DNA from: Paenibacillus andongensis
GTDB lineage: Bacteria; Bacillota; Bacilli; Paenibacillales; NBRC-103111
Assembly: GCF_025369935.1 (NCBI RefSeq)
Contig: NZ_CP104467.1
Coordinates: 6,269,001-6,333,000 of the forward strand
Direction: 5' to 3'
DNA: 64,000 nt
This document shows, one piece after another, positions 1-64,000 of the stretch. The notes under the pieces are model-generated. The model ran no database searches. It was given only the letters and a program-made list of their open reading frames with translations, and was not told where the DNA came from. The number at the start of each line of letters is the position of its first letter. The first letter of the stretch is position 1. The position numbers were made by a program, and so were the translations under genes.

Positions 1-31
1 CCTGCTTCAAAGCTTCTAACCGCTCTTTCAT
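1..31 (-). CDS. pheS: Phenylalanyl-tRNA synthetase alpha subunit, first 10 codons (partial)
   Basis: Only the start of the gene lies in the window and it reads MKERLEALKQ. An AGGAGGG ribosome site precedes the ATG by 7 nt. This resembles the first helix of bacterial PheS, and the leader upstream is a T-box with a UUC (Phe) specifier, which is what normally controls pheST in Bacillales. The assignment rests mainly on the T-box, because ten residues are too few to identify a family alone. The enzyme charges tRNA-Phe as an alpha2-beta2 complex; pheT would be expected further downstream, outside the window. Confidence 0.75.
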   Translation of the reverse strand, partial: MKERLEALKQ

Positions 32-77
32 TCGAAATCCCTCCTGAATTAGGCCCCTGAATCACCCTAAATAAAAA

Positions 78-360
78 CACAAAAAAGACTTTCCGCTCCC
101 TCACAAGGGACGAAAAGCCGTGGTACCACCCTAATTAGATTCGTTCAGTGGCAAATAAGCCAAATAAACGATTCTCACTTCATTTCAGATAACGGACGAT
201 GTGTCCGGTTCCCTCTATTTAGAAGCCATTGGTTAAGCTTCCGTTCAAAGGACTGCTCGGGAGCGAACTTCAGCAGCCTGATTCTCGGGGATAGCTCTCA
301 ATCATCGGCTTTCCCTCCCTGTCAAGAAGCACTGCATACTCTTCTCCGTCAAAGCATTTT
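78..360 (-). promoter_or_regulatory. Phenylalanine T-box riboswitch (leader of pheS)
   Basis: On the minus strand the conserved T-box core AGGGTGGTACCACGG lies at about 119-133. It is followed by a terminator hairpin (arms about 88-119) and a T-run. Further upstream are the AGAAGAGTA and AGGGA elements of Stem I. The specifier loop reads GAAG-UUC-GCTCCCGAG, with UUC (Phe) at 265-267. Known T-boxes bind uncharged tRNA, which stabilises the antiterminator and lets transcription reach the synthetase gene. The gene just downstream starts like PheS, so specifier and target agree. Confidence 0.93.
86..120 (-). terminator. T-box-controlled intrinsic terminator
   Basis: The minus strand shows a GC-rich hairpin (GCTTTTCGTCCC...GGGAGCGGAAAGTC) followed by TTTTTT. 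It immediately follows, and partly overlaps, the T-box antiterminator sequence, as expected for transcription attenuation. Confidence 0.85.
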
Positions 361-378
361 CGCATATATGTACCAGTT

Positions 379-407
379 ATTATATGCAAGATATGCCTGA
401 TATGCAA
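379..407 (-). promoter_or_regulatory. Promoter of the pheS T-box transcript
   Basis: On the minus strand a TTGCAT -35 (402-407) and a TATAAT -10 (379-384) are separated by exactly 17 nt. Transcription would start just before Stem I of the T-box. Confidence 0.7.
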
Positions 408-556
408 GTTAACTAGCCTCGAGTACTGAATTTTCCTATTGACTTCGAATCTTTATCGGCGTATATTTCACTTAAACAATTTAAACATTAATTCATATAA
501 ACATTTTATTATTTAATGATTTAATACTTTAATAAAGTGGTAAGGAGGATTTCGTC

Positions 557-985
557 ATGGAGGATGAACTGATTGCTTATACGGATCGTTTCCGCACAAC
601 TTTTGAAACGGCACATCGGAAAATTGGCCACACCGTACTTTCCCAGTTAAATTCGGAGTTAACCAGGCCACAATTATTCATGTTATTCATGATTGCTAAA
701 GAAGGCGCGCCAAAACAAACTCATCTCGCTGAGAAACTTGGTGTTAAACCGAGTGCGATCACCGTTATGATTGATCGACTTGTCCAAAGTGGGCATGTTA
801 TTCGTAAACACCATGAGACAGATCGACGAATTGTGCTGGTTGAAATAACCGAAGCCGGAAAGGCAATTCTCAAACAAGCGGAAGAAGTTCAGAAAGAAGT
901 GATTGCACGTGGACTGTCACAGCTCCCCCCGGAAGAAATGCGCATTCTTGTGAGTGCATTTGAAAAACTTACAAACTTTTATTAA
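557..985 (+). CDS. MarR family transcriptional regulator
   Basis: This 142-aa protein has the MarR winged-helix plan: an N-terminal dimerisation helix, the recognition region LAEKLGVKPSAITVMIDRL at about residues 57-75, and a wing with DRR (about 94-96) before the C-terminal helices. An AAGGAGG ribosome site 9 nt upstream fixes the ATG start. An MFS drug exporter follows after 27 bp on the same strand, so the two very likely form an operon in which the regulator represses the pump and releases it on binding a toxic ligand. The upstream 480-545 region is very AT-rich with TTTAAAC-like repeats that could hold promoter and operator, but no clear site was resolved. Confidence 0.88.
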   Translation: MEDELIAYTDRFRTTFETAHRKIGHTVLSQLNSELTRPQLFMLFMIAKEGAPKQTHLAEKLGVKPSAITVMIDRLVQSGHVIRKHHETDRRIVLVEITEAGKAILKQAEEVQKEVIARGLSQLPPEEMRILVSAFEKLTNFY

Positions 986-1012
986 TTTCATCTTATTCAA
1001 GGAGTGGTATAA

Positions 1013-2671
1013 GTGGAAAACATACAAAAAACAGCTTCAGAGAAATCCATAGAAGCAGAAGGACCAGAACTCAAAAATCGAGGTCTCCTGCTTACCGGTC
1101 TTATCATTGCTATGCTATTTGGCGCATTGGACGGTACAATTGTCGGAACTGCAATGCCGCGTATCGTTGGTGAATTCGGCGGTCTTGGCCTCATGGCTTG
1201 GTTGACTACTGCCTACATGTTGACATCAACGGTTGTCGTTCCTATTGCAGGTAAACTTGCCGATTTAATTGGTCGTCGTGTCATCTACGTAACAGGTTTA
1301 GTCATCTTTATCGCGGCTTCCGCCTTATGTGGGATGTCTCAGAACATGACCGAACTGATTCTGTTCCGCGGTTTGCAAGGTCTTGGCGGCGGTATTATGA
1401 TGCCCATGGCGATGATTATTATCGGGGATTTATTTACCGGTAAACAACGTGCCAAATGGCAGGGCGTATTCGGTGCGATCTTCGGTTTATCATCTGTTAT
1501 TGGCCCCCAAATCGGTGGATGGATCGTTGACGCATTGGACTGGCGCTGGGTATTCTACATCAACCTTCCTGTCGGTATTCTTGCTGTTGTCTTAATTGCA
1601 ATTGCCTTACCAAAACATAAAGCAAACGGCAAAGTAAAATTTGATATTCCGGGTATTGTTACCATGATTGTCGGGGTCGTTAGTTTACTGCTTGCATTAA
1701 CGTTTGGCGGTAAAGATTTTGCTTGGTTCTCTTGGCAAATCATTGGGCTTTTTGCATTGGCTATTGTATCCTTGGTTTCCTTCGTATTTATTGAAAGTAA
1801 AGCAGAAGAGCCGATCCTTCCTGTACGGTTATTTAAAAATAGAACATTTACAACAATTAATGGTGTAGGTTTCCTTATGGCTGTCGGTATGTTCGGAGCT
1901 ATTATGTTCGTCCCTCTCTTCATGCAAGGCATCGTCGGTATCAGTGCATCAGCATCAGGAACAGTGATGACGCCGCTCATGATTACGATGATTGCTGCCA
2001 GCGTTGTTTCCGGTCAATTCATTCAAAAAATCGGCGTTCGTAAACAAATGCTTGGCGGTATGATCATTATGGCTATCGGCTTCTATTTCCTTGGGACCAT
2101 GGGCATCAACACGACGAAGTTGATTGCTTCAAGTTATATGTTGATTCTTGGTCTGGGAATGGGTCTCGTTATGCCAATCCTAACACTTGCTTTACAAGAG
2201 AGCTTCCCGAAATCCGAGCTTGGTGTCGTTACGTCTTCCAGTCAATTCTTCCGTCAAATTGGCGGTACATTCGGAATGACGATTCTCGGAGCTATTATGA
2301 ATCACAAGTCAACTGTGCTGCTAGAGCAAGATTTAACTCCTGTTGTCAATCAGCTTCCCGCAGAAGCAGGCGGGCTGGCTACACAAATGACGGATATGAT
2401 TCATACCAACCCACAAGCCTTATATTCTTCCTTGCTAAGTCCTGAGACTTTGGCCAAAATGCCAAAAGAATTCGTGGACCACATGCTGCCAATTCTAAAA
2501 AATGCCTTGGTTACCTCACTTCACCAAGTGTTTATTGTAGGCTTAGTATTCGTTTTACTTGGGGCTGTTCTGACATTGTTTATCGGTAACATTAAAGTAT
2601 CTGACCGTAAATCTAAGAAATCAGATGACAAAAAAGAAAACGAAAATGAATTTTCACCAGGACTCGCTTAA
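1013..2671 (+). CDS. MFS multidrug efflux transporter, DHA2 (EmrB/QacA) family
   Basis: A 552-aa integral membrane protein with about 14 hydrophobic segments, the size usual for 14-TM proton-driven drug exporters. The family motif A region GKLADLIGRRVIYVTG follows the second segment, and motif C-like GxxxGPxxGG appears as SVIGPQIGGWI. The start is GTG, with GGAGTGG 9 nt upstream. The C-terminus is a charged cytoplasmic Lys/Glu tail. It follows the marR-type gene in the same transcript and is closed by a strong terminator. The substrate cannot be read from the sequence. Confidence 0.9.
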   Translation: MENIQKTASEKSIEAEGPELKNRGLLLTGLIIAMLFGALDGTIVGTAMPRIVGEFGGLGLMAWLTTAYMLTSTVVVPIAGKLADLIGRRVIYVTGLVIFIAASALCGMSQNMTELILFRGLQGLGGGIMMPMAMIIIGDLFTGKQRAKWQGVFGAIFGLSSVIGPQIGGWIVDALDWRWVFYINLPVGILAVVLIAIALPKHKANGKVKFDIPGIVTMIVGVVSLLLALTFGGKDFAWFSWQIIGLFALAIVSLVSFVFIESKAEEPILPVRLFKNRTFTTINGVGFLMAVGMFGAIMFVPLFMQGIVGISASASGTVMTPLMITMIAASVVSGQFIQKIGVRKQMLGGMIIMAIGFYFLGTMGINTTKLIASSYMLILGLGMGLVMPILTLALQESFPKSELGVVTSSSQFFRQIGGTFGMTILGAIMNHKSTVLLEQDLTPVVNQLPAEAGGLATQMTDMIHTNPQALYSSLLSPETLAKMPKEFVDHMLPILKNALVTSLHQVFIVGLVFVLLGAVLTLFIGNIKVSDRKSKKSDDKKENENEFSPGLA

Positions 2672-2674
2672 TAG

Positions 2675-2716
2675 AAAAAGGCTCTTTTCTCTTCATGGAG
2701 AGGAATGAGCCTTTTT
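2675..2716 (+). terminator. Intrinsic terminator after the MFS gene
   Basis: Perfect 10-bp arms AAAAAGGCTC / GAGCCTTTTT followed by a T-rich run, 4 bp after the stop codon. The A-rich left side makes it potentially bidirectional. Confidence 0.88.
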
Positions 2717-2783
2717 CTTTTTGACACGGAGCAAGCTATAGCGTTTAATAAACTTGGATACCTTAAAAAGGAGAGTGCTCGCC

Positions 2784-3704
2784 ATGAAATATCGCAGACT
2801 TGGTAAAACGGATTTGAAAGTTTCCATCGTTGGTGTTGGGACTTGGCAGTTCGGCGGAGAGTGGGGACTTACCTACACGCAAGCTGAAGCAGATGCTATT
2901 CTCGATCAAGCAGCTGAACTTGGTATAAATCTGATCGATACAGCAGAATGCTATGGTGACCATCTATCCGAATCTCTTATCGGTAATTACTTATCTCGCC
3001 GCAATCGCGATAATTGGATCGTGGCTACGAAATTTGGCCACCATTTCCACGATCTGTTCACCCGAACAGATGATTTCAGTTCCGAAGGCGTTGTCAAACA
3101 ACTGGACGATTCTCTGAAAGCATTGCAAACGGACTATATTGACTTATATCAATTCCATTCAGGGCCTGATGATTTATTTGATAATGATGAACTTTGGACG
3201 ACTTTGGACAAACAAATTCAAGCTGGGAAAATCCGCCATTTGGGAACATCCATTGGTAGTAATGCGAATATTCATCAAACAGAAGCGTCCAGCAAGATCA
3301 ATTCCAAAGCCATTCAAGTCGTGTACAATCGCTTGGATCGAGCTCCAGAAGAGCTTGTTTTCCCTTCCTGTGTGAATCAAGATCTTGGCGTTCTGGCACG
3401 TGTCCCTTTGGCTAGCGGTTATTTGAGCGGTAAGTATAAGCCTGGTGCGGTGTTCAGCAACACAGACGTTCGCCATCGTCATGATGCCGAGAGTGTGAAA
3501 CAGAAGCTTGAGGACGTGCAGCGCATCCAAAAAGAAGAAGTTCCTGAAGGAATGGATATGGCGAAATGGGCATTAGCTTGGTGTTTGAAGCATGATGCCG
3601 TTACAACGGTCATTCCAGGTTGCAAAAACCCACAACAGGTTATTGCGAATGCAAGCGCAACGGAGCTTATCAGCGATAACCACCCGCAAGCTTGGAAAGC
3701 TTAA
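2784..3704 (+). CDS. Aldo/keto reductase
   Basis: A 306-aa NAD(P)H-dependent oxidoreductase of the AKR superfamily ((beta/alpha)8 barrel). The catalytic tetrad can be read: Asp and Tyr in NLIDTAECYG, Lys in VATKFGH and His in LYQFHSG. The C-terminal cofactor segment includes VIPGCKNPQQV. The ATG at 2784 is chosen because AAAAAGGAG lies 9 nt before it; the longer frame starting at a TTG has no ribosome site. It stands between terminated units, 26 bp before the glutaminase gene on the same strand, so the two may be co-transcribed. The substrate is not predictable. Confidence 0.9.
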   Translation: MKYRRLGKTDLKVSIVGVGTWQFGGEWGLTYTQAEADAILDQAAELGINLIDTAECYGDHLSESLIGNYLSRRNRDNWIVATKFGHHFHDLFTRTDDFSSEGVVKQLDDSLKALQTDYIDLYQFHSGPDDLFDNDELWTTLDKQIQAGKIRHLGTSIGSNANIHQTEASSKINSKAIQVVYNRLDRAPEELVFPSCVNQDLGVLARVPLASGYLSGKYKPGAVFSNTDVRHRHDAESVKQKLEDVQRIQKEEVPEGMDMAKWALAWCLKHDAVTTVIPGCKNPQQVIANASATELISDNHPQAWKA

Positions 3705-3730
3705 GTGAATGAGGAAGGGATGACTTCTGA

Positions 3731-4684
3731 ATGAGTCATACACAACACGCAGAAACATGGAAGCATCTCAAGGAAAACTTGCCCCAGTGGGTTACGGAAA
3801 GTAAGGCACATACATCAGACGGACATGTTGCTTCCTACATTCCTGAACTAGCTAACGCACCAGCCGATGTTTTAGGTATCTGTATTATGGATGCCGATGG
3901 AAATATCTCTGTTGCCGGCGAATCTGATTTCCGTTTTACTTTACAAAGTATTTCGAAAGTATTTACGCTCATTTTGGCGTTGATGGATAACGGTGAAGAA
4001 ATTGTTTTCTCCAAGGTGGGCATGGAGCCTACCGGAGACGATTTCAACTCAATGCTGAAGCTCGAGCTCGTCGAGCCCGGCATTCCATTTAACCCTCTTA
4101 TCAATGCTGGGGCCATTGCGATATCATCCTTGATTGCGGGTAGTAATTCTAAAGAGCAAGTCGAACGGATTCTCCATTTTTTCCGCGACATCGCTCATAA
4201 TCCTTCACTTGAAATCAATCAAAGTGTGTTCCGATCTGAGTCGGATACTGCACACCGGAATCGTTCGTTAGCTTACTTCCTCAAAGACAACGGTGTCTTG
4301 GATCGCGAGGTTGAAGATGTCCTCTACGTCTATTTCAGCCATTGTTCCGTCGAGGTGAGTTGTACCGACTTGGCTAGAATGGCCCTCGTACTAGCGCATA
4401 ATGGCGTAGATCCAATTCGTAATCAACGCCTTATCCCGCGGCGATTCGTGCAGATCGCTAAGACGTTCATGTTTACCTGTGGTATGTATAATGCCTCCGG
4501 TGAATTTGCCATGAACGTTGGGCTGCCCGCCAAAAGTGGGGTGTCTGGCAGCATTTTGACGATGGTGCCGGGACGATATGGTATCGGCTTGGTTGGCCCC
4601 GCGTTGAACCACAAAGGCAACAGCACAGCTGGTGTTCACCTTCTGGGAACGCTGTCGCAGGAATTTGATTGGAGCTTATTTTAG
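3731..4684 (+). CDS. glsA: Glutaminase
   Basis: A 317-aa cytosolic glutaminase (L-glutamine + H2O to L-glutamate + NH3) of the serine-dependent beta-lactamase-like fold. The catalytic Ser-x-x-Lys motif is visible at S73-I-S-K76. Other family blocks are NPLINAGAIA, SEVD-like RSESDTAHRNR, and the C-terminal VPAKSG-like GLPAKSGVSGSI followed by GIGLVGPALNHKGNS. The length is normal for bacterial GlsA. A GGAAGGGATG ribosome site lies upstream. It is the last gene of the plus-strand run and converges on the mannan locus through a shared terminator. Confidence 0.95.
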   Translation: MSHTQHAETWKHLKENLPQWVTESKAHTSDGHVASYIPELANAPADVLGICIMDADGNISVAGESDFRFTLQSISKVFTLILALMDNGEEIVFSKVGMEPTGDDFNSMLKLELVEPGIPFNPLINAGAIAISSLIAGSNSKEQVERILHFFRDIAHNPSLEINQSVFRSESDTAHRNRSLAYFLKDNGVLDREVEDVLYVYFSHCSVEVSCTDLARMALVLAHNGVDPIRNQRLIPRRFVQIAKTFMFTCGMYNASGEFAMNVGLPAKSGVSGSILTMVPGRYGIGLVGPALNHKGNSTAGVHLLGTLSQEFDWSLF

Positions 4685-4743
4685 ATTTAGTTACACCAGG
4701 TCGTAACTGCTATTGCTATGCATTCGGTTGTTTATTCGTGTAG

Positions 4744-4762
4744 AGTTGTACGTTGTACAACT
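4744..4762. repeat. Palindrome AGTTGTA-N5-TACAACT
   Basis: Perfect 7-bp inverted arms around a 5-nt centre, in the gap between two converging genes. The same 6-5-6 architecture recurs at 9372-9388 and 9485-9501. It resembles a dimeric repressor site in shape, but here it does not sit at a promoter. Confidence 0.5.
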
Positions 4763-4767
4763 TTACT

Positions 4768-4796
4768 AAGAACCTTCCCATTGCGGGAAGGTTCTT
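4768..4796. terminator. Bidirectional terminator between glsA and the GH27 gene
   Basis: 12-bp perfect arms AAGAACCTTCCC / GGGAAGGTTCTT with a 5-nt loop in the convergent gap. A/T-rich sequence on both sides allows use from either direction. Confidence 0.75.
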
Positions 4797-4852
4797 TGGC
4801 CTATTTGGTGTTTGTTTGGCGTTTGTTTGAGGCATGTCAGAAAAATACTTGA

Positions 4853-6526
4853 TTAGTTCAACGGAATCAACTGGAACGTCATATTATCCGCGGCGGAATA
4901 CGGCCATTGAATCATTTTGCCGCCAGCGATGAGCGAGTTATTCGCTACATTTAGTGACTTGCCGGATAGCCTGTTAATAATTTTGAAATAGCCGCCGCCT
5001 ACAGCTTGAATTTCCCACTGATCATTGAAGGTCGAGCCGAAATCCCATTGGATCACGTCTTCGCCGTCCGCCAAGGAGGCGTTTTTGACAGCGATAGTTT
5101 TACCGCTCTTCACGTTGATAATTTTATTAAAGCCTGCAGTTGTCGATGTAATCACCCATTGGTCATTTTGCGCTGTGCCGTAATCCCATTGGAATATTTT
5201 TGCTCCATTGTTTAAGGAAGCTGCTTCAACCGCAATGGACAGGCCTGTCGATTTGGGGATGATGCGATACGTTTTTCCCGAGACAAAGTAACCACTCGTT
5301 GATTCTGATCCCGTCAATTTCACCATAACGGTCCCATGTGAAGGTACATTCACAGTGTAGCTATTGTTGAACGAGCCCTGCTCAGTCTTGGACCATAAAT
5401 CCCTAACATTAGCTGCAGCATTCAGGCCAAGACTCGAGAAATTAACTGTCATGTTCGCAGCAGCGCCTGTACGATTTAACAACACAACCGCACGCGTTCC
5501 AGCAGCCTGCAGTTTTTTGGAGTATACCTGCAATCCTCCGAGATCGCTTACTAATATACCTTGGCTGCCAAGCGCATCCTGATTTATAGCAATGACTTCA
5601 GAATTCATCAGGGTATCTTTCGTGAATTGACTCATCGTGCTCAAATTATTGCCCGCAATCAATGGCGAAGCCATAATCGTCCACATCGAGAAATGCGAAC
5701 GGTATTCCGTATCCGTCATGCCTCCGCCGAAGACGGCGCCAGTTCCATAATTGCCGACCATGAGCATGTCTGCGTCATTCCAGCCTTTGGTAGGCCCCGC
5801 AAAACTGGCAAGCGGAGCGTTCTGATCAATGATCCAAGTTACTCGGTCCCAGTAGTCGAAGATATCGTCCGTTGTCCTCCACATATTGCCCGTGGCCGCA
5901 CCCCACACCCATGGTTTGTTGATGCCCCAATTGCAAATGCTGAATAGGATCGGCCTTCCCGAGTTAGCGAGAGCATCCCGGATGATCGTATACCTGGTTT
6001 GTGGATCCATGCCCCCATTATCGCACCAGTCGATCTTGACGTAATCAACCCCCCAGGAAGCAAATGTATTCGCATCCTGCACCTCATGCGAATACATCCC
6101 TGGTCTTCCGGCACAAGTGGTGAATCCAGCATCCGTATAGAGACCGAATTTTAAGCCTTTGCTATGCACATAGCTCGCAAGTGATGCCATTCCGCTTGGG
6201 AATTTGACCGGATCGGCCATAATAGTACCATCGCTGGTTCGACCTGTTTGCCAGCAATCATCGATCACAATATACTTGTATCCGGCTGCCTGCATGCCGC
6301 TGCTTACCATTGTATCGGCTGCCTGTTTAATTTTCACTTCATCCACGTTACAAGCATAGAAGTTCCAGCTATTCCAACCCATTGGCGGAGTCGGCGATAA
6401 GCCATTATTTAAGGCAGAAGCCGTTTGAGGAGCGAGGCTGCCGGACAGCACAATAGGCAATGCAAGCAGGAAGGAGAGCAGGAATTGCACGATAAAACGA
6501 ATATTTTTCCGAGCCAATTTCCCCAT
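4853..6526 (-). CDS. Secreted GH27 alpha-galactosidase with C-terminal ricin-type (CBM13) lectin domain
   Basis: 557 aa. An N-terminal signal peptide (hydrophobic about 10-30, ending ASA) is followed by the GH27 signature PPMGWNSWN at about residue 48. The nucleophile is in YVKIDWCDN (Asp166), and the acid/base region is WRTTDD (Asp220/221). Residues about 415-557 form a beta-trefoil lectin with three QxW repeats (QWDYG, QWDFG, QWPYS). GH27 enzymes remove terminal alpha-galactose; some act on beta-L-arabinopyranose. In this locus it would strip galactosyl side chains from mannan outside the cell. GGAGG precedes the ATG by 6 nt. It lies 32 bp after the GH76 gene, so probably in the same transcript. 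Confidence 0.92.
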   Translation of the reverse strand: MGKLARKNIRFIVQFLLSFLLALPIVLSGSLAPQTASALNNGLSPTPPMGWNSWNFYACNVDEVKIKQAADTMVSSGMQAAGYKYIVIDDCWQTGRTSDGTIMADPVKFPSGMASLASYVHSKGLKFGLYTDAGFTTCAGRPGMYSHEVQDANTFASWGVDYVKIDWCDNGGMDPQTRYTIIRDALANSGRPILFSICNWGINKPWVWGAATGNMWRTTDDIFDYWDRVTWIIDQNAPLASFAGPTKGWNDADMLMVGNYGTGAVFGGGMTDTEYRSHFSMWTIMASPLIAGNNLSTMSQFTKDTLMNSEVIAINQDALGSQGILVSDLGGLQVYSKKLQAAGTRAVVLLNRTGAAANMTVNFSSLGLNAAANVRDLWSKTEQGSFNNSYTVNVPSHGTVMVKLTGSESTSGYFVSGKTYRIIPKSTGLSIAVEAASLNNGAKIFQWDYGTAQNDQWVITSTTAGFNKIINVKSGKTIAVKNASLADGEDVIQWDFGSTFNDQWEIQAVGGGYFKIINRLSGKSLNVANNSLIAGGKMIQWPYSAADNMTFQLIPLN

Positions 6527-6558
6527 AAAAAACCTCCATTATCAAATAAATTTGGTTT

Positions 6559-8127
6559 TTACAAGCCATATAATTGGTCCACATTCAGCCAGTTATTGTT
6601 TCCTTTCGAGGTGTCATAGCCAAGCTGTATCGTATTCGATCCTGCCTGAAGGGATATGGTCATAGAAACGGTGTTCCAGCTGCTCCAGCCGGAAGTTCCA
6701 GAAAAGCTCAAATTGGCAGCGACGTCTACACCATTTACTTTAACGTATCGGCTCGCATTGCCGACGCCTGCTGCATAACGGAATGTAATCGTCTTCGTTC
6801 CCGCATTATTCTGATTCACATAGAAATCAAGCGATGTTCCGTTGGTATTCCAGCCTGCGACATAGCCTCGGCCATTAAAACCAGTCTGTGTGCTTTCGTT
6901 GATCATGCCAACACCGCCGACTAAGGTGCGCCGGGCATTTTCCGCTTCATAAAGACCGTTCCCCGCAATATTGCCCGTATAATTATCCGAAGGAACGAAC
7001 TGAAGAATAGATGCGCCCGCAGCTGCAGTTAAGCTTTGGACATAGGCAGAACCGGTAGGGGCCGTCCAATCACTTCCGATGATGCCGTCCGAAGTTCTTC
7101 TATGGTTCCATGCTTGCGTAGCATTTTGCTGTAAAAAGGTTAGATATTGCGATTGGCTGGCTTGTACGCGAAGCTGATTCAGATTGCGGGCAAAGATCAT
7201 TTTAAATCCAGGAGCGTCATTCTCCCCTTCGTACATCAAGGTAGTAGCCGAAGTCATTTTGTCTATCACATATCCAGCTGCATTATTCGCATCCGTTAAA
7301 TAGCTGCTCGTACCAGTAGCTCCATATAAAGCGGTCGCCGCCCCAAGGAAAGTTCCGTAGTTGTAGGTGAAATCCCAATCCTTGACGATACCCGCTCCAG
7401 TGCCTTCCATATGATCATTAACTTTGCTGCCACTAACCAGTTTCGTTTTGATCCAAGTGTACATTTGCTGGGCTTTCGTTAGGTAAGCGTTGTTATTATA
7501 GGCATTTTTTAATTTAATAGCCGTCATCACCATGGGCGCATTGGTAGCCATATTTTTCTGAGCATTGCTGCTGGTCGCCGGGTTCGTTGCATCCTTTCTC
7601 CACCAGATGCCTCCTCCGTAATAAGTCGTATCCCAGTAAGCATAGACTTGATCGAAAAGAAAGGATCCTCGGTTCAAATATTCTTGCGTACCGGTAATTT
7701 CGTAGGCACGCAGACAAGCAAGCGCCCACCAGCCAAGGTCATCATTGAATTGGTTATCAATCATGTTTGTATATTTTGCATTGAATCCGGTATAAATATC
7801 ATCGATCATTGTGCGGTAAGTGCTGTTTCCCGTCCGCTGATAAGCATCCATGACCGTTTCCCACATCTGAGCCTCCCACCAGAAATCGGTGTACAGTCCT
7901 CCGTCGGGTCCAAAAGCATGAGCGGCATGTATGAGATGGTCGCTATTCGTGTAGAAGTATTTGGCGTTAGCATCATAGAACACGTTAACTAATGAATTCA
8001 TTGCTGCATCCGCATTCGAAGCTGTGAAAGCAGAAGCACGATTTGCACCTCCCCAAACGGAAAGGAAGAGCGCCATTACTAAACTCATACCTAACCATTT
8101 GACAGTTGATCTTCTTTGCATGATCAC
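6559..8127 (-). CDS. Secreted GH76 endo-alpha-1,6-mannanase with C-terminal CBM6/35-like domain
   Basis: About 522 aa. The GTG at 8127 is preferred because AAAAGGAG lies 9 nt upstream; an ATG two codons later is the alternative. A signal peptide (hydrophobic segment ending NRASA) marks export. The GH76 (alpha/alpha)6 domain has the paired catalytic Asp in FNDDLGWWALACLRAYEITG. After about residue 415 comes a beta-sandwich starting LYEAENARR, typical of CBM6/CBM35. GH76 enzymes hydrolyse the alpha-1,6-mannan backbone of yeast mannan and related polymers. This is the only member of the three GH76 paralogues here with a clear export signal and binding module. Confidence 0.9.
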   Translation of the reverse strand: MIMQRRSTVKWLGMSLVMALFLSVWGGANRASAFTASNADAAMNSLVNVFYDANAKYFYTNSDHLIHAAHAFGPDGGLYTDFWWEAQMWETVMDAYQRTGNSTYRTMIDDIYTGFNAKYTNMIDNQFNDDLGWWALACLRAYEITGTQEYLNRGSFLFDQVYAYWDTTYYGGGIWWRKDATNPATSSNAQKNMATNAPMVMTAIKLKNAYNNNAYLTKAQQMYTWIKTKLVSGSKVNDHMEGTGAGIVKDWDFTYNYGTFLGAATALYGATGTSSYLTDANNAAGYVIDKMTSATTLMYEGENDAPGFKMIFARNLNQLRVQASQSQYLTFLQQNATQAWNHRRTSDGIIGSDWTAPTGSAYVQSLTAAAGASILQFVPSDNYTGNIAGNGLYEAENARRTLVGGVGMINESTQTGFNGRGYVAGWNTNGTSLDFYVNQNNAGTKTITFRYAAGVGNASRYVKVNGVDVAANLSFSGTSGWSSWNTVSMTISLQAGSNTIQLGYDTSKGNNNWLNVDQLYGL

Positions 8128-8162
8128 ATAAAACAACTCCTTTTCAGTATAAAGTCTTAATA

Positions 8163-8176
8163 TGAATGCGCTTTCA
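8163..8176. promoter_or_regulatory. Candidate CcpA cre site
   Basis: TGAATGCGCTTTCA is nearly palindromic and matches the cre consensus TGWAANCGNTNWCA with one mismatch. It lies in the 88-bp gap upstream of the secreted GH76 gene. Catabolite repression would be expected for a polysaccharide enzyme; this is inferred from the motif only. Confidence 0.45.
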
Positions 8177-8215
8177 TTTCTGTCGAATTCACCTCCTTTC
8201 AGCGCCAATTAGTCG

Positions 8216-9247
8216 CTACTTCATTTGAAGTGATGCATACGCCTCCAGTAACATAATGCCGCTTAGCATCACACTTAACTGAATGGAGCCTTCAGGAGGC
8301 ATTGTCCAATCTGTGCCGACACGTCCGATGTTGTCTATGCCTTTCTCCATAAGCGTGATTGCATTATGCTCAATAAGCTTAGCCGGCAGCTCAAATTCGG
8401 GGTAAATCTCCGTCAAATTCAGCAAATACCTGATCAGTATCCCTTTGAATAAACCTGTATCGTTGATTCCTTCATCGGGCAGCATCCCTGTAGCACTATC
8501 GCATAAGCGGTTCTTCACCGCAGCTGCCGTGCGGCAGGCATCTTCCAGATAAACTGAATCCCCTGTGCAGATGTATAATTCGATGCCAGCCCCGATGAAG
8601 ACGCCCTGACAATAAGTAAACTGCCAGTCCCTATCTATCTTCTCGTCGGCGAGTCGATTGATACCATCGAATACGAATCCATCCACAGGATCGGTTAACG
8701 TCCTTCTGTTCCAATCATAGATTTTTTGCGCCCAAGCCAAATCCGCTTCATCGCCAAATCGTTGAAACAATCGCACTGCTAAAATAACGGCTGGAGCATT
8801 AGCTGGCGTGTTTTTGTAATCCGGCTGATTTTTTCGCCAAGCAATCCCGCCACCCATATGCTCATTCCATCCGCCTCGGATGTCTTCCCACAAGTCGGCA
8901 ACGCTTTCCCGGTACATCTGAGTACCTGTCATGTCGTAAGCCCTTAGCCAAGCCAGCGCCATCCACTGCATGTCATCATAATATTGATGGCGAAACGTTC
9001 CTCCATTGGAGCGCAGAATACCGTGGTACAGCTGCTCTAAACGATTTAAATATGCGACATTACCAGTTCGCGCATAGCCGTCAAGGATGACATCCGCAGC
9101 ATGCGCTTGCCACCAATAATAGTAATTTTCGTCAGGCCGTTTGACAGTTAAACTGTCATCCCATTGATTCATAATCTGTGTATCCGGATTCCAATACAGC
9201 TTGTGCAAAGTCGTTTGCAGTTGTTCTGCCACCGCTGCTGCATTCAT
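8216..9247 (-). CDS. GH76 family protein without signal peptide (predicted cytoplasmic alpha-1,6-mannanase)
   Basis: 343 aa. The GH76 (alpha/alpha)6 fold covers the whole chain, with the paired Asp motif YYDDMQWMALAWLRAYDMTG near residue 85 and the conserved GGGIAWRKNQPDYKNTPANA block. There is no signal peptide or membrane segment, so it should act on imported mannan oligosaccharides. AGGAGG lies 10 nt before the ATG. It is closely related to the neighbouring 9603-10784 gene (same PDYKNTPANAPAVILA block), which suggests a local duplication. It is separated from that gene by a terminator and a 355-bp gap, so it likely starts a new transcript with the secreted GH76 and GH27 genes. Confidence 0.88.
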   Translation of the reverse strand: MNAAAVAEQLQTTLHKLYWNPDTQIMNQWDDSLTVKRPDENYYYWWQAHAADVILDGYARTGNVAYLNRLEQLYHGILRSNGGTFRHQYYDDMQWMALAWLRAYDMTGTQMYRESVADLWEDIRGGWNEHMGGGIAWRKNQPDYKNTPANAPAVILAVRLFQRFGDEADLAWAQKIYDWNRRTLTDPVDGFVFDGINRLADEKIDRDWQFTYCQGVFIGAGIELYICTGDSVYLEDACRTAAAVKNRLCDSATGMLPDEGINDTGLFKGILIRYLLNLTEIYPEFELPAKLIEHNAITLMEKGIDNIGRVGTDWTMPPEGSIQLSVMLSGIMLLEAYASLQMK

Positions 9248-9371
9248 TTATCCCTCGCCTCCTCTGTGTTAAAAAATAAACAACTTTAGCGGTTCTTGAA
9301 TAAAAGTGTTTTTAACAGTTGAAGCAAGGCAAGTTAAGCCTAAATTAAACATCCGCTTGCTCATCCGTGTT

Positions 9372-9388
9372 GTTGTACTTTGAACAAC
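9372..9388. repeat. Palindrome GTTGTA-N5-AACAAC
   Basis: Second occurrence of the 6-5-6 inverted repeat; the right arm differs by one base from the TACAAC seen in the other two copies. It lies upstream of the cytoplasmic GH76 gene and could be an operator. Confidence 0.45.
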
Positions 9389-9484
9389 ATTACGCATGCT
9401 AATCCACTTTTTTCGCTCAAATGTTGCAAAAAATACAGCATTTTCGACCAAAAGACGTTCAATCACGTAAAAAAAGGATAAATT

Positions 9485-9501
9485 GTTGTACGCTATACAA
9501 C
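9485..9501. repeat. Palindrome GTTGTA-N5-TACAAC
   Basis: Third occurrence, with perfect arms, 113 bp from the previous one in the same intergenic region. Confidence 0.5.
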
Positions 9502-9569
9502 TTGCCATTCTTGATTCCTCATTTCTACTTGGCTTTGCCTCCAACCCAAAAACCTTATAAATTCTTTAA

Positions 9570-9595
9570 ATAAAAGGGCAGATTCTCGGCTGCCC
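9570..9595 (-). terminator. Terminator after the membrane-anchored GH76 gene
   Basis: On the minus strand GGGCAG-N8-CTGCCC is followed by TTTTATTT, just after the stop codon at 9603. It separates the importer/GH76 transcript from the downstream GH76-GH27 genes. Confidence 0.8.
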
Positions 9596-9602
9596 CTGCT
9601 CT

Positions 9603-10784
9603 TCAATAATTCTGTTTCAGCAAACCTTGCTTCTCCAGCACGGCCATGCGCTCCAGCAGCATAACGCCGCTCAGATTCACGCTCAAATCCTCAGCAGGCT
9701 CAGGTGTTGCCGCCCATGATTTACTGAACACGACACGCTGCTCATCTCTCCCGTACTTCCAGAGACTGTCCGCATTCGTTATAAGAAGCTCAAGCGACTC
9801 CTTCTGACCAGGGTCCGCAAGAACGAGCTCCGCCAAATAACGGACATAAATCCCTTTGAACAAGCCGCCGTCTCCATTGCTTTCACTTGGCAGCATGCCT
9901 GTTGCCGGACTTGTCAGTTTGAGCTTTGATGCTTGCGCAGTCCGAGCCGCATCCGCCAGATAGCTCTTGTCCCCAGTCGCCTGATACAACGCAACCCCTG
10001 CTCCGATATACACACCTTGGCAATAGGAGAATTCCCAGCTCTTATCAATCTTGCCGTCTCCCTCGCGGTTTTTCCCATCCCAAACAAAGCCCGTATCTGG
10101 ATCAACGAGACTTACCTTCTGCCAATCATAAATCTTTTTCGCCCAAGCTAGATCATCGGACTTGCCGAACTGCTTATACAATCTAGCAGCTAGAATAACG
10201 GCTGGAGCATTCGCCGGCGTATTCTTATAATCAAGCTGCGGCTTGCGCCATGCAATGCCTCCTCCTTGCTCTTCGTTCCAGCCCGTCTTAATATCTTCCC
10301 AAAGCTCAAGCGCGGCTTCCTTGTATTTCTCTTCGCTTGTAGCGTTATAAGCGCGGAGCCAAGCTAAAGCCAACCATTCCATATCATCGTAAAAATCATT
10401 CGGCCATACGCCGCCATTGCGATCCAATATACCCTGATACATGTTCGCGAGGTAGCCCTTATACTCCGCATCGCCGGTTCTTGCATAAGCGTCCACCAGC
10501 GTATCTACACCATGCGCTTGCCACCAATAATGGAATTTCTCATTGCATAGATCGTTGCAAGGCGACAAATTATCGAATAAGTTCATCTTTCCGTTCCAAT
10601 ATTGCTTAAGCAGCCCGGCTTGCGCCAGATCCGCACGCTGCTCCCAGGTTTCTCTCTTTGTGCTCACTTGCACATCCGTCATTTTATTGTTTTTGTCCAT
10701 TGTCTCCACTCCCCAGCTAGCAGCCACGATGATGCCTATCCCAACAATCATCAGGGCTATGATCATTTTTAATCGAATTGTCAA
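9603..10784 (-). CDS. GH76 family protein with N-terminal membrane anchor
   Basis: 393 aa. Residues about 6-26 form one hydrophobic segment with no clear cleavage site, so the protein is probably anchored with its catalytic domain outside, although a cleavable signal cannot be excluded. The GH76 domain has the motif FYDDMEWLALAWLRAYNATS (paired Asp) and the GGGIAWRKPQLDYKNTPANA block. The TTG start is supported by AGGTGA 6 nt upstream. It follows the second permease gene by 30 bp, at the end of the importer operon. Presumably it trims mannan at the cell surface near the transporter. Confidence 0.85.
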   Translation of the reverse strand: MTIRLKMIIALMIVGIGIIVAASWGVETMDKNNKMTDVQVSTKRETWEQRADLAQAGLLKQYWNGKMNLFDNLSPCNDLCNEKFHYWWQAHGVDTLVDAYARTGDAEYKGYLANMYQGILDRNGGVWPNDFYDDMEWLALAWLRAYNATSEEKYKEAALELWEDIKTGWNEEQGGGIAWRKPQLDYKNTPANAPAVILAARLYKQFGKSDDLAWAKKIYDWQKVSLVDPDTGFVWDGKNREGDGKIDKSWEFSYCQGVYIGAGVALYQATGDKSYLADAARTAQASKLKLTSPATGMLPSESNGDGGLFKGIYVRYLAELVLADPGQKESLELLITNADSLWKYGRDEQRVVFSKSWAATPEPAEDLSVNLSGVMLLERMAVLEKQGLLKQNY

Positions 10785-10814
10785 TTCGCTTCACCTATCT
10801 GTCTGACTTGCGTA

Positions 10815-11684
10815 CTATCCTTTCGTTCCTGTAAAAGCGATTCCTTGCACAAAATACTTCTGCAGCAGCAAGAACAAGATCAGTATCGGCACTACCGCAA
10901 TTAAAGCACCTGCCATCAACGGGCCGAAATCGACCTGTTTGTTATAAGTAAAAGCAGCTAGGCCTAGCTGAATCGTTTTCTTGGCAGGGTCATTAAGCAT
11001 AATGAGCGGGCCAAGAAAGCTGTTCCAGCCTGCTTGAAAGGTAAATATGCCGAGTGTAGCCAGCGCCGGCTTCGCGAGCGGAATATAAATGTTCCAGAAG
11101 ATACGAAGCTCCCCGCTGCCTTCAATGCGAGCCACTTCCTGCAAGTCACTAGGTAAAGATACGAAAAATTGCCGCATAAAAAATACTGCAAAGGAACCCG
11201 ACGCACCCGGCAGAATAATCGCCCAAAATGAATTGAGCAAGCCGTTGCCGCCACCGCCCAGCCAATCATTTCCTCCCATGAAAGGAATGTGCTTCAGCAC
11301 GAAAAATTGCGGGATCATCGTCACAACACCAGGTATCATCATGGCAGCGAGCAAAATTTTGAACATCACATCTCTTCCGCGGAAATGAAGCTTAGCGAAG
11401 GCATAGCCGCTTAAAGAGCCAAAAAGCAAATTGAAGAGCACGCCCATGAACGCAAGGTAAAATGAATTCCAGAAATACAGACCGAATGGAACGAGCTCAA
11501 ACGCCTTGCGATAATGCTCCATCGTTATGCTGGAAGGAATCCATTGAATCGGCAGCATGAAAATCTCTTCATCCGGACGAATGGAAGTGATAAGACTCCA
11601 CACAAACGGGACGACCATGACGATACAGACGGCGATGGAAAGGATATACATGATTGTCGTTTGCCAATAAGTTTGTTGTTTCAC
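10815..11684 (-). CDS. ABC sugar transporter permease (MalG-like)
   Basis: 289 aa with six predicted membrane segments and the EAA loop typical of binding-protein-dependent permeases (EVARIEGSGELRIFWNIYIPLAKPA). The GTG start has AGGAGGG 7 nt upstream. It follows the first permease by 12 bp. With its partner it would form the membrane channel of a CUT1-type importer for oligosaccharides, here probably mannan fragments. No ATPase gene is present in the window, so a shared MsmX-type ATPase encoded elsewhere is likely (inference). Confidence 0.92.
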   Translation of the reverse strand: MKQQTYWQTTIMYILSIAVCIVMVVPFVWSLITSIRPDEEIFMLPIQWIPSSITMEHYRKAFELVPFGLYFWNSFYLAFMGVLFNLLFGSLSGYAFAKLHFRGRDVMFKILLAAMMIPGVVTMIPQFFVLKHIPFMGGNDWLGGGGNGLLNSFWAIILPGASGSFAVFFMRQFFVSLPSDLQEVARIEGSGELRIFWNIYIPLAKPALATLGIFTFQAGWNSFLGPLIMLNDPAKKTIQLGLAAFTYNKQVDFGPLMAGALIAVVPILILFLLLQKYFVQGIAFTGTKG

Positions 11685-11696
11685 GTTCCATCCCTC

Positions 11697-12581
11697 CTAG
11701 ATCACGGATTCCTCTTTGTTTAGTCTCATATTAATGAGCGAAAATACTAAAATAATAATAGACAGCGCGAACGCCATCGCATCGGCATAGCCCATCTGGA
11801 GCTGGTTGAAGCCCTGCTGATAAATGTGATACACCGTTGTTTTCGTTGAGTTGGCTGGTCCGCCCTTGGTCAATACGAACGCCTGGTCAAACAACTGCAG
11901 CGCGCCAATAATAGCCATTGTACTTACGAAAAAGGTGGTCGGCCTCAGTACTGGCCAAGTAATATAGCGAAAAGACTGCCAAGCATTAGCACCGTCCAGC
12001 TTTGCGGATTCATACAGATGATCGGGTACCCCGTTAAGTCCTGCTAAATAAATGATCATGTTCGAACCAACGGATTGCCACAAAGTCACTAACACAATGG
12101 ACAACATGGCGTAAGGCATTTCAGCCAACCAGGAAGGCCCTGTAATTCCAAACTTGCTCAGAATATCGTTCACAAGTCCGAATTCGGGGTTTAACAGCCA
12201 TATCCACACCGTGGCAGCAGCAACACCAGAAGTTAACGTCGGCAAATATCCGGCTGTACGAAACAGCTTTACGCCGAAGCGGCTGCGCATAAACAGCAAA
12301 GCCATCGATAAAGAGATGGCAATATTCAGCGGAATATAGAGGACAGAGTAAAACAAAACGTTTTTCAAAGTCGTCCAAAAGATGTTATCTTCTGCTAGAC
12401 GCTTATAGTTATCTAATCCAACGAAATCGTTTTTACTTACAATGTCATAATTCGTGAAGCTTAGATAGAACGCCATGATGACTGGAATAATCGTAAAAAT
12501 GATAAATAGCAAAATCGTTGGCGTAATAAAGAGATAACCCATCCTAGCTTGATGTCGACCCAGCTTGGTTATCGATGCCAA
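11697..12581 (-). CDS. ABC sugar transporter permease (MalF/LacF-like)
   Basis: About 294 aa with six membrane segments and the EAA motif region YESAKLDGANAWQSFRYITWPVLRPT. The longest frame begins at 12629, but its first codons are part of a GC-rich hairpin. The TTG at 12581 has GGGGG 7 nt upstream and gives a usual N-terminus, so it is chosen. It lies between the binding-protein gene and the second permease in one operon and should pair with the downstream permease. Confidence 0.9.
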   Translation of the reverse strand: MASITKLGRHQARMGYLFITPTILLFIIFTIIPVIMAFYLSFTNYDIVSKNDFVGLDNYKRLAEDNIFWTTLKNVLFYSVLYIPLNIAISLSMALLFMRSRFGVKLFRTAGYLPTLTSGVAAATVWIWLLNPEFGLVNDILSKFGITGPSWLAEMPYAMLSIVLVTLWQSVGSNMIIYLAGLNGVPDHLYESAKLDGANAWQSFRYITWPVLRPTTFFVSTMAIIGALQLFDQAFVLTKGGPANSTKTTVYHIYQQGFNQLQMGYADAMAFALSIIILVFSLINMRLNKEESVI

Positions 12582-12600
12582 GCGAATTCCCCCTTCCACA

Positions 12601-12629
12601 AAAAGGGAGGGATGACCCTCCCCACACAT
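12601..12629 (-). terminator. Intercistronic hairpin after the binding-protein gene
   Basis: On the minus strand GGGGAGGG-tcat-CCCTCCC is followed by TTTTT, between the substrate-binding-protein stop and the permease start. In sugar ABC operons such hairpins commonly stabilise or partly terminate the upstream message, so that the binding protein is made in excess. That role is inferred. Confidence 0.7.
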
Positions 12630-12635
12630 TTCTAG

Positions 12636-13964
12636 TTACTTCCCTGCTGCGTTCTGATCGAGCAGCTTATCGCCCTGCTCTTGCCCCTTCTTAAGCGTCG
12701 CGGCCGCATCCTGCTTGCCTTGAATAAATAACTCAATATTCGGCATGAGACCGTCGCCTTCCATAACCGAGTATCCTGGATGCTGCGGACGAATCTTCGC
12801 GAATTCTAGGGTATCCATGAATGGCTTCCAGTTCGGATCGTCCTTGAAGAACGGATCCTGCAGCGCCGGTTTGAAGCCCGGCAGGTTTAAGCTTGTTTTG
12901 GCCCATAGCAGCGCGTTGTCTTTATTTGCTAACCACCATTTCTCGAATTCCCATGCCTCGTCTTTATGCTTGGAGCCCGCTGGAATCACGAGACCGAAGC
13001 CGCCCATTACGCTTCCTTTGGCGCCACCAGGTCCAGCTGGAGGAGGCACAACACCGAAATCAAGATCCTTGCCGTATTTCTTATAAGTTGAGAGCATCCA
13101 CGGACCTGTATAAGTCATAGCTACTTTTCCTGTCACAAAAGCATCCGTGCCTTCGCCAAGACCTTTTTCAAACCCAACCTTATACACTTTATCCTTATTG
13201 ATCAGCTTATCCCAGAAATCCAATACTTGCTTACCTTGATCGTTATTGAAATTCGTTTTCTTCAGATCGCTGGTCATCATAGAACCGCCTGCTTGCTGCA
13301 GCCACATATTGAACAGGCCATTATCCTGCATCGACATACCGGAGCGAATCAGCTTATCGCCTTCCCATACCGTTAACTGCTTAGCCGCATTCTCCAGCTC
13401 ATCCCAGGTTTTCGGCGGCTGAAGACCTTTCTCAGCGAACAATTTCTTATTATAAAACAGTGCGCGTGCATCAACTGTCAAAGGAAGACCATACAGCTTA
13501 CCGCCAGAGGAAAGCTCCTTCAAAGCTTCATCGTAATAATCGCCACGGTTAATGTTGTCTTTTTTCAAATAATCGTCGATCGGGTGAAGCACATTCTTGG
13601 ATGCATACAGCGAAGTACGCCATCTGTCCCAGAACATAATATCTGGCGAGCCGCCTGAAGTAGCCGCTGTCAGAAACTTCGTGATCATATCTTCCTGCAA
13701 AACATATTTAACTTTAATCTTATCTTGCGATTTATTGAATGCATCAGCCATCATCACAAACTGCTTTTCACCTTCTCCGCCCCAGTCGCCCCAAAACGTA
13801 ATTTCTACCGGTGCTCCTTTGGTGGCGGCTGTCGATGCTGCCGGTGCTGTCGTGGCCTCAGGCTTCTTGCTTTCAGCCGGTTGATCCCCGCCAGTTTTCG
13901 TGCTGCATGCGGCTAAACTAAACGTGAGCAAGAGAGCAGTTAAAACGGTCATCCATTTTTTCAT
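12636..13964 (-). CDS. ABC transporter sugar-binding lipoprotein (family 1)
   Basis: 442 aa. A lipoprotein signal with lipobox LAAC (Cys20) and a low-complexity Ala/Thr/Pro linker precede an extracellular solute-binding fold of the MalE type (VEITFWGDWGGEGEKQ..., SGGSPDIMFWDRWR, GLPLTVDARALFYNKKLF). AAAGGGAGG precedes the ATG. It is the first transporter gene after GH125 and should capture alpha-1,6-manno-oligosaccharides for the two downstream permeases; the ligand is inferred from context. Confidence 0.92.
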   Translation of the reverse strand: MKKWMTVLTALLLTFSLAACSTKTGGDQPAESKKPEATTAPAASTAATKGAPVEITFWGDWGGEGEKQFVMMADAFNKSQDKIKVKYVLQEDMITKFLTAATSGGSPDIMFWDRWRTSLYASKNVLHPIDDYLKKDNINRGDYYDEALKELSSGGKLYGLPLTVDARALFYNKKLFAEKGLQPPKTWDELENAAKQLTVWEGDKLIRSGMSMQDNGLFNMWLQQAGGSMMTSDLKKTNFNNDQGKQVLDFWDKLINKDKVYKVGFEKGLGEGTDAFVTGKVAMTYTGPWMLSTYKKYGKDLDFGVVPPPAGPGGAKGSVMGGFGLVIPAGSKHKDEAWEFEKWWLANKDNALLWAKTSLNLPGFKPALQDPFFKDDPNWKPFMDTLEFAKIRPQHPGYSVMEGDGLMPNIELFIQGKQDAAATLKKGQEQGDKLLDQNAAGK

Positions 13965-14012
13965 GTTTCTTCCTCCCTTTTTAAGTAAACATTATAAATG
14001 CAGTTGCTATGT

Positions 14013-14031
14013 TAAAAGGGGTTCCACCCCC
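14013..14031 (-). terminator. Hairpin after GH125 (possible partial terminator)
   Basis: On the minus strand GGGG-gtggaa-CCCC is followed by TTTTAAC in the 75-bp gap between GH125 and the binding-protein gene. The stem is short, so read-through is likely; a TATAAT further on could mark an extra promoter. Confidence 0.45.
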
Positions 14032-14039
14032 TGTATAAC

Positions 14040-15374
14040 CTAGGATGAGTGCGATGCGTTCACGCGATCTTTAATTAGCTTTTCAATCGATAAGCCGCAT
14101 ACGTCTAACACCAACTCGCTGAACATGGAGTTCGCCCAAGAGAACCATGGCCGAGTATATTGTGACGGATCGTCTACATGGAAACCCTCATGCATCAGTC
14201 CCGTTCCTGCATCGGTGTCGGCTAATATATCAAGGATACGCAGCTTTTCCTCCCGGCTTGAAGCCGTAAGCCCTTGTACCGCAAGGGAAATATGCCAGAT
14301 GTAGCGATCCGGCGTATGCGGACTGCCGATCCCTTGAGCCGCTTTCCCCATATAGTAGTAAGGGTTTTCTTCACTAAGTATAAAGCTGCGTGTATGCTGA
14401 TAAACGGGATCGGATTCGGCGACATATCCCAAGTAAGGAATCGAGAGCAAGCTGGGCACGTTGGCATCATCCATTAGATTGAAGTTGCCAAGTCCGTCCG
14501 TCTCATAGGCAAACATCGTACCGAGCTTGGGATGCTCGACCGTTCCGAAAGCTTCTATTCCCTGTTTAATCTCAGCGGCCAGCTTCATTGATTCATAGCT
14601 AAGACTGGCATCCTGCCACACCTGCTCTGCGATTTCAGCGATATAACCTAGTACTACAACAGCAAACATGTTTGCTGGAATCAAATATCCGTACGAACAA
14701 GCATCGTCGCTAGGCCGAAAACCTGACCAAGTCATTCCTGTATAGCCGACTGGACTGCCCTTTCCATCTCTCGTTAATGTGTCTGTCGGAGGACAATGCA
14801 ATCGTTGGAAGCGATAAGGAGACTTCGTCTCATGATCTTGTTCAACACGCCAAAGATGAAGGATCGTATGAACAGCAGATCGATAGGCTTCATTGAAATG
14901 TGAAGTTCTCCCTGTTGCTTTCCAAAGTAAATAACTGAGCTGAATAGGATAGCATAACGAATCGATTTCGTATTTACGCTCCCAGATCCATGGGCTCATT
15001 TGGGTCAAATCCTGCTGATGACCTGCGCTGCTTGGCTCCATATTAAAAGCATTGGCATAAGGATCAAGTTGAATATATTGCATTTGCCGCTTAACCACAC
15101 CTTCAATCATATCCGCCAAGCTGGAATCCTCATTCGCCAGAAGCAGATAAGCTCGAACCTGAGCCGAGGAATCACGAAGCCACATGGCTGGTATATCACC
15201 GGTGATTACGAAAGTTGATCCGTCCTCTAGTCTTTGAATCGTTGTTTGATACGTGTTGGAGAAGCAATCGCGGAACATGGCAGCTAGCTTCGGCCGTCGT
15301 TCTTTCTGTAATTCATTACTTACTAACTCAATGAGTTTACGCATCGATGCAGGTAACTTAGTCTCATTCGTCAT
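14040..15374 (-). CDS. GH125 exo-alpha-1,6-mannosidase
   Basis: 444 aa, with no signal peptide, so predicted cytoplasmic. It has the GH125 blocks GDIPAMWLRDSSAQVRAYL, MEPSSAGHQQDLTQMSPWIWERKYEIDSL, SGFRPSDDACSYGYLIPANMFA and, near the C-terminus, GLMHEGFHVDDPSQYTRPWFSWANS, which carries the likely catalytic Glu. GH125 enzymes are metal-independent and release single mannoses from alpha-1,6-linked chains. The ATG at 15374 is preferred (AGAGG 10 nt upstream) over the longer frame. It is the first gene behind the consensus promoter at 15421-15449 and would finish the breakdown of imported oligosaccharides. Confidence 0.9.
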   Translation of the reverse strand: MTNETKLPASMRKLIELVSNELQKERRPKLAAMFRDCFSNTYQTTIQRLEDGSTFVITGDIPAMWLRDSSAQVRAYLLLANEDSSLADMIEGVVKRQMQYIQLDPYANAFNMEPSSAGHQQDLTQMSPWIWERKYEIDSLCYPIQLSYLLWKATGRTSHFNEAYRSAVHTILHLWRVEQDHETKSPYRFQRLHCPPTDTLTRDGKGSPVGYTGMTWSGFRPSDDACSYGYLIPANMFAVVVLGYIAEIAEQVWQDASLSYESMKLAAEIKQGIEAFGTVEHPKLGTMFAYETDGLGNFNLMDDANVPSLLSIPYLGYVAESDPVYQHTRSFILSEENPYYYMGKAAQGIGSPHTPDRYIWHISLAVQGLTASSREEKLRILDILADTDAGTGLMHEGFHVDDPSQYTRPWFSWANSMFSELVLDVCGLSIEKLIKDRVNASHSS

Positions 15375-15420
15375 CGGGTTCGTTCCTCTCCTTGCGATTA
15401 ATAAACCGCTTACATTTACG

Positions 15421-15449
15421 ATTATATTGGTATATATACGGTATGTCAA
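15421..15449 (-). promoter_or_regulatory. Consensus promoter of the mannan operon with operator in the spacer
   Basis: On the minus strand TTGACA (15444-15449), a 17-nt spacer and TATAAT (15421-15426) form a perfect sigma-A promoter. The spacer contains the near-palindrome GGTATATATACG (on the plus strand), with related half-sites ATACCATT at about 15474-15481 and TATATACCAATT at about 15491-15502. A repressor bound here would block RNA polymerase. The GntR/LacI-type protein encoded just upstream is the obvious candidate (inference). Confidence 0.75.
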
Positions 15450-15562
15450 TATATATTTATCATACTATTTACATACCATTTAATTCGTTTTATATACCAA
15501 TTGAAAAGAGACTACTAGATTAGCAGTCTCAAGTGTCGAATCCATGTTGATGAGTCCACCGA

Positions 15563-16696
15563 TCATTTGGAGGGTCCCGTTGACTCCCCAATGATTAGTT
15601 TGGCTGCCAGGCTTGTTTTATTGGCTACCTTCTCGCCTCGCTTCAGCTTTAGCACATTCTCAACAGCGAGCTTGCCGATTTCATCTTCGGCTTGGATCAG
15701 ATGGGTAAATCGATAGCCGCTGCCAAGCGTCGTAGGAGGGCTATCAAAACAAATAATGGAAATATCCTTAGGTATCTGAAGTCCCATTTGTTCCACGGCA
15801 GCCTTGGCTAATAGAGCAATATTATATTCCATAGCGAACAAAGCGGTAATTTGCGGATTGCTTCGCAGGTGCTCCGTAATCATATGGATATCTTTATCGA
15901 TATTAGGTGAATGAAAAGAATTGGGCAGCGTTGAGGTGATTTCATCTAACCAGAGTGACCGGTCAACCATGACCCCGCGTTCCGCATGAGCCCGTACGAA
16001 GCCTTCAATACGGTCCTCAATGGCCGTTGTATCCATAGGCGGCGGCGTAAGTAAGCAAATCTGCTTATGCCCCAAATCAAGTAAATAGTCAGCACCCGTG
16101 CGAGCAGCGCTTATGTTATCCGTACTAATGGAAGCCGCGGCTACCCCTTTGAGATGACGGTCAACGAGAACTAAGGGAAATTGCTGTATGACCAATTTAA
16201 GAAGCTCATCATTATAGAACTCCCCTTGTGCAGGAAACACAATAATGCCATCCACGCCTAACTCTAGAAACGATCGAATAGCTTTTACTTCATTCTCAGG
16301 CACACCAAACGATCTGCGCAGTACCAGGAAGCTATCGTGCTCGGCGGATGCCTGCTCCATGCCATAAATCATCTCCGTACCGAAGGTATTGCCGAAATCC
16401 GTTATGACTAAGCCAATCAGTGTATGCTTGGTTCTCGCACTCGAAGATGGACCCTCAGATGGAAGAATCCCCCCTCCTTCCATGACAAAGGAGCCTCTCC
16501 CTGGCTTACGCACGATGAGACGTTCTTCGGCCAGCATCTCCAGCGCCTTTTTACTCGTAATACGGCTCACGTTATATTCATCCGCCAGTTCCTTCTCGGA
16601 AGGAACGCGGTCTCCAACGTTATATTTACCTTGTATTATTTCTTCACGCAGCGATTCGAATATTCGCTCGTATATGGGTCTCGAATCCGTTGACAA
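15563..16696 (-). CDS. GntR/LacI-type transcriptional regulator (AraR-like architecture)
   Basis: About 377 aa. Residues about 8-75 are a GntR winged helix (YERIFESLREEIIQGKYNVG, VPSEKELADEYNVSRITSKKAL, GRGSFV). Residues about 95-375 are a LacI/periplasmic-binding sugar-sensing domain (IGLVITDFGNTFGTEMIYGM, DGIIVFPAQGEF, SISTDNISAARTGADYLLDLGHK). This fusion is the architecture of B. subtilis AraR. The TTG at 16696 is chosen because AGGAGGT lies 7 nt upstream. It lies directly upstream of, and in line with, the mannan operon, so it is the likely local repressor, relieved by a mannan-derived sugar. Confidence 0.9.
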   Translation of the reverse strand: MSTDSRPIYERIFESLREEIIQGKYNVGDRVPSEKELADEYNVSRITSKKALEMLAEERLIVRKPGRGSFVMEGGGILPSEGPSSSARTKHTLIGLVITDFGNTFGTEMIYGMEQASAEHDSFLVLRRSFGVPENEVKAIRSFLELGVDGIIVFPAQGEFYNDELLKLVIQQFPLVLVDRHLKGVAAASISTDNISAARTGADYLLDLGHKQICLLTPPPMDTTAIEDRIEGFVRAHAERGVMVDRSLWLDEITSTLPNSFHSPNIDKDIHMITEHLRSNPQITALFAMEYNIALLAKAAVEQMGLQIPKDISIICFDSPPTTLGSGYRFTHLIQAEDEIGKLAVENVLKLKRGEKVANKTSLAAKLIIGESTGPSK

Positions 16697-16747
16697 TGCT
16701 ACTACCTCCTGAACCCAACCAAATGTTATATCATACAATAACATTAA

Positions 16748-16761
16748 TATATCATGATATA
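16748..16761. promoter_or_regulatory. Perfect palindrome TATATCATGATATA upstream of the regulator gene
   Basis: A 14-bp perfect palindrome about 50 bp before the GntR/LacI gene. Next to it, at about 16722-16745, is a second inverted repeat with arms AATGTTAT / ATAACATT. Either could serve autoregulation; no direct evidence. Confidence 0.4.
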
Positions 16762-16832
16762 CGATTTTTGGATAGTGTCAGAAGGAAAGATACTACCTTG
16801 TTATTATAATGACAAAATAATATTATTGTCAC

Positions 16833-16860
16833 TTGATTTTTGTTTCACAACTGTTATAAT
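16833..16860 (+). promoter_or_regulatory. Promoter of the SDR gene
   Basis: TTGATT (16833-16838), a 16-nt spacer and TATAAT (16855-16860), about 65 bp before the ATG of the SDR gene. Confidence 0.6.
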
Positions 16861-16924
16861 CAAATCCATATCAACCAAGTTTGAATCAACGGATCTGTAT
16901 GAACCATTTTGAGGAGGAACGACT

Positions 16925-17668
16925 ATGGAGAAGAAACTAGAAGGTAAAGTAGCGATAGTCACCGGAGCGTCTAGAGGAATAGGACGTGAGATCGCAGAGG
17001 AGTTGGCTCGAAACGGAGTCAAAGTTGTTGTAAACTATGCCAGCAATCCAGCGAAAGCTGCGGAGGTCGTTCATGGGATTGAACAAAATGGTGGAATAGC
17101 AACAGCCATTCAAGCTGATATTAGCCTCGTAGCGGACATTGAGCTCATGTTCCAGAAAACGATTGAAGCCTATGGCAAGGTCGATATTTTGGTCAATAAC
17201 GCAGGACTAATGATCACTAAGCCTATAGCTAGTATCACCGAAGAAGATTTCGACAAGCAGTTTAATGTCAATGTCAAAGGCACCTTTTTTGCTTGCCAAC
17301 AAGCCGCCAAATACTTAAGTCATAATGGCCGAATCATAAACTTCTCAACATCTGTCATCGGTAGTATGTTCCCGACCTACAGCGTTTATGCCGCTACCAA
17401 AGGAGCTGTAGAACAATTCACTCGCCAACTTGCAAAGGAATTTGGTCCAAAAGGCATTACGATTAATGCTGTCGCCCCAGGTCCGGTTAACACGGAACTC
17501 TTCACTGTGGGAAAAACAGAGGAGCAAATTGACGGTTTGCGTAAATTGAACGCTTTTGGTCGAATCGGTGAGCCTGACGATATTGCGAGTGTTGTCTTAT
17601 TTTTGGCAAGCGAAGAATCCCAATGGATTACGGGACAAACCATCCGTGTCAATGGCGGGTTTATCTAA
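16925..17668 (+). CDS. Short-chain dehydrogenase/reductase (classical SDR)
   Basis: 247 aa, the normal length for classical SDR enzymes. The Rossmann motif TGASRGIG is at about residues 14-21, NNAG follows in the middle, the catalytic Ser is in NFSTSVIGS, and Tyr/Lys appear in YAATKGA. The C-terminus LASEESQWITGQTIRVNGGFI is typical of FabG-like reductases. GAGGAGG lies before the ATG. It stands alone, divergent from the mannan regulator and closed by a terminator. It is an NAD(P)H-dependent oxidoreductase of unknown substrate. Confidence 0.92.
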   Translation: MEKKLEGKVAIVTGASRGIGREIAEELARNGVKVVVNYASNPAKAAEVVHGIEQNGGIATAIQADISLVADIELMFQKTIEAYGKVDILVNNAGLMITKPIASITEEDFDKQFNVNVKGTFFACQQAAKYLSHNGRIINFSTSVIGSMFPTYSVYAATKGAVEQFTRQLAKEFGPKGITINAVAPGPVNTELFTVGKTEEQIDGLRKLNAFGRIGEPDDIASVVLFLASEESQWITGQTIRVNGGFI

Positions 17669-17682
17669 GAGGGAGTTAATAC

Positions 17683-17705
17683 AAAAAAGGGGCACAATGT
17701 GCCCC
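17683..17705 (-). terminator. Terminator of the nikR-CopCD operon
   Basis: GGGGCAC-att-GTGCCCC followed by TTTTTTGT on the minus strand, 20 bp after the last small gene. Confidence 0.8.
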
Positions 17706-17725
17706 TCCTCCTACACAAGCCCTCC

Positions 17726-17911
17726 CTATTGAATGGCTTGTTTAATACGCTGTAAAGCCTCGATTAGATCATCAATCTCATTTTCATTTAAACGAATGGT
17801 TACATAATTAGGCGAGATGCCGCCATCATTGATCTCCAGCAATGCCGTCTCATCCTGATCATCAAATTTGACCGATAAATGTTCTTTGTCAAGCACTTGA
17901 ATCCATGCCAT
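17726..17911 (-). CDS. Small conserved-looking protein of unknown function
   Basis: A 61-aa acidic protein (MAWIQVLDKEHLSVKF...LIEALQRIKQAIQ) with a predicted beta-rich N-terminal half and a C-terminal helix. The ATG at 17911 has GGTGG 5 nt upstream; a GTG three codons earlier is an alternative. It is 40 bp downstream of the CopC/CopD gene and before the shared terminator, so it is probably the last gene of that operon. No domain is recognised. Confidence 0.65.
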   Translation of the reverse strand: MAWIQVLDKEHLSVKFDDQDETALLEINDGGISPNYVTIRLNENEIDDLIEALQRIKQAIQ

Positions 17912-17951
17912 TATCGCCACCCACTTTCAGCACTCATATATTCAAACCATT

Positions 17952-19604
17952 TTAATACACCATAAATTGCTTGTTGTACACCGTTTCATTATCATCCGCG
18001 TCCATGACACGCATCTCTAACTCCCAATTGCCGCGGAACGGCAGGTAAGCGCCCTGCGCCTTGTAGCTGAATTTCACAAAGCCGTAAGATTCTTCTTTTG
18101 TGTTATCCTCATACATGGTTACTGGCACAGAAATTGGCGCCATTTCTTTATCGTCTAAATAATGAAGCAGCATGAGCACTTGCTTCGGTTTCCCTGCTTT
18201 TTCTGGCAGCCATACTTTTGCTACGAAAGAATTGGTGCCCTGGATTTTCGGCGTAATGTCAGCAGATACGTGGACCTTCTCGCCCATCTGATGCCACTCA
18301 AGCGGCTCATTGACAGGAATTGGCGCCATGTATGTGATGAGCCCTACCAGCAGCACGATAATCACCATAAAGGTAAGATCAACCTTTATCCAGACAATCG
18401 ATTGTTTCGCCTTTTGTTTGCGCAAATTGAGGCGAATAATGAATCCAATGAGTACCACAAGTGCTACGGCACCAATTTTCACAAGCATCAATATTCCCCA
18501 CGACGTGTAAAGCAAGTAACGTAAGTTTGGCAGGAATAACAAGACAGATAAAGATCCGGACAGGGTAAGCACAAGAATGGAGATCAAAGCCATTTTCGAA
18601 AATTGCTGCATATAGGAACTGACATCATCACTTTTTTGACGCCATTTCGCATAGAGCAGCACTAAGCCCCCAACCCAACATGCCGCGCCGACCAGGTGAA
18701 TAAAATCCAGCCCGATTGTTGCCCATATAGGAGTGAAGGATGCCGCATGACCGCTAAAGCTTTTCACCCCTAGGAAACACAAAGGCCATAATAAATCTAG
18801 CCACTTTGCCCTACCTACAAGTACAAATCCAAGGAAGGATAGGACTAGCATAAGTGCCCAGGAAATACCGATTGTAGTTGCACTAAATAATTTCCATATC
18901 TCTTCCACTCCACCGCCACCAAGAAGTGCTTCGATATGTGTGAAAACGAGCAGCAATAAGGCCACTAATTGTGCACGCTGGAGATTGAGCGTCCAAGCCG
19001 AAAGTGATTTCTGTGTCTCTGCTCCTCTAGCTCCCAACAACCTTAACCAGATTACCCAACCAGTCAACGCCAAAATCATCAAATACCAAAGTCCGCGAGA
19101 CGCATATTGCAGGATATCTTTCGTTGTTAACTGACCCGTTCCATGATTGTGCCCACCGTATACGGAAGGCAGATCGAGAGCTTCTTCTTGCGGTGGATTG
19201 CCAATCGTTATCGGATAACTGCCTGCTACAGGATGACCGTCAGCGGAAATGACGTGATAGCTGATCAAATAAAAGCCCTCTGTTAATTTCGGCAGATCAA
19301 GAAGTAATCCTGTCTGCTCTTTGTTCATATAAGCTTTATTCCTTGTAATTTCGTCACCGTTATGATCCAATACTTTAATATAAAAAAGTCCTGCATCTAA
19401 CTGTTCATTAAAGGTAACGGCAACTTGAGGCGGTGAACTTTCAAGTTTGGTGCCCGCTTCAGGTTGGGCCTCCACTAATGACGCATGAGCAGAAGCTGTC
19501 TGAGGAACAGCAACCGCGCTCAAGAAAATGAAGGCGAACATGCAAATCAACAATGAAGGCATGATCACAAAACGTTTGAACGTATAACGTAAAGATCTTT
19601 GCAT
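17952..19604 (-). CDS. CopC-CopD fusion protein (YcnJ-like metal transport membrane protein)
   Basis: 550 aa. A signal peptide is followed by a CopC-type beta-domain starting at the mature His (HASLVEAQPEAGTKLESSPP, about residues 39-135). Then come about eight membrane segments of the CopD type (about 165-410) and an extracellular beta-rich tail (about 430-550). YcnJ-like CopCD proteins are linked to copper uptake. Here the gene follows nikR and DUF2203 with only 11 bp to the latter, so it may respond to nickel as well, or may carry nickel; this is inference. GAGGAAC precedes the ATG. A YcnI homologue, the usual partner of YcnJ, lies 30 kb away at 49852. Confidence 0.88.
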   Translation of the reverse strand: MQRSLRYTFKRFVIMPSLLICMFAFIFLSAVAVPQTASAHASLVEAQPEAGTKLESSPPQVAVTFNEQLDAGLFYIKVLDHNGDEITRNKAYMNKEQTGLLLDLPKLTEGFYLISYHVISADGHPVAGSYPITIGNPPQEEALDLPSVYGGHNHGTGQLTTKDILQYASRGLWYLMILALTGWVIWLRLLGARGAETQKSLSAWTLNLQRAQLVALLLLVFTHIEALLGGGGVEEIWKLFSATTIGISWALMLVLSFLGFVLVGRAKWLDLLWPLCFLGVKSFSGHAASFTPIWATIGLDFIHLVGAACWVGGLVLLYAKWRQKSDDVSSYMQQFSKMALISILVLTLSGSLSVLLFLPNLRYLLYTSWGILMLVKIGAVALVVLIGFIIRLNLRKQKAKQSIVWIKVDLTFMVIIVLLVGLITYMAPIPVNEPLEWHQMGEKVHVSADITPKIQGTNSFVAKVWLPEKAGKPKQVLMLLHYLDDKEMAPISVPVTMYEDNTKEESYGFVKFSYKAQGAYLPFRGNWELEMRVMDADDNETVYNKQFMVY

Positions 19605-19615
19605 CGTAAGTTCCT

Positions 19616-20020
19616 CTATTCCGAAATCGGCTTACGTCCAGCAAATCCATCCTGTTTGCCGTGGTAATAACGAATTCTATCCTCTCCCTGTTTCCAACAA
19701 AGCAATACTTCTTGTCCTTCCATCAACGCGGGAAAATCGACAAGACCAGTTTCTATATCCTTGAGTTCAATACCCGTATTCTGAAAATTATGAATAAGCC
19801 CGCGCGCTTCGATTTGAAGGAATTCCAGCTCTGCTTCCAAGACAAAAAAAGGGTCTTTCTCAGCGCCTGGTTTCTCTGCATGCTCGTTCTTCTTTATACG
19901 GAGCTCTGCATATTTTTCCTCAAAATTGTGCTTCAATGCTTGCATTTTCTTCAATTCCTGATCAACAAACGGCAGCATTTCATTTGCCTCTTCTAAACTG
20001 AACCACTTTTTAACCGACAT
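19616..20020 (-). CDS. DUF2203 family protein
   Basis: 134 aa from the ATG at 20020, which has GGAGGTG 4 nt upstream; the longer frame lacks a site. The N-terminus KKWFSLEEANEMLPFVDQEL and the pattern QIEARGLIHNFQNTGIELKDIETGLVDFPA...GEDRIRYYHG match DUF2203, a small helical family of unknown biochemical role that ends with a Trp/His-rich segment. It lies between nikR and the CopC/CopD gene with short gaps, so it is probably part of a metal-related operon. Confidence 0.8.
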   Translation of the reverse strand: MSVKKWFSLEEANEMLPFVDQELKKMQALKHNFEEKYAELRIKKNEHAEKPGAEKDPFFVLEAELEFLQIEARGLIHNFQNTGIELKDIETGLVDFPALMEGQEVLLCWKQGEDRIRYYHGKQDGFAGRKPISE

Positions 20021-20071
20021 ATCGCACCTCCGTGCCCTAATTTTAACAAAAAAAAATGACAACTACGAATT

Positions 20072-20527
20072 CTACAAATGAGAATGAGGATGCTCATGCG
20101 AGTGCCCATGCTCGTCCACATGCGTAACAGACAGCTCCGCGTATCCTACACCTTTGAGGACTTGAATCCGCTGTTGAAGCTCTCTGAGTTTCTGAACCTT
20201 ACCGCGAACAACTAATATCTCCAAGCATTGCTGATGGTTTAAATGGATATGCATCGTTGAAATTATCGCTTGGTGATAATCATGTTGAAGATCCATCAAG
20301 GTAATCGGCAAATCACGAATATGATGGTCATATACCATCACGATCGTTCCGGCTACGGTTTCGTCCGGCTGCATGCTGCTAGACGTTAACAGCGCTTTGC
20401 GCGCAAGATCACGTATGGCTTCAGAGCGATTATCATAACCCTGTAAGGCAATGAGCCGGTCATATTGTTCTATGAGAGATTGCGGCATGGAGATACCGAA
20501 GCGCACAAGATTTTCTTTCTCAGACAT
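20072..20527 (-). CDS. nikR: Nickel-responsive regulator NikR
   Basis: 151 aa. An N-terminal ribbon-helix-helix DNA-binding domain (LVRFGISMPQSLIEQYDRL...NRSEAIRDLARKAL) precedes a C-terminal ACT-like nickel domain. The four ligands of the E. coli high-affinity site all align: H82, H93, H95 and C101, in STMHIHLNHQQCLEI. The C-terminus is His-rich (HGHSHEHPHSHL), an addition that could bind more metal. ATG 20527 is chosen (AAAAGGAG 8 nt upstream). It heads a minus-strand operon. A candidate operator with NikR geometry lies before the NiCoT gene at 48129-48156. Confidence 0.93.
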   Translation of the reverse strand: MSEKENLVRFGISMPQSLIEQYDRLIALQGYDNRSEAIRDLARKALLTSSSMQPDETVAGTIVMVYDHHIRDLPITLMDLQHDYHQAIISTMHIHLNHQQCLEILVVRGKVQKLRELQQRIQVLKGVGYAELSVTHVDEHGHSHEHPHSHL

Positions 20528-20605
20528 CCGCCCCACTCCTTTTCGTTTAACATTTCCTATACCCTTACTCTAGCAGAAAGCAGCTCTGTCGCAAACCTTA
20601 CCCAG

Positions 20606-20617
20606 TGCGAATTCGCA
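20606..20617. promoter_or_regulatory. Palindromic divergent promoter region between nikR and the PhzF gene
   Basis: TGCGAATTCGCA is a perfect 12-bp palindrome, enclosed by wider inverted arms CCTTACC / GGTAAGG (about 20597-20639). It lies in the shared upstream region of two divergent genes. It does not have the 28-bp geometry of a NikR site. Confidence 0.4.
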
Positions 20618-20677
20618 AATTAAACACAATATGGTAAGGTGTATTCATCTATAAATTCTTTCATAGGAGTGGGGATT

Positions 20678-21565
20678 ATGTCTAAACAGCCATTATCATT
20701 TTCGATCGTTGATGTATTTGCCGAGCATAAATATGAAGGCAATCAGCTCGCCGTTTTCCGGCATGCTGCCCACCTATCCACAGAGGAAATGCTTGCCATT
20801 ACGCGCGAGATGAACTTCTCCGAAACAACGTTCATCCTGTCTGAAGAGCCTGTGAATGGCGGATATGATGTGCGTATCTTCACCCCGAAAGAAGAGGTAG
20901 AGTTCGCAGGTCATCCGACTTTGGGAACAGCCTACATCATTCAAAAAGATATCGTAGGACACCCTGTCCAGCAAATTGTGCTTAACTTAAAAATCGGTCA
21001 AATACCGGTCACTTTTGATGAGAAAAACCCCGGCATGGCTTGGATGCAGCAGAAGCCTCCGATATTTGGAGAGATTATCGATCTAGATACGATCGCAGCT
21101 GTTTTAGGAATTCCAGCATCGTCCATTGACCCGCGGTATCCCATTCAAGAGGTTTCTACTGGGCTGCCAGCCCTTATTGTCCCTCTAAAAAGCTTGAAAG
21201 ACGTTCAGCGCTGTAAGGTAAATCGTGATCTATATTTCCAACTCATTGAGCCGCTTTCAGCGAAAATGATATTAGTCTTTTGTCCAGAGACTTGTCAGGC
21301 AGGTAACACTTTAAATGCAAGGGTGTTCGGTGACTATTATGGTGCACCCGAAGATCCGGCTACCGGTAGCGCCAATGGCGATTTGGCCGGTTACTTGGTG
21401 AAGTATCGCTATTTTGGCAATGAATCCATCGATATCAGCGTTGAGCAAGGCTTCGAAATCATGCGTCCTTCCATTCTGTATCATCGAGCATCTCAGAAGG
21501 AAGACCACATTTCTATTCAAATCGGCGGGAAAACGATATACACAGCAAAAGGCGAGTGGGTATAA
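20678..21565 (+). CDS. PhzF family isomerase/epimerase
   Basis: 295 aa of the diaminopimelate-epimerase-like PhzF fold. Family blocks: FSIVDVFAEHKYEGNQLAVF at the N-terminus, the catalytic Glu in MNFSETTFI, VEFAGHPTLGTAYII, and the C-terminal half-site YGAPEDPATGSANGDLAGYL. The ATG at 20678 has AGGAGTGGGG upstream. These proteins isomerise small ring or chain metabolites; there are no phenazine genes here, so its substrate is unknown. It is a single-gene unit ending in a strong terminator, divergent from nikR. Confidence 0.92.
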   Translation: MSKQPLSFSIVDVFAEHKYEGNQLAVFRHAAHLSTEEMLAITREMNFSETTFILSEEPVNGGYDVRIFTPKEEVEFAGHPTLGTAYIIQKDIVGHPVQQIVLNLKIGQIPVTFDEKNPGMAWMQQKPPIFGEIIDLDTIAAVLGIPASSIDPRYPIQEVSTGLPALIVPLKSLKDVQRCKVNRDLYFQLIEPLSAKMILVFCPETCQAGNTLNARVFGDYYGAPEDPATGSANGDLAGYLVKYRYFGNESIDISVEQGFEIMRPSILYHRASQKEDHISIQIGGKTIYTAKGEWV

Positions 21566-21574
21566 GCAAAATTA

Positions 21575-21610
21575 AAATGCCGGATCCTGTTGAACAGGAC
21601 CCGGCATTTT
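21575..21610. terminator. Bidirectional terminator between the PhzF and DoxX genes
   Basis: 10-bp arms AAAATGCCGG / CCGGCATTTT with an inner TCCTGTT/AACAGGA stem, in a convergent gap. Confidence 0.88.
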
Positions 21611-21621
21611 GCTTGTTATTT

Positions 21622-21960
21622 TCATTTTATAAACAAGACAACCAACGTAAGGATAACTAAAATAATGGGCATGCCTATTTTAGATACAGGATCCTTAATT
21701 CGTAGATGCGTTATGACGGCTCCAACCATAATAACGGCCACTAGCAATCCGCCGTATGCAACAAGACTGTTGTTCCAAATTCCTGCAACCAGTAGTGCAG
21801 CACCGGCAATTTCGAGTAAACCAGTTATGACCCTAAACCACTGAGGCATCCCGTAACGCGTGAATTCATCCACCATTTGTTTCGAACCGAACTTCGAGGC
21901 TCCAAACATCAAAAATCCAACTGCTAAAATGATTTGAATAATAATAGCTACCGTATTCAT
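21622..21960 (-). CDS. DoxX family membrane protein
   Basis: 112 aa with four hydrophobic segments and the DoxX-like N-terminus (IIIQIILAVGFLMFGASKF). DoxX-family proteins in Bacillales are often controlled by MarR-type redox or quinone sensors. The upstream region shares a motif with the promoter region of the adjacent MarR gene, supporting that link here. Its physiological role is not established from the sequence. Confidence 0.85.
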   Translation of the reverse strand: MNTVAIIIQIILAVGFLMFGASKFGSKQMVDEFTRYGMPQWFRVITGLLEIAGAALLVAGIWNNSLVAYGGLLVAVIMVGAVITHLRIKDPVSKIGMPIILVILTLVVLFIK

Positions 21961-22030
21961 CTAACTCTCCCCATTTCCTCTAATCATATATATTATATAA
22001 TTAGATATCCTAATATTATTATAATATACA

Positions 22031-22056
22031 CTAACATTAGGATATTTATTTGTCAA
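22031..22056 (-). promoter_or_regulatory. Candidate MarR operator at the DoxX promoter
   Basis: CTAACATTAGG (22031-22041) contains the inverted pair CTAA/TTAG and lies beside a TTGACA -35 box on the minus strand (22051-22056). A wider inverted repeat ATATCCTAAT / ATTAGGATAT also spans the region. The same arrangement recurs at 22656-22682. Confidence 0.5.
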
Positions 22057-22080
22057 CCATTTTTAAAAGACATCTAAATG

Positions 22081-22112
22081 AAAAAAGCTATCCAGTAACG
22101 ACTGGATAACTT
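22081..22112 (-). terminator. Terminator of the MarR gene
   Basis: On the minus strand TATCCAGT-cgtt-ACTGGATA is followed by GCTTTTTT. Confidence 0.82.
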
Positions 22113-22130
22113 GAACTTGATTGTATTCAC

Positions 22131-22589
22131 TTATCTATCCTTACTGAGTTCCTGTGCTCCAAACCCCAGTTTCTTAAATAGATCGATCATCTGAAGTTTA
22201 TCCTCATTGCTTATGAAGGAGAAATTCTCAGATATAACGGCTACATGTTTCGGGAAAATCTCGTTAAATAAGGTTTCCCCCTTCTCCGTAAGGGCGACAT
22301 TGGAGGTTCTTCTATCGGTAGGACTGGATTGTCGTTTTACATAATCTTTCTGTTCAAGCTTATCTACTACATAGGTAATACTTCCACTTGGAATACTAAA
22401 TATTTCACTAATCCTTTGAATAGGATGAGGTCCTTTGTTATAGAGGAGCTCTAGAATCATAAAATGGTCAGGACTGATTCCATGACTTTCGATATCACGT
22501 TTGGTATTATCTGTTATAGCTTTAGTAGCTCTAGCCCAGATTCGGAATAATCTTAAATCAAGCTGGCTTTGTTCGTCTCCCTGGTACAT
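22131..22589 (-). CDS. MarR family transcriptional regulator
   Basis: 152 aa with a MarR winged helix: ILELLYNKGPHPIQRISEIFSIPSGSITYVVDKL, then the wing SPTDRRTSNVAL. A pattern of regulator plus DoxX with a shared motif suggests it senses an oxidant, quinone or phenolic compound, as MhqR/YodB-type systems do in Bacillus (inference). Its own promoter region carries the CTAAC-TTAGG motif, consistent with autoregulation. It is a single gene with its own terminator. Confidence 0.9.
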   Translation of the reverse strand: MYQGDEQSQLDLRLFRIWARATKAITDNTKRDIESHGISPDHFMILELLYNKGPHPIQRISEIFSIPSGSITYVVDKLEQKDYVKRQSSPTDRRTSNVALTEKGETLFNEIFPKHVAVISENFSFISNEDKLQMIDLFKKLGFGAQELSKDR

Positions 22590-22655
22590 GATCGTTCCTC
22601 CTTTGGTGTAAATCCTTTCTTAATCTTCGCTGCATCGAGTTGTCATAGTACTATG

Positions 22656-22682
22656 CTAACTTTAGGGTAAATTGTTTGTCAA
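22656..22682 (-). promoter_or_regulatory. Candidate autoregulatory operator of the MarR gene
   Basis: CTAACTTTAGGGTA lies 21 bp before TGTCAA (TTGACA -35 on the minus strand), the same layout as upstream of the DoxX gene. Confidence 0.5.
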
Positions 22683-22742
22683 GTCTTCGTATTTATAGAA
22701 AAAAATAAACCCCTATGCAGGAGTTCATTAGCCCAAGCCTAT

Positions 22743-24371
22743 CTATTTGGGATTTAAAGGTAAAATAAGCTCAACCGTTGTTCCTATACCGATCTGACTC
22801 ATAATTTGAAGACTTCCGTGATGTGCTTCAATGATTTTTTGGCTCACCATTAATCCTAATCCAGTCCCTTTTTCTTTTGTTGTATAAAAGGGTTCTCCTA
22901 ACATCCCTATTCGTTCTTCAGGAATTCCACATCCCTGATCAATAAATCGAATAACGATTTTATTGTCATCTAACCTCATCATAATTTCGATAATACCGCC
23001 TTCGGTCATCGCTTCAATCGCATTTTTAAGAATATTAATAAAGACCTGTTTTAATTGATTTTCTTCACAATTGATTAACGGTATGTCTGGATCAAACGTC
23101 GTATGAATTTGCACATCACTAAGAATGGCTTGTGTGTCAAGCAGCGAGATCACATCATGCAGAATTTTGCGAAGATCCTTCATCTCAAAACACACGACCT
23201 GCGGCTTGGCAATAACCAAAAACTCGCTCACGATATAATTAATTCGGTCTAACTCCGTCAACATAATTTGAAAATACTCATTATAATTATCCATCCTGGT
23301 TTGTAATAATTGGACAAATCCTCTAAGAGAGGTTAATGGATTTCGAATCTCGTGAGCAACTCCGGCGGCTAGCTGCCCCACGACCGATAGCTTTTCTGAT
23401 TTAATCAGAAGCTCATCCGTCCTTTTACGTTCGGTTATGTCTTTTGCAATACCATAAACCCCATCGATCTTATCATTTATAATAATTGGAACCGTCTTTA
23501 AATTTAATTCGACACTATAGCCTCGTTTATTAATAATGGCGACTTCGATATTGTTTGATTCACCTTTTGTAGACGCTTCAAACAGCTTTCTTGCTTTAAG
23601 GTGATCTTCGCCTACCAATAAACGACAAAAGCTCTGAAGCAGCAGCTCTTCCTGCTGATAACCCGTAATCCTTTCGGTAGCTTGATTTATATGAAGTACT
23701 CGTCCATTTAGATCTAATTCAAATATAGCATCGGGGTTATTTTCAACAAGGGACTTATAACTCTGTTCTCTCTCTTCCAGCATACGCCTGGCTCGTTTAC
23801 GCTCAGTGATATCCCTACATATAAGCTGAACTGCCGGTTTACCTAAGTAGATACAAGGTACCGCTCTGACTTCAACATCAATAACTTGGCGATCAACACG
23901 AAGAAATTTCTGCTCGATGGGAGCAGATGGCACCTTCTCCTCTTCGATCATCCTAATTCGTTCTTTCGCAATATCGAAATAATCGGGATGCACGAAATTC
24001 ATTATAGGATAATCAATAAGTTCCTCTGAGCTAGCTGCGCCAAATATTTCGGCACCGGCTGGATTGATATAAACTATTTTTCCTTTACTGTGAACAACTA
24101 ACGGTTCTGGTGAGTATTCTACAAGTAGTCGGTACCGTTCCTCGCTTTCTGTAAGGGCTTTCTTCAAACGTTTTACCCACCAATATAGAATGAATGCCGT
24201 AAGTAATACATAAAATAGACCCTTAGTTGAATGAATAGTTATTGCCCCTGATAAGTTAAGAATATCCATAACTCTATCAGACAGGATAATCCAGAGACTT
24301 CCTACAAGCATATAGACCAAAGAGATTTTAAAAGGAGTTCTGAGATTTAGTGCCTTTGACCAATTATGCAT
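22743..24371 (-). CDS. PAS-domain sensor histidine kinase
   Basis: 542 aa. Two membrane segments (about 15-65) with a short outside loop are followed by two PAS domains (about 75-195 and 200-315, each ending in a DITERKR signature). A HisKA domain contains the phosphoacceptor His in AAGVAHEIRNPLTSLRGF, and the HATPase_c domain has the N, G1 and G2 boxes (NILKNAIEAM, DQGCGIPEE, GTGLGLMVSQKII). The layout resembles sporulation kinases and YkrQ/KinE-like orphan kinases. No response regulator is adjacent, which supports an orphan phosphorelay kinase. The signal is unknown. Confidence 0.9.
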   Translation of the reverse strand: MHNWSKALNLRTPFKISLVYMLVGSLWIILSDRVMDILNLSGAITIHSTKGLFYVLLTAFILYWWVKRLKKALTESEERYRLLVEYSPEPLVVHSKGKIVYINPAGAEIFGAASSEELIDYPIMNFVHPDYFDIAKERIRMIEEEKVPSAPIEQKFLRVDRQVIDVEVRAVPCIYLGKPAVQLICRDITERKRARRMLEEREQSYKSLVENNPDAIFELDLNGRVLHINQATERITGYQQEELLLQSFCRLLVGEDHLKARKLFEASTKGESNNIEVAIINKRGYSVELNLKTVPIIINDKIDGVYGIAKDITERKRTDELLIKSEKLSVVGQLAAGVAHEIRNPLTSLRGFVQLLQTRMDNYNEYFQIMLTELDRINYIVSEFLVIAKPQVVCFEMKDLRKILHDVISLLDTQAILSDVQIHTTFDPDIPLINCEENQLKQVFINILKNAIEAMTEGGIIEIMMRLDDNKIVIRFIDQGCGIPEERIGMLGEPFYTTKEKGTGLGLMVSQKIIEAHHGSLQIMSQIGIGTTVELILPLNPK

Positions 24372-24524
24372 ATCGTTCTTCCTTAACCTTCCTTTTTCAC
24401 TCTAACTGAACGCACTGGATAATTAACTAGCCGTTATTATACATAGACACTTCTGATTATAACATTTTTTTTTTGAAATAATTATCGGTTTTTTATTCCA
24501 CATAAAACAAGACCCCTAGCAAAC

Positions 24525-24556
24525 AAAAAAGGAGCCGCCAATGAGCAACTCCTCCA
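24525..24556 (-). terminator. Probable terminator of the M56 gene
   Basis: On the minus strand GGAG...CTCC (an imperfect stem) is followed by TTTTTTG, 45 bp after the stop codon. Confidence 0.45.
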
Positions 24557-24601
24557 CTTAACCATTATTTAGATTTGGTCGATCTCTTGTATTTCGAACG
24601 T

Positions 24602-26056
24602 TTATTCAGCCGCAGCCGCAGCCGCCGTTGGTAGTGGTCCTACGGGAGCTGCCGCTCTCGGTTTGCTATCCAATGCTCTTGTTTGTGGACTTACCGGCGC
24701 GGCTCTCGGTTTGTCATCCAATGCTCTTGTTTCCGGACTTACCGGCGCGGCTCTCGGTTTGTCATCCAACACTCTAGGTGTCGGACTTACCGGCGCCGCC
24801 CTTGGTTTGTCATCCAACACTCTTGGCTCTTGGCTTGCCGGTGCCGGTTTGGACTTGTCATCCGACACTGTTGGTTGCCCCCCTACAGAAGGTGCCGTTC
24901 TCGTTTTCTCATCCGAAGGCGTTGCCTGCGGTACTACGGATACGTCCACTTTCTGCGTTTCTTGGGAAACTGTTTTTTTTGAATCTATAGAATCCTGAAA
25001 TTTTACCTTCTCTTCGGAAACTGCCGAACTTTGCAATGATGTAGATGTCGAAGTATCCTTAGGATTCGTTAATGCGCACCCGCTTAGGAAGACGATGGTT
25101 GCTATCCCAAGAAACGACCAACGATACGAATTTGTTTTAAATTGTTTGATCATTTTAATTCTCCTTTGTAATTGTATTTTGCTTCCTGTTAGATTCACGT
25201 TTCCAATCGCTTGAACAGGTTGCGAGAAATTTTCCAGCAATTTGATAAGCGTATATCCATATTCCTGACTTTTGTCAGGAGAAAGGCAGCTGAGAGCAAG
25301 AGCATCACTTGCGATTTCTTGATCTTCCCGCATTTGCCGATAAGCATACCAAAGAACTGGATTAAACCAATGTATAATCAGTAAAGTATGCATGAACCAA
25401 TTGACCCCAATGTCATTACGCTTGCAGTGAGCCAGTTCATGTAAGAACACATGCTGTAATTGATCGTCGTTCAAGCTGTATAAAATGGTTTTGGGCATAA
25501 TCAATTGTGGTTTTACAAAACCAAATAGGGTTGGTGTTGCCAAATTGCAAGATTCAACGAGAGCAATGGGTTTATGTACCGACATCATTTTTTTACATTG
25601 ATTGAATAGCTCCAGTATTCTTCCATCGGTTATCGCAACCGTCTCATTTTTCATTTTCCGGGCAAATTTCCTGTTGATCATGATGGTATATATCCCCAAA
25701 ACGCACACACCAACCATCCATATCATAACTAAATTCCGGTAAACAGAGTGGGCAGCAGTTTCCGATACAATAGCTCTTGTAAGTATTTCTTCCTGATTAA
25801 CTTGCACAGCCGAATGAACCGCATCAGAGTAACCGATCCAATTATAAATACTGAATTCGCTCTCTGGGCCCCATGGCAAAATTAATCGTGCAATAACCAA
25901 CAGCCACATCAAGTAATGCCATCTTGGTTTCAAGCGATGCCTTAGCACGTGCTGCATCACTATGATCAGTACAACCAAAACACTTGCCATAGTCGAAACT
26001 GACCAAACCCAATCAAAGAGATCAATAAGGTGTTCCACTAATCGTTTCACATTCAC
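24602..26056 (-). CDS. BlaR1/MecR1-type M56 metallopeptidase sensor with a Pro/Ala repeat tail
   Basis: 484 aa. Membrane segments precede and surround a zinc peptidase motif HELAH (about residue 206, in FLHELAHCKRND), as in the M56 domain of BlaR1. After the last membrane segment (about 320-338, FLGIATIVFLSGCALTN) the usual penicillin-binding sensor domain is missing. It is replaced by a disordered tail with four near-identical 16-residue repeats (LDDKPRAAPVSP core) ending in poly-Ala. The BlaI repressor gene lies 67 bp upstream. In known systems M56 cleavage inactivates BlaI; what this tail senses, if anything, is unknown. Confidence 0.88.
   Translation of the reverse strand: MNVKRLVEHLIDLFDWVWSVSTMASVLVVLIIVMQHVLRHRLKPRWHYLMWLLVIARLILPWGPESEFSIYNWIGYSDAVHSAVQVNQEEILTRAIVSETAAHSVYRNLVMIWMVGVCVLGIYTIMINRKFARKMKNETVAITDGRILELFNQCKKMMSVHKPIALVESCNLATPTLFGFVKPQLIMPKTILYSLNDDQLQHVFLHELAHCKRNDIGVNWFMHTLLIIHWFNPVLWYAYRQMREDQEIASDALALSCLSPDKSQEYGYTLIKLLENFSQPVQAIGNVNLTGSKIQLQRRIKMIKQFKTNSYRWSFLGIATIVFLSGCALTNPKDTSTSTSLQSSAVSEEKVKFQDSIDSKKTVSQETQKVDVSVVPQATPSDEKTRTAPSVGGQPTVSDDKSKPAPASQEPRVLDDKPRAAPVSPTPRVLDDKPRAAPVSPETRALDDKPRAAPVSPQTRALDSKPRAAAPVGPLPTAAAAAAE
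24640..24835 (-). repeat. 48-bp coding tandem repeats in the M56 gene tail
   Basis: About four copies of a 48-bp unit encode 16-residue repeats with the core LDDKPRAAPVSP. Two more degenerate units follow toward 24930. Copy number may vary between strains by slippage. Confidence 0.85.
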
Positions 26057-26123
26057 CCTGCCCTTTCCTTAAACAGAGTCAAAGAGATATCAACTGGCAT
26101 GATGCAAGTCTGTAAATCCTTCA

Positions 26124-26498
26124 TCATCTCGTTTTGTCATCAAGGATATTTTTCAATTCCTTAATCTCTTCCGCTGATAGCTGCTCTTCCTTCAAAAAGT
26201 TAACAAGCAACGGCTTAAAGGCACCGCCGTAAATTCTCTTTAGGAACGATTGCGTTTCTGACTTCACACATTCATCTTCGGATACTAATGGAAAATAGGC
26301 ATACACTCTGTTTTCCTGTGAATACGAAATCGCTTGTTTTTGAGCTAATCTGTTTAAAAGCGTTCTAACTGTTTTCGGTTTCCAATCCGTTCGGACTTCC
26401 AAAGCTTCAATCACTTCATTTGCCGTACATGGTGTCTTAGCCCAGAGAACTTTCATTACTTCCCATTCCGCATCGGATATATGGGGAACATTTTTCAC
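26124..26498 (-). CDS. BlaI/MecI family repressor
   Basis: 124 aa. A winged helix (HISDAEWEVMKVLWAKTPCTANEVIEAL, then KPKTVRTLLNRLAQKQAISY) and a C-terminal dimerisation region are typical of BlaI/MecI/CopY. The GTG at 26498 is preferred because AGGAGGT lies 6 nt upstream. Two palindromes of BlaI type lie just before the gene, indicating autorepression. It forms an operon with the M56 gene. No beta-lactamase gene is present in the window, so the pair may control genes elsewhere. Confidence 0.92.
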   Translation of the reverse strand: MKNVPHISDAEWEVMKVLWAKTPCTANEVIEALEVRTDWKPKTVRTLLNRLAQKQAISYSQENRVYAYFPLVSEDECVKSETQSFLKRIYGGAFKPLLVNFLKEEQLSAEEIKELKNILDDKTR

Positions 26499-26524
26499 AA
26501 GCTTACCTCCTGACTTTTTCAAGG

Positions 26525-26538
26525 ATTACATATGTAAT
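26525..26538. promoter_or_regulatory. BlaI operator 1
   Basis: ATTACATATGTAAT, a perfect palindrome with the TACA/TGTA core of bla/mec operators, 27 bp before the repressor start. Confidence 0.8.
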
Positions 26539-26549
26539 ACAATAGTTAT

Positions 26550-26563
26550 ATTACAACTGTAAT
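26550..26563. promoter_or_regulatory. BlaI operator 2
   Basis: ATTACAACTGTAAT, a second palindrome of the same type centred 25 bp upstream of operator 1. Confidence 0.8.
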
Positions 26564-26593
26564 CCTTGGAAGTCAAATGCAAATTAACAAAAT

Positions 26594-26631
26594 AAAAAGC
26601 TGCTTGCCATATAGGGCAGAAGCAGCTTTTT
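26594..26631 (-). terminator. Terminator of the MarR-MOSC operon
   Basis: 12-bp arms AAAAAGCTGCTT / AAGCAGCTTTTT; on the minus strand they are followed by a T-rich run. Confidence 0.85.
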
Positions 26632-26663
26632 ATTTTTTAGCATTATCCCGTTTTAACGCTCTT

Positions 26664-27344
26664 TTAATCACCAAACATACGTGGAGTTGTATCATGATCT
26701 TGCCCTTCTAATCGTTTACTCAAAGTTTGAAACCAGCTATCAGAAAGCCCTTGAACGGCAAGTATTTTTTGGATGCCATTCTGATTTCCCTTATCATGAT
26801 GCATCAATTGATTCGCAAAATGGATGGTAACTTGGTGTTCATTCCGTTCCTTCAATATAACCGAATCGGTTTTGTTCACAAAACCTTCCTGTAATACCCT
26901 AAAATAGAAGCCAGTAAATCCAGTATCTTGAACCTGTGCAGCAAGGTCTGTCACATTGAATTTTTTTGCCAGCTTATGGCAGGGTTGGCGGGGCTGGCTC
27001 ACTTGTAAAATGGAGCTTCCTACTGCAAAAATATCCCCTATACATACCTCTGACTCCAACAATCCTAATGAAGTAAAATTTTCGCCGAATGCTCCGAAAG
27101 AAAGGGGGCGATTAAGTTGATCTTCCCAATACGCATAATGCTCAAAGGGATATACGCATACCGCTTTATCTTTGCCGCCGTGGTAACGCAAATCCGCTTG
27201 CCCATCGCCCTTCAAATTTGTAAAAGAGAGAAATAACTCCTCCTCAGTCGCTTCTTTGAAAATACCGGTTTCCAGCTCTTTCCCTTGATATTCCATCCTG
27301 AGGGGCATTCCGATATTTAATGAAAGTATACGCTGTTGAACCAA
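26664..27344 (-). CDS. MOSC domain protein
   Basis: 226 aa with the MOSC fold seen in YiiM-like proteins: ADLRYHGGKDKAVCVYPFEHY, FGENFTSLGL, GDIFAVGSSILQVSQPRQPCHKLA. The last block carries the conserved Cys expected to carry sulfur or bind molybdenum cofactor. YiiM-type proteins detoxify N-hydroxylated bases. The start is a TTG with GGGGGG 10 nt upstream. Only 5 bp separate it from the upstream Cys-bearing MarR gene, so the two are co-transcribed and functionally linked. Confidence 0.88.
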   Translation of the reverse strand: MVQQRILSLNIGMPLRMEYQGKELETGIFKEATEEELFLSFTNLKGDGQADLRYHGGKDKAVCVYPFEHYAYWEDQLNRPLSFGAFGENFTSLGLLESEVCIGDIFAVGSSILQVSQPRQPCHKLAKKFNVTDLAAQVQDTGFTGFYFRVLQEGFVNKTDSVILKERNEHQVTIHFANQLMHHDKGNQNGIQKILAVQGLSDSWFQTLSKRLEGQDHDTTPRMFGD

Positions 27345-27349
27345 TGTGA

Positions 27350-27967
27350 TTATTCCCCCCGAAGTTTAGGTGTGTGTTCAGGACATTCTTTTAAAGTTGC
27401 CTCGTGAGCAAGATATTTTTTAATCAAATTACAATAATGCGGTTCATTACCGTCACCAATATTGGGTTGAAAGTGCATGCACCCCAGGCAGGGTTCCGAC
27501 ACGACTAGATGGCCATTTTTCTGCAAAGTCGACGCCACTGAACCCAGTCCCAGTTCAAGATGATCCAATACTTCATCGCTCATTTGCGACATAACTTCCT
27601 CTAGCGAGCTTCCCCAATCTTGAAGTCGACGCGCCATAACAAAGCCTTTCTCTGTTAACTGTAGAAGCGTGATACGTTTATCACTTGGATGCTTGTCCTT
27701 TTGAACAAATTCTTTTTCCATCAAGCCATTGATGATTTTCACAGCAGTTACGTGTGAGGATCCAATCATATCGGCAAAATTCCCTACACTCGCAACATCC
27801 GAACGCGTATGGTAAATGAACAATAATCCTTGAATTTGCGCAGGGGATAGCCCTGCTTGATCACTTTCGCTCTGCGTCATTTTTTTGATCGCTTGCGTTA
27901 GTCGAAAGAGAGTCATCGCGACCCGGGCCGCTTTATTATCATGACGATATTGCGGTTCGAATAGCAT
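27350..27967 (-). CDS. MarR family regulator with C-terminal Cys cluster
   Basis: 205 aa, longer than usual MarR proteins (about 140-150 aa). The winged helix covers about residues 20-140 (GLSPAQIQGLLFIYHTR, IGSSHVTAVKIINGLM, PSDKRITLLQL). The extra C-terminus has Cys residues in CLGCMHF, HYC and LKECPEH. This pattern, CxxC plus two further Cys, could bind an Fe-S cluster or zinc, as in redox- or NO-sensing regulators; that is inference. The ATG at 27967 has GGAAGGA 9 nt upstream. It is directly followed by the MOSC gene. Confidence 0.85.
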   Translation of the reverse strand: MLFEPQYRHDNKAARVAMTLFRLTQAIKKMTQSESDQAGLSPAQIQGLLFIYHTRSDVASVGNFADMIGSSHVTAVKIINGLMEKEFVQKDKHPSDKRITLLQLTEKGFVMARRLQDWGSSLEEVMSQMSDEVLDHLELGLGSVASTLQKNGHLVVSEPCLGCMHFQPNIGDGNEPHYCNLIKKYLAHEATLKECPEHTPKLRGE

Positions 27968-28033
27968 ATCAACCAATCCTTCCGATGTCGAATATTCCTA
28001 TTGTACATTGGAAGGCGCAAGAAAATAAAGGTA

Positions 28034-28065
28034 AAAAAATGAAGATGCCTCTATAGCAAGGCATC
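28034..28065 (-). terminator. Terminator of the small thioredoxin-like gene
   Basis: GATGCC-N10-GGCATC hairpin with a T-rich run on the minus strand. Confidence 0.7.
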
Positions 28066-28075
28066 CTGTTTTACG

Positions 28076-28315
28076 CTATCCTTTTTTAATGTCTTCAAGG
28101 CTAGCTCCGAAGTTAATGTGATAAACCGCGCCATCTAAAATCAAAGCAGGTACAGATTTTACAGCCAACTTCTCAGCTTCAGCAATGCGTGATGGCTCTT
28201 GGCCCAGATGAACCACCTTAACGTTAACCTTCGATTTGTCGAGATACCCTAACACGGATTGCTCTGCATCCACACATACCGGACATCCTGCATGATAAAA
28301 TACGGCTGTCGACAT
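28076..28315 (-). CDS. Small thioredoxin/glutaredoxin-like protein
   Basis: 79 aa from the ATG at 28315, which is preceded by GGAAGAGGAG; the longer frame has no supporting site. It has the CxxC redox motif GCPVC at about residues 9-13 and the cis-Pro region KSVPALILDG, the minimum of a thioredoxin fold. It lacks a signal peptide, so it is cytosolic. It forms a single-gene unit and is a candidate for thiol-disulfide exchange with an unknown partner. Confidence 0.82.
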   Translation of the reverse strand: MSTAVFYHAGCPVCVDAEQSVLGYLDKSKVNVKVVHLGQEPSRIAEAEKLAVKSVPALILDGAVYHINFGASLEDIKKG

Positions 28316-28407
28316 AAGAATCATCTCCTCTTCCTTATTATGTAGCATTGCTACGTGATAAATATACAAATTTTTCTTATTCCCGTCAATACATTTATTG
28401 ACAAAAA

Positions 28408-28446
28408 AAAGCTGCTCACCCACATAAAAGGCATAAGCAGCTTTGG
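28408..28446 (-). terminator. Terminator after the GGDEF response-regulator gene
   Basis: AAAGCTGCT / AGCAGCTTT arms followed on the minus strand by a run of T. Confidence 0.8.
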
Positions 28447-28462
28447 ATTTCTATGCTGTTTG

Positions 28463-30220
28463 TCACACAAAGTTCATTAACTTTCTCACACGAACTTCCA
28501 ACTCAACGAGCGAGAACGGCTTCGTCATATAGTCGTCTGCTCCCATTTGAAAGCCTTTGGCTAGATCATCTTCCTTCTTCTTACCTGAAAGCATAAGTAC
28601 CTTCATATCCCGAACGTTTAGACGCGGATCATTCTTTATCTTCGACAACAATGAGAACCCATCAAGTTTCGGCATCATTCCATCGAGAATACAAGCATCA
28701 TAGGCATTCGCGAGCAGCAAGCCAAGCGCAACTTCCCCATCTGAAGCATGGGTAATTGTAATCGGTAAATGCTCTAAATGTGAAGTGAGAATCGCTCGTA
28801 AAATCGGATCATCGTCCACAATGAGCAGATTTTTCTTGTCAATTTGCGGACTGGCCGTTAACTTACGTTGCTCTGACCCTTCATCCTCTTCCGAAGCGCT
28901 AACAATTCTATCCCTACCTAGTTGCTTAGCTTGGTACATCGCATCATCAGCCTTATCCACCCACTCCGCAACCGTCATCCCCTCATGCCACTCTGCAACA
29001 CCTGCTGAAAAAGTAATCGAGAAGGTTTGACCCTCGTACTGTGCTACGGCATTTATACGTACTTTATGAAGTATGGATTGCATGGTTGCAAATGCCTGCT
29101 CCACCGATGTATTCGGAAGGGCAATAACGAACTCTTCGCCGCCAAAACGTGCTAACAGGTCTGTGGAACGCAAGTTCACTTGCAGCAAATGAGCCAAGCC
29201 TTGGAGCACCAGGTCTCCTACGTGATGCCCATAAGTATCATTGATCCGTTTAAAGCAATCAATATCAATAAAAACAAGTGAGATTGGTGCAGGGTAGCGC
29301 TCAATGCGCTGCAATTCCATACCAATCTGAAGATCAAAATAGCGACGGTTGAACACCCCGGTCAGTGGATCACGGAATGCAAGCTGTTCGAAATTTCTAG
29401 TCCTTTTGAGCAGTCCGTAGATTCTTGCGGCCAATTCCTCGTACTGAAACGGCTTTGTCACATAATCATCGGCTCCTAAGTGGAAACAGCGGACCTTATC
29501 ATTCAAATCGTTACGTCCCGACAATACAATAAGCGGTAACCATTTCAATGTTGGATCCTCTTTGAGAAATTCAAAAAGCTCATAACCAGACTGAGGATGC
29601 ATCATAAGATCCAGCGTCACTAAATCATACGTATGTTCACGTAATAATTTCATGGCACTCTCCACATCGGCTGCTTCGTCAACAATACAATCATCAAGTT
29701 GAAGTCGACGGGTCAAATAAGTACGCAGCACCTCGTCGTCATCCACAAGAAGCAATCTACTCTTCATGGACCTGAGCAAAGAGCCGCCTCCAGGTTCCTG
29801 CTGTTCATCCATCTGGATTTCCGTCACACAGATATCATACTCCATATTCATTTCACGAAGTGAAATGATACTGCGTTCTGCGCTTTCAATAATGGGGTTG
29901 ATCGCCAAGAGCAGCTCTTCTCCGTCATTATCCATGGATTGCGTCCATTCCCAGGCTCGAACCATATCCTCAGCCAGTTTACCGATCCGGACATAACCAA
30001 AAATAGGCGCACTGCCTTTAAGTGTATGTACGATGCGATAGAACTGTTTTAAATCATCGGCCACAGCCGCTAACTGGATCGTATCAAGCAGCGAGTTAAG
30101 CTGTTTGAGCTGCTTTTCAAATTCACGAACAAACAGCTTTCTTCCTTGTCTAAGAATTCTTGCATCTCTATCTGATTCTGACTTGGAGTCCTTCAACCCC
30201 TCAAGGTTCGTATTACTCAT
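28463..30220 (-). CDS. HPt-REC-GGDEF-REC signalling protein (diguanylate cyclase)
   Basis: 585 aa with four modules in order. Residues about 20-110 are an HPt domain (phosphoacceptor His65 in HTLKGSAPIFG). About 155-270 is a receiver (LLLVDDDEVLRTYL, phospho-Asp in LVTLDLMMHPQSG). About 280-445 is a GGDEF domain with the active GGEEF variant (RFGGEEFVIAL). About 465-582 is a second receiver (LLIVDDDPILRAIL, DGMMPKLDGF). It should make c-di-GMP under phosphorylation control and could pass phosphate between modules. The ATG at 30220 has AAGGGTGA 9 nt upstream. A single-domain receiver gene lies 56 bp upstream in the same operon. Confidence 0.92.
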   Translation of the reverse strand: MSNTNLEGLKDSKSESDRDARILRQGRKLFVREFEKQLKQLNSLLDTIQLAAVADDLKQFYRIVHTLKGSAPIFGYVRIGKLAEDMVRAWEWTQSMDNDGEELLLAINPIIESAERSIISLREMNMEYDICVTEIQMDEQQEPGGGSLLRSMKSRLLLVDDDEVLRTYLTRRLQLDDCIVDEAADVESAMKLLREHTYDLVTLDLMMHPQSGYELFEFLKEDPTLKWLPLIVLSGRNDLNDKVRCFHLGADDYVTKPFQYEELAARIYGLLKRTRNFEQLAFRDPLTGVFNRRYFDLQIGMELQRIERYPAPISLVFIDIDCFKRINDTYGHHVGDLVLQGLAHLLQVNLRSTDLLARFGGEEFVIALPNTSVEQAFATMQSILHKVRINAVAQYEGQTFSITFSAGVAEWHEGMTVAEWVDKADDAMYQAKQLGRDRIVSASEEDEGSEQRKLTASPQIDKKNLLIVDDDPILRAILTSHLEHLPITITHASDGEVALGLLLANAYDACILDGMMPKLDGFSLLSKIKNDPRLNVRDMKVLMLSGKKKEDDLAKGFQMGADDYMTKPFSLVELEVRVRKLMNFV

Positions 30221-30276
30221 GACAGCCAATCACCCTTTTTATATATAAAATAATCTCTATCTCTATATAGTTCGAA

Positions 30277-30651
30277 TTAACGTTGTAATAATTGTCCGAC
30301 CGTATCTATTAATTGAAGAGGGCTGAATGGTTTTACAATATAAGTGGTTACGCCTGCTGCTTTGGCTTTTTCTTTGTCCTTATCTAAAGCTTTAGCCGTC
30401 AGCAAAATAACCGGAATATCCCGATTGGCGTTATCGCTATGCCGCAGCCATTCACAGACTTCAACACCCGTCCGCTCCGGCATCATATAGTCAAGAATGA
30501 TAAGATCATAGGTTTCTTTTTGCAATTGTTCCATCGCTTGTTGACCATCTTCAACTTCCGAGATGGCATAACCTTCATCAGAAAGAGTTTCAGTAAGCAG
30601 GAAACGCAGCGCGATTTCGTCATCTGCAAGCAATATTTTATAAACGGACAT
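30277..30651 (-). CDS. Single-domain response regulator (receiver)
   Basis: 124 aa that form only a REC domain: acidic pocket DDE near the N-terminus (KILLADDEIALRFLL), phospho-Asp in LIILDYMMPERTG, Thr in VILLTAKAL and Lys in YIVKPFSP. The ATG at 30651 follows GAGGAG by 6 nt. It is the first gene of a two-gene operon with the HPt-REC-GGDEF-REC protein and probably exchanges phosphate with its HPt domain. Confidence 0.9.
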   Translation of the reverse strand: MSVYKILLADDEIALRFLLTETLSDEGYAISEVEDGQQAMEQLQKETYDLIILDYMMPERTGVEVCEWLRHSDNANRDIPVILLTAKALDKDKEKAKAAGVTTYIVKPFSPLQLIDTVGQLLQR

Positions 30652-30848
30652 GGCGTTCTCCTCAACCTGTAGAATTACCACCAATTATATCATCTAGTGT
30701 CGAAGCAAGGAACTAAAATGTTCCAAGTTTTACTATGAAGAGACGATATACTCACTTAAGGTTGGTGGATGAGTGAAAGAGTGAAAAAATGAATGAATCA
30801 ACCTCTAAAGAAAGCTTCATCGCCTCACCCCTTAACCCAAATGATAAC

Positions 30849-30882
30849 AAAAAAGAGCCTACAGAATTTTTATCCTGTTGGC
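30849..30882 (-). terminator. Terminator of the gamma-glutamylcyclotransferase-like gene
   Basis: GCCaACAG / CTGTaGGC stem with an AT-rich loop, then TTTTTTG on the minus strand. Confidence 0.75.
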
Positions 30883-30891
30883 CCTTCCTTG

Positions 30892-31272
30892 TTATTTAGT
30901 TCGCCACGACCCGCTCATTATTTCAATAAGACCGCTGACATCTTGCCAAATGTATACCCAACCTTCTCGTGAGCCGTTCACGTCAGTTATCCATACGCGT
31001 TCATACTCATTGGACTGACCTGGACCGTAATAATCTTCCAAAATGTCCATGGCCCTAAGCCCTTCCTCCGTGACCTCAAACCATTCACCGACAACGATAC
31101 CTTCGTGTGCTTCCGCATGTTCGTCACTATACAAAGCAAGTGCTGGGTAAAGACCGACATCGTACAAACGGCCGCGAACCGCACCAGGCTGAACGGAGAG
31201 TACGTAAGGCTCAGCAACATAGTGGTTGCTCTCCCCTACAAGAAGCGTTCCATAGACGAAAACTGAAATCAT
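30892..31272 (-). CDS. Gamma-glutamylcyclotransferase (AIG2-like) family protein
   Basis: 126 aa starting with the family motif VFVYGTLLVGESNHY (YGTLxxG), followed by GAVRGRLYDVGLYPAL and a mid-chain acidic residue region EDYY, as in GGCT-like folds. These proteins cleave gamma-glutamyl or related amide bonds to give 5-oxoproline; others have diverged. A 5-oxoprolinase (pxpABC) is encoded 6 kb away and could handle the product, though a direct link is speculative. It lies 17 bp after the sugar isomerase-like gene, at the end of that operon. Confidence 0.85.
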   Translation of the reverse strand: MISVFVYGTLLVGESNHYVAEPYVLSVQPGAVRGRLYDVGLYPALALYSDEHAEAHEGIVVGEWFEVTEEGLRAMDILEDYYGPGQSNEYERVWITDVNGSREGWVYIWQDVSGLIEIMSGSWRTK

Positions 31273-31289
31273 AGCTTCACTCCCTGATG

Positions 31290-32120
31290 TTACCGCGCAG
31301 CTCCGCCAAGAATAATATCCAAATGCCGGGAAGTGTCATACACCGTCTGCAGCGGACTTTCTGCATACAGACCGACTTCAGCCGTTACCGTATCGGTATA
31401 CCCGATGTCCTCTAACGCCGATCGAACTGCCGTCCAATTGACATCGCCCGAGAGCAGTGGGACAAAGCCATTGCCATTGCCTACGCTTGGCCGATAATCC
31501 TTCACATGGATTTTGAAAATACGTGATCCAAGAATTCGAATCCACTGCTGCGGATAACCGTTATGCAAAATATTGCCTACATCAAAATAAACCCCGACAT
31601 ATGGAGATTGAAGATCGTCGACATAAGCACGCATTTCAAGTGGCGAAAGCAGGAATTTGTTCCACACGTTTTCGATGCCAATGCGAACGCGCCGTTTTTC
31701 TGCTTCTTTCACCAGCAAAGCGAGTTCCGCACGGCTGCGGTCGTAGCACTCATCGTACGAGGTTATCTCGTTGACGGCTCCTGGCACGACAAGTACCGTA
31801 TCGATACCTAGCAGCTCGGCTAGCTCCAGCTGTTTCTCGACAACACGACGCCCCTGCTCACGGATAGACGCGTCCGCGGAAGATAGCGGAGTTTGCCATA
31901 GCAAGGAGGTAGACAAGCTTCGCAGCTGAATACCGTACTCTTCTGCCAATCGGCCAACCTCCTTGGCCTCCGTCGCAGTCATTTCCATGGTCAAACCAAC
32001 GCCGCCTAACGGATTGACATTCAGCTCAACCGCGTCATACCCGGCCTCACGGCTAATCGAGAATAACTGCTGAAGCGGCAGCCCTTCCGGAAAACACCAT
32101 TGATTTACTCCTTTTAACAT
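31290..32120 (-). CDS. Sugar phosphate isomerase/epimerase family TIM barrel
   Basis: 276 aa of the xylose-isomerase-like/AP-endonuclease-2 fold. Metal-binding blocks can be seen: a Glu in RIGIENVW, an Asp/His in VGVYFDVGNILHNG, a His in FKIHVKDY, and a terminal Glu in VTAEVG. Enzymes of this family isomerise or epimerise keto-sugars or inositol derivatives. It sits 45 bp downstream of a Gfo/Idh/MocA dehydrogenase, a common pairing in inositol or sugar-acid catabolism. No signal peptide. The substrate is unknown. Confidence 0.88.
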   Translation of the reverse strand: MLKGVNQWCFPEGLPLQQLFSISREAGYDAVELNVNPLGGVGLTMEMTATEAKEVGRLAEEYGIQLRSLSTSLLWQTPLSSADASIREQGRRVVEKQLELAELLGIDTVLVVPGAVNEITSYDECYDRSRAELALLVKEAEKRRVRIGIENVWNKFLLSPLEMRAYVDDLQSPYVGVYFDVGNILHNGYPQQWIRILGSRIFKIHVKDYRPSVGNGNGFVPLLSGDVNWTAVRSALEDIGYTDTVTAEVGLYAESPLQTVYDTSRHLDIILGGAAR

Positions 32121-32165
32121 GCCTTAACCTCCTTTGTGGATCTCAAAATGGAAACATTCATACGC

Positions 32166-33143
32166 TTATGCCGAAGTGATCGTTATCGTTTGTTTCGCTA
32201 CCGCAGAATCATTCGCCGCCAGCGTAACCTCAAGCGTCGCAGCCGCTTCGCTATAATCACCGAGCACTAGCTCCTGTCGTCCTGTTTTTACAGCTGCGAC
32301 AAATGCCCGATTCTGTTCGAGGTAGAAATCCATCTCCGATGTCAAAGTCACGTCTTGCGTGTCATCTACAATTCGAACCGTCATACCGCTTATTGACACG
32401 TAGAAGTCATGCCCGAAAAACTCCACATCCCCGCGTCCAATTTTGCGCGACAAGACCGTATTGCTAATCGTCCCTAGCGCCCCGCTGCGGAGGCCGAAAG
32501 ATACGATACCCACATCATACACCGTTGCCTCTGGATAATTTCGATGGATGTGTCGCTGCTCGTAGTTCGCTTGGACGTAGTCAAACTCACCAGCCAAATA
32601 ACGAATTAAATCCACTTGATGTGTCGATTGCTCAACAAGTTGACCGCCCGAAAGATTCATAAGCCTCCACCAACCTACTTCTGGTATGCCGCCAATTCGG
32701 TACGCGAGCACCATGTCTACTTGCTTATCAGCCAAGTACGTCTTTGCCTTCTGCACAGTGTCCAGATAGCGCAAGCAATAGCCCGACGAATGAATGATGC
32801 CGGATTCGCGAATGATCTGTTCTTTACGACGCACTTCCTCCATATGCAAGCCGGTAGGTTTCTCCGATAACAGATGTATACCCCGTGCTGCAGCCGCTTC
32901 TTCAATCCCTTCCCTAGCAAAAGGCGGCGTACATATATAGAGCGCATCGATTACTCCCGCATCCAACATTTCTTTCAAAGTTCCGTACGTCTTTGCGCCA
33001 AAAGTTTCAGCTATCTCCCTCGCCCGATCCGCGTTCATATCGCATACGGCCGTAATCACTGCGTCATCGATTTGCTGTAATGTTTTCATGTGGTACTCTG
33101 CCATGCCGCCTACACCGATAAATCCAATTCTTACTTTTTCCAT
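32166..33143 (-). CDS. Gfo/Idh/MocA family oxidoreductase
   Basis: 325 aa. An N-terminal Rossmann domain (RIGFIGVGGMAEYHMKTL, then YICTPP and the EKPTGL catalytic-Lys motif) precedes a C-terminal alpha/beta substrate domain (GGQLVEQSTHQVDLIRYL). NAD(P)-dependent sugar or cyclitol dehydrogenase. It comes first in a three-gene run with the TIM-barrel isomerase and the GGCT-like protein, 103 bp downstream of the AraC regulator gene. The stretch between contains no terminator. Confidence 0.92.
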   Translation of the reverse strand: MEKVRIGFIGVGGMAEYHMKTLQQIDDAVITAVCDMNADRAREIAETFGAKTYGTLKEMLDAGVIDALYICTPPFAREGIEEAAAARGIHLLSEKPTGLHMEEVRRKEQIIRESGIIHSSGYCLRYLDTVQKAKTYLADKQVDMVLAYRIGGIPEVGWWRLMNLSGGQLVEQSTHQVDLIRYLAGEFDYVQANYEQRHIHRNYPEATVYDVGIVSFGLRSGALGTISNTVLSRKIGRGDVEFFGHDFYVSISGMTVRIVDDTQDVTLTSEMDFYLEQNRAFVAAVKTGRQELVLGDYSEAAATLEVTLAANDSAVAKQTITITSA

Positions 33144-33246
33144 CTGTCGTGCCCTCCCAATGTGTTTACGTTTACTCCATTAGCATATCGGAACAAAAAG
33201 CGCTTGTATTTAGGGAAACCGAACCGCAATTTACGCAAAACGAAGG

Positions 33247-34074
33247 CTAGTTCAACATCAAACCGTGCTGCAACCGTTGACTTTTCCGCCAAACTGTAGG
33301 TGGGAGACCTTCTTGCTCCTTAAACCACTGTGAAAAGGAATGCAACCTGAAAAAGCCTACCTGTTCGGCGATTTCACGTATATCTTTATCTGTTGAGCTA
33401 AGAAGCCATTTTGCTTCCTGCAAACGGCACTGCTGCTGATATTGCTTTGGGCTAACGCCGTACATTTGTTCAAAGACGCGGCGAAAAGCGGGCTCCGTAA
33501 AACCGGCCATCTCTGCCAAATCAGACATGTGAACAGATTCCTGTACATTTTCACGAATATAGTCAGCCGCTTTCGTCACGGTCATCCCCTGCAAATCCTG
33601 CTGCGAGTGTTCAAGTAAAAAAAGCAGCAGCACTTCCATCCATGCCGAATAATTAGCTTGCTTCTCCTTTAAGAACGACGCTTTCATCCGAAGCCACTCC
33701 CGGAACAATCGCTCGAATCGCTCTTTGTCCAGTCGGGATAAAGCAAGGAATATAGGTGATCGATCTGCACCTCCGTCGCCAGTAAAGCCGCTTCCTCCGA
33801 GCTTATCTACCAGCTCCAACGTACGTGCCGTTACGCCCTGCAGTAAAATAACCCCAAACCTCACATTCGTCACCGCTTCAAACCTGTGTAACAATTCTGG
33901 CGGGATAATCACGATATGGCCTGCTTCCATCCAGCTTCGCCTCGACCACTCGAACAAGCACCGTCCTTCCAGCACGATACTGACTTCAACGGCCGAATGA
34001 CGGTGAAATCCATCATCATAAAAATCGGCATCATGTGTGCCGATAAAACTGCGGATATCCAGCTCATCTTTCAT
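33247..34074 (-). CDS. AraC family transcriptional regulator
   Basis: 275 aa. The N-terminal cupin-like sensor domain (HRHSAVEVSIVLEGRCLFEW...GHIVIIPPELLHRFEA) is followed by the C-terminal double HTH of about 100 residues (AADYIRENVQESVHMSDLAEMAGFTEPAFRRVFEQMYGVSPKQYQQQCRLQEAKWLL). It lies upstream of and in line with the dehydrogenase-isomerase genes and is the likely activator of that sugar pathway; the inducer is unknown. Confidence 0.92.
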   Translation of the reverse strand: MKDELDIRSFIGTHDADFYDDGFHRHSAVEVSIVLEGRCLFEWSRRSWMEAGHIVIIPPELLHRFEAVTNVRFGVILLQGVTARTLELVDKLGGSGFTGDGGADRSPIFLALSRLDKERFERLFREWLRMKASFLKEKQANYSAWMEVLLLFLLEHSQQDLQGMTVTKAADYIRENVQESVHMSDLAEMAGFTEPAFRRVFEQMYGVSPKQYQQQCRLQEAKWLLSSTDKDIREIAEQVGFFRLHSFSQWFKEQEGLPPTVWRKSQRLQHGLMLN

Positions 34075-34194
34075 TTGTCTTGCACCACCTCCAAAGCGGA
34101 CCTGACGCTCATTACATATTCATTCTTTTTAATTTCAAGAAAATAAAAGCATTTCCTTTAATTTGACGACAAATTGTACTAGGCAGGCTCAACG

Positions 34195-34226
34195 AAAAAA
34201 AAGCAGCACCTCTAGGGATGCTGCTT
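34195..34226 (-). terminator. Terminator of the CD3324-family gene
   Basis: AAGCAGCA / TGCTGCTT arms followed by TTTTTTTT on the minus strand, right after the stop codon. Confidence 0.85.
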
Positions 34227-34514
34227 CTATACTTGATTGGCTGTTAATTCGCGTGTTTTCACGATGATTTTGCGGATGCTGTCTTCCGACAGATGAAAGA
34301 CTTTGATTAGTTCCATCACAGTGGAACCGGTTTGGTACAACCGGAAAATTTCTCGATTTCTACGCTCAATGATAATGCGTGTTCCGTTATTTTCTCCCCA
34401 TCCAGCGCGCTTCTGCTCTTTCTTAGGGATATATACGATTTCACCTTGGATATATTCTTGTAATTGTTTTAATAGGTTAGGGGGAAGAACGTCTTTCCCG
34501 TTCTTGTAACTCAT
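34227..34514 (-). CDS. CD3324 family (Mor-like helix-turn-helix) protein
   Basis: 95 aa from the ATG at 34514 (AGGAGG 9 nt upstream; the longer frame has no site). The sequence KDVLPPNLLKQLQEYIQGEIVYIPKKEQ, then RNREIFRLYQTGSTVMELIKVFHLSEDSIRKII is typical of the CD3324 family, small proteins related to the Mor transcription activator with a C-terminal HTH. It probably binds DNA, but its targets are unknown. Two tiny peptide genes lie directly upstream on the same strand. Confidence 0.82.
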   Translation of the reverse strand: MSYKNGKDVLPPNLLKQLQEYIQGEIVYIPKKEQKRAGWGENNGTRIIIERRNREIFRLYQTGSTVMELIKVFHLSEDSIRKIIVKTRELTANQV

Positions 34515-34615
34515 GGATGAAAACCTCCTCAAATTGTCGAGCAAAGTTAAACTTTGTCTGATTTGCAGAGAGTATCTTCATCGCCCCTTAACCTCCTACC
34601 ATTCTCAAAAAATGG

Positions 34616-34642
34616 AATAAAAAAAACACGATCATAATCGTG
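34616..34642 (-). terminator. Terminator of tiny peptide gene 1
   Basis: CACGAT-catg-type hairpin (arms 34627-34632 / 34637-34642) followed by TTTTTTTT on the minus strand. Confidence 0.8.
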
Positions 34643-34703
34643 CCTGTCGGTTGTATGCAATTATACAATTCAGGTGAACGGTTATTCCACGAATGATATT
34701 CAG

Positions 34704-34763
34704 TTAGGAGACGAGTACCTCTGCGGCGGCCGCAACATTCATCGCTACTGTCATTGTGTTCAT
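34704..34763 (-). CDS. Tiny peptide gene 1 (19 aa), unknown
   Basis: The frame encodes MNTMTVAMNVAAAAEVLVS. AAAGGAG (34773-34779) is 9 nt before the ATG. A good promoter lies upstream (34864-34892), then a 5'-leader hairpin, and a terminator follows at 34616-34642. Together these make a self-contained transcript of about 240 nt. The residues between stop and terminator hold no further frame. The peptide is mildly hydrophobic and Ala-rich with the ending AEVLVS, which resembles the ending of peptide 2 (AEVVSA). Function unknown: it could be a signalling peptide, a small membrane-active peptide or the leader of a regulatory RNA. Confidence 0.5.
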   Translation of the reverse strand: MNTMTVAMNVAAAAEVLVS

Positions 34764-34811
34764 TAAAAAGCACTCCTTTCACCAGATAGTTTAATTTTTG
34801 GAATTTGGGTT

Positions 34812-34829
34812 GGAGAGCAAAGTCTCTCC
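34812..34829 (-). other. 5'-leader hairpin of peptide transcript 1
   Basis: Arms GGAGAG / CTCTCC with a 6-nt loop, between promoter and ribosome site. Confidence 0.55.
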
Positions 34830-34863
34830 TAATTAATGGTGTTCACTATGTGTTCACATTCTC

Positions 34864-34892
34864 ATTATATGTAAAAAGCATCTCGCTGTCTA
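34864..34892 (-). promoter_or_regulatory. Promoter of tiny peptide gene 1
   Basis: On the minus strand TAGACA (34887-34892), a 17-nt spacer and a perfect TATAAT (34864-34869). Confidence 0.7.
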
Positions 34893-34900
34893 CTCATTCT

Positions 34901-34932
34901 GGAAAAATATGCGGGGGCCTAGCGACCCCCGT
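34901..34932 (-). terminator. Terminator after tiny peptide gene 2
   Basis: GGGGG...CCCCC hairpin on the minus strand followed by GCATATTTTTC. A second hairpin, CTCTGC-GTAA-GCAGAG (34947-34962), lies at the stop codon of the peptide frame. Confidence 0.65.
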
Positions 34933-34951
34933 TTGGAACGATGGACTCTGC

Positions 34952-34987
34952 TTACGCAGAGACCACCTCTGCTTTTGTTGTAATCAC
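34952..34987 (-). CDS. Tiny peptide gene 2 (11 aa), unknown
   Basis: The frame begins with GTG and encodes MITTKAEVVSA. AAAGGAG (34996-35002) is 8 nt upstream. A weak promoter (TTGAGA-N18-TAAATA, 35033-35062) and a 14-bp palindrome TAGCCGGCCGGCTA (35013-35026) precede it, and a hairpin terminator follows. Its design matches peptide gene 1, which is immediately downstream with its own promoter. At 11 residues it could equally be a leader peptide whose translation controls the hairpins that overlap its end. Confidence 0.4.
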   Translation of the reverse strand: MITTKAEVVSA

Positions 34988-35012
34988 CTTGATCACTCCT
35001 TTCCGAAGTAAT

Positions 35013-35026
35013 TAGCCGGCCGGCTA
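35013..35026. repeat. Perfect palindrome TAGCCGGCCGGCTA
   Basis: A 14-bp GC-rich perfect palindrome in otherwise AT-rich DNA, in the leader of peptide gene 2. Could be an operator or an RNA hairpin. Confidence 0.6.
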
Positions 35027-35108
35027 CCTCTATATTTACTCATATTTCCAGCTTGTTCTCAAGTGAAAGAATGGTTATAAAGATTCTTTCCTAGTTGAGG
35101 TGATTTTG

Positions 35109-35159
35109 TTGAGCAAAATGATTGGAATGGCGCTTGAACGCGCAAGAAAAACCCTATAG
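35109..35159 (+). pseudogene. Possible remnant of an HTH regulator start (16 aa)
   Basis: TTG start with GAGGTGA 5 nt upstream; encodes MSKMIGMALERARKTL and then a stop. The sequence looks like the first helix of an XRE-type regulator, but nothing of the rest follows before the IS element 87 bp further on. Low confidence; it may be a chance frame. Confidence 0.2.
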
Positions 35160-35279
35160 ATTAGCTGCCAAGGGGGGGAGGATTTCTGCATAAATGATCT
35201 CAGAATCATAGAGGTGGTCTAGAATTGGATCATTACCTGCAGAAATGCTCTTCTGTCAAGAAAGTGGACACTTCTTTAG

Positions 35280-36113
35280 TTAAGCTGCGTTCTGGTAGTA
35301 CAACTTTTCGAAGCGTAACGGAGACATGTAGCCAATCGTGCTGTTAGATCGTTTCCGGTTGTAAAAGATTTCGAGGTATCGGAACAACTTCTCCTGCGCT
35401 TCTTGCTTCGTCTTAAATTTGGGTTTGCTGTAGATACACTCACGTTTTAAGATGCTGTGAAAAGCCTCAATACAAGCATTGTCATAACAGTTGCCCTTAC
35501 GACTCATGCTTGGCTTCATACCGTAGCTTGCTAACTGCTCACGGTACTCCTTTGAGGCATACTGGGAGCCGCGATCAGAATGATGGATAAGGCCTTTGCC
35601 TGGCTTCTTTGAGGCGTATGCCTGATTTAGCGCATCCATTACCAAGTCAGTCGTCATTCGATCGCTAAGTTTCCATCCAACGATTTGTTTCGTGTGCAGA
35701 TCCATGATGCTAGCCAGATAGAGCCTCCCTTGACGGCAAGGAATGTAGGTTATGTCAGCTACCCACTTTTCATTTGGTTTCGTTGCTTTAAAGTCTTGCT
35801 CAAGGATATTGGGAGCAATGGGCTGATCGTGATTAGAATCTGTCGTAGTGACCCTGAACTTCCGCGCCATACACGAACGTAATCCATGTTCGCGCATAAT
35901 AAGACCCACCGTACGTTCCGCTACGGTCCAGCCTTCTTTCACAAGTTCTTTGAATATCCTCGGGCTGCCATAAGTTTCATCCGAATCATAAAAATGCCAC
36001 TTAATGCGTTTAGTTAGTTCCTCTTTGCGCTTGTTACGCTCGGACACAACAACAGTTTTCCATTTGTAATAGCCGCTCCTAGACACTTGTAGCACGTCAC
36101 ACATCTTCTCCAA
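35280..36113 (-). CDS. IS3-family transposase OrfB (DDE integrase), copy 1
   Basis: 277 aa from its own ATG. In full it is probably made as an OrfAB fusion by -1 frameshifting, because the -1 frame is open from the slippery site and adds an HLQQRKELRFQFIEDHRSEF-type segment. DDE residues are visible in KWVADITYIP (Asp), HHSDRGSQYAS (Asp) and NACIEAFHSILKRE (Glu). An HTH_21-type region (YGSPRIFKEL) precedes the core. The protein is identical to copy 2. It catalyses excision and integration of the element. Confidence 0.95.
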   Translation of the reverse strand: MEKMCDVLQVSRSGYYKWKTVVVSERNKRKEELTKRIKWHFYDSDETYGSPRIFKELVKEGWTVAERTVGLIMREHGLRSCMARKFRVTTTDSNHDQPIAPNILEQDFKATKPNEKWVADITYIPCRQGRLYLASIMDLHTKQIVGWKLSDRMTTDLVMDALNQAYASKKPGKGLIHHSDRGSQYASKEYREQLASYGMKPSMSRKGNCYDNACIEAFHSILKRECIYSKPKFKTKQEAQEKLFRYLEIFYNRKRSNSTIGYMSPLRFEKLYYQNAA

Positions 36114-36151
36114 TCGAAACTCGGAGCGATGATCCTCGATGAATTGGAACC

Positions 36152-36466
36152 TTAGTTCTTTTCTTTGCTGAAGATGTGCAGCGCCTTTTTTAAAATAGCA
36201 AGTTCCTCTTGGAGATCTTGATTTTGGCGTTCTTTCTCCTGATACTCCAGATCTTTTTCACGTAACTGTTGCTCAAGCTGGCGCACTCTTTCCGGAGTAA
36301 TTACTGACTCCGTCTGAAATTCGTCACGGTATGTAGCTTTCCAGTTGTGCAGAACACCCGCAGATATCCCGAGCTCTTCGGACATCTGCGGCATTGATTT
36401 ACCTTGCTCTAAGATGTACTTCACTGTCTGCTTCTTAAATTCTTCACTATAACGATTTCGTTCCAT
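36152..36466 (-). CDS. IS3-family OrfA (HTH protein), copy 1
   Basis: 104 aa. The N-terminal HTH (YSEEFKKQTVKYILEQGKSMPQMSEELGISAGVLHNWKA) binds the IS ends, and the C-terminal coiled coil/leucine-zipper helix (ERVRQLEQQLREKDLEYQEKERQNQDLQEELAIL) dimerises. The ATG is 8 nt after GGAGAGG. Near its end the heptamer A-AAA-AAG (36185-36191) lies in the right frame for -1 slippage into orfB. Identical to copy 2. Confidence 0.93.
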   Translation of the reverse strand: MERNRYSEEFKKQTVKYILEQGKSMPQMSEELGISAGVLHNWKATYRDEFQTESVITPERVRQLEQQLREKDLEYQEKERQNQDLQEELAILKKALHIFSKEKN

Positions 36467-36540
36467 CCCGGACACCTCTCCCTCTTATTGATATTATCTT
36501 AGTTTCACTTAAGAGATGTCCACTTTTAATTCTAGGTGCA

Positions 36541-36806
36541 AAAGTACATCAATAAAGGTCGACTAGGAATAAAATCGGATGATTTGATGCAGAAAGTACA
36601 TCAAAAATGATTAAAAAGTGTACTTATCGGAGAGTTTGGACAATTTTGCTGTAGGAAATGCAGGTAAACGGTGCTGAACGTGCGTTGATGGCGGAAAAAC
36701 AATGTAGGAAATACTTATTTTCCCGCTTGGACGCTCGATTTGAGAACGCGGCATAAGACGCTTTTATGGGGGATAAGGGATGTTACGGCTGTGTTGAGCG
36801 ACGTGA
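36541..36806. other. Intergenic region downstream of IS copy 1 with short repeats
   Basis: No gene is supported. It holds the right half of the interrupted repeat (AAAGTACATCAA), an intact copy at 36583-36605, and further loose relatives (AAAAAGTGTACTT at about 36616-36628). A plus-strand frame that starts near 36740 runs antisense through pxpA and is a GC artefact. Confidence 0.6.
36583..36605. repeat. Intact short palindromic repeat (IS target family)
   Basis: TTTGATG-cagaaagta-CATCAAA: perfect 7-bp arms around a 9-nt centre. The core TGCAGAAAGTACATCAAA matches the sequences interrupted by both IS copies. Confidence 0.75.
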
Positions 36807-37574
36807 CTAATGCCCGAGCGCCATCATTGCGATGCCGCTGCTGTTTAACAGCGCGCGGATATCGCGCGCGAACTCCACGGCGTGTGCACCATCGCCGTGG
36901 ATGCAGATCGTGTCCGCGCGCATGTTCAGGTCATCTCCCTCCCGGGAGAGGACCTTCCCTTCGCGGACGAGCCTTACGACCTGCGCCGCAGCGTCGGCGG
37001 CGCCGGAGAGCAGCGCCCCCGGCTGATCGCGGGGCGTCAGCGTGCCGTCCCGCTGGTAGCTGCGGTCCGCGAAGGCTTCGTGAGCTAGCCGCAGCCCCGC
37101 GGCGGCACCCGCCCGCAGCAGCTCGCTGCCGGGCGGTCCGAACAGCGTCAGCTCCGCGCTGACGCTGGCGGTCGCAGCCGCAATGGCCGCGGCGAGATCA
37201 TGGCGCTTCGCAGCCATGTGATAGAGCGCGCCATGCGGCTTTACATGCTGCAGGCGTCCGCCTTCGGCGTGGACGAACGCCTGCAGCGCCCCGAGCTGAT
37301 ACAACGTCAGCTCGTAAGCCTCAGCCGGCGTGATCGCGATCTCGCGCCGGCCGAAGCCCTGTAGATCGGGAAGGCCCGGATGGGCCCCGATCGCAACGCC
37401 TTTGCGCAAGCACAGCTGCACAGTGCTGCGCATGGTTGCGGGATCGCCTGCGTGGAACCCGCAGGCGATGTTGGCGGAGCTGACGTAGTCGAGCAGCTCC
37501 TCATCCCGGCCAAGGCGATAAGCGCCGAAGCCTTCGCCCATGTCACAATTCAAGTCAATACGCAGAATTCTCAC
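36807..37574 (-). CDS. pxpA: 5-oxoprolinase subunit PxpA (LamB/YcsF family)
   Basis: 255 aa. LamB/YcsF blocks: [64 protein letters not shown] and [17 protein letters not shown]. The PxpABC complex hydrolyses 5-oxoproline to glutamate with ATP. Start is GTG; the upstream site (GAGCTGGGA) is poor. The gene is much richer in GC, with more Ala, Arg and Gly codons, than pxpB, pxpC and the rest of the window, which points to a different history (transfer or recombination). It is the last gene of the pxpB-pxpC-pxpA order, 194 bp after pxpC. Confidence 0.93.
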
Positions 37575-37768
37575 TCCCAGCTCTTCAGTTCTTTCCTTCT
37601 TTTTAGTCAGCGGTTCCTCAGTTCTTAACTAAACGCTTCAATGCCCGTCCTTCTTCTCTTCAGTTCGTTCTTCTTCTTCTCCTCAGTTCTTCCGTTCTTC
37701 AGCCCTAAGCTCCCCAGCTCTTTAGCACTTCATTCCTTCATTCCCTCAGCTTTCTTCTCTCCAATCCC
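37575..37768. repeat. Low-complexity pyrimidine-rich linker between pxpC and pxpA
   Basis: About 190 bp that are almost all C and T on the plus strand, with many imperfect copies of TTCAGTTCTT-like units (for example TCAGTTCTT, TTCAGTTCG, CTCAGTTCTTCC). No gene or terminator is visible. The corresponding mRNA would be purine-rich and unstructured. Confidence 0.75.
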
Positions 37769-38755
37769 TCAACACCTAAATCCCCCACGATCCCGCACCC
37801 AAGCCCGAACCCCAGCCTCAAGCAGCCGCAAATCCATCATTTGCAGCAAGATCTGCTCTTGGGCTTCCCGGTGGCTGACCTCCCGGAAACGAAGCTTCCC
37901 GCCTGGTTTCACCTGAGCTGCTAAGGGAAGATCGGCCGTGATGACATGCGCGATACGCGGGTAGCCTCCGGTTGTTTGGCAGTCCGCCATCAGCAGGATG
38001 GGCTGACCACTTGGAGGAACTTGAATCGTACCTTGGATGACCGCTTCTGAGATCATCTCACTCGGTACGCCATCAGAGAGTTCAAGCTTCATCCCTTCCA
38101 ATCGATAACCCATTCGATCGGATTGTGCGGTAACGATATAGCTTTGAGCCAGCAAGTTCCGTCTGCTTGCGTCTGTAAAAAGGGCGGCTTCCTTCCCTCG
38201 TACGACCCTCACAACTGGATTTCCTTCATAATCCGGACGAATAAAGGCACTCACAGACCCAGGATAGTGAAGATTATCGCCTACCACTTCTTGTTTTACC
38301 GGCAGAACATCCCCCGCTTGTAATGCCCTACCTTGGTGACCGCCTATTCTTGCACGTAAATAGGTGCTTCTGCTGCCCATTACAGGTTTCACCTCGAAAC
38401 CACCATACACGGCTAAGTAGGCTCTGCAGCCCTTAACGGCATAATGAACATTTAACTGATCTCCTTTACGGATCAAAAATGGCCGCCAAAATGGGACTCT
38501 ATTGCCGTCTATATCAACTTCCATATCAGCTCCGCATAAAGATAGCAGCATATCCTTCTGCGCTACCATGCTCGGTCCTAGCAGTGTCATTTCTAGAACA
38601 GCTGCTCCCCCATCATTCCCAACAAGTATATTGGCAGCTCGATGCGCAAAGAGGTCCATAGGGCCTGAAGTAATGACGCCATATTTCCGCTGTCCATACC
38701 TTCCCTCATCCTGCAAGGTTGATAATACCCCTGGCTTGATGACCTCAAAGCCCAT
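37769..38755 (-). CDS. pxpC: 5-oxoprolinase subunit PxpC (biotin-dependent carboxyltransferase fold)
   Basis: 328 aa from the ATG at 38755, chosen because it overlaps the pxpB stop by 11 bp and has AGAGGA 9 nt upstream. KipA/allophanate hydrolase subunit 2 blocks: IKPGVLSTLQDEGRYGQRKYGVITSGPMD, LEMTLLGPSM, CRAYLAVYGGFEVKPVMGSRSTYLRARIGGHQGR and ILLMADCQTTGGYPRIAHVI. It works with PxpB and PxpA in 5-oxoproline cleavage. Composition is like that of pxpB, unlike pxpA. Confidence 0.94.
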   Translation of the reverse strand: MGFEVIKPGVLSTLQDEGRYGQRKYGVITSGPMDLFAHRAANILVGNDGGAAVLEMTLLGPSMVAQKDMLLSLCGADMEVDIDGNRVPFWRPFLIRKGDQLNVHYAVKGCRAYLAVYGGFEVKPVMGSRSTYLRARIGGHQGRALQAGDVLPVKQEVVGDNLHYPGSVSAFIRPDYEGNPVVRVVRGKEAALFTDASRRNLLAQSYIVTAQSDRMGYRLEGMKLELSDGVPSEMISEAVIQGTIQVPPSGQPILLMADCQTTGGYPRIAHVITADLPLAAQVKPGGKLRFREVSHREAQEQILLQMMDLRLLEAGVRAWVRDRGGFRC

Positions 38756-39533
38756 TTCCCATGTTCCTCTCTTCTTCATATTGGAACTGCTCAGCCGTGA
38801 TGGAAACAAATCTTACATGATCTCCTACCTTCAGTAGAGATGGCGAATCGGATTCCGGATGAAATAGAGCCAGCGGTGTACGACCAATCAAATTCCAGCC
38901 GCCTGGCGTTTCAAAGGGGTAAATGCCTGTTTGGGCACCGCCAATGCCTACCGAACCGGCAGGTATCCTCGTCCGAGGTACCGCTTTCCTTGGTGTAGCT
39001 AACTTGACATTCAATCCACCCAAATAAGGAAATCCAGGTGCAAAGCCAATCATATATACCGGATAGATCTGAGAGGTGTGCAAGCGCACAATCTCTTCCT
39101 TACTAACCCGATGATAGGCCGCAACATCCGCAAGATCTGGACCATAATCGTCATCGTAACAAACAGGGATTTCAATGATTCGTTCAGGCGCGATGCCATC
39201 ATCCCTATTTTCATTTTCATAATTTCCCAAAAGATGTTGTATATGTAATAAGACAATATCGTAGGGCAGTAATGTATTCGTTAATCCAGAACGCCCACTT
39301 CTTCTACTGGTTCCCTCTTCTGAATAGTGGTTATAAACCTGAAAGCTGTCATAATAAATCGTGATTGTGGTATATGCCGATACGATTTCGATAAAACCTT
39401 CAAACCGATTATTCTCTAAGTAAGCTGTTAACTGACGTACTCGATTTAGAATGGATACATCAATGTCCGTTCCAAGCCTAATCACAATAGCCGAATCCCC
39501 CAGCAGATGGCATTCGTAAGAAAGCTTGGTCAT
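38745..39533 (-). CDS. pxpB: 5-oxoprolinase subunit PxpB (allophanate hydrolase subunit 1 family)
   Basis: 262 aa. The ATG at 39533 overlaps the stop of the esterase gene (ATGA), which suggests translational coupling. Family blocks: HLLGDSAIVIRLG at the N-terminus, and IPVCYDDDYGPDLADVAAYH, VYMIGFAPGFPYLGGL, TPRKAVPRTRIPAGSVGIGGAQTGIYPFETPGGWNLIGRTP. PxpB is the KipI-like partner of PxpC. The overlap with both neighbours marks a tightly packed operon of esterase-pxpB-pxpC. Confidence 0.94.
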   Translation of the reverse strand: MTKLSYECHLLGDSAIVIRLGTDIDVSILNRVRQLTAYLENNRFEGFIEIVSAYTTITIYYDSFQVYNHYSEEGTSRRSGRSGLTNTLLPYDIVLLHIQHLLGNYENENRDDGIAPERIIEIPVCYDDDYGPDLADVAAYHRVSKEEIVRLHTSQIYPVYMIGFAPGFPYLGGLNVKLATPRKAVPRTRIPAGSVGIGGAQTGIYPFETPGGWNLIGRTPLALFHPESDSPSLLKVGDHVRFVSITAEQFQYEEERNMGNGL

Positions 39534-40336
39534 GCAAAATGCTGCTTTTTGAGCCAATTCGCACAAAGTTCAGGCCAAATGTAAGCTTCCTGATGATCAT
39601 CCGCTATGCCAATACCATGACGCCCGCTCTCAAAAACGTGCAAATCAAAAGGCACTTTATGGCGGCTAAGCGCCCCCGCAAATAGCAAACTGTTCTCGAC
39701 GGGAACGGCCTCATCATCAGCTGTATGCCAGAGAAACGTCGGTGGCGTCTGCGCTGTTACTTGTTGGTCATTGGATAGCAGTGAGACCAACTTCTCATCC
39801 GGTGTTTTTCCCAGTAAATTAATTTTTGAACCTTCATGTCCAAACTCTCCGGAGAATGTAATCACTGGGTAACAGAGCACCATCACATCGGGACGACTGC
39901 TTTGTCGTTCGATCGGATCGATGGACTCCTGATCCCCTGCATCGTAATGTGTACCGGCTGTTGAAGCTAGGTGTCCACCTGCCGAGAAGCCGAGAATACC
40001 AATGCGGTTCGGATCGATCTGCCATTCTTCCGCATGATGCCTTACTGTTCGTATTGCCCGCTGTGCATCTTGGAGTGGAACCGGGTGTTCATAAGGAGCT
40101 ACACGGTAATTCAAAACAAAAGCTGAAATCCCAAGTCCATTTAGCCATTTGGCAATTGGCTCTCCCTCATGAGGAGCACGCAAACCGTAGCCTCCTCCTG
40201 GGCATACTATAACGGCAGAGCTCAGGCCTTCCTTAGACACAGGGTATAAAGTCAAACTCGGACATCCTTGGTTATATTCACCTATGCTATCCTTGGATGC
40301 TCCGGGCCATAATTCAATCGTTTTTATCATACTCAA
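39530..40336 (-). CDS. Alpha/beta hydrolase (esterase/lipase family)
   Basis: About 268 aa. The oxyanion motif CPGGGYGLRAPHEGEP and the nucleophile elbow GFSAGG (Ser) with a later Asp in DDEAVPVENSLL and His in SGRHGIGI complete a catalytic triad. TTG 40336 has AGGGGG 7 nt upstream; ATG 40330 is the alternative. There is no signal peptide, so it is cytosolic. It overlaps pxpB and may supply or process a substrate linked to 5-oxoproline, but the natural ester is unknown. Confidence 0.87.
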   Translation of the reverse strand: MSMIKTIELWPGASKDSIGEYNQGCPSLTLYPVSKEGLSSAVIVCPGGGYGLRAPHEGEPIAKWLNGLGISAFVLNYRVAPYEHPVPLQDAQRAIRTVRHHAEEWQIDPNRIGILGFSAGGHLASTAGTHYDAGDQESIDPIERQSSRPDVMVLCYPVITFSGEFGHEGSKINLLGKTPDEKLVSLLSNDQQVTAQTPPTFLWHTADDEAVPVENSLLFAGALSRHKVPFDLHVFESGRHGIGIADDHQEAYIWPELCANWLKKQHFA

Positions 40337-40433
40337 TGTGAAACCCCCTATTTTCATTTTCGTACTAAGTTAATAATATCGAATCTCAATCAAGTAGCAA
40401 GAGTCTATTTGACAAAAAAAGGAGATGATCTTC

Positions 40434-40754
40434 ATGATAGTAGCTACAACAGAATACATTGCTGGCTATGAAGTCACGGAAGTGTTGGGCAGTACATTTG
40501 GGGTCGTTGTGCGAGCCAGAGGGATTGGCGGCGATATACTTGCTTCTTTAAAAGGGCTTGTGGGCGGAGAAGTCACTCAGTACACCCAGATGGTAGAAGA
40601 CGGGCGCAAGCAAGCCATGGACCGATTGGTCAAAAATGCCGCAGCCATGGGCGCTGACGCTATTGTAATGATGCGTTTCGATAGCGGTGACATCGGACAA
40701 AATATGAGTGAAATCGTCGCTTATGGCACTGCCGTCCGGACACGTAGGCTATGA
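40434..40754 (+). CDS. YbjQ family (UPF0145) putative metal-binding protein
   Basis: 106 aa from the ATG at 40434 (AAAAGGAG upstream; an earlier in-frame ATG overlaps the site). The pattern EVTEVLGSTFGVVVRARGIGGDI, KGLVGGEVTQYTQMVEDGRKQAMDRLVKNAAAMGADAIVMMRFDS is typical of the YbjQ family, pentameric beta/alpha proteins of unknown function. It overlaps the next small membrane gene by ATGA, so the two are coupled and may act together. Confidence 0.92.
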   Translation: MIVATTEYIAGYEVTEVLGSTFGVVVRARGIGGDILASLKGLVGGEVTQYTQMVEDGRKQAMDRLVKNAAAMGADAIVMMRFDSGDIGQNMSEIVAYGTAVRTRRL

Positions 40755-40996
40755 ATGGATTAGGTCCGATTATACTTATTTATGGAACATGGGTCATCGG
40801 CTTTATTATTCTCCTTCTTCTGAGTTATCTCATTTATGACAAACGCTATAAAAACAACGGTTCAACGACGCCTAGTAAACCTTCAAATGGCTTTGTCTCA
40901 ACGCCAGAAGTGTTCATTGATCCAAAGGATGGATTCACCTATCGCGTGTATTACAATCCTAGATCAGGCGACCGGGAATATATTCGCGAATCCTAA
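40751..40996 (+). CDS. Small single-span membrane protein
   Basis: 81 aa. One hydrophobic segment at about residues 6-28 (IILIYGTWVIGFIILLLLSY) is followed by a soluble tail of about 50 residues with FIDPKDGFTYRVYYNPRSGDREYI. It starts within the stop codon of the YbjQ-family gene. No family is recognised; it may anchor its partner at the membrane. Confidence 0.75.
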   Translation: MNGLGPIILIYGTWVIGFIILLLLSYLIYDKRYKNNGSTTPSKPSNGFVSTPEVFIDPKDGFTYRVYYNPRSGDREYIRES

Positions 40997-41010
40997 CGCA
41001 TTTCAAACAA

Positions 41011-41060
41011 AAAAGCCGTACACAAGAAAGCGTCTATGCACTCTCTTATGTACGGCTTTA
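41011..41060. terminator. Bidirectional terminator, YbjQ pair / nucleotidase
   Basis: AAAAGCCGTACA / TGTACGGCTTT arms around a 26-nt loop, in a convergent gap with A and T runs on the two sides. Confidence 0.8.
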
Positions 41061-41074
41061 TTTATCGCCACAAC

Positions 41075-42670
41075 CTAGTCCCAAATAACTTCCCAATTTC
41101 CGTTCACGCTAGCTTCAATCGTGCCTCGCTCCATAATGTACCCTGCCAGTAGTTCTGCTACGTCCGTCGGGATATCCTTGATGACCGGTTTATCCTGGAA
41201 CATCGCATAATTGCCACCTCCTGCAGCACGGTAATTATTCATAACCACATCGTAGGAAGCTTCGAGATCCAGCGGTTTCCCTTCATATTCCAGTTGAACA
41301 ACACGCATCCCAATTGGGCGGGATATGTTCAATGTATAGGTAATCCCTTCCCACATATCATAGTTATAATGCGACGGTTTCGGATCTCTAAACTTGCTAC
41401 TCACCTGAACTTCACCGGCTACTGTTAACTCAAAATATTCTGCTGACTGCTCTAACGCATCCTTGATGTCTTGTCCGGAAATCCGAATCACTTTCAGTGT
41501 GTTCGGGTAAATGTAGTTGGACACGATGTCCCTCATTGTAATATCCGATGGAAATCCTGGCGATACGTTATCAAACAGCGCTGTATTGGAAATGGCTGCT
41601 CCCGAGAGCTCCATTTGAACACGATTGATGAACTCAATTAGCGCATTGTCCTTCAAGCGAATTTGCATAGGATCTTTGACGAGCATATCTCCGGACAGCT
41701 TACCGATGGGTTGGTCAAGCCACTCCTGAGTCTGTGCTTCATAAGCACCGATAAGTTCTATCAATTTGTTGTCCGCTTCAATAGTAGCCACAGAAAGCAG
41801 CTCCGATTTCTTGGCATCGATGCGCCATTTGCCATCTACTTTCGAGAGCTCTAATTCAACTTTACCGAGCGTTACACCGGCAGTTCCTGGTTGAACAATG
41901 ACGACTCCATTGATTTCTACTCCCGCGATGCTCCGGTGTTGATGCCCTGTAAGCAGAACATCTATACCTTCTACTTCCATACATAGTTGAAAGCCCTGAT
42001 TTTCTCCAGTTAGAGGCTCCGTAGGCTCACCCGTCGTTAGATGTCTTTCAAAACCGCCATGGTAGGAGACAACAACGGCATCCACTTGCTCATGCTCCTT
42101 GAGTACCTTTACCCATTTTTTAGCCGACTCTATAGCATCTTCGAACCGAAGACCCTCGATATGATCGGGATTTTCCCAATTCGGAATATAGGGAGTTGTC
42201 AATCCCAGTATACCTATACGAACACCGTCCGGTAACTCTTTTATCAAATATGGCTTTCCTAGGAACGGTTCACCGCTCTCCGCATCCACAATGTTGGCAC
42301 ATAACCAAGGAAACTTAGATTCTTGAACCGCTTTTTGCAGCACTCGAAGACCATAGTTAAATTCATGATTGCCAATAACGGCCGCGTCATAACCCACATA
42401 GTTCAAACCAAGGACCATTGGATCCATCGGCTCGTTATTCAATCTAGCATGATGATACGCAAGTGGCGTACCTTGAATCAGATCCCCATTATCGATCACA
42501 ATAACATGAGCTTCTTTCTTGCGTTCTGCAGCAATAAGCGCAGCCACTTTGGATAGACCCACATCGTTAGGTTGATTGTTTGCATAGTGAATGGGCAGCA
42601 TATTTCCATGCAGGTCACTAGTTTCTAATATGGTTATTTTACTTTTCTGCATCTTACTAGATTGAGTCAA
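41075..42670 (-). CDS. Bifunctional metallophosphatase/5'-nucleotidase family protein
   Basis: About 531 aa. An N-terminal calcineurin-like phosphoesterase domain (ILETSDLHGNMLP, DNGDLIQGTP, GNHEFNYG, VVSYHGGFE, LTGHQHRS) precedes a C-terminal 5'-nucleotidase domain (DALEQSAEYFEL, YDVVMNNYRAAGGGNYAMF). There is no signal peptide, unlike periplasmic UshA/CpdB, so it resembles the cytosolic YunD type. TTG 42670 has GGAG 8 nt upstream. Expected substrates are nucleoside mono- and cyclic phosphates. It lies next to phosphonate-type transport genes, which suggests a role in phosphorus recycling. Confidence 0.9.
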   Translation of the reverse strand: MTQSSKMQKSKITILETSDLHGNMLPIHYANNQPNDVGLSKVAALIAAERKKEAHVIVIDNGDLIQGTPLAYHHARLNNEPMDPMVLGLNYVGYDAAVIGNHEFNYGLRVLQKAVQESKFPWLCANIVDAESGEPFLGKPYLIKELPDGVRIGILGLTTPYIPNWENPDHIEGLRFEDAIESAKKWVKVLKEHEQVDAVVVSYHGGFERHLTTGEPTEPLTGENQGFQLCMEVEGIDVLLTGHQHRSIAGVEINGVVIVQPGTAGVTLGKVELELSKVDGKWRIDAKKSELLSVATIEADNKLIELIGAYEAQTQEWLDQPIGKLSGDMLVKDPMQIRLKDNALIEFINRVQMELSGAAISNTALFDNVSPGFPSDITMRDIVSNYIYPNTLKVIRISGQDIKDALEQSAEYFELTVAGEVQVSSKFRDPKPSHYNYDMWEGITYTLNISRPIGMRVVQLEYEGKPLDLEASYDVVMNNYRAAGGGNYAMFQDKPVIKDIPTDVAELLAGYIMERGTIEASVNGNWEVIWD

Positions 42671-42724
42671 ATTACCCACTCCAAGTGTATTATTTTGTCA
42701 CACTTTACATATCGATTGTCAGAT

Positions 42725-42741
42725 TAACAAATACTTCACAC
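42725..42741 (+). promoter_or_regulatory. Candidate PhoP (Pho) box upstream of the binding-protein gene
   Basis: TTAACA-N5-TTCACA matches the 11-bp-spaced direct hexamers (TTWACA-like) bound by PhoP in Bacillus. A further TTTACA lies at 42705-42710. Several TATA-rich -10 candidates follow (42753-42775). Confidence 0.45.
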
Positions 42742-42819
42742 TATCTTCCATATATTATATGATAATGTTATAGTACATCATAGATAAAAGTAAACAATTA
42801 AACGGAGGTCAAAAAGAAG

Positions 42820-43788
42820 ATGATGAAAAAATTTACTGTCATTAGCTTGTCCATGATCGTTGCTGCAGGTGTTCTTGCAGGTTGTGCAAAAAAAGAGGAA
42901 ACAGCTCCTGCTGCTTCCGCAACTGCTAAAGCTTCTGCTACACCGGCTGCAGCTGCAGGCTTTGTACCAAAAGAGCTTAAAGTACAGTTCGTTCCTTCCC
43001 AAAATGCAGAGACGCTTGAAGCAAAAGCGAAGCCACTTGAAAAACTATTAGGAGACAAGCTGGGCATCCCTGTTAAGGTTTCCGTTTCAACCGATTATAA
43101 CGTTGTTATCGAAGCAATGGCTTCCAAACAAGTTGATGTTGGCTTCTTGCCTCCAAGTAACTATGTTGTTGCCCATGACAATCGTAAAGCAGCAGACCTG
43201 CTTGTACAAGCAACACGTCTGGGTGTTGACGATGCAACTGGCCAACCAACGAAGGATCTAGTTGATTTCTATAAATCAGAAATTCTGGTTAAAGCAGATT
43301 CCCCAATCAAAACAGTTGCTGATCTGAAAGGCAAGAAAATGGGATGGCAAGGTGTTACTTCCGCAGCTGGTTACGTATACCCAGGATTCGTATTGAAAAA
43401 AGCTGGCGTTGATCCAGTTAAAGATGTAACTGGCGTTCAATTCCAAGGCCATGATAAAGCGGTAATCGCTCTTCTTAACGGTCAAGTTGACGCAGTTGGC
43501 GTATTCCAAGACATTCGTACGAATATGACAAAAGATTATCCAGATGTATTCAAACAAACTCGCGTTCTTAGCTACTCTGATAAAATTCCTAATGATACTA
43601 TCGCTGTTCGTTCCGATATGGATGCAGCATGGAAAAAGAAAATTACGGACGCGTTCATCGCTATTGGCAACGACCCAGAAGGTCAAAAAGTCATTTTCGA
43701 TGTTTACTCCCACAAAGGTTATGTAGCTTCTGACGATGCCAAATTCGACATCGTTCGTAGCGTTAACAAAGAAATGGGCTTGAAATAA
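42820..43788 (+). CDS. phnD: Phosphonate/phosphite-type ABC transporter binding lipoprotein (PhnD-like)
   Basis: 322 aa. Lipoprotein signal with lipobox LAGC, an Ala/Thr linker, then a PhnD fold: LKVQFVPSQNAETLEAKAKPLEKLLG, ASKQVDVGFLPPSNYVVAHD, LKGKKMGWQGVTSAAGYVYPGFVLKKAG, AVIALLNGQVDAVGVFQDIR. GGAGGT lies 10 nt before the start. It captures phosphonate, phosphite or a similar oxyanion. Its permease and ATPase are encoded 0.8 kb away on the opposite strand, converging on it, an unusual split of one transporter over two transcripts. Confidence 0.9.
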   Translation: MMKKFTVISLSMIVAAGVLAGCAKKEETAPAASATAKASATPAAAAGFVPKELKVQFVPSQNAETLEAKAKPLEKLLGDKLGIPVKVSVSTDYNVVIEAMASKQVDVGFLPPSNYVVAHDNRKAADLLVQATRLGVDDATGQPTKDLVDFYKSEILVKADSPIKTVADLKGKKMGWQGVTSAAGYVYPGFVLKKAGVDPVKDVTGVQFQGHDKAVIALLNGQVDAVGVFQDIRTNMTKDYPDVFKQTRVLSYSDKIPNDTIAVRSDMDAAWKKKITDAFIAIGNDPEGQKVIFDVYSHKGYVASDDAKFDIVRSVNKEMGLK

Positions 43789-43814
43789 GCTTAGCTCCCT
43801 GTAAAATGAAAATT

Positions 43815-43853
43815 CCTCTACATGATTTTTTCGAATCATGTAGAGGTTTTTTT
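43815..43853 (+). terminator. Terminator of the binding-protein gene
   Basis: 12-bp perfect arms CCTCTACATGAT / ATCATGTAGAGG followed by TTTTTTT. Confidence 0.9.
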
Positions 43854-43978
43854 ATGCATTCTACTCCGAACCCCCCTTGCATACTATGAATGTGGCACGT
43901 CCGTGTAAATGTTTTTTTACTTTTGCATGACAAACGTTTACCTGGACCTGTCATATATCATAGTGAGGTGAAAATTGG

Positions 43979-44227
43979 ATGTTCGAAATGCTTATTAGCT
44001 GTAAAAAAGAAGTCTCTATCCGTTGCGGTAAAGACGAGATAAGGGGGGTTATTACGAACTACTATCCTACTTTTCGACTTTTGAAATTGAATAACGTCTT
44101 GATTCCTATAGAGCTGATCGAACAAATTGAGGTATTAGAACCGGTCTTGGATTCATTCACCCAATCAAAGACACACCGTGGAAATAGGTCGCTTCGCTTG
44201 GTAGCCCAAGGAAGGCACTACAGCTAA
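43979..44227 (+). CDS. Small protein of unknown function (beta-barrel-like)
   Basis: 82 aa. GAGGTGA lies 7 nt before the ATG. The first 55 residues look like a short beta-barrel of the Sm/KOW/PRC kind (VSIRCGKDEIRGVITNYYPTFRLLKLNNVLIPIELIEQIEVLE), and the tail is basic and disordered. No family is recognised. It lies between the binding-protein gene and the convergent permease gene and is transcribed alone. Confidence 0.7.
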   Translation: MFEMLISCKKEVSIRCGKDEIRGVITNYYPTFRLLKLNNVLIPIELIEQIEVLEPVLDSFTQSKTHRGNRSLRLVAQGRHYS

Positions 44228-44560
44228 TGCGTAGATAGAAAATTCCTTCCCTTCAAGGGAAGTTGTATTTTCTACATCATTTCACATGCCAAAAGGCTAT
44301 TTAGCAACTTGAAGTTACAGTTTGTACAACATTTCATTTTACCAATAAAAATCTTCCTCCAAATCGTCTTTCCCGCAATCCGCGATATCCGAAAAACAGT
44401 CCTCCTTTTCTCCTAAAAACAAACAACGTTACTGCCCTAAATGGGCCCTCCTAAATAAATGCCATCATTTACGAACAAAGAAGCCTCCAAAACCACTATA
44501 ATAGCTGGAATTGGAGGCTTATTTTCAACTAAATCCACTTATAAAGACTTTCCCCTGTCG
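44228..44560. other. Intergenic region with two hairpins
   Basis: At 44232-44275 there is a long imperfect hairpin (TAGAAAAT ... TTCCCTTCAAGGGAA ... ATTTTCTA), a probable terminator of the small gene. At 44481-44520 lies the phnE-side terminator. Between them no gene is supported; a GTTACA-GTTTG-TACAAC sequence at about 44313 loosely resembles the palindromes of the mannan locus. Confidence 0.6.
44481..44520. terminator. Terminator of the phnC-phnE operon
   Basis: 10-bp perfect arms AAGCCTCCAA / TTGGAGGCTT; on the minus strand it lies 40 bp after the permease stop codon. Confidence 0.75.
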
Positions 44561-46135
44561 TCACACAATGCGTTTGCGGAGTGTCCCCGAGATGTAGTCA
44601 ATGACAGAGACGGTGACAATAATACCGATGAGGATGATACCTACTCGCGGCCACTGCCTTGCGTTGAGTGCGAAGATGAGTGGCGTACCGATACCGCCTG
44701 CACCAATAACCCCTAGCAATGTCGCTGAACGAACATTAATCTCAAAGCGATATAAGGTATACGAAATGAAATCGGGAATGACCTGCGGCACCACGGCAAA
44801 CGCCATCCGCTGCCAAATGTTAGCACCTACAGCTGTCATGGCTTCCGTAGGTCCCATATCCATATTCTCAATGGCTTCTGCATAAAGCTTGCCGAGCATC
44901 CCTACGGAGTGAAGTCCTAATGCCATAACCCCAGCAAAGGCATTCGGGCCTACAGCTTTAATAAAGATCAAAGCCATAATAATCTCCGGTATAGTTCGTA
45001 CGACACTTAGGAACAATTTCCCTGTGCCTGAAACTGCACGGAATCGGCTCATATTCGCTGCTGCCCAGAAGGCAAACGGGATACAGACAACCGCTGAAAC
45101 AAAGTTCCCTAAGTAGGAAATAGATAAGGTTTCAAGCAAGGATCGAAGTAAATCTTCTCCTTCTGGGATATACACATAGGCCCAGTCAGGATGTACTAAA
45201 CCGGATAACATGGATTTCGTGAGAACCCAGGTCGTTGGCTGGAAGCCTGTCAACTCTAGGCCCGTAAGTGCCCATATGAATAAAGCAATGACCGCAATCC
45301 AACCTATTATCTTATATGTCGTTGAACGCGAAGCTGACATCGGTTTCGCGCTGCCTTTTAGCAAATAGGAACGGAATCTTGTGCTGACCAAATCAATAAT
45401 AACAACAACCAATAAGGTGTAAATAACGATGGCACAGGACTGATCGTAACGGAACAGATCCAGCGTGTTTTTGAGCAGCAAGCCAATACCGCCGGCTCCA
45501 ACCAACCCGAGAATGGCTGACGCCCGAATACTTACTTCGAATGTGTACAATAAATGAGCCAAGTACGTAGGAGCAACTTGAGGAATGACGCCGAATCGAA
45601 TGAGTTTAAGTTTGTTAGCACCAACAGCCGTCATGGCTTCAAGCGGTCCGGGGTCAATAGCTTCCGTTGATTCGTAAGAAAGCTTAGATATAATACCAAA
45701 CGTGAAGAAAATTAGTGCAAGTGTACCGGCCGTTGGGCCAAAGCCTACTAGAACGGCAAACAGTGCTGCGTAGAGTAAATCAGGAATTGTCCGGAATAGA
45801 TTCATGATAAGTCTAGCTGGATAGAACAACCATGGGGCCGTAGTAACATTACGAGCTGCTAGCAATGCCATCGGGAATGCAAACAGGGCTCCGATTGCTG
45901 TACCGATAATGGACATCTGCAGCGTTTGTGCCATTGGCTTCCATATATCAGCAAAAAACAGCCAGTCCGGTGGAAACATCTCGGCTATGAATTTAATAAT
46001 CTCCGGAGTACCGGTCACGAGCTTCGTCAGCGTCGCATCTGTCTGATAAATACTCCCAATCAAGAAAAGCACCATGATCAGGGCAATGAGATAGATCTTC
46101 GTACGAGGAGGCCTCTTGACGGTCGTTACACTCAT
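44561..46135 (-). CDS. phnE: Fused double permease PhnE1-PhnE2 of a phosphonate-type ABC transporter
   Basis: 524 aa, twice the length of a usual PhnE (about 260-270). Both halves have the permease motif: [28 protein letters not shown] in the first and [28 protein letters not shown] in the second. Each is followed by a GAGGIG segment ([13 protein letters not shown] and [13 protein letters not shown]). In many Gram-positives phnE1 and phnE2 are adjacent genes; here they are one frame without stop, so the transporter channel is a single chain. The start codon overlaps the phnC stop by 4 bp (ATGA). Confidence 0.92.
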
Positions 46136-46905
46136 TCCTCCTGCACCCCCAAGAGCTCGTCTTTCTTAATCGCACGGCCATAAATCTCGGAGAATACATC
46201 ATCTGTTGCTTCCGCAACGGGTCCGTCGTATACGACTTTACCTGCGCGAAGTCCGATAATTCGAGTTGCATATTCACGTGCAAGGTCAATAAAGTGAAGG
46301 TTAACGACAGTCGTTATGCCGAGCTCTGTATTAATCCGTTTCAAATCATCCATCACTTGTCTTGTCGTTAATGGATCAAGGGAGGCTACCGGCTCATCCG
46401 CTAAAATGATTTTCGCTTCTTGTGCCAGCGCTCTCGCGATCGAAACACGCTGCTGTTGACCGCCGGACAATTCGTCGGCGCGTGAATAAGCTTTTTCCCG
46501 AATATTGACTCTTTCTAGTGCTTTCAGGGAAAGCTCGATATCGTGTTTGGGAAACAAACCAAGAACTGTACGCAGGGTGGAATGATAGCCTACACGACCA
46601 GACAATACGTTTCGAATTACGGTTGAACGCTTGACTAGGTTAAAGGTTTGGAAGATCATCCCGATATCCCTGCGCATCCGACGTAGTTCGGCACCGTTCG
46701 CCTTAGTTATAGATTTGCCGTGGATCAATATTTCCCCATCAGTCGTCTCATGCAAACGATTAATGGAACGCAGCAAGGTAGATTTACCTGCTCCTGATAG
46801 ACCTACAATAACAACGAACTCTCCGGGATGAATAGTTAAGTTAATGTCATTCAAACCAACAGTTCCGTTAGGATATACTTTGGAAATATGCTTAAACTCA
46901 ATCAT
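46132..46905 (-). CDS. phnC: Phosphonate-type ABC transporter ATP-binding protein
   Basis: 257 aa. Walker [11 protein letters not shown]-loop, the ABC signature [15 protein letters not shown], Walker [13 protein letters not shown] and the switch His in [11 protein letters not shown]. The N-terminus [34 protein letters not shown] is typical of PhnC. It is the first gene of a two-gene operon with the fused permease. No clear Pho box was found in its own upstream region. Confidence 0.93.
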
Positions 46906-47030
46906 ATAAGTCCTACTTTCTTCTACAGATTATCTGAAGTTCAGACAGACTATTTTCAACGTATTTCGGCAAAATCCTTTTTTCTATCATAACCTTTATT
47001 AAATATTCATAATCCATTGTTCGCCATAAC

Positions 47031-47063
47031 AAAAAAGTGGCCTCATAAGCGACCTGAGACCAC
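47031..47063 (-). terminator. Terminator of the nickel transporter gene
   Basis: GTGG-CTCA / TGAG-CCAC imperfect arms followed by TTTTTTG on the minus strand. Confidence 0.78.
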
Positions 47064-47078
47064 AATCTTCACGATGTA

Positions 47079-48113
47079 TTATACTTTAGCACGCCAGCGT
47101 TCTTCTATCTTCATCCCTTTCCAAACCGCAATGGAAATGGCCCATGCCACCACGAACAGAGCAACTAAGATATAGCCTAACGTCCCGAAATCAATCTCCT
47201 GCAGCCACGTCCAGAAGGTCCCTTCCAAGCTGAATTCTTCGGAGAGAACTTGACCTAGCTCGATCACGCCAATGATTAAAGCAGCAATGACGGCCAAAGC
47301 GGTCACTGTTAAATTGTAGTAAAGCTTGCGTACCGGTGTATGAAACGCCCATTTGTAAGCTTTGGTCATGAACATCCCGTCGGCTGTATCGAAGAGGCTC
47401 ATTCCTGCCGCGAACAGCAGAGGAAGTGAAATGACGCCAATAAAAGGAATAGCTTCCTTCGCCGCATGGGCTGAGATCGCTAGCAGCGCAATTTCGCTCG
47501 CCGTATCAAAACCTAAACCAAATAGAAAACCTAACGGGTATACATGCCAGCTTTTGCCTATGAAAGAGAAAAGTGGTTTGATCATTCGGGCAATGAATCC
47601 ACGGGACTCGAGAAGCTCCTCAAACTCTTTATCGTCATTGGTGCCGCCGCGAAATTTCAAGAACATTTTATATAAATTGATAAGAATGAGTAAATTTAAA
47701 ACACCAATAATGATAAGAAACAAACCAGAAACCGAAGCACCGATAACACCTCCAAAACGCTGCATCCAAGGAAGCTCGCGCTCTGCCCATTGTACGGAGA
47801 ATGCAGTCACAATGGCCATGACGAAGACGACTGAGGAGTGTCCCAATGAAAAGTAGAAACCAACACCTAATGGGTTCTTCTTCTGTTGAACGAGCTTGCG
47901 TACGGTATTATCGATCGCCGCAATATGGTCAACGTCGAAAGCATGCCGCATCCCTAATGTGTAGGCGAGGAGCCCAATCCCCCAAAAGGCAGGCGTCATT
48001 TTCGCTACACTATATAATCCGATAAGCCCAAATATATGTAAGAGGACGATCACACCAACGTATCCAGCCCAGTTTCTTCTCTGCTGCAGTATTGATTTCC
48101 ACATGATTGGCAC
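47079..48113 (-). CDS. NiCoT family nickel/cobalt transporter (HoxN-like)
   Basis: 344 aa with about eight membrane segments. The signature in the second segment, RHAFDVDHIAAIDNT (His-x4-Asp-His), marks NiCoT transporters, and LGFDTASEIALLAISA and SLFDTADGMFM are further family blocks. It takes up Ni(II), possibly Co(II), for enzymes such as urease. A 28-bp inverted repeat with the geometry of a NikR operator lies 16 bp before its start, and a full NikR is encoded at 20072, which favours nickel as substrate. Single-gene unit with terminator. Confidence 0.92.
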   Translation of the reverse strand: MPIMWKSILQQRRNWAGYVGVIVLLHIFGLIGLYSVAKMTPAFWGIGLLAYTLGMRHAFDVDHIAAIDNTVRKLVQQKKNPLGVGFYFSLGHSSVVFVMAIVTAFSVQWAERELPWMQRFGGVIGASVSGLFLIIIGVLNLLILINLYKMFLKFRGGTNDDKEFEELLESRGFIARMIKPLFSFIGKSWHVYPLGFLFGLGFDTASEIALLAISAHAAKEAIPFIGVISLPLLFAAGMSLFDTADGMFMTKAYKWAFHTPVRKLYYNLTVTALAVIAALIIGVIELGQVLSEEFSLEGTFWTWLQEIDFGTLGYILVALFVVAWAISIAVWKGMKIEERWRAKV

Positions 48114-48128
48114 CCTGCCCTTCTTTTC

Positions 48129-48156
48129 GTGTTACGATTTAATAATAATGTAGCAC
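48129..48156. promoter_or_regulatory. Candidate NikR operator
   Basis: GTGTTAC-N14-GTAGCAC: two 7-bp arms (6 of 7 bases complementary) spanning 28 bp, the same span as the E. coli NikR site (GTATGA-N16-TCATAC). It lies directly upstream of the nickel transporter gene. Confidence 0.6.
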
Positions 48157-48271
48157 ACGTGTGCATGACTTGAGAAGTACCTGCCTCATTTTTTGTGAAG
48201 AAATCTAACACTTATCTGATATAATAGAAACCGTTCCAAAGATGGACTATGGAAAGGAATGGATCGACCCT

Positions 48272-49084
48272 ATGTCTCTTCGTGTTTTCAAGCTTTTTAC
48301 GATTCTAGTGCCCGTTCTCATCATCGGCGGCTTTGAGTATATACGTCATGAATTTTTACTCAACTATTTAACCATGGAAGCTGGTAATTTCACGATTACC
48401 ATCATTACTTTACTGCTTTCCTACCTTTTCGCTTCGTGGATGTTTCAAAGTATTGAGCGCAGCAATGAGAAAGTGACAATCGGTGAAGCACGCAGAGCCG
48501 TGTACGAAGAACGCGAGCGTTTGGCCAGAGAGCTGCATGATGACTTGGCTCAAACCCTTTTCTTCCTTAATGTGAAGTTGAAGCAAGGCGATATAGAAGA
48601 AGCCAAAGCAGCGGTGTCCGAAATCGACAACTCGTTGCGACAAGCCATTTTTAATCTAAGAACGCCACCGGAGGAAGGAGCTAACTTCCAGCAGCGCATC
48701 CACAAATTTCTGGAGAATTGGCAATTGGTGACGGGTATTGAGCTTCATGAGAAGTTAACTGTGGAGGAGAACAGCTTCTCTTCTGGAGAAGAAGTTCAAC
48801 TTTTCGGCATTATACAAGAAGCGTTCACCAATATACGGAAGCATTCCATGGCAACGCAAGCTTCAATTGTTCTGGAAGCTCATCCTGAGGCATGGCGACT
48901 ACAGATTACGGATAACGGAAATGGGCTGCATCACGGAACATCAAAGGGGAAGACCTACGGCATTGAATTAATGCAGAAGCGCGCTGCCGAGCTAGGTGCA
49001 TCTTTCGAGCTTAAGATGAAAGAACATGACGAGATGGCAACCGGAACTACACTTTTGGTACAAGCAGATAGGAGGAAAATCTAA
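48272..49084 (+). CDS. NarL-type sensor histidine kinase (HisKA_3)
   Basis: About 270 aa. Two membrane segments (about residues 5-55) are followed by a dimerisation/phosphoacceptor region with His in ERLARELHDDLAQTLFFLNVKL and an HATPase_c domain (GIIQEAFTNIRKHS, LQITDNGNGLHH, GIELMQKRAAELGA). There is almost no extracellular sensor loop, as in intramembrane-sensing kinases. ATG 48272 is preferred because GGAAAGGA lies upstream, though at a long 13-nt spacing; ATG 48242 is possible. The stop overlaps the response regulator start (TAATG), so the two form a two-component system. Confidence 0.9.
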   Translation: MSLRVFKLFTILVPVLIIGGFEYIRHEFLLNYLTMEAGNFTITIITLLLSYLFASWMFQSIERSNEKVTIGEARRAVYEERERLARELHDDLAQTLFFLNVKLKQGDIEEAKAAVSEIDNSLRQAIFNLRTPPEEGANFQQRIHKFLENWQLVTGIELHEKLTVEENSFSSGEEVQLFGIIQEAFTNIRKHSMATQASIVLEAHPEAWRLQITDNGNGLHHGTSKGKTYGIELMQKRAAELGASFELKMKEHDEMATGTTLLVQADRRKI

Positions 49085-49755
49085 TGCTGAGCAATCAGCC
49101 GTTTCGCGTTCTCATCGTGGACGATCATCCACTAGCTAGGAAAGCGATACGCAGCATGCTGGAGCCTGTATCCGATTTTTATATCGTGGGGGAAGCGAGC
49201 AGCGGAGAAGAAGCTATTCTTCTTTGCGGCGAGGTCGCACCTGATGTGGTTTTGATGGATATCCATATGTCCCCTATGGATGGACTTGAAGCAACGCGAC
49301 GTATTAAGCAAGCATACGGGGCTATACGTATTGTCATGCTCACCGTGTCCGATGATGTCGCTGACCTCTTCACAGCGCTGCAATTTGGAGCTCAGGGCTA
49401 TTTATTAAAAAATATGGATCCTGACGAATGGCTCACTTACCTTCGCGCACTGCTCGACGATAACTCAGAAGTCGCTCGGGGAATGGCGGATAAGCTTTTC
49501 CAACGATTCCGCGCACCCATGGGTATGCACACAGAAGGTCCGACACCGAGCATGTTGACCTCTCGGGAACAGGAAATTACCGCCTATGTTGCCTTAGGAG
49601 ACAACAACCGGCAGATTGCTGAAAAGCTGCTGATCTCCGAACATACGGTTAAAAATCATATGAAAAATATATTGGTAAAGCTCGGACTCGAGAATCGTGT
49701 CCAGCTCACCGCATTCGCCATTAAGCACGGATTGACACGAAAAGGACAAAACTAG
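49084..49755 (+). CDS. NarL/LuxR family response regulator
   Basis: 223 aa. The REC domain (RVLIVDDHPLARKAIRSML, phospho-Asp in PDVVLMDIHMSPMDG, Lys in GYLLKNMD) is followed by a LuxR-type HTH (LTSREQEITAYVALGDNNRQIAEKLLISEHTVKNHMKNIL). It is translationally coupled to the upstream kinase. A YcnI-like gene follows after 96 bp on the same strand and may be a target or part of the operon. Confidence 0.94.
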   Translation: MLSNQPFRVLIVDDHPLARKAIRSMLEPVSDFYIVGEASSGEEAILLCGEVAPDVVLMDIHMSPMDGLEATRRIKQAYGAIRIVMLTVSDDVADLFTALQFGAQGYLLKNMDPDEWLTYLRALLDDNSEVARGMADKLFQRFRAPMGMHTEGPTPSMLTSREQEITAYVALGDNNRQIAEKLLISEHTVKNHMKNILVKLGLENRVQLTAFAIKHGLTRKGQN

Positions 49756-49851
49756 TCGAAAAAATAGCCCAGTCGAGTCATACTCTTATGCTTGTCGATC
49801 AGGTAATATGGACAACATGATAAGAGATAACTTGAAGGGGGAACACGATTT

Positions 49852-50478
49852 ATGTTTAAAAAACTGATGTTAAATGCAAGTATTATGTTGATTGGCTCCA
49901 TGCTTCTCGCGGGAATCGCCAGCGCCCATGTTGTTGTCTATCCGAAAGAAGCCACACAAGGCGGTTACGAGAAATTTACGGTACGCGTGCCTTCTGAGAA
50001 AGACATTCCTACTGTAAAAGTAGAAATCAAATTCCCTATGGATGCTGTAGCGGTTTCTCGCTTCGAGCCCAAAGCAGGTTGGACCTACGAGCTAGCCAAA
50101 GATACAGCTGGAAAAATTACAGGTGTTACTTGGAAAGCAATCGGTGATGGACTGGCTAGCACGGAATTCGGTGAATTCAATATGCAAGGCAAGGTAGCGG
50201 ATGCGGCTACGGAGATCGTATGGAAAGCCTATCAAACCTATAAAGATGGCAGCGTAGTTGAATGGGTCGGCGCTAATGGATCTGACAAGCCTGCGTCTGT
50301 AACAACAGTTAAAGCTAAAGCTGCAGGCGGTGCAACGACAGATAGCCACGGACAGGTAACGGCTGGAAGTGCTGCAGCGGGTGGCACATCATCCAACACT
50401 TCCCTCTACCTCTCCATTGCGGCAGTCGTACTTGGAGCTTTATCTCTGATCTTATCGCTTACAAAAAAGCGTAACTAA
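49852..50478 (+). CDS. YcnI-like DUF1775 copper-binding protein
   Basis: 208 aa. The signal peptide ends at SAH, so the mature protein begins with His, the residue that binds copper in YcnI together with a conserved Trp (here AGWTYELAK). The DUF1775 beta-sandwich covers about residues 27-150. A Gly/Ala/Ser linker and a C-terminal membrane anchor (SIAAVVLGALSLILSLTKKRN) follow. It displays a copper-binding domain on the cell surface. Its usual partner YcnJ (CopCD) is at 17952. Confidence 0.9.
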   Translation: MFKKLMLNASIMLIGSMLLAGIASAHVVVYPKEATQGGYEKFTVRVPSEKDIPTVKVEIKFPMDAVAVSRFEPKAGWTYELAKDTAGKITGVTWKAIGDGLASTEFGEFNMQGKVADAATEIVWKAYQTYKDGSVVEWVGANGSDKPASVTTVKAKAAGGATTDSHGQVTAGSAAAGGTSSNTSLYLSIAAVVLGALSLILSLTKKRN

Positions 50479-50480
50479 TA

Positions 50481-50523
50481 AAAAGGCCTTGAGCTCTCTG
50501 TGAACAGATAGCTCAGGGCCTTT
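50481..50523. terminator. Bidirectional terminator between the YcnI gene and folA
   Basis: AAAGGCC-tt-GAGCT / AGCTC-a-GGGCCTTT stem in a convergent gap. Confidence 0.82.
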
Positions 50524-50533
50524 ACCTATTTCC

Positions 50534-51022
50534 TTAAGCTTGTTTTCTTTGGTAGATTCGAAAGTAGTATTCGTAAGGATTTTTCTCGTTCCGTTCGCCT
50601 TGCTCACTGGATACCAACGTCCATTCGGACAAGTCTAGTTCGGTCATAAACGTATCCGCTTCAAACTCATGCTCGATGTGCGTAATGTACATCTTGTCCA
50701 CTGCAGAAGCGAACAATCGGAAAATTTCCGCTCCGCCAATAACGAACAGCTCCTGATCACGGAAGGCATCAACCGCTTCTTGTACAGTGTGAATGACCTC
50801 ACAGCCCTCCGCTTCAAACTCGGAATTCTGCGTAAGAATGACGTTGCGTCTGCCCGGTAAAGGTTTGCCAATGGAATCGTATGTCTTCCGTCCCATGAGA
50901 ATAGGGTGCCCCATCGTAACGGTTTTGAAAAACTTCAGGTCCCCAGGTAAATGCCATGGCAATTTATTATTTAAACCGATCGCTCGGTTACGATCCATCG
51001 CGAAAATAAATGAGATACTCAT
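50534..51022 (-). CDS. folA: Dihydrofolate reductase
   Basis: 162 aa, normal for DHFR. Blocks: ISFIFAMDRNRAIGLNNKLPWHLPGDLKFFK (catalytic Asp at D27-like position in LPGD), GHPILMGRKTYDSIGKPLPGRRNVILT and LFVIGGAEIFRLF. Reduces dihydrofolate to tetrahydrofolate with NADPH. AAAGGAGGGG lies 7 nt before the ATG. It is 30 bp downstream of thyA; thymidylate synthase makes the dihydrofolate that this enzyme recycles, so the two-gene operon is functional. Confidence 0.97.
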   Translation of the reverse strand: MSISFIFAMDRNRAIGLNNKLPWHLPGDLKFFKTVTMGHPILMGRKTYDSIGKPLPGRRNVILTQNSEFEAEGCEVIHTVQEAVDAFRDQELFVIGGAEIFRLFASAVDKMYITHIEHEFEADTFMTELDLSEWTLVSSEQGERNEKNPYEYYFRIYQRKQA

Positions 51023-51052
51023 ACACAGGCCCCTCCTTTCGTCAGATGTTGT

Positions 51053-51997
51053 TTATACAGCCACAGGTGCTTTAATCGTTGGATGCGGATTGTAATCCAG
51101 CATTTCAATATCACTAACGTCGAAATCAAATATAGAAGCGACATCCTTATTCAGCTTGAGCGTTGGCAGATCTCGCGGCTCGCGGCTGAGCAGGGTTTGA
51201 ATTTGATCCATATGATTCGTATAGATATGGGCATCTCCGATCGTATGGACGAATTCACCGACGCCTAACCCGCATTCATGCGCAATAAGATGCGTCAGCA
51301 ATGCATAGCCAGCGATGTTGAAAGGGACGCCGAGGAACGTATCTGCGCTGCGTTGATATAATTGGCAGGATAGCTTGCCTTCCGCCACATAAAACTGAAA
51401 CAAGGTGTGACAAGGTGGAAGCGCCATACTGGGCACGTCCTCCGGATTCCATGCAGATACGATGAGACGGCGAGAATCAGGGTTCGTTTTGATCATATGA
51501 ATAACCTCTTTGAGCTGATCAATCGTGCCTCCCTGCGTTGTCGTCCAATCCCTCCATTGTTTGCCGTAGACATCCCCCAGCTCACCGTATTGCTTGGCAA
51601 ACTCGTCATCCTCGAGCACCTTTTTCACAAACTCATCCATTTGCTCATCATATTGAAGCTTGAATGTCTCGTCTTGCTGTGAGCGTAACCCGAAATTACG
51701 CATATCCGGTCCCGAATAATCCGCGCTCTCCACCCATTTCTTAAAAGCCCATTCATTCCATATATGGTTATTATGTTGTAACAGATAACGAATATTCGTA
51801 TCGCCTTTAATAAACCACAGCATTTCACTAGCAATTAAGCGAAAAGGCACTCTTTTCGTCGTCACCAAAGGAAATCCTGCCGCAAGATCGAAGCGCATCT
51901 GTCTGCCAAATACTGAAATTGTCCCTGTCCCTGTTCTATCTTCTTTTTTCGTACCATTGGTAAGAATATCTTGTAATAGTTCCTGATAGGCTTTCAA
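51053..51997 (-). CDS. thyA: Thymidylate synthase
   Basis: 314 aa, the longer ThyA type with an insertion after residue 85. The active-site Cys is in [15 protein letters not shown]; other blocks are [31 protein letters not shown] [39 protein letters not shown] and [12 protein letters not shown]. It methylates dUMP to dTMP using methylene-tetrahydrofolate. The start is TTG with GGAGG 9 nt upstream. First gene of the thyA-folA operon. Confidence 0.97.
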
Positions 51998-52142
51998 GCT
52001 TACGAACCTCCATCTCTATGTTACGCATGTATTTATCTATTTTACCCGCATAGAGCCTGTTTGGCTACCTGTCTACAAATGTGAATATACATTATAACAG
52101 AGGAACTCCATATTCGGAATTACGGATTATTTGATCTGAATG

Positions 52143-52166
52143 CAAAAAAGCTGCGCGAGGGCAGCT
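52143..52166 (-). terminator. Terminator of the 558-aa unknown gene
   Basis: AGCTGC / GCAGCT arms followed by TTTTTTGC on the minus strand. Confidence 0.78.
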
Positions 52167-52167
52167 A

Positions 52168-53844
52168 TCAAATATGTAAACGGAGTGTAAAGCTCATATG
52201 ATTGCTCGATACTTGAGGTTGATATAGATATATCATTTCAATGTGTTCATCAAATTTGTTGATGGAAGGTGCTGGCGCGTCCGCTTCTACCATGCAAGTC
52301 AATCCGGGCAATGTCCAAACATCTGAAGCCACACTTTCCGCGAGTATGTTCTTGCCTCTGATTTCAAAATACAGCTCGATTTCCTTATTCGTGTCAAAAT
52401 GAACATCAACAACTAATAGATCCTTATCCGCTTTCGCTTCGAAAGTGATACCTCTTAGATGCGAGTTCCAGTGTCCGCCTACTTCACGACGGATTAACCT
52501 CATATAATACTTGTCTCCAGACTCCGTTATCCAATGTATGGTTGCAGGATGCATCTGTCCATTGGTATTACGGCTTCCGGACATGCCGCCGATCATGAGA
52601 TTCTTCTCAATCCAAGCTGTCGCTGTACAAAGATTCGTGTTTGCGCCAGGCTCGTCTCGTTCGCAAAGCTCCCTAAACTGCTTCACGACCAGTCGATCAC
52701 TTTGATGTGTGATTAGCGATGGCTTGATCGCCTGAGGCACGTCAACATCGACTAATGCAATCATCGGATCGTGCTCGGATTCACAGTTGATGGCTGCCAG
52801 GTACTCGTACACTGTCCCTAATGTGAGGAAGAGAAACACACCAATCGAACTATGATCCCTCATTTCCATTTCGTAGGCGCGCGAGAAAGGACCCGAAAGG
52901 TTTTCCAGGTTAGGGTTATAGAATAACGCTATATTTTCCCAAAGACCTTTTTCAATTTCGTGACCGATTTGTTGAAACGCATCTGATTTTCCATACTTTC
53001 TCCAAAGCCCTAACACAGTGAGATCCACGCCATAATAAGTTGTTGTGTTAAATTCTGCAAACGAACCAAATTCTTTGAATGCTGCGTAAAACTTCAGCGC
53101 TTCTTGCTCGGCATGTGAGACCCAGTTCTCATTATCAAATCGATGACCAAAAAAATGGCAGATGAACATATGCATCAACTCGATATTCGAATTCATTGGT
53201 ATGGCATCCGACAAACGCCGGTCGATGGATGCGCCAACGGCTTTGATCATGCTAGCATCCATCCGATCAATAAGACTTTCCGGCAGCGTTCTTTCAAAAT
53301 TCGCTAGGATAACGGCAAAGGCACAAGCAATAAATTCGCGCCAATTCGGATCATAGCTTTTCCACACGGGAGGAAGCACTTGATCCACAGCTGATTGAAA
53401 AATTTGCTTTATGTTCTTAGCCTCTAAGTTTTTGGAGTCCTCAGACGTATTTGAAGATAACCTATCGACGAGCTGCTCGGATATCTTTTCAAACGTATCA
53501 TTTAAAAAGTAGGCAAAGCCCGGCGCAAAGGTTTTCCAAGGAAGGTTGCCAATTGGAGGATGAGGCTCCTGAGGAGCAGTACGAAAAGTTCCATGATAAA
53601 TTTCATCCGGACAGTCATACTGCATGTCTAAGACCTTTCCTAACACTTCGCAAGCTCTTTCATAATCTCCTGGTGCGTTCCGGATGAGGAGTCCCAAAGC
53701 ATAATGGGCGCTCCCCCGCGTATAATGCTGATCCGGGTTATCCTTGTCCCTTAACAATTTCATTGCATGGTCATAGTTTCCATCCATATCAGCCATTGCG
53801 TGATGAATCAAGTAAAGTTGTTCATCCCTCATATGCTCCGTCAT
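52168..53844 (-). CDS. Large protein of unknown function (predicted helical toroid plus beta-sandwich)
   Basis: 558 aa, no signal peptide. The first about 330 residues are helix-rich with repeated Trp/Tyr/His patterns (HYTRGSAHYALGLLI, GVDLTVLGLWRKYGKSDAFQQIG, GPFSRAYEMEMRDHSSIGVFLFLTLG), and the rest is beta-rich (GGMSGSRNTNGQMHPATIHWITESGDKYYMRLIRREVGG). This two-part layout recalls heparinase II/III-type lyases and related glycan enzymes, but no catalytic signature was confirmed, so the likeness is only suggestive. It is a single-gene unit. The start is uncertain: GGAG lies just 3 nt before an ATG four codons downstream. Confidence 0.6.
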   Translation of the reverse strand: MTEHMRDEQLYLIHHAMADMDGNYDHAMKLLRDKDNPDQHYTRGSAHYALGLLIRNAPGDYERACEVLGKVLDMQYDCPDEIYHGTFRTAPQEPHPPIGNLPWKTFAPGFAYFLNDTFEKISEQLVDRLSSNTSEDSKNLEAKNIKQIFQSAVDQVLPPVWKSYDPNWREFIACAFAVILANFERTLPESLIDRMDASMIKAVGASIDRRLSDAIPMNSNIELMHMFICHFFGHRFDNENWVSHAEQEALKFYAAFKEFGSFAEFNTTTYYGVDLTVLGLWRKYGKSDAFQQIGHEIEKGLWENIALFYNPNLENLSGPFSRAYEMEMRDHSSIGVFLFLTLGTVYEYLAAINCESEHDPMIALVDVDVPQAIKPSLITHQSDRLVVKQFRELCERDEPGANTNLCTATAWIEKNLMIGGMSGSRNTNGQMHPATIHWITESGDKYYMRLIRREVGGHWNSHLRGITFEAKADKDLLVVDVHFDTNKEIELYFEIRGKNILAESVASDVWTLPGLTCMVEADAPAPSINKFDEHIEMIYLYQPQVSSNHMSFTLRLHI

Positions 53845-54062
53845 ACTTTGTCTTCACATTCCCTTCTTCGTGATAATCCCCATACAGAATATCAGAAAAA
53901 ATGGAATCCATAAACCCAGCTCGTTGCCTACTCTTTGGAAGCTGCGAATTGAGCCGTAGGATGATCCCGCAGCCCTTCTAACATTTGGCTCTCCATGAAA
54001 TCCCAACGGGGATAAGGATGCATTTTCTCAACGTATATGGTACATTTCTAATGAAAAATATA

Positions 54063-54094
54063 AGAGGTTCGCAAACTCCCTCTCTAAAAAACTA
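54063..54094 (+). promoter_or_regulatory. preQ1-I riboswitch upstream of queF
   Basis: AGAGGTTCGCAAACTCCCTCT followed by the A-rich CTAAAAAACTA tail matches the compact class I preQ1 aptamer (one hairpin and an A-rich tail that folds back). The ribosome site GAGG follows at 54101-54104, so control is probably at translation start: bound preQ1 hides the site and lowers QueF. Confidence 0.88.
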
Positions 54095-54112
54095 TGAAAT
54101 GAGGAACCACCC

Positions 54113-54613
54113 ATGTCAGCAGGAAGAAGCAATGAAGATTTGAAAGAGATTACCTTACTAGGCAATCAAGGAACCAAGTATGTCTTCAACTATGATCCAA
54201 CTTTATTAGAAGCATTCGATAACAAGCACCCGAACAGAGATTACTTTGTTAAGTTTAATTTCCCTGAATTCACTAGCTTGTGTCCCGTAACTGGTCAGCC
54301 GGATTTTGCTACACTCTACATCTCCTATATTCCGAATATTAAAATGGTTGAGAGCAAATCACTAAAGCTATACCTGTTCAGCTTCCGGAATCATGGTGAT
54401 TTCCACGAGGACTGCGTCAATATTATTATGAATGATTTGATCGAGCTGATGGCGCCTCGTTATATCGAGGTTTGGGGCAAATTCACCCCGCGTGGCGGCA
54501 TTTCTATTGATCCTTACTGCAACTGGGGTCAACCTGGCACGAAGTTCGAAGCGATGGCTGAGCATCGATTGATGAACCATGATCTTTATCCGGAAAAAAT
54601 CGATAATCGCTAA
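54113..54613 (+). CDS. queF: NADPH-dependent preQ0 reductase QueF
   Basis: 166 aa, the single-domain (type I, YkvM-like) form. The catalytic Cys57 is in [13 protein letters not shown], and the QueF motif beginning at E80 reads [20 protein letters not shown]. The enzyme reduces the nitrile of preQ0 to the amine of preQ1 in queuosine synthesis. The gene stands alone under a preQ1 riboswitch with its own terminator; other que genes are not in the window. Confidence 0.97.
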
Positions 54614-54632
54614 TTGGCAAAATATAAGCATT

Positions 54633-54679
54633 AAGCCTAGTCGGCCCCTTGGATAATAGGGGTTGGTTAGGCTTTTTTT
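54633..54679 (+). terminator. Terminator of queF
   Basis: AAGCCTA / TTAGGCTT with an inner GGCCCCTT/AGGGGTT stem, then TTTTTTT. Confidence 0.88.
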
Positions 54680-54802
54680 GATTCTTATTTAGGAGCAAAA
54701 TGAGTTCGATGCCCTATGGTTGTCCCAGGATTACACAGCTAGAATGGGAGATACAGCAGGTTAGGAACCAAACTGACTAAACCTCATGAGGAGTTGAACA
54801 CG

Positions 54803-55963
54803 ATGGGAAGATGGAAGGCAGGCGCAGTTGGTTTCGTTTGTGGAGCCGTGTTTTTCTCCGGACTTACCTACGCGGCGACCAGTGCAGTTGGCATCGACGT
54901 TTATTTTCGCGATATTCGCTATTACTTTGACGGGTTGAACAAACAGCCCTCATCTGATTTACAAGGATTCATTTATAAAAATACGACTTATGTGCCGCTG
55001 CGCTTCATGTCTGAAGCGATGGGTAAGCCAGTCGCTTGGGAGGATGCGACCAGCTCCATCTATGTCGGGGGTAAGCCTAAACAGCTGCCTGTGCCTGAAC
55101 AGTCGGGTAACGGCTCCAGTTCTGCGGCATTGCAAGTATTCCCCGAGGATAACCCTTGGAATACGGACATCTCCAAGTATCCGGTTCACGCAAACTCTGC
55201 AGGGTTCATCGCTTCGATCGGCTTGAATTCGAAGATGCATGCCGATTTCGGGACAGTCTGGGAGGGTGCTCCCATTGGCATTCCGTACACGATCGTCGAT
55301 GGCAATCAACCCAAAGTGAATGTTACCTTCACGGATTACACCGACGAAAGCGATCCTGGGCCTTACCCCATTCCGGCGAATGCCCTCATAGAGGGTGGTT
55401 CCGCTAGCGACGGAGATCGTCATGTCATCGTGGTCGATAAAAGCAACCAGCTGCTATACGAGCTGTACAACGCGCGTTTTTCAAGCGATGGGTGGACAGC
55501 TTCGAATGGTGCCAAATGGGACCTTACATCCAATGCGCTAAGGACGAAATATTGGACGTCTGCAGACGCAGCGGGCTTGCCCATTTTCCCAGGACTCGTC
55601 CGATATGAAGAGGCCGCAGCAGGAGAAATCAATCATGCACTGCGTTTCACCGTGCAAAAGACGCAGCGCGGGTTCATCGCACCTGCCACTCACTACGCCT
55701 CAAGCAGTACGGATCCCAATCACCCGCCAATGGGACTAAGGCTGAGACTGCGAAGCGATTTCGATATCTCTGGCTTTTCGCCCACGAATCGGACCATCCT
55801 TCGCGCTCTTCAGAAATATGGCATGATCGTCGCCGATAACGGCAGTAATCTGTACCTCAGCGGTGCACCGAATCCGAAGTGGGATGACGATGACCTGCAC
55901 AACCTCGGAAAGCTGAAGGGCAGTGATTTCGAAGTTGTTGACACCGGTAAAATCGAGAAATAA
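54803..55963 (+). CDS. Secreted protein with copper-amine-oxidase-like stalk domain
   Basis: 386 aa from the ATG at 54803 (GAGGAG 9 nt upstream). A signal peptide ends near SGLTYAA. Residues about 28-95 form a stalk domain (IYKNTTYVPLRFMSEAMGKPVAWEDATSSIYVGG), the repeat common on Paenibacillus surface proteins. The rest (about 115-380) is an unassigned globular domain with FPEDNPWNTDISKYPVHANS, HVIVVDKSNQLLYELYNAR, PGLVRYEEAAAGEINHALRFTV and HPPMGLRLRLR. Similar domains occur in secreted proteins of other soil bacteria, but no catalytic function is known to me. Confidence 0.8.
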   Translation: MGRWKAGAVGFVCGAVFFSGLTYAATSAVGIDVYFRDIRYYFDGLNKQPSSDLQGFIYKNTTYVPLRFMSEAMGKPVAWEDATSSIYVGGKPKQLPVPEQSGNGSSSAALQVFPEDNPWNTDISKYPVHANSAGFIASIGLNSKMHADFGTVWEGAPIGIPYTIVDGNQPKVNVTFTDYTDESDPGPYPIPANALIEGGSASDGDRHVIVVDKSNQLLYELYNARFSSDGWTASNGAKWDLTSNALRTKYWTSADAAGLPIFPGLVRYEEAAAGEINHALRFTVQKTQRGFIAPATHYASSSTDPNHPPMGLRLRLRSDFDISGFSPTNRTILRALQKYGMIVADNGSNLYLSGAPNPKWDDDDLHNLGKLKGSDFEVVDTGKIEK

Positions 55964-55965
55964 AT

Positions 55966-56649
55966 CTATTTAAGCTGATAGAAAAGTCCGTTTGAATCAG
56001 ACCATTCTGCAAAAAGAACCCGTTCATGATGGCTGATTCCACTCAGCTGCAGAAGCTGCTTAAGCCATTCCTTGTCACGGCCGAGACGCCCCAGTGCGGC
56101 TTCATTGATACTCCCATTCTCAATAATACTCTCCGGCAGGCAGACCCTTTTCTTTGGCGAATCTGCCTCCCCATTATTTAGGCTTGCCGGATCATTTTGG
56201 CGGAGCACGCTAATGCTGCCATTCGTCTCGAACAACGCATAAGCGACTTCCCTCATAGAGAACACATCATTTTCCCGCAGCAGCATACTAAGTTGACCAA
56301 AGTCTAAATTGTTGCGCTTCATCGCCTTAAAGTCGATAATCCCATCACGGATCAGTAAATCGGGTGTTCCGGTTGCATAGCGAGAAATCCAAGGGACTGT
56401 CCAAATAAACTTCTCAAGAGCAAGGGCAAGCAGTGTCCAGACCACAAGTGCGAAGACGAGATGGCTGAGATGTACATTTTCATCATAAATCGTATTTCCA
56501 ACTAACTCACTGAGCATTAAGGAGGAGACAAAATCAAAAGCCGTAAGCTGAGAGATCTCTTTCTTACCCAGAAGCCGTGTCATGACCAACAATCCAACCA
56601 ATGCAACAACTAACTTTACAGCTATGCTTACATACATGGTAATTTCCAT
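55966..56649 (-). CDS. DUF421 (YetF-like) membrane protein
   Basis: 227 aa from the ATG at 56649, with GGGAGT 7 nt upstream. Three N-terminal membrane segments (VAIKLVVALVGLLVMTRLLGKKEISQLTAFDFVSSLMLSELVGN and following) are followed by a cytosolic alpha/beta domain with the DUF421 core (PDLLIRDGIIDFKAMKRNNLDFGQLSMLLRENDVFSMREVAYALFETNG). YetF-type proteins occur in spore-forming Bacillales; their activity is not settled. It is 41 bp downstream of the KinB-like kinase gene, so probably co-transcribed. Confidence 0.88.
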   Translation of the reverse strand: MEITMYVSIAVKLVVALVGLLVMTRLLGKKEISQLTAFDFVSSLMLSELVGNTIYDENVHLSHLVFALVVWTLLALALEKFIWTVPWISRYATGTPDLLIRDGIIDFKAMKRNNLDFGQLSMLLRENDVFSMREVAYALFETNGSISVLRQNDPASLNNGEADSPKKRVCLPESIIENGSINEAALGRLGRDKEWLKQLLQLSGISHHERVLFAEWSDSNGLFYQLK

Positions 56650-56690
56650 TATCATCACTCCCTGATCTGTCACTTAAGCCGGTATTCCCC

Positions 56691-57935
56691 TTACAAGGGC
56701 AAAGTAATTGTGACAGTCGTACCGATGCCTTCCTCACTATCGTAGATTATTTCCCCATTCATCGTTTCAATAATCCGAATACTAACCGCTGTCCCTAACC
56801 CCGTTCCAACATCTTTCGTGGAATAGAACAAATTACCGATACGAGATAGCTGATCTTTTGTCATTCCCTTGCCATTATCAATGACCTTAATCTCGGCTCG
56901 GCCAACCAATCTTTTTAAGCTTACCTTTACCTCTCCGCCCGCAGGCGTCGCTTCGATCGCATTTTTAATCACATTCACCAAGGCTTGCTGCAATTGACCA
57001 CGATCCGAATAAATATAAATATGATCCTCGAGATTGATCGTAATCTCAACACAATTCTTCATCGCCATCGGCGTCAGAAGCACAATAATGTTGTTTAATA
57101 CGTCAGAAAATGAAAAAGATTCTAATTTGGTTAGTTTAGGCTTGGAAAAATTCAAGTAATCATTAATAATCGATTCTGCTCTCGCTAACTCTTCCATTGC
57201 GATATTCAGGTATTGTTGATTTTTCCCTTGCTCGTTCGGACGCATAAGCTGCAGAAACCCTTGAACAACCGTTAACGGATTACGAACCTCATGGGCAATA
57301 GAGGCAGCTAGCTCGCCTAGTGTTTTCATTTTTTCAGCTTTTTGGATTTGAACTTTCATTTTAAATCTTTCTTCATGTATTTCTTGCAGAATGGATGATA
57401 ACCAGGTTCCTAAAACTAATAATATGCCAAAAGAGATCACAGCAGGAATAGTAGCAAGATCAAACGATTCAAAGCCTTTGTAAAGCGACACATAGCTCAT
57501 CAAAATGAGCAGCATAACCAGTAACGGACTTAACGAAACCAAGATAGCAGCCTTTATTCTTGAGCTTCCTGTTAATTCTTTGAGCTTGTAAGAAGCTATA
57601 AAGGGGATAATAAAACTGAGTGTCATGCTGATGTATCCAAATATAAGCGCATCACCACCAAGATACGTGCGCATCAGCATTATCATAATGTAATTAATAA
57701 GACCTGCTAGGGGTCCCCAATAGATGCTCGAAATGACGAGGGGAACATAACGTAAGTCCCAGTACAAATCAAGTTCATAGTAAGAAAATAATAAACAAAG
57801 GGAAGAGGCTGTTCCATGGAGTAAGCCCATCACGACCGGTGACGGATCATTGCGCCATCGCTCTCCAAAGACACTCTGTAATAAGACAGGAGCAAGGACG
57901 ATAAGAATGTTCAAAAATAATTTTTCTAATAACAT
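56691..57935 (-). CDS. KinB-like membrane sensor histidine kinase
   Basis: 414 aa from the ATG at 57935, preceded by a GAGGGGAGAG site; the longer frame adds 41 unlikely residues. Six membrane segments (about 5-195) of the 5TM-5TMR_LYT kind precede a HisKA domain (phosphoacceptor in AASIAHEVRNPLTVVQGFLQLM) and HATPase_c (NVIKNAIEATPAGG, DNGKGMTKDQ, GTGLGTAVSIRIIE). This is the plan of sporulation kinase KinB, which feeds the Spo0F/Spo0A phosphorelay. No response regulator gene is adjacent, consistent with an orphan sporulation kinase. Confidence 0.9.
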   Translation of the reverse strand: MLLEKLFLNILIVLAPVLLQSVFGERWRNDPSPVVMGLLHGTASSLCLLFSYYELDLYWDLRYVPLVISSIYWGPLAGLINYIMIMLMRTYLGGDALIFGYISMTLSFIIPFIASYKLKELTGSSRIKAAILVSLSPLLVMLLILMSYVSLYKGFESFDLATIPAVISFGILLVLGTWLSSILQEIHEERFKMKVQIQKAEKMKTLGELAASIAHEVRNPLTVVQGFLQLMRPNEQGKNQQYLNIAMEELARAESIINDYLNFSKPKLTKLESFSFSDVLNNIIVLLTPMAMKNCVEITINLEDHIYIYSDRGQLQQALVNVIKNAIEATPAGGEVKVSLKRLVGRAEIKVIDNGKGMTKDQLSRIGNLFYSTKDVGTGLGTAVSIRIIETMNGEIIYDSEEGIGTTVTITLPL

Positions 57936-58090
57936 GGTTACACGGCTCTCCCCTCGATCCATTCCTTTCAATGTTTCTGCAAGGGGAAGCGTTATCCTTT
58001 TTTTAACAGGGAAAAATATAAATGTTAAAAAAGGCTGCAACCGAGCGGCATCTCTCATTGCCGTTTAGTCATAGCCTTGTTAAATTCTTT

Positions 58091-58798
58091 TTAACAAATA
58101 CACGTCTTCTTCTTCTTTCCTACTCGGCCCATTGATTCCACTTTATGAATATATTCACTCGCAAGCGGTACTTTACAAGCTGTTTGACCGACATCGACAT
58201 GAACCTTGCCAATCTCATTAGCGACTTCCGTCGCGGCTTCAAATAGTGGTAAACAATACGCACCCACCGTAATCACGAAGGTGTTCATTGTATATCTAAC
58301 GCGATTTCTTTCCGCATGAATCGTTGTTCTCACCTGCTCAAGCAGCTGCGCAATCTCATGAAGATCGAGCTTCTCATCGGGTGTGATACTAATATAGTTG
58401 GCATAAGTGCTCCATCCGCATGTGGCAATTAATTCGTCGGGAGATTGCAGCCATTCCCGTGCCAATTGGAGCGCGCTGCTGCTTTCTGCAGCCACGCCCG
58501 CAACTGTATACTCGGTAAGCATATACCAATAGGCTTGCTTCGCCCAATTCTGAAGTTCTTGTTTCGTCATTGTTTTCGGATCAATGGAGAGTCCGGCTAA
58601 GTACATCGCGTCCGTATTGCCTGAATCGTATAGAGCGAGGGTTAGCGCACGGTCTTTTTTGACGAATTTGACCAGCTTCTTCAGATCACCTACTTTTACG
58701 CCGAATAAAGGCTCCTGCGCACCATGCCGAAGAAACGTTTTCTTCGTTTGCTCGCTTCCGAGCTCCTCTAGGTTATTCATTACCTCTTCAAATGTCAT
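58091..58798 (-). CDS. DNA alkylation repair protein (AlkD family)
   Basis: 235 aa from the ATG at 58798. The all-helical HEAT-like repeat pattern of AlkD is visible (FGVKVGDLKKLVKFVKKD, YLAGLSIDPKTMTKQELQNWAKQAYWYMLTEYTVAGVA, LIATCGWSTYANYISI). AlkD-type glycosylases remove bulky or positively charged alkylated bases. The C-terminus ends in a basic stretch with Cys (KKKKTCIC). The ribosome site (GAGTGG) is weak. It is a single-gene unit. Confidence 0.85.
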   Translation of the reverse strand: MTFEEVMNNLEELGSEQTKKTFLRHGAQEPLFGVKVGDLKKLVKFVKKDRALTLALYDSGNTDAMYLAGLSIDPKTMTKQELQNWAKQAYWYMLTEYTVAGVAAESSSALQLAREWLQSPDELIATCGWSTYANYISITPDEKLDLHEIAQLLEQVRTTIHAERNRVRYTMNTFVITVGAYCLPLFEAATEVANEIGKVHVDVGQTACKVPLASEYIHKVESMGRVGKKKKTCIC

Positions 58799-59046
58799 AG
58801 CTTCACCACTCAACATTCATTTTTCCGTATTGTATCATAGGGCAGATCTTGATGTGAAATTCCTTCGGCTTTGCAAATATAAAGAGCCGAGAGGGAGACC
58901 CCGCCGACTCTCATGTAAGCGCATACAGACTCCTTGTGACCCTCATCATACTCTCTTTCAAGCTAATTTTATTGTCATTTATTTAGGTTATAGAGGGGTA
59001 TTATTAGGATTTGGCTGTCTTCGGCAGCAAGCCACGGACAGCTATA

Positions 59047-59060
59047 TGCATAAAGTGCGG
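59047..59060 (+). repeat. Short repeat, copy a
   Basis: TGCATAAAGTGCGG, partial member of the family. Confidence 0.55.
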
Positions 59061-59082
59061 TCTAGCCTTGGCCAGCGTTATA

Positions 59083-59100
59083 TGCAAAAAGTGCAGCAAA
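59083..59100 (+). repeat. Short repeat, copy b
   Basis: TGCAAAAAGTGCAGCAAA. Confidence 0.65.
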
Positions 59101-59134
59101 ATGAAGTGATGCTGGCTCTTTGGGCGGGATTACC

Positions 59135-59152
59135 TGCATAAAGTGCAGCAAA
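59135..59152 (+). repeat. Short repeat, copy c
   Basis: TGCATAAAGTGCAGCAAA, 52 bp from copy b in the same orientation. Confidence 0.65.
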
Positions 59153-59278
59153 TATCCTCATTTCAAGATAAATCGGGCAGTAGCCGCCGAATTTGATGCA
59201 CTATTGCACCTAGAATTAAAAGTGGACATCTCTTAAGTGAAACTAAGATAATATCAATAAGAGGGAGAGGTGTCCGGG

Positions 59279-59593
59279 ATGGAACGAAATCGTTATAGTG
59301 AAGAATTTAAGAAGCAGACAGTGAAGTACATCTTAGAGCAAGGTAAATCAATGCCGCAGATGTCCGAAGAGCTCGGGATATCTGCGGGTGTTCTGCACAA
59401 CTGGAAAGCTACATACCGTGACGAATTTCAGACGGAGTCAGTAATTACTCCGGAAAGAGTGCGCCAGCTTGAGCAACAGTTACGTGAAAAAGATCTGGAG
59501 TACCAGGAGAAAGAACGCCAAAATCAAGATCTCCAAGAGGAACTCGCTATTTTAAAAAAGGCGCTGCACATCTTCAGCAAAGAAAAGAACTAA
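59279..59593 (+). CDS. IS3-family OrfA (HTH protein), copy 2
   Basis: 104 aa, identical to copy 1: an N-terminal HTH and a C-terminal coiled coil. The slippery heptamer A-AAA-AAG is at 59554-59560, correctly phased for a -1 shift into the orfB frame. Confidence 0.93.
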   Translation: MERNRYSEEFKKQTVKYILEQGKSMPQMSEELGISAGVLHNWKATYRDEFQTESVITPERVRQLEQQLREKDLEYQEKERQNQDLQEELAILKKALHIFSKEKN

Positions 59594-59631
59594 GGTTCCA
59601 ATTCATCGAGGATCATCGCTCCGAGTTTCGA

Positions 59632-60465
59632 TTGGAGAAGATGTGTGACGTGCTACAAGTGTCTAGGAGCGGCTATTACAAATGGAAAACTGTTGTTGTG
59701 TCCGAGCGTAACAAGCGCAAAGAGGAACTAACTAAACGCATTAAGTGGCATTTTTATGATTCGGATGAAACTTATGGCAGCCCGAGGATATTCAAAGAAC
59801 TTGTGAAAGAAGGCTGGACCGTAGCGGAACGTACGGTGGGTCTTATTATGCGCGAACATGGATTACGTTCGTGTATGGCGCGGAAGTTCAGGGTCACTAC
59901 GACAGATTCTAATCACGATCAGCCCATTGCTCCCAATATCCTTGAGCAAGACTTTAAAGCAACGAAACCAAATGAAAAGTGGGTAGCTGACATAACCTAC
60001 ATTCCTTGCCGTCAAGGGAGGCTCTATCTGGCTAGCATCATGGATCTGCACACGAAACAAATCGTTGGATGGAAACTTAGCGATCGAATGACGACTGACT
60101 TGGTAATGGATGCGCTAAATCAGGCATACGCCTCTAAGAAGCCAGGCAAAGGTCTTATCCATCATTCTGATCGCGGCTCCCAGTATGCCTCAAAGGAGTA
60201 CCGTGAGCAGTTAGCAAGCTACGGTATGAAGCCAAGCATGAGTCGTAAGGGCAACTGTTATGACAATGCTTGTATTGAGGCTTTTCACAGCATCTTAAAA
60301 CGTGAGTGTATCTACAGCAAACCCAAATTTAAGACGAAGCAAGAAGCGCAGGAGAAGTTGTTCCGATACCTCGAAATCTTTTACAACCGGAAACGATCTA
60401 ACAGCACGATTGGCTACATGTCTCCGTTACGCTTCGAAAAGTTGTACTACCAGAACGCAGCTTAA
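59632..60465 (+). CDS. IS3-family transposase OrfB (DDE integrase), copy 2
   Basis: 277 aa from its own ATG, identical to copy 1, with an intact DDE triad. The -1 frame is open from the slippery site at 59554, so the active product is probably the OrfAB fusion of about 395 aa (59279 to 60465). Nothing suggests decay, so the element is likely still mobile. Confidence 0.95.
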   Translation: MEKMCDVLQVSRSGYYKWKTVVVSERNKRKEELTKRIKWHFYDSDETYGSPRIFKELVKEGWTVAERTVGLIMREHGLRSCMARKFRVTTTDSNHDQPIAPNILEQDFKATKPNEKWVADITYIPCRQGRLYLASIMDLHTKQIVGWKLSDRMTTDLVMDALNQAYASKKPGKGLIHHSDRGSQYASKEYREQLASYGMKPSMSRKGNCYDNACIEAFHSILKRECIYSKPKFKTKQEAQEKLFRYLEIFYNRKRSNSTIGYMSPLRFEKLYYQNAA

Positions 60466-60499
60466 CTAAAGAAGTGTCCACTTTCTTGACAGAAGAGCA

Positions 60500-60797
60500 T
60501 ATCTGCATCTTCTCTCCCTGAAAACGCTGATTTAGATAGATTTAGCTGCACTAATTACATCATCTCTTGGTTTTTCATCCTTCCCCTGAGACCAAGTACA
60601 CCACTAAGTACACATAGCTAGCTACTCTAAGAGATATAATACTTTGCGTGTGACCTAATTAGACGATCAAAAAACAACAGGGTGAGTTATCGAGAATTGC
60701 AGCAGCTCGCTTTTCATTTCAAAGGATGGATTGTCCTAAGCAGCAACAAGAAAAAACCGATCCACTGGAATCGGCATTTGTCATCTTTTATTCAAAA
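60500..60797. other. Intergenic region downstream of IS copy 2
   Basis: No gene is supported. It contains the second half of the split target repeat (TATCTGCAT), a degenerate repeat TGCACTAATTACATCA (60547-60562), two AAGTACAC direct repeats (about 60594-60613), and the terminator of the next minus-strand gene. Confidence 0.55.
60751..60774 (-). terminator. Terminator of the 81-aa gene
   Basis: CCGAT-N8-ATCGG followed by TTTTTTC on the minus strand. Confidence 0.75.
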
Positions 60798-61043
60798 CTA
60801 ATATAAAGGTTTCGTTTGGTACACAGGCGGTTGTGGCTGCGGGCATTGCGGGAACGGGAGAATATCTTGAATTTGATTGAAGGCATAATGTTTCATAGCA
60901 AATTGGGTGTGATATAAATATTCGATCACATAAATAGACCCACCTTGAATATTACACAGAATACCAGAAACTCCGGTGCCGTCCACTAGGGATACACCTA
61001 CTGGGCTTCCGATCCAGGCATACGCTTTATGCTGTAATGACAT
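60798..61043 (-). CDS. Small protein of unknown function
   Basis: 81 aa. GGAGGTGA 6 nt before the ATG is a strong site. The N-terminal part (AYAWIGSPVGVSLVDGTGVSGILCNIQGGSIYVIEYLY) looks like a small beta-barrel, and the C-terminus is Pro/Gln-rich (FPQCPQPQPPVYQTKPLY). This tail style occurs in spore-coat and other surface-assembled small proteins of Bacillales, but no family is assigned. It lies 47 bp downstream of the oxidoreductase gene on the same strand and could share its transcript. Confidence 0.72.
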   Translation of the reverse strand: MSLQHKAYAWIGSPVGVSLVDGTGVSGILCNIQGGSIYVIEYLYHTQFAMKHYAFNQIQDILPFPQCPQPQPPVYQTKPLY

Positions 61044-61090
61044 AGGTCATCACCTCCTGAATTACCTTATGCGGCGATGCGCCCAAGGGT

Positions 61091-63142
61091 TCAGTTTACT
61101 TTGCGCTTCTCCACCCGCACACGGCCCGAGAAGAACGTAGCGCCGCCGCCCATATCGGCTACTCGGTCCGGCGTAAGCGCGTTAACCAACGCTTTGTTCC
61201 CCGACAAATCCGCCCAAAGCCCTTGGCTTACAACCACGCCTGGCAGCACATCCGAGCCAGCCGCAACGACTAAATCGCACTCTCCGCGATCATTCCATAC
61301 ACGGGCAACATCACCACTGACCAAGCCTAACGTGGATGCATCCGTCTCATTCATATGAAGCTTCGGCGTTTTCTCCATTCGGATATGCTTCTCATTATGC
61401 GCAAACGTCGAATTCAGGAAGTTATGATTCGGTGCTGGAATGAACAAGAATGGCAGATCTCCTTCATCCACTAGTGGCGTATATGTCGGAAGCGGCGGGA
61501 ACCCTTTACTCTCCATCACATGAGAATACAGCTCAATCTTCCCGCTTGGTGTCTTTAATTCCCCAGGGAATAATGGCTTAACATCCGCTTTGATAAACTG
61601 TTTTTCCAGTAGTGTTTCATACGATATATGGTTCAAAGCTGGGTTTCCGGGATGATCCAAAGCCTGGCGAATCAACGCTTCATCGGTATCCCGCAAAGCT
61701 TCGTCCTCATAACCCATCCCCTCCGCCAACAATCGAAACACATCCACATTCGCTTTACTTTCCCCATAAGGAGCCATGACGGGAAGCTGAATGTGCATAT
61801 ATTGATGCCAATAGGAGCGGTAAAAGTCCGTATTTTCAAAGGAGGACGTCGCTGGAAGCACAATATCCGCGTACTTCGCGGTTTCCGTCAGAAACAGGTC
61901 ATGAACCACGGTGAACAGATCCTCCCGCTGAAGTCCCTCTCTCACCTTATTCGCATGAGGAGCAACTAACGCTGGATTGGAATTGTACACATAGAGCGAA
62001 TGAATAGGCGGATCAAGCTCCAGCAAGGCGCTCCCGAGTAAATTCATATTGATTTGGCGAGCTTCCTTCTCCCGCAAATCAGGTCGCTGTAAAGCTGGAA
62101 TATTGTGCTCCAAGTAGCTGCCATTTCCTTTAATCGCGCCGCCGCCTTTGTGCAGCCACTGTCCCGTTAACGCTGGCAAGCAGGCTATTGTTCGCACACA
62201 CATACCACCGTTATCATGGTGCTGAATGCCGTTTCCAATCCGAATAAAAGATGGCGAAGTCTGACCGTATAAGCGAGCTAAACGGAAGAGGTCTCGGGTA
62301 GGTACGCCCGTTATTGTAGATACCACAGAAGGATCATATTGACGCACATGTTCCCTCAGCTCCTCATGCCCAGCGGTATATTGCTGCATAAAGGCTTCAT
62401 CGACCAAATTCTCCTCGAACAAGATATGCATGATTCCGAGAGCAAGGGCAGCATCGGTTCCTGGCAAAATCGGAATAAACCAGTCCGCCCAGCGGCCTGT
62501 TTGGTTCTTGTGAGCGTCAATCACGATGATTTGCGCGCCATTCTTACGGGCTTTCTCTGCCAACATGACCTGATGCATATTCGTGCTGACCGCATTAATG
62601 CCCCACATGATGATCAGCTTGGCATGAACCGTATCCTCTGGATCGGTCCCGAAGCTGCCTCCCATTGTATACTTATAGCCTTCAGTACCTGCTGATTCAC
62701 AGATCGAATAAAGCAGTCGGCTCGCACCCATCCGATTGAAAAAACGACGATCCATCCCTTCCGTCCCAATCCGCCCCATGTTGCCATAGAAGCTGTAAGG
62801 CAGAATAGATTCGGCTCCTTCATCTGCGATTAGCTGCTTCCAGCGACTTGTTATGGTTTCGATCGCTTCTTCCCAAGTGATTCTTTCAAATTGACTGCCT
62901 TCACCCTTAGGGCCCACGCGCTTCAAGGGATACTGCAGTCTTTTATCATCATATATACGCGCCGTCATATTCCGAACTTTATTGCAAATAGCCCCTTGTG
63001 TTACCGGGTGATTGGGGTCTCCCTCTATTTTAACGATCTTCCCAGCTTCTTTATGAAGCAGCAGGCCGCATTGATCTGGACAGTCCAGTGAGCATACGGC
63101 TGGGAAAATGCCATTTGGCTCATCACGCATCTTTGTAAGCAT
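61091..63142 (-). CDS. Molybdopterin (bis-MGD) oxidoreductase with N-terminal Fe-S site
   Basis: 683 aa of the DMSO-reductase superfamily. The N-terminal Cys set CSLDCPDQC plus the Cys in QGAICNKVRN fits a [4Fe-4S] site. Further blocks are RITWEEAIETI, MGRIGTEGMDRRFFNRMGAS, IIMWGINAVSTNMHQ, WADWFIPILPGTDAALALGI and a C-terminal molybdopterin-guanine-dinucleotide-binding domain (LHMNETDASTLGLVSGDVARVWN). It lacks a Tat signal, so it is cytosolic, like YyaE-type enzymes. AAAGGAG lies 7 nt before the ATG. A nitrate/sulfonate-type binding protein is encoded 75 bp upstream. The substrate is unknown. Confidence 0.9.
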   Translation of the reverse strand: MLTKMRDEPNGIFPAVCSLDCPDQCGLLLHKEAGKIVKIEGDPNHPVTQGAICNKVRNMTARIYDDKRLQYPLKRVGPKGEGSQFERITWEEAIETITSRWKQLIADEGAESILPYSFYGNMGRIGTEGMDRRFFNRMGASRLLYSICESAGTEGYKYTMGGSFGTDPEDTVHAKLIIMWGINAVSTNMHQVMLAEKARKNGAQIIVIDAHKNQTGRWADWFIPILPGTDAALALGIMHILFEENLVDEAFMQQYTAGHEELREHVRQYDPSVVSTITGVPTRDLFRLARLYGQTSPSFIRIGNGIQHHDNGGMCVRTIACLPALTGQWLHKGGGAIKGNGSYLEHNIPALQRPDLREKEARQINMNLLGSALLELDPPIHSLYVYNSNPALVAPHANKVREGLQREDLFTVVHDLFLTETAKYADIVLPATSSFENTDFYRSYWHQYMHIQLPVMAPYGESKANVDVFRLLAEGMGYEDEALRDTDEALIRQALDHPGNPALNHISYETLLEKQFIKADVKPLFPGELKTPSGKIELYSHVMESKGFPPLPTYTPLVDEGDLPFLFIPAPNHNFLNSTFAHNEKHIRMEKTPKLHMNETDASTLGLVSGDVARVWNDRGECDLVVAAGSDVLPGVVVSQGLWADLSGNKALVNALTPDRVADMGGGATFFSGRVRVEKRKVN

Positions 63143-63217
63143 TTAGACACTCCTTTCAACACTTCCATTCTTTTTTACTATATACCGAAATGAAGCGAAG
63201 CGAAAGTCTCTTTACAC

Positions 63218-64000
63218 TTAATACAACTGCTCCACGGCCCAATCCCCTTCGAGCGGATCGCAGCCCACAAGAGGCAGCTTTAATGCCTTAATGGCTAGTT
63301 GCAAATATTCACCTTTGAAACTGATTTTTTGGGACACAGGAGGTGATAGCTGCTGTAGAGCGTCCATATCTTTCGAATAAATAGCAGCGTCCCATCTTAC
63401 TTTAGCGATAATGCGTGCTGTAATTTCATGCGGAATTCCTTTTGCTCGAGATATAAGCTCGGCAGCTGCATGAGGATTATTCCTAATAAACGTATGGACC
63501 CGAACATGTGCTTTTAAGTAAGCAACTGCGTCTCCTTCATGATGTCGCGCCCAATTCTCATCCGCAACAATTCCTGTTAAATAATTCTCCCCCATTCCTT
63601 CTGGAAAAAGCACCTGACCTAAACTCTGGTATTGTGCCAAGCTAATATACGGTTCCCACATGACACTTCCGGCAAGCTTCCGTTTCACGATCCCCGCCAT
63701 GCATTCATCCATTTCTTTATGTTCAAAATGATTCTCCTGTCCGCCAAGCGATTGAAGCAGTTTCGATAAACGATAACCCGCGCTCGATTGCGCTGCCGAT
63801 GAAAGCGGCCACCCGATAATCTCCGAGATATCGTTGATTTCCAGCCCTTTGCGCATAACGAGTGAAATCCCTTGCCCACCGGAGGTTTTACCGTCAAAGG
63901 CGAGTAGAATAGGACGAAATGCAGGCAGCGTCTGACGAAGTGATTGGCTGAGCACAATCGGATAGTCTCCCAAAGAAGCAATCTGTATGCTGCCCCCGAT
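63218..64000 (-). CDS. ABC transporter binding protein, nitrate/sulfonate/taurine type (5' end outside window)
   Basis: The frame is open to the window edge (IGGSIQIASLGDYPIVLSQSL...), so at least 260 aa are visible and the signal region is missing. The block IQIASLGDYPI is the family's typical ligand-pocket segment, followed by NDISEIIGWPLSSAAQ, LAGSVMWEPYISLAQ and RNNPHAAAELISRAKGIPHEI. Proteins of this class bind sulfonates, nitrate, pyrimidine precursors or similar small molecules. It precedes the molybdopterin oxidoreductase in line, suggesting that the enzyme acts on the imported compound. Confidence 0.85.
   Translation of the reverse strand: MGGSIQIASLGDYPIVLSQSLRQTLPAFRPILLAFDGKTSGGQGISLVMRKGLEINDISEIIGWPLSSAAQSSAGYRLSKLLQSLGGQENHFEHKEMDECMAGIVKRKLAGSVMWEPYISLAQYQSLGQVLFPEGMGENYLTGIVADENWARHHEGDAVAYLKAHVRVHTFIRNNPHAAAELISRAKGIPHEITARIIAKVRWDAAIYSKDMDALQQLSPPVSQKISFKGEYLQLAIKALKLPLVGCDPLEGDWAVEQLY

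Follow-up and report, generated by a model that had tools for sequence, protein, structure and literature searches.

Insertion of an IS3-family element at the axis of phased palindromes in Paenibacillus andongensis

The 64,000-nucleotide stretch of Paenibacillus andongensis DNA analysed here (the window) carries two copies of an IS3-family element, each of which splits a short palindrome. This raises the question of whether the element selects its target, and what in the target it reads.

Two copies in the window and the element itself

The two copies (delimited from sequence) and their surroundings are as follows.

35238..35242, + strand: TGCAG, left arm of the palindrome interrupted by copy 1
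35243..35245, no strand: left target duplication of copy 1, AAA, 3 bp
35246..36540, - strand: IS3 copy 1, 1295 bp
36541..36543, no strand: right target duplication of copy 1, AAA, 3 bp
36544..36548, + strand: GTACA, right arm of the palindrome interrupted by copy 1
36588..36600, + strand: TGCAGAAAGTACA, an intact palindrome, 52 bp away from the target with the IS left out
36650..36662, + strand: palindrome TGTAGGAAATGCA of the copy 1 array, 62 bp beyond TGCAGAAAGTACA
36703..36715, + strand: weak fourth palindrome TGTAGGAAATACT of the copy 1 array, one mismatch, 53 bp beyond TGTAGGAAATGCA
59083..59095, + strand: palindrome 1 of the copy 2 quartet, TGCAAAAAGTGCA
59135..59147, + strand: palindrome 2, TGCATAAAGTGCA, 52 bp after palindrome 1
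59197..59201, + strand: palindrome 3, left arm, 62 bp after palindrome 2 and interrupted by copy 2
59202..59204, no strand: left target duplication of copy 2, TAT, 3 bp
59205..60499, + strand: IS3 copy 2, 1295 bp
60500..60502, no strand: right target duplication of copy 2, TAT, 3 bp
60503..60507, + strand: palindrome 3, right arm, interrupted by copy 2
60547..60559, + strand: palindrome 4, TGCACTAATTACA, 52 bp after palindrome 3 (joined site)

The original prediction described two copies of equal length and identical protein, and indeed 4 nucleotides distinguish them, none of which alters the protein. The 3-bp duplications, AAA for copy 1 and TAT for copy 2, are present on both sides of each copy, and removal of the IS restores TGCAG-AAA-GTACATCAA at site 1 and TGCAG-ATA-GTGCATCAA on the minus strand at site 2, as had been proposed. 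The unused intact target noticed near copy 1 is also there, with TGCAGAAAGTACA lying 47 bp from the end of that copy.

The coding features, given for copy 2, are typical of the family.

59270..59593, + strand: OrfA, 107 aa, HTH_Tnp_1 (PF01527)
59554..59560, + strand: AAAAAAG run, candidate -1 frameshift site joining OrfA to OrfB
59632..60465, + strand: OrfB, 277 aa, rve core with DD(35)E

The element has the IS3 hallmarks: TG...CA ends with inverted repeats (the tips read TGCACC..AGAGCA along the IS) and a target duplication of 3 bp. OrfB scores 343 bits against NF033516 (IS3 family; cut-off 160), and 35 residues separate D from E in its catalytic core. It sits in the -1 frame behind the A6G run, which is the IS3 layout; in all six copies of the host genome OrfA is open, and the -1 frame is open from the run through to the OrfB stop. 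Judged by its sequence, the element looks active.

Insertion sites in the host and in relatives

Six full copies of the 1295-bp element are present in the host genome, and all six are centred exactly in TGYA-N5-TRCA. This motif, itself a palindrome, occurs 51 times in a 400-kb home sample (about 1.3e-4 per base), against a Markov expectation of 27 +- 5. Perfect 3-bp duplications flank five of the copies (TAT twice, TTT twice and AAA once, on the IS strand), while the two 3-bp flanks of the remaining copy, L002, differ and form no matching duplication.

A single insertion orientation had also been claimed, and this did not hold. Read on the IS strand, four of the six copies have a T-rich 5-nt centre (CTATC, CTTTC, GTTTT and CTATT), but the centre is reversed in L006 (AAAAG) and ambiguous in L002 owing to its unequal flanks. 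In P. albidus, two copies (L110 and L111), whose flanks match on opposite strands, are oppositely oriented to their arrays. Strict orientation was therefore rejected.

Copies were also collected from relatives, whose elements share 59-81% OrfB identity with that of the host. From 80 loci, 58 usable insertions were kept; 6 loci without a readable end pair, 2 with misassigned tips and 14 with one flank missing or N were dropped. A perfect 3-bp duplication is present in 47 of the 58. Over the 64 joined sites (6 home and 58 foreign), the mean arm pairing at positions 2-9 was 4.53 of 8, compared with 3.53 +- 0.15 in an arm-swap control, and none of 2000 permutations attained it; pairing fell to background at shifted centres. 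At least 4 of the 8 arm pairs, centred on the duplication, were found at 48 of the 64 sites, comprising 6/6 in the host and 42/58 in relatives. In 52 of the 64 sites a similar palindrome is present at a distance of 50-53 or 60-63 bp, compared with 0-16 in six shifted control windows. The arms vary by host (TAACGGA.., TGCA.., GTAACGATA..) while dyad symmetry persists, and the half-site TARMKG recurs in different hosts. The proposed consensus, TGCAK-AWA-GTRCA, is more aptly given as a palindrome in which a half-site of about TARMKGNA flanks a 5-nt centre on both sides.

The foreign sites also predict the home sites. A weight matrix trained on the 58 foreign sites only, with the 400-kb home sample as background, ranked all six home insertions within the top 0.27% and five of these within the top 0.06% (ranks 5.0e-4, 2.5e-6, 1.1e-4, 2.4e-4, 4.0e-5 and 2.7e-3). 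When each species was left out in turn, 19 of the 58 sites fell outside the top 1%, a scoring that is unfair to GC-rich hosts because its background is the home genome.

The preference is not absolute, since arm pairs number fewer than 4 at 16 of the 58 foreign sites; no clear palindrome was found at L068, L096, L124, L127 and L130. Six further copies had both ends readable, and L200 alone passed the fixed score (5 of 8). Three others scored 1, 2 and 2 (L204, L205 and L206); L201 scored 0 and lies within an array, about 10 bp off the axis; and L198 scored 2 despite a perfect palindrome target, because its palindrome has an even-sized centre. L197, L203 and L207 are apparently the same records as L062, L103 and L128 and were not counted as new. 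Among plasmid copies of more distant relatives (L184-L188), ends were readable in two of five, both weakly palindromic by eye, and the other three gave none.

An alternative to repeated transposition is that recombination between arrays carried an inserted IS along and so spread the copies. The matching duplication is missing in one of the six home copies (L002) and in 12 of the 64 sites overall, so some rearrangement may happen. However, the five home copies with perfect duplications lie in unlike flanking spacers, and among the six home copies no group with matching flanks on either side of the IS was seen. In addition, comparison with a relative lacking the insertion (G017) revealed the orthologous quartet intact and without the IS, beside a gene 93% identical to the host's. 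We consider spread by recombination very improbable. Taken together, the home copies, the insertions in relatives, the cross-species matrix and the orthologous empty site strongly support the target-selective transposition originally predicted.

Palindrome quartets and the basis of recognition

The target had been called a short dispersed motif. It is dispersed, but the motif is one unit of a phased array of four palindromes. Their spacing of 51-62(or 73)-51 bp is close to 5, 6 or 7 turns of the helix. These quartets are dispersed, mostly between genes, in many Paenibacillaceae. A second palindrome family of the host, family A, has TTGTTGCA arms and the same spacing as the targeted quartets; none of its 18 centres (from 18 of 30 loci taken) lies in an ORF of at least 120 aa, compared with 814 of 1000 random positions. 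In G066, 4 of 34 arrayed palindromes lie within an ORF of at least 150 aa. Such a location would suit arrays that are simply neutral intergenic spots where random insertions survive, without any targeting. This explanation is scarcely credible, as it cannot explain why six of six insertions fall on a single base pair within a palindrome of 13-21 bp, nor why foreign sites predict home ones.

In the home sample, perfect palindromes (8-bp arms, loops of 2-12 nt) are more numerous than in the shuffled control at every loop length, and these counts single out no 5-nt loop. A search of Rfam 15 with 12 array loci gave no match over the gathering score. The quantised spacing points to a DNA-binding protein or to a mobile element carrying the quartets. 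We tentatively suggest that the quartets could be a class of dispersed DNA element not yet described in bacteria, in which four palindromes stand 5, 6 (or 7) and 5 turns apart and which keeps this layout, but little of its spacer sequence, across Paenibacillaceae and some sister families, sometimes expanding to 51-bp tandem arrays. A dimeric protein on one helix face might then bind all four palindromes, and the target recognition of a subgroup of IS3 elements might be fitted to each host's version, with element and arms co-evolving.

Family A bears on what is recognised. None of the six home copies lies in it, and over 17 loci its mean matrix score was 1.1 (n=29), compared with 12.6 for the other palindromes (n=18). 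The targeted-type pattern occurs within 2 mismatches at five of the six home sites, whereas the family A pattern matches none (4-6 mismatches); L006 has 4 mismatches to both. Of the foreign sites, 54 of 58 are closer to the targeted type than to family A. Because family A, with equal spacing and other arms, carries no copy, arm sequence seems to matter for targeting, beyond hairpin shape.

A cruciform or a single-stranded hairpin, for example on the lagging strand, could alternatively be recognised, with insertion in a 3-5 nt loop and arm sequence irrelevant. Retention of dyad symmetry by differing arms, arm pairing above the swap control, and the even-centred palindrome of L198, tolerable to a shape reader, are consistent with this. 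However, family A forms equally good hairpins with the same phasing and has the larger genome-wide excess (155 versus 13 in the control; 204 versus 130 for the targeted type), half-sites are common to different hosts, and at several home sites few bases are paired outside TGYA/TRCA. The family A comparison disfavours pure hairpin recognition, which we regard as rather unlikely.

A host protein on the phased palindromes could also tether the transposition complex to the arrays. The nearly whole-turn spacing suggests that a protein complex occupies a single helix face, and the L201 insertion is off axis yet inside an array. Tethering nevertheless predicts insertions around the bound sites, whereas the six home insertions lie at the dyad axis to the base, mid-way in the DNA that the protein would cover; it therefore appears quite improbable.

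We favor selection of the target by the IS3 transposase, probably as an OrfAB multimer on the duplex palindrome arms. Such a multimer would bind double-stranded DNA symmetrically at both arms, contacting the half-site on either side of the 5-nt centre. The two IS ends would be joined at the dyad axis with a 3-bp stagger, and therefore the middle 3 nt of the centre would be duplicated. The dispersed, mostly intergenic quartets would serve as safe landing sites. That the arms are read by the transposase itself, and on duplex DNA, we infer.

Comparison with known systems

The IS1447 subgroup likewise consists of Firmicutes IS3 elements, according to PMC6211511, but relies on +1 slippage during transcription of an A9 run, in contrast to the -1 frame of OrfB after AAAAAAG in the Paenibacillus element. 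The terms "paenibacillus" and "palindrom" each occur 0 times in the main text of that paper.

The quartets resemble REP/BIME arrays, which are described in PMC2817692 as intergenic palindromes in many copies with regular spacing, mobilised by RAYT. The quartets are also intergenic palindromes in regularly spaced groups; they differ in their four-unit layout and helical-turn spacing. PF01797 (Y1_Tnp) was matched in 36 of 104 genomes. Among array-rich genomes it was matched in G066 (3), G034 (3) and G082 (4), and no match was found in G008, G028, G023, G012 and G011. G000 has one partial match. RAYT was rejected as the array mobiliser, since PF01797 does not track array abundance.

The closest parallels are IS1397, ISKpn1 and ISPsy8, IS3 elements reported in PMC1525189 to target REP palindromes. 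By that account, IS1397 and ISKpn1 insert specifically into dispersed intergenic palindromes (enterobacterial REP/palindromic units), with a specificity set by the transposase, and ISPsy8 of Pseudomonas syringae carries PF01527 and is strongly associated with REP. Compared by description, the Paenibacillus element shares PF01527 with ISPsy8, and like IS1397 and ISKpn1 its copies lie in dispersed intergenic palindromes, 16 of 58 foreign sites falling short; it differs from the latter two in host phylum and palindrome. Among the matches listed, the best from an E. coli plasmid is about 47% identical.

Palindrome-targeting IS3 elements now reach the Gram-positive Paenibacillaceae, and their insertions have brought phased palindrome quartets to light. 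The 58 foreign insertions, by related elements into differing arms, provide a natural data set for mapping IS3 target recognition, a question useful for programmable insertion. The original view that such selectivity is unusual for IS3 elements needs to be narrowed: palindrome targeting by this family is known from the REP targeters above (PMC1525189), while the host group and the phased quartet with its whole-turn spacing look new.

Insertion sites in the home genome

The IS3-family element of Paenibacillus andongensis transposes selectively into palindromes, and in the home genome this targeting is precise. Two copies lie in the window:

35246-36540, minus strand: IS3 element copy 1, 1295 bp, duplication AAA
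59205-60499, plus strand: IS3 element copy 2, 1295 bp, duplication TAT

These positions, the common length and the 3-bp duplications agree with the original prediction, as does the protein identity of the two copies, which show four nucleotide differences and zero amino acid differences. OrfA (107 aa) matched PF01527 and OrfB (277 aa) matched PF00665, the latter also scoring 343 bits with the NCBIfam IS3 model (cut-off 160); the catalytic D and E of copy 2 are 35 residues apart. OrfA is open in all six genomic copies, and so is the -1 frame between the AAAAAAG run and the OrfB stop codon. Beside copy 1, at 36807-39566 of the window, lies what we take, from translations judged by eye, to be a 5-oxoprolinase cluster (LamB/YcsF, carboxyltransferase, KipI-like).

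The home genome, a single contig of 7,639,302 bp, holds six full copies and one 74-bp partial match; the remaining five full copies differ from copy 2 by 2–4 nucleotides. Removal of the IS and one duplication gave these joined sites, on the IS strand:

GATGCAC-TAT-CTGCATC
ACTGCAT-(TTC/AAA)-CTGCATC
GATGTAC-TTT-CTGCAGG
GATGTAG-TTT-TTACAGG
GCTGTAC-TAT-TTGCAGT
CATGCAA-AAA-GTGCAGC

All six contain TGYA-N5-TRCA, and five of the six copies have a perfect 3-bp duplication. L002 (G000:C1:1777415-1778709) is the sole home copy with mismatched flanks (TTC/AAA), possibly a product of inter-copy recombination. The motif occurred 51 times in 400 kb of the home genome (20 evenly spaced samples of 20 kb; Markov expectation 27 ± 5), so that about one random insertion in 7,800 would hit the motif centre. 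The proposed single insertion direction fails, since in the home copy L006 the loop points the other way, and L002 is ambiguous.

Insertion sites of related elements

Palindrome targeting is general in this IS subgroup, though not absolute. Of 465 stretches confirmed in a scan of species genomes, the best 80 served as loci with relatives (OrfB identities of 59–81%); they come from Paenibacillus, Cohnella, Gorillibacterium, Fontibacillus and a single Bacillus record. Ends and flanks were usable at 58 of the 80; the 22 dropped loci comprised six with unreadable ends, two misassigned and 14 missing a flank or containing N. With the six home sites this made 64 joined sites, 52 of them with a perfect 3-bp duplication. 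Arm pairing at positions 2–9 averaged 4.53 of 8, versus 3.53 ± 0.15 after exchange of left and right arms between sites (0 of 2000 permutations reached the observed value); since the arms have a common consensus, swapped pairing is itself above the chance value of 2 of 8. At least four arm pairs were found at 48 of the 64 sites. These were 6/6 home and 42/58 foreign sites, so that the predicted target selectivity, which was to be sought by aligning the flanks of IS copies in related genomes, is borne out. Pairing over 15 positions was 0.45 at the true centre versus 0.23–0.28 with a 1–4 bp shift, and the joint consensus was about TTARMKGNA - 5 nt - TNCMKYTAA. Conservation peaked at TA, with 0.77 and 0.74, followed by 0.66 for the G at -5 and 0.64 for the A at -3.

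Six further copies had both ends readable. L200 passed with 5/8; L204 scored 1, L205 and L206 scored 2, and L201, inside an array but off axis, scored 0. L198 lies inside the perfect palindrome AACGGTA-TAAA-TACCGTT and scored 2 because its centre is even. One-ended copies in two genomes, G012 and G028, matched a half-site by eye in five of six cases, the sixth being L192; the one-ended copies L192, L195, L196, L202 and L208 had no clear half-site match.

A 27-bp weight matrix trained on the 58 foreign sites alone gave the six home insertions ranks of 5.0e-4, 2.5e-6, 1.1e-4, 2.4e-4, 4.0e-5 and 2.7e-3 against the 400-kb background. In leave-one-species-out validation, 34/58 foreign sites fell in the top 0.1% and 39/58 in the top 1%, with 19/58 outside it (including L096, L124, L068, L130, L127, L080, L100 and L132); the scoring background, the home genome, is a weak yardstick for GC-rich hosts.

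Comparison with genomes lacking the insertion, also suggested by the original prediction, revealed an intact empty site. G017, of the same genus, matches query bases 2-821, a stretch with the neighbouring gene, at 93% identity, and its alignment (77% over 301 bp) crosses the point where the two home flanks were joined. Its orthologous quartet of phased palindromes (spacings 52, 62, 52) has an intact third palindrome, GATGCACGATATGCATC, and no IS. Among five other relatives, G026 aligns over the junction with three exact motifs, in G004 three motifs remain to the left of the site, after which the sequence diverges, and the orthologous region holds one exact motif in G016 and zero in G003 and G001. 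The orthologous third palindrome in G026 (L256, G026:C127) reads GATGCACTATCTATATGCATC, which one might speculate is the footprint of a past IS insertion and loss.

Phased palindrome quartets as the target

At well-preserved home loci the palindromes occur in fours, spaced 51-52, 62 and 51-52 bp; degenerate loci have spacings of 56, 58 or 65. Pairs 20-140 bp apart in a random 400 kb plus the window were found only at 51, 51, 52, 62, 62 and 114, and a reversed control motif gave a single pair, at 69. At 20 loci from four other genomes, selected for holding a 51-bp pair, neighbour distances were 51-52 (38), 61-63 (9), 72-73 (11), 19 and 32 (4 each; sum 51), 87 and 93. A 400-kb sample of G066, on three contigs with known 51-bp pairs but with the listed pairs left out, held 57 palindromes with pairs at 51-52 (16), 61-62 (12), 111-114 (17), 163 (5) and 8 single distances; the reversed control gave 44 matches and zero pairs. 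The 30-nt spacers (n=14) had a median identity of 0.40 versus 0.30 when shuffled, exceeding 0.6 in 13% of pairs. Steps of 51, 62 and 73 bp would correspond to about 5, 6 and 7 helical turns, and such near-whole-turn steps suggest a protein occupying one face of duplex DNA at the palindromes. Quartets of 51-62(or 73)-51 bp with mostly dissimilar spacers were seen in G034, G065, G066, G067 (L224-L243, L260-L279) and the home genome. In the quartets of G034 and G065, one 30-nt spacer often contains two copies of GGGAAAT, some 11 bp from each other.

With up to 3 mismatches allowed, 63 of the 104 family genomes had one or more pairs of TAACNG palindromes at a distance of exactly 51 bp, the maximum being 265 pairs in a genome. 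The control gave as many as 7, so that the 29 genomes exceeding this number form the firm count. The home genome had 0 pairs (control 2), because its palindromes have TGCA-type arms and mostly stand 52 bp apart. Across the order, a 2-mismatch version matched in 71/198 genomes. The reversed control exceeded the motif in G205 (63 vs 14) and G175 (6 vs 0) and reached 11 vs 35 in G211; it is thus frequent in its own right in these three genomes, where another palindrome may form phased arrays. Arrayed palindromes of G066 lay within an ORF of at least 150 aa in 4/34 cases.

The home genome also contains a second palindrome family, family A, with TTGTTGCA arms (155 matches vs control 13, against 204 vs 130 for the targeted TARMTGCA type) and the same 52-62-52 layout as the targeted one. 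Its centres lay within an ORF of at least 120 aa in 0/18 cases (18 of 30 loci tested), versus 814/1000 random positions. A quartet with these arms gave 34 matches (L154-L183), some of them short fragments, and several copies adjoin, by eye, a further common tail, GATTCATTCATCC..GAGACCGTCGATTC, so that the full repeat is longer than the quartet.

Five of the six home insertions have at most 2 mismatches to the targeted pattern and 4-6 to family A; L006 has 4 to each (matrix score 5.5). Foreign sites were nearer the targeted type in 54/58 cases and nearer family A in 2, with 2 tied. The foreign-trained matrix averaged 1.1 for family A (n=29) versus 12.6 for other palindromes (n=18), split by a crude rule on core-adjacent bases among loci found by exact pattern. 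Because the targeted type is hit despite the larger family-A excess (142 vs 74; 5/5 in the smaller class, p ~0.005 under equal use by our own post hoc arithmetic), the evidence favours recognition by arm sequence rather than hairpin shape.

Comparison with known systems

The Paenibacillaceae quartets appear to be a distinct, undescribed element; among the matches listed, mainly non-subscription literature, there was no account of palindrome-targeting IS or phased quartets in this family. RAYT transposases, proposed as REP mobilisers in other systems (PMC2817692), do not track the quartets here, and RAYT was rejected as their mobiliser. According to Tobes and Pareja 2006 (PMC1525189), IS1397, ISKpn1 and ISPsy8 are IS3 elements targeting REP sequences, and work cited there suggests that specificity is set by the transposase. 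Palindrome targeting by IS3 is thus already known and likewise occurs in the Paenibacillus element, so the remark that target-selective transposition departs from the usual view of IS3 elements calls for qualification. The more unusual aspect is the target, the phased quartets, not the targeting behaviour.
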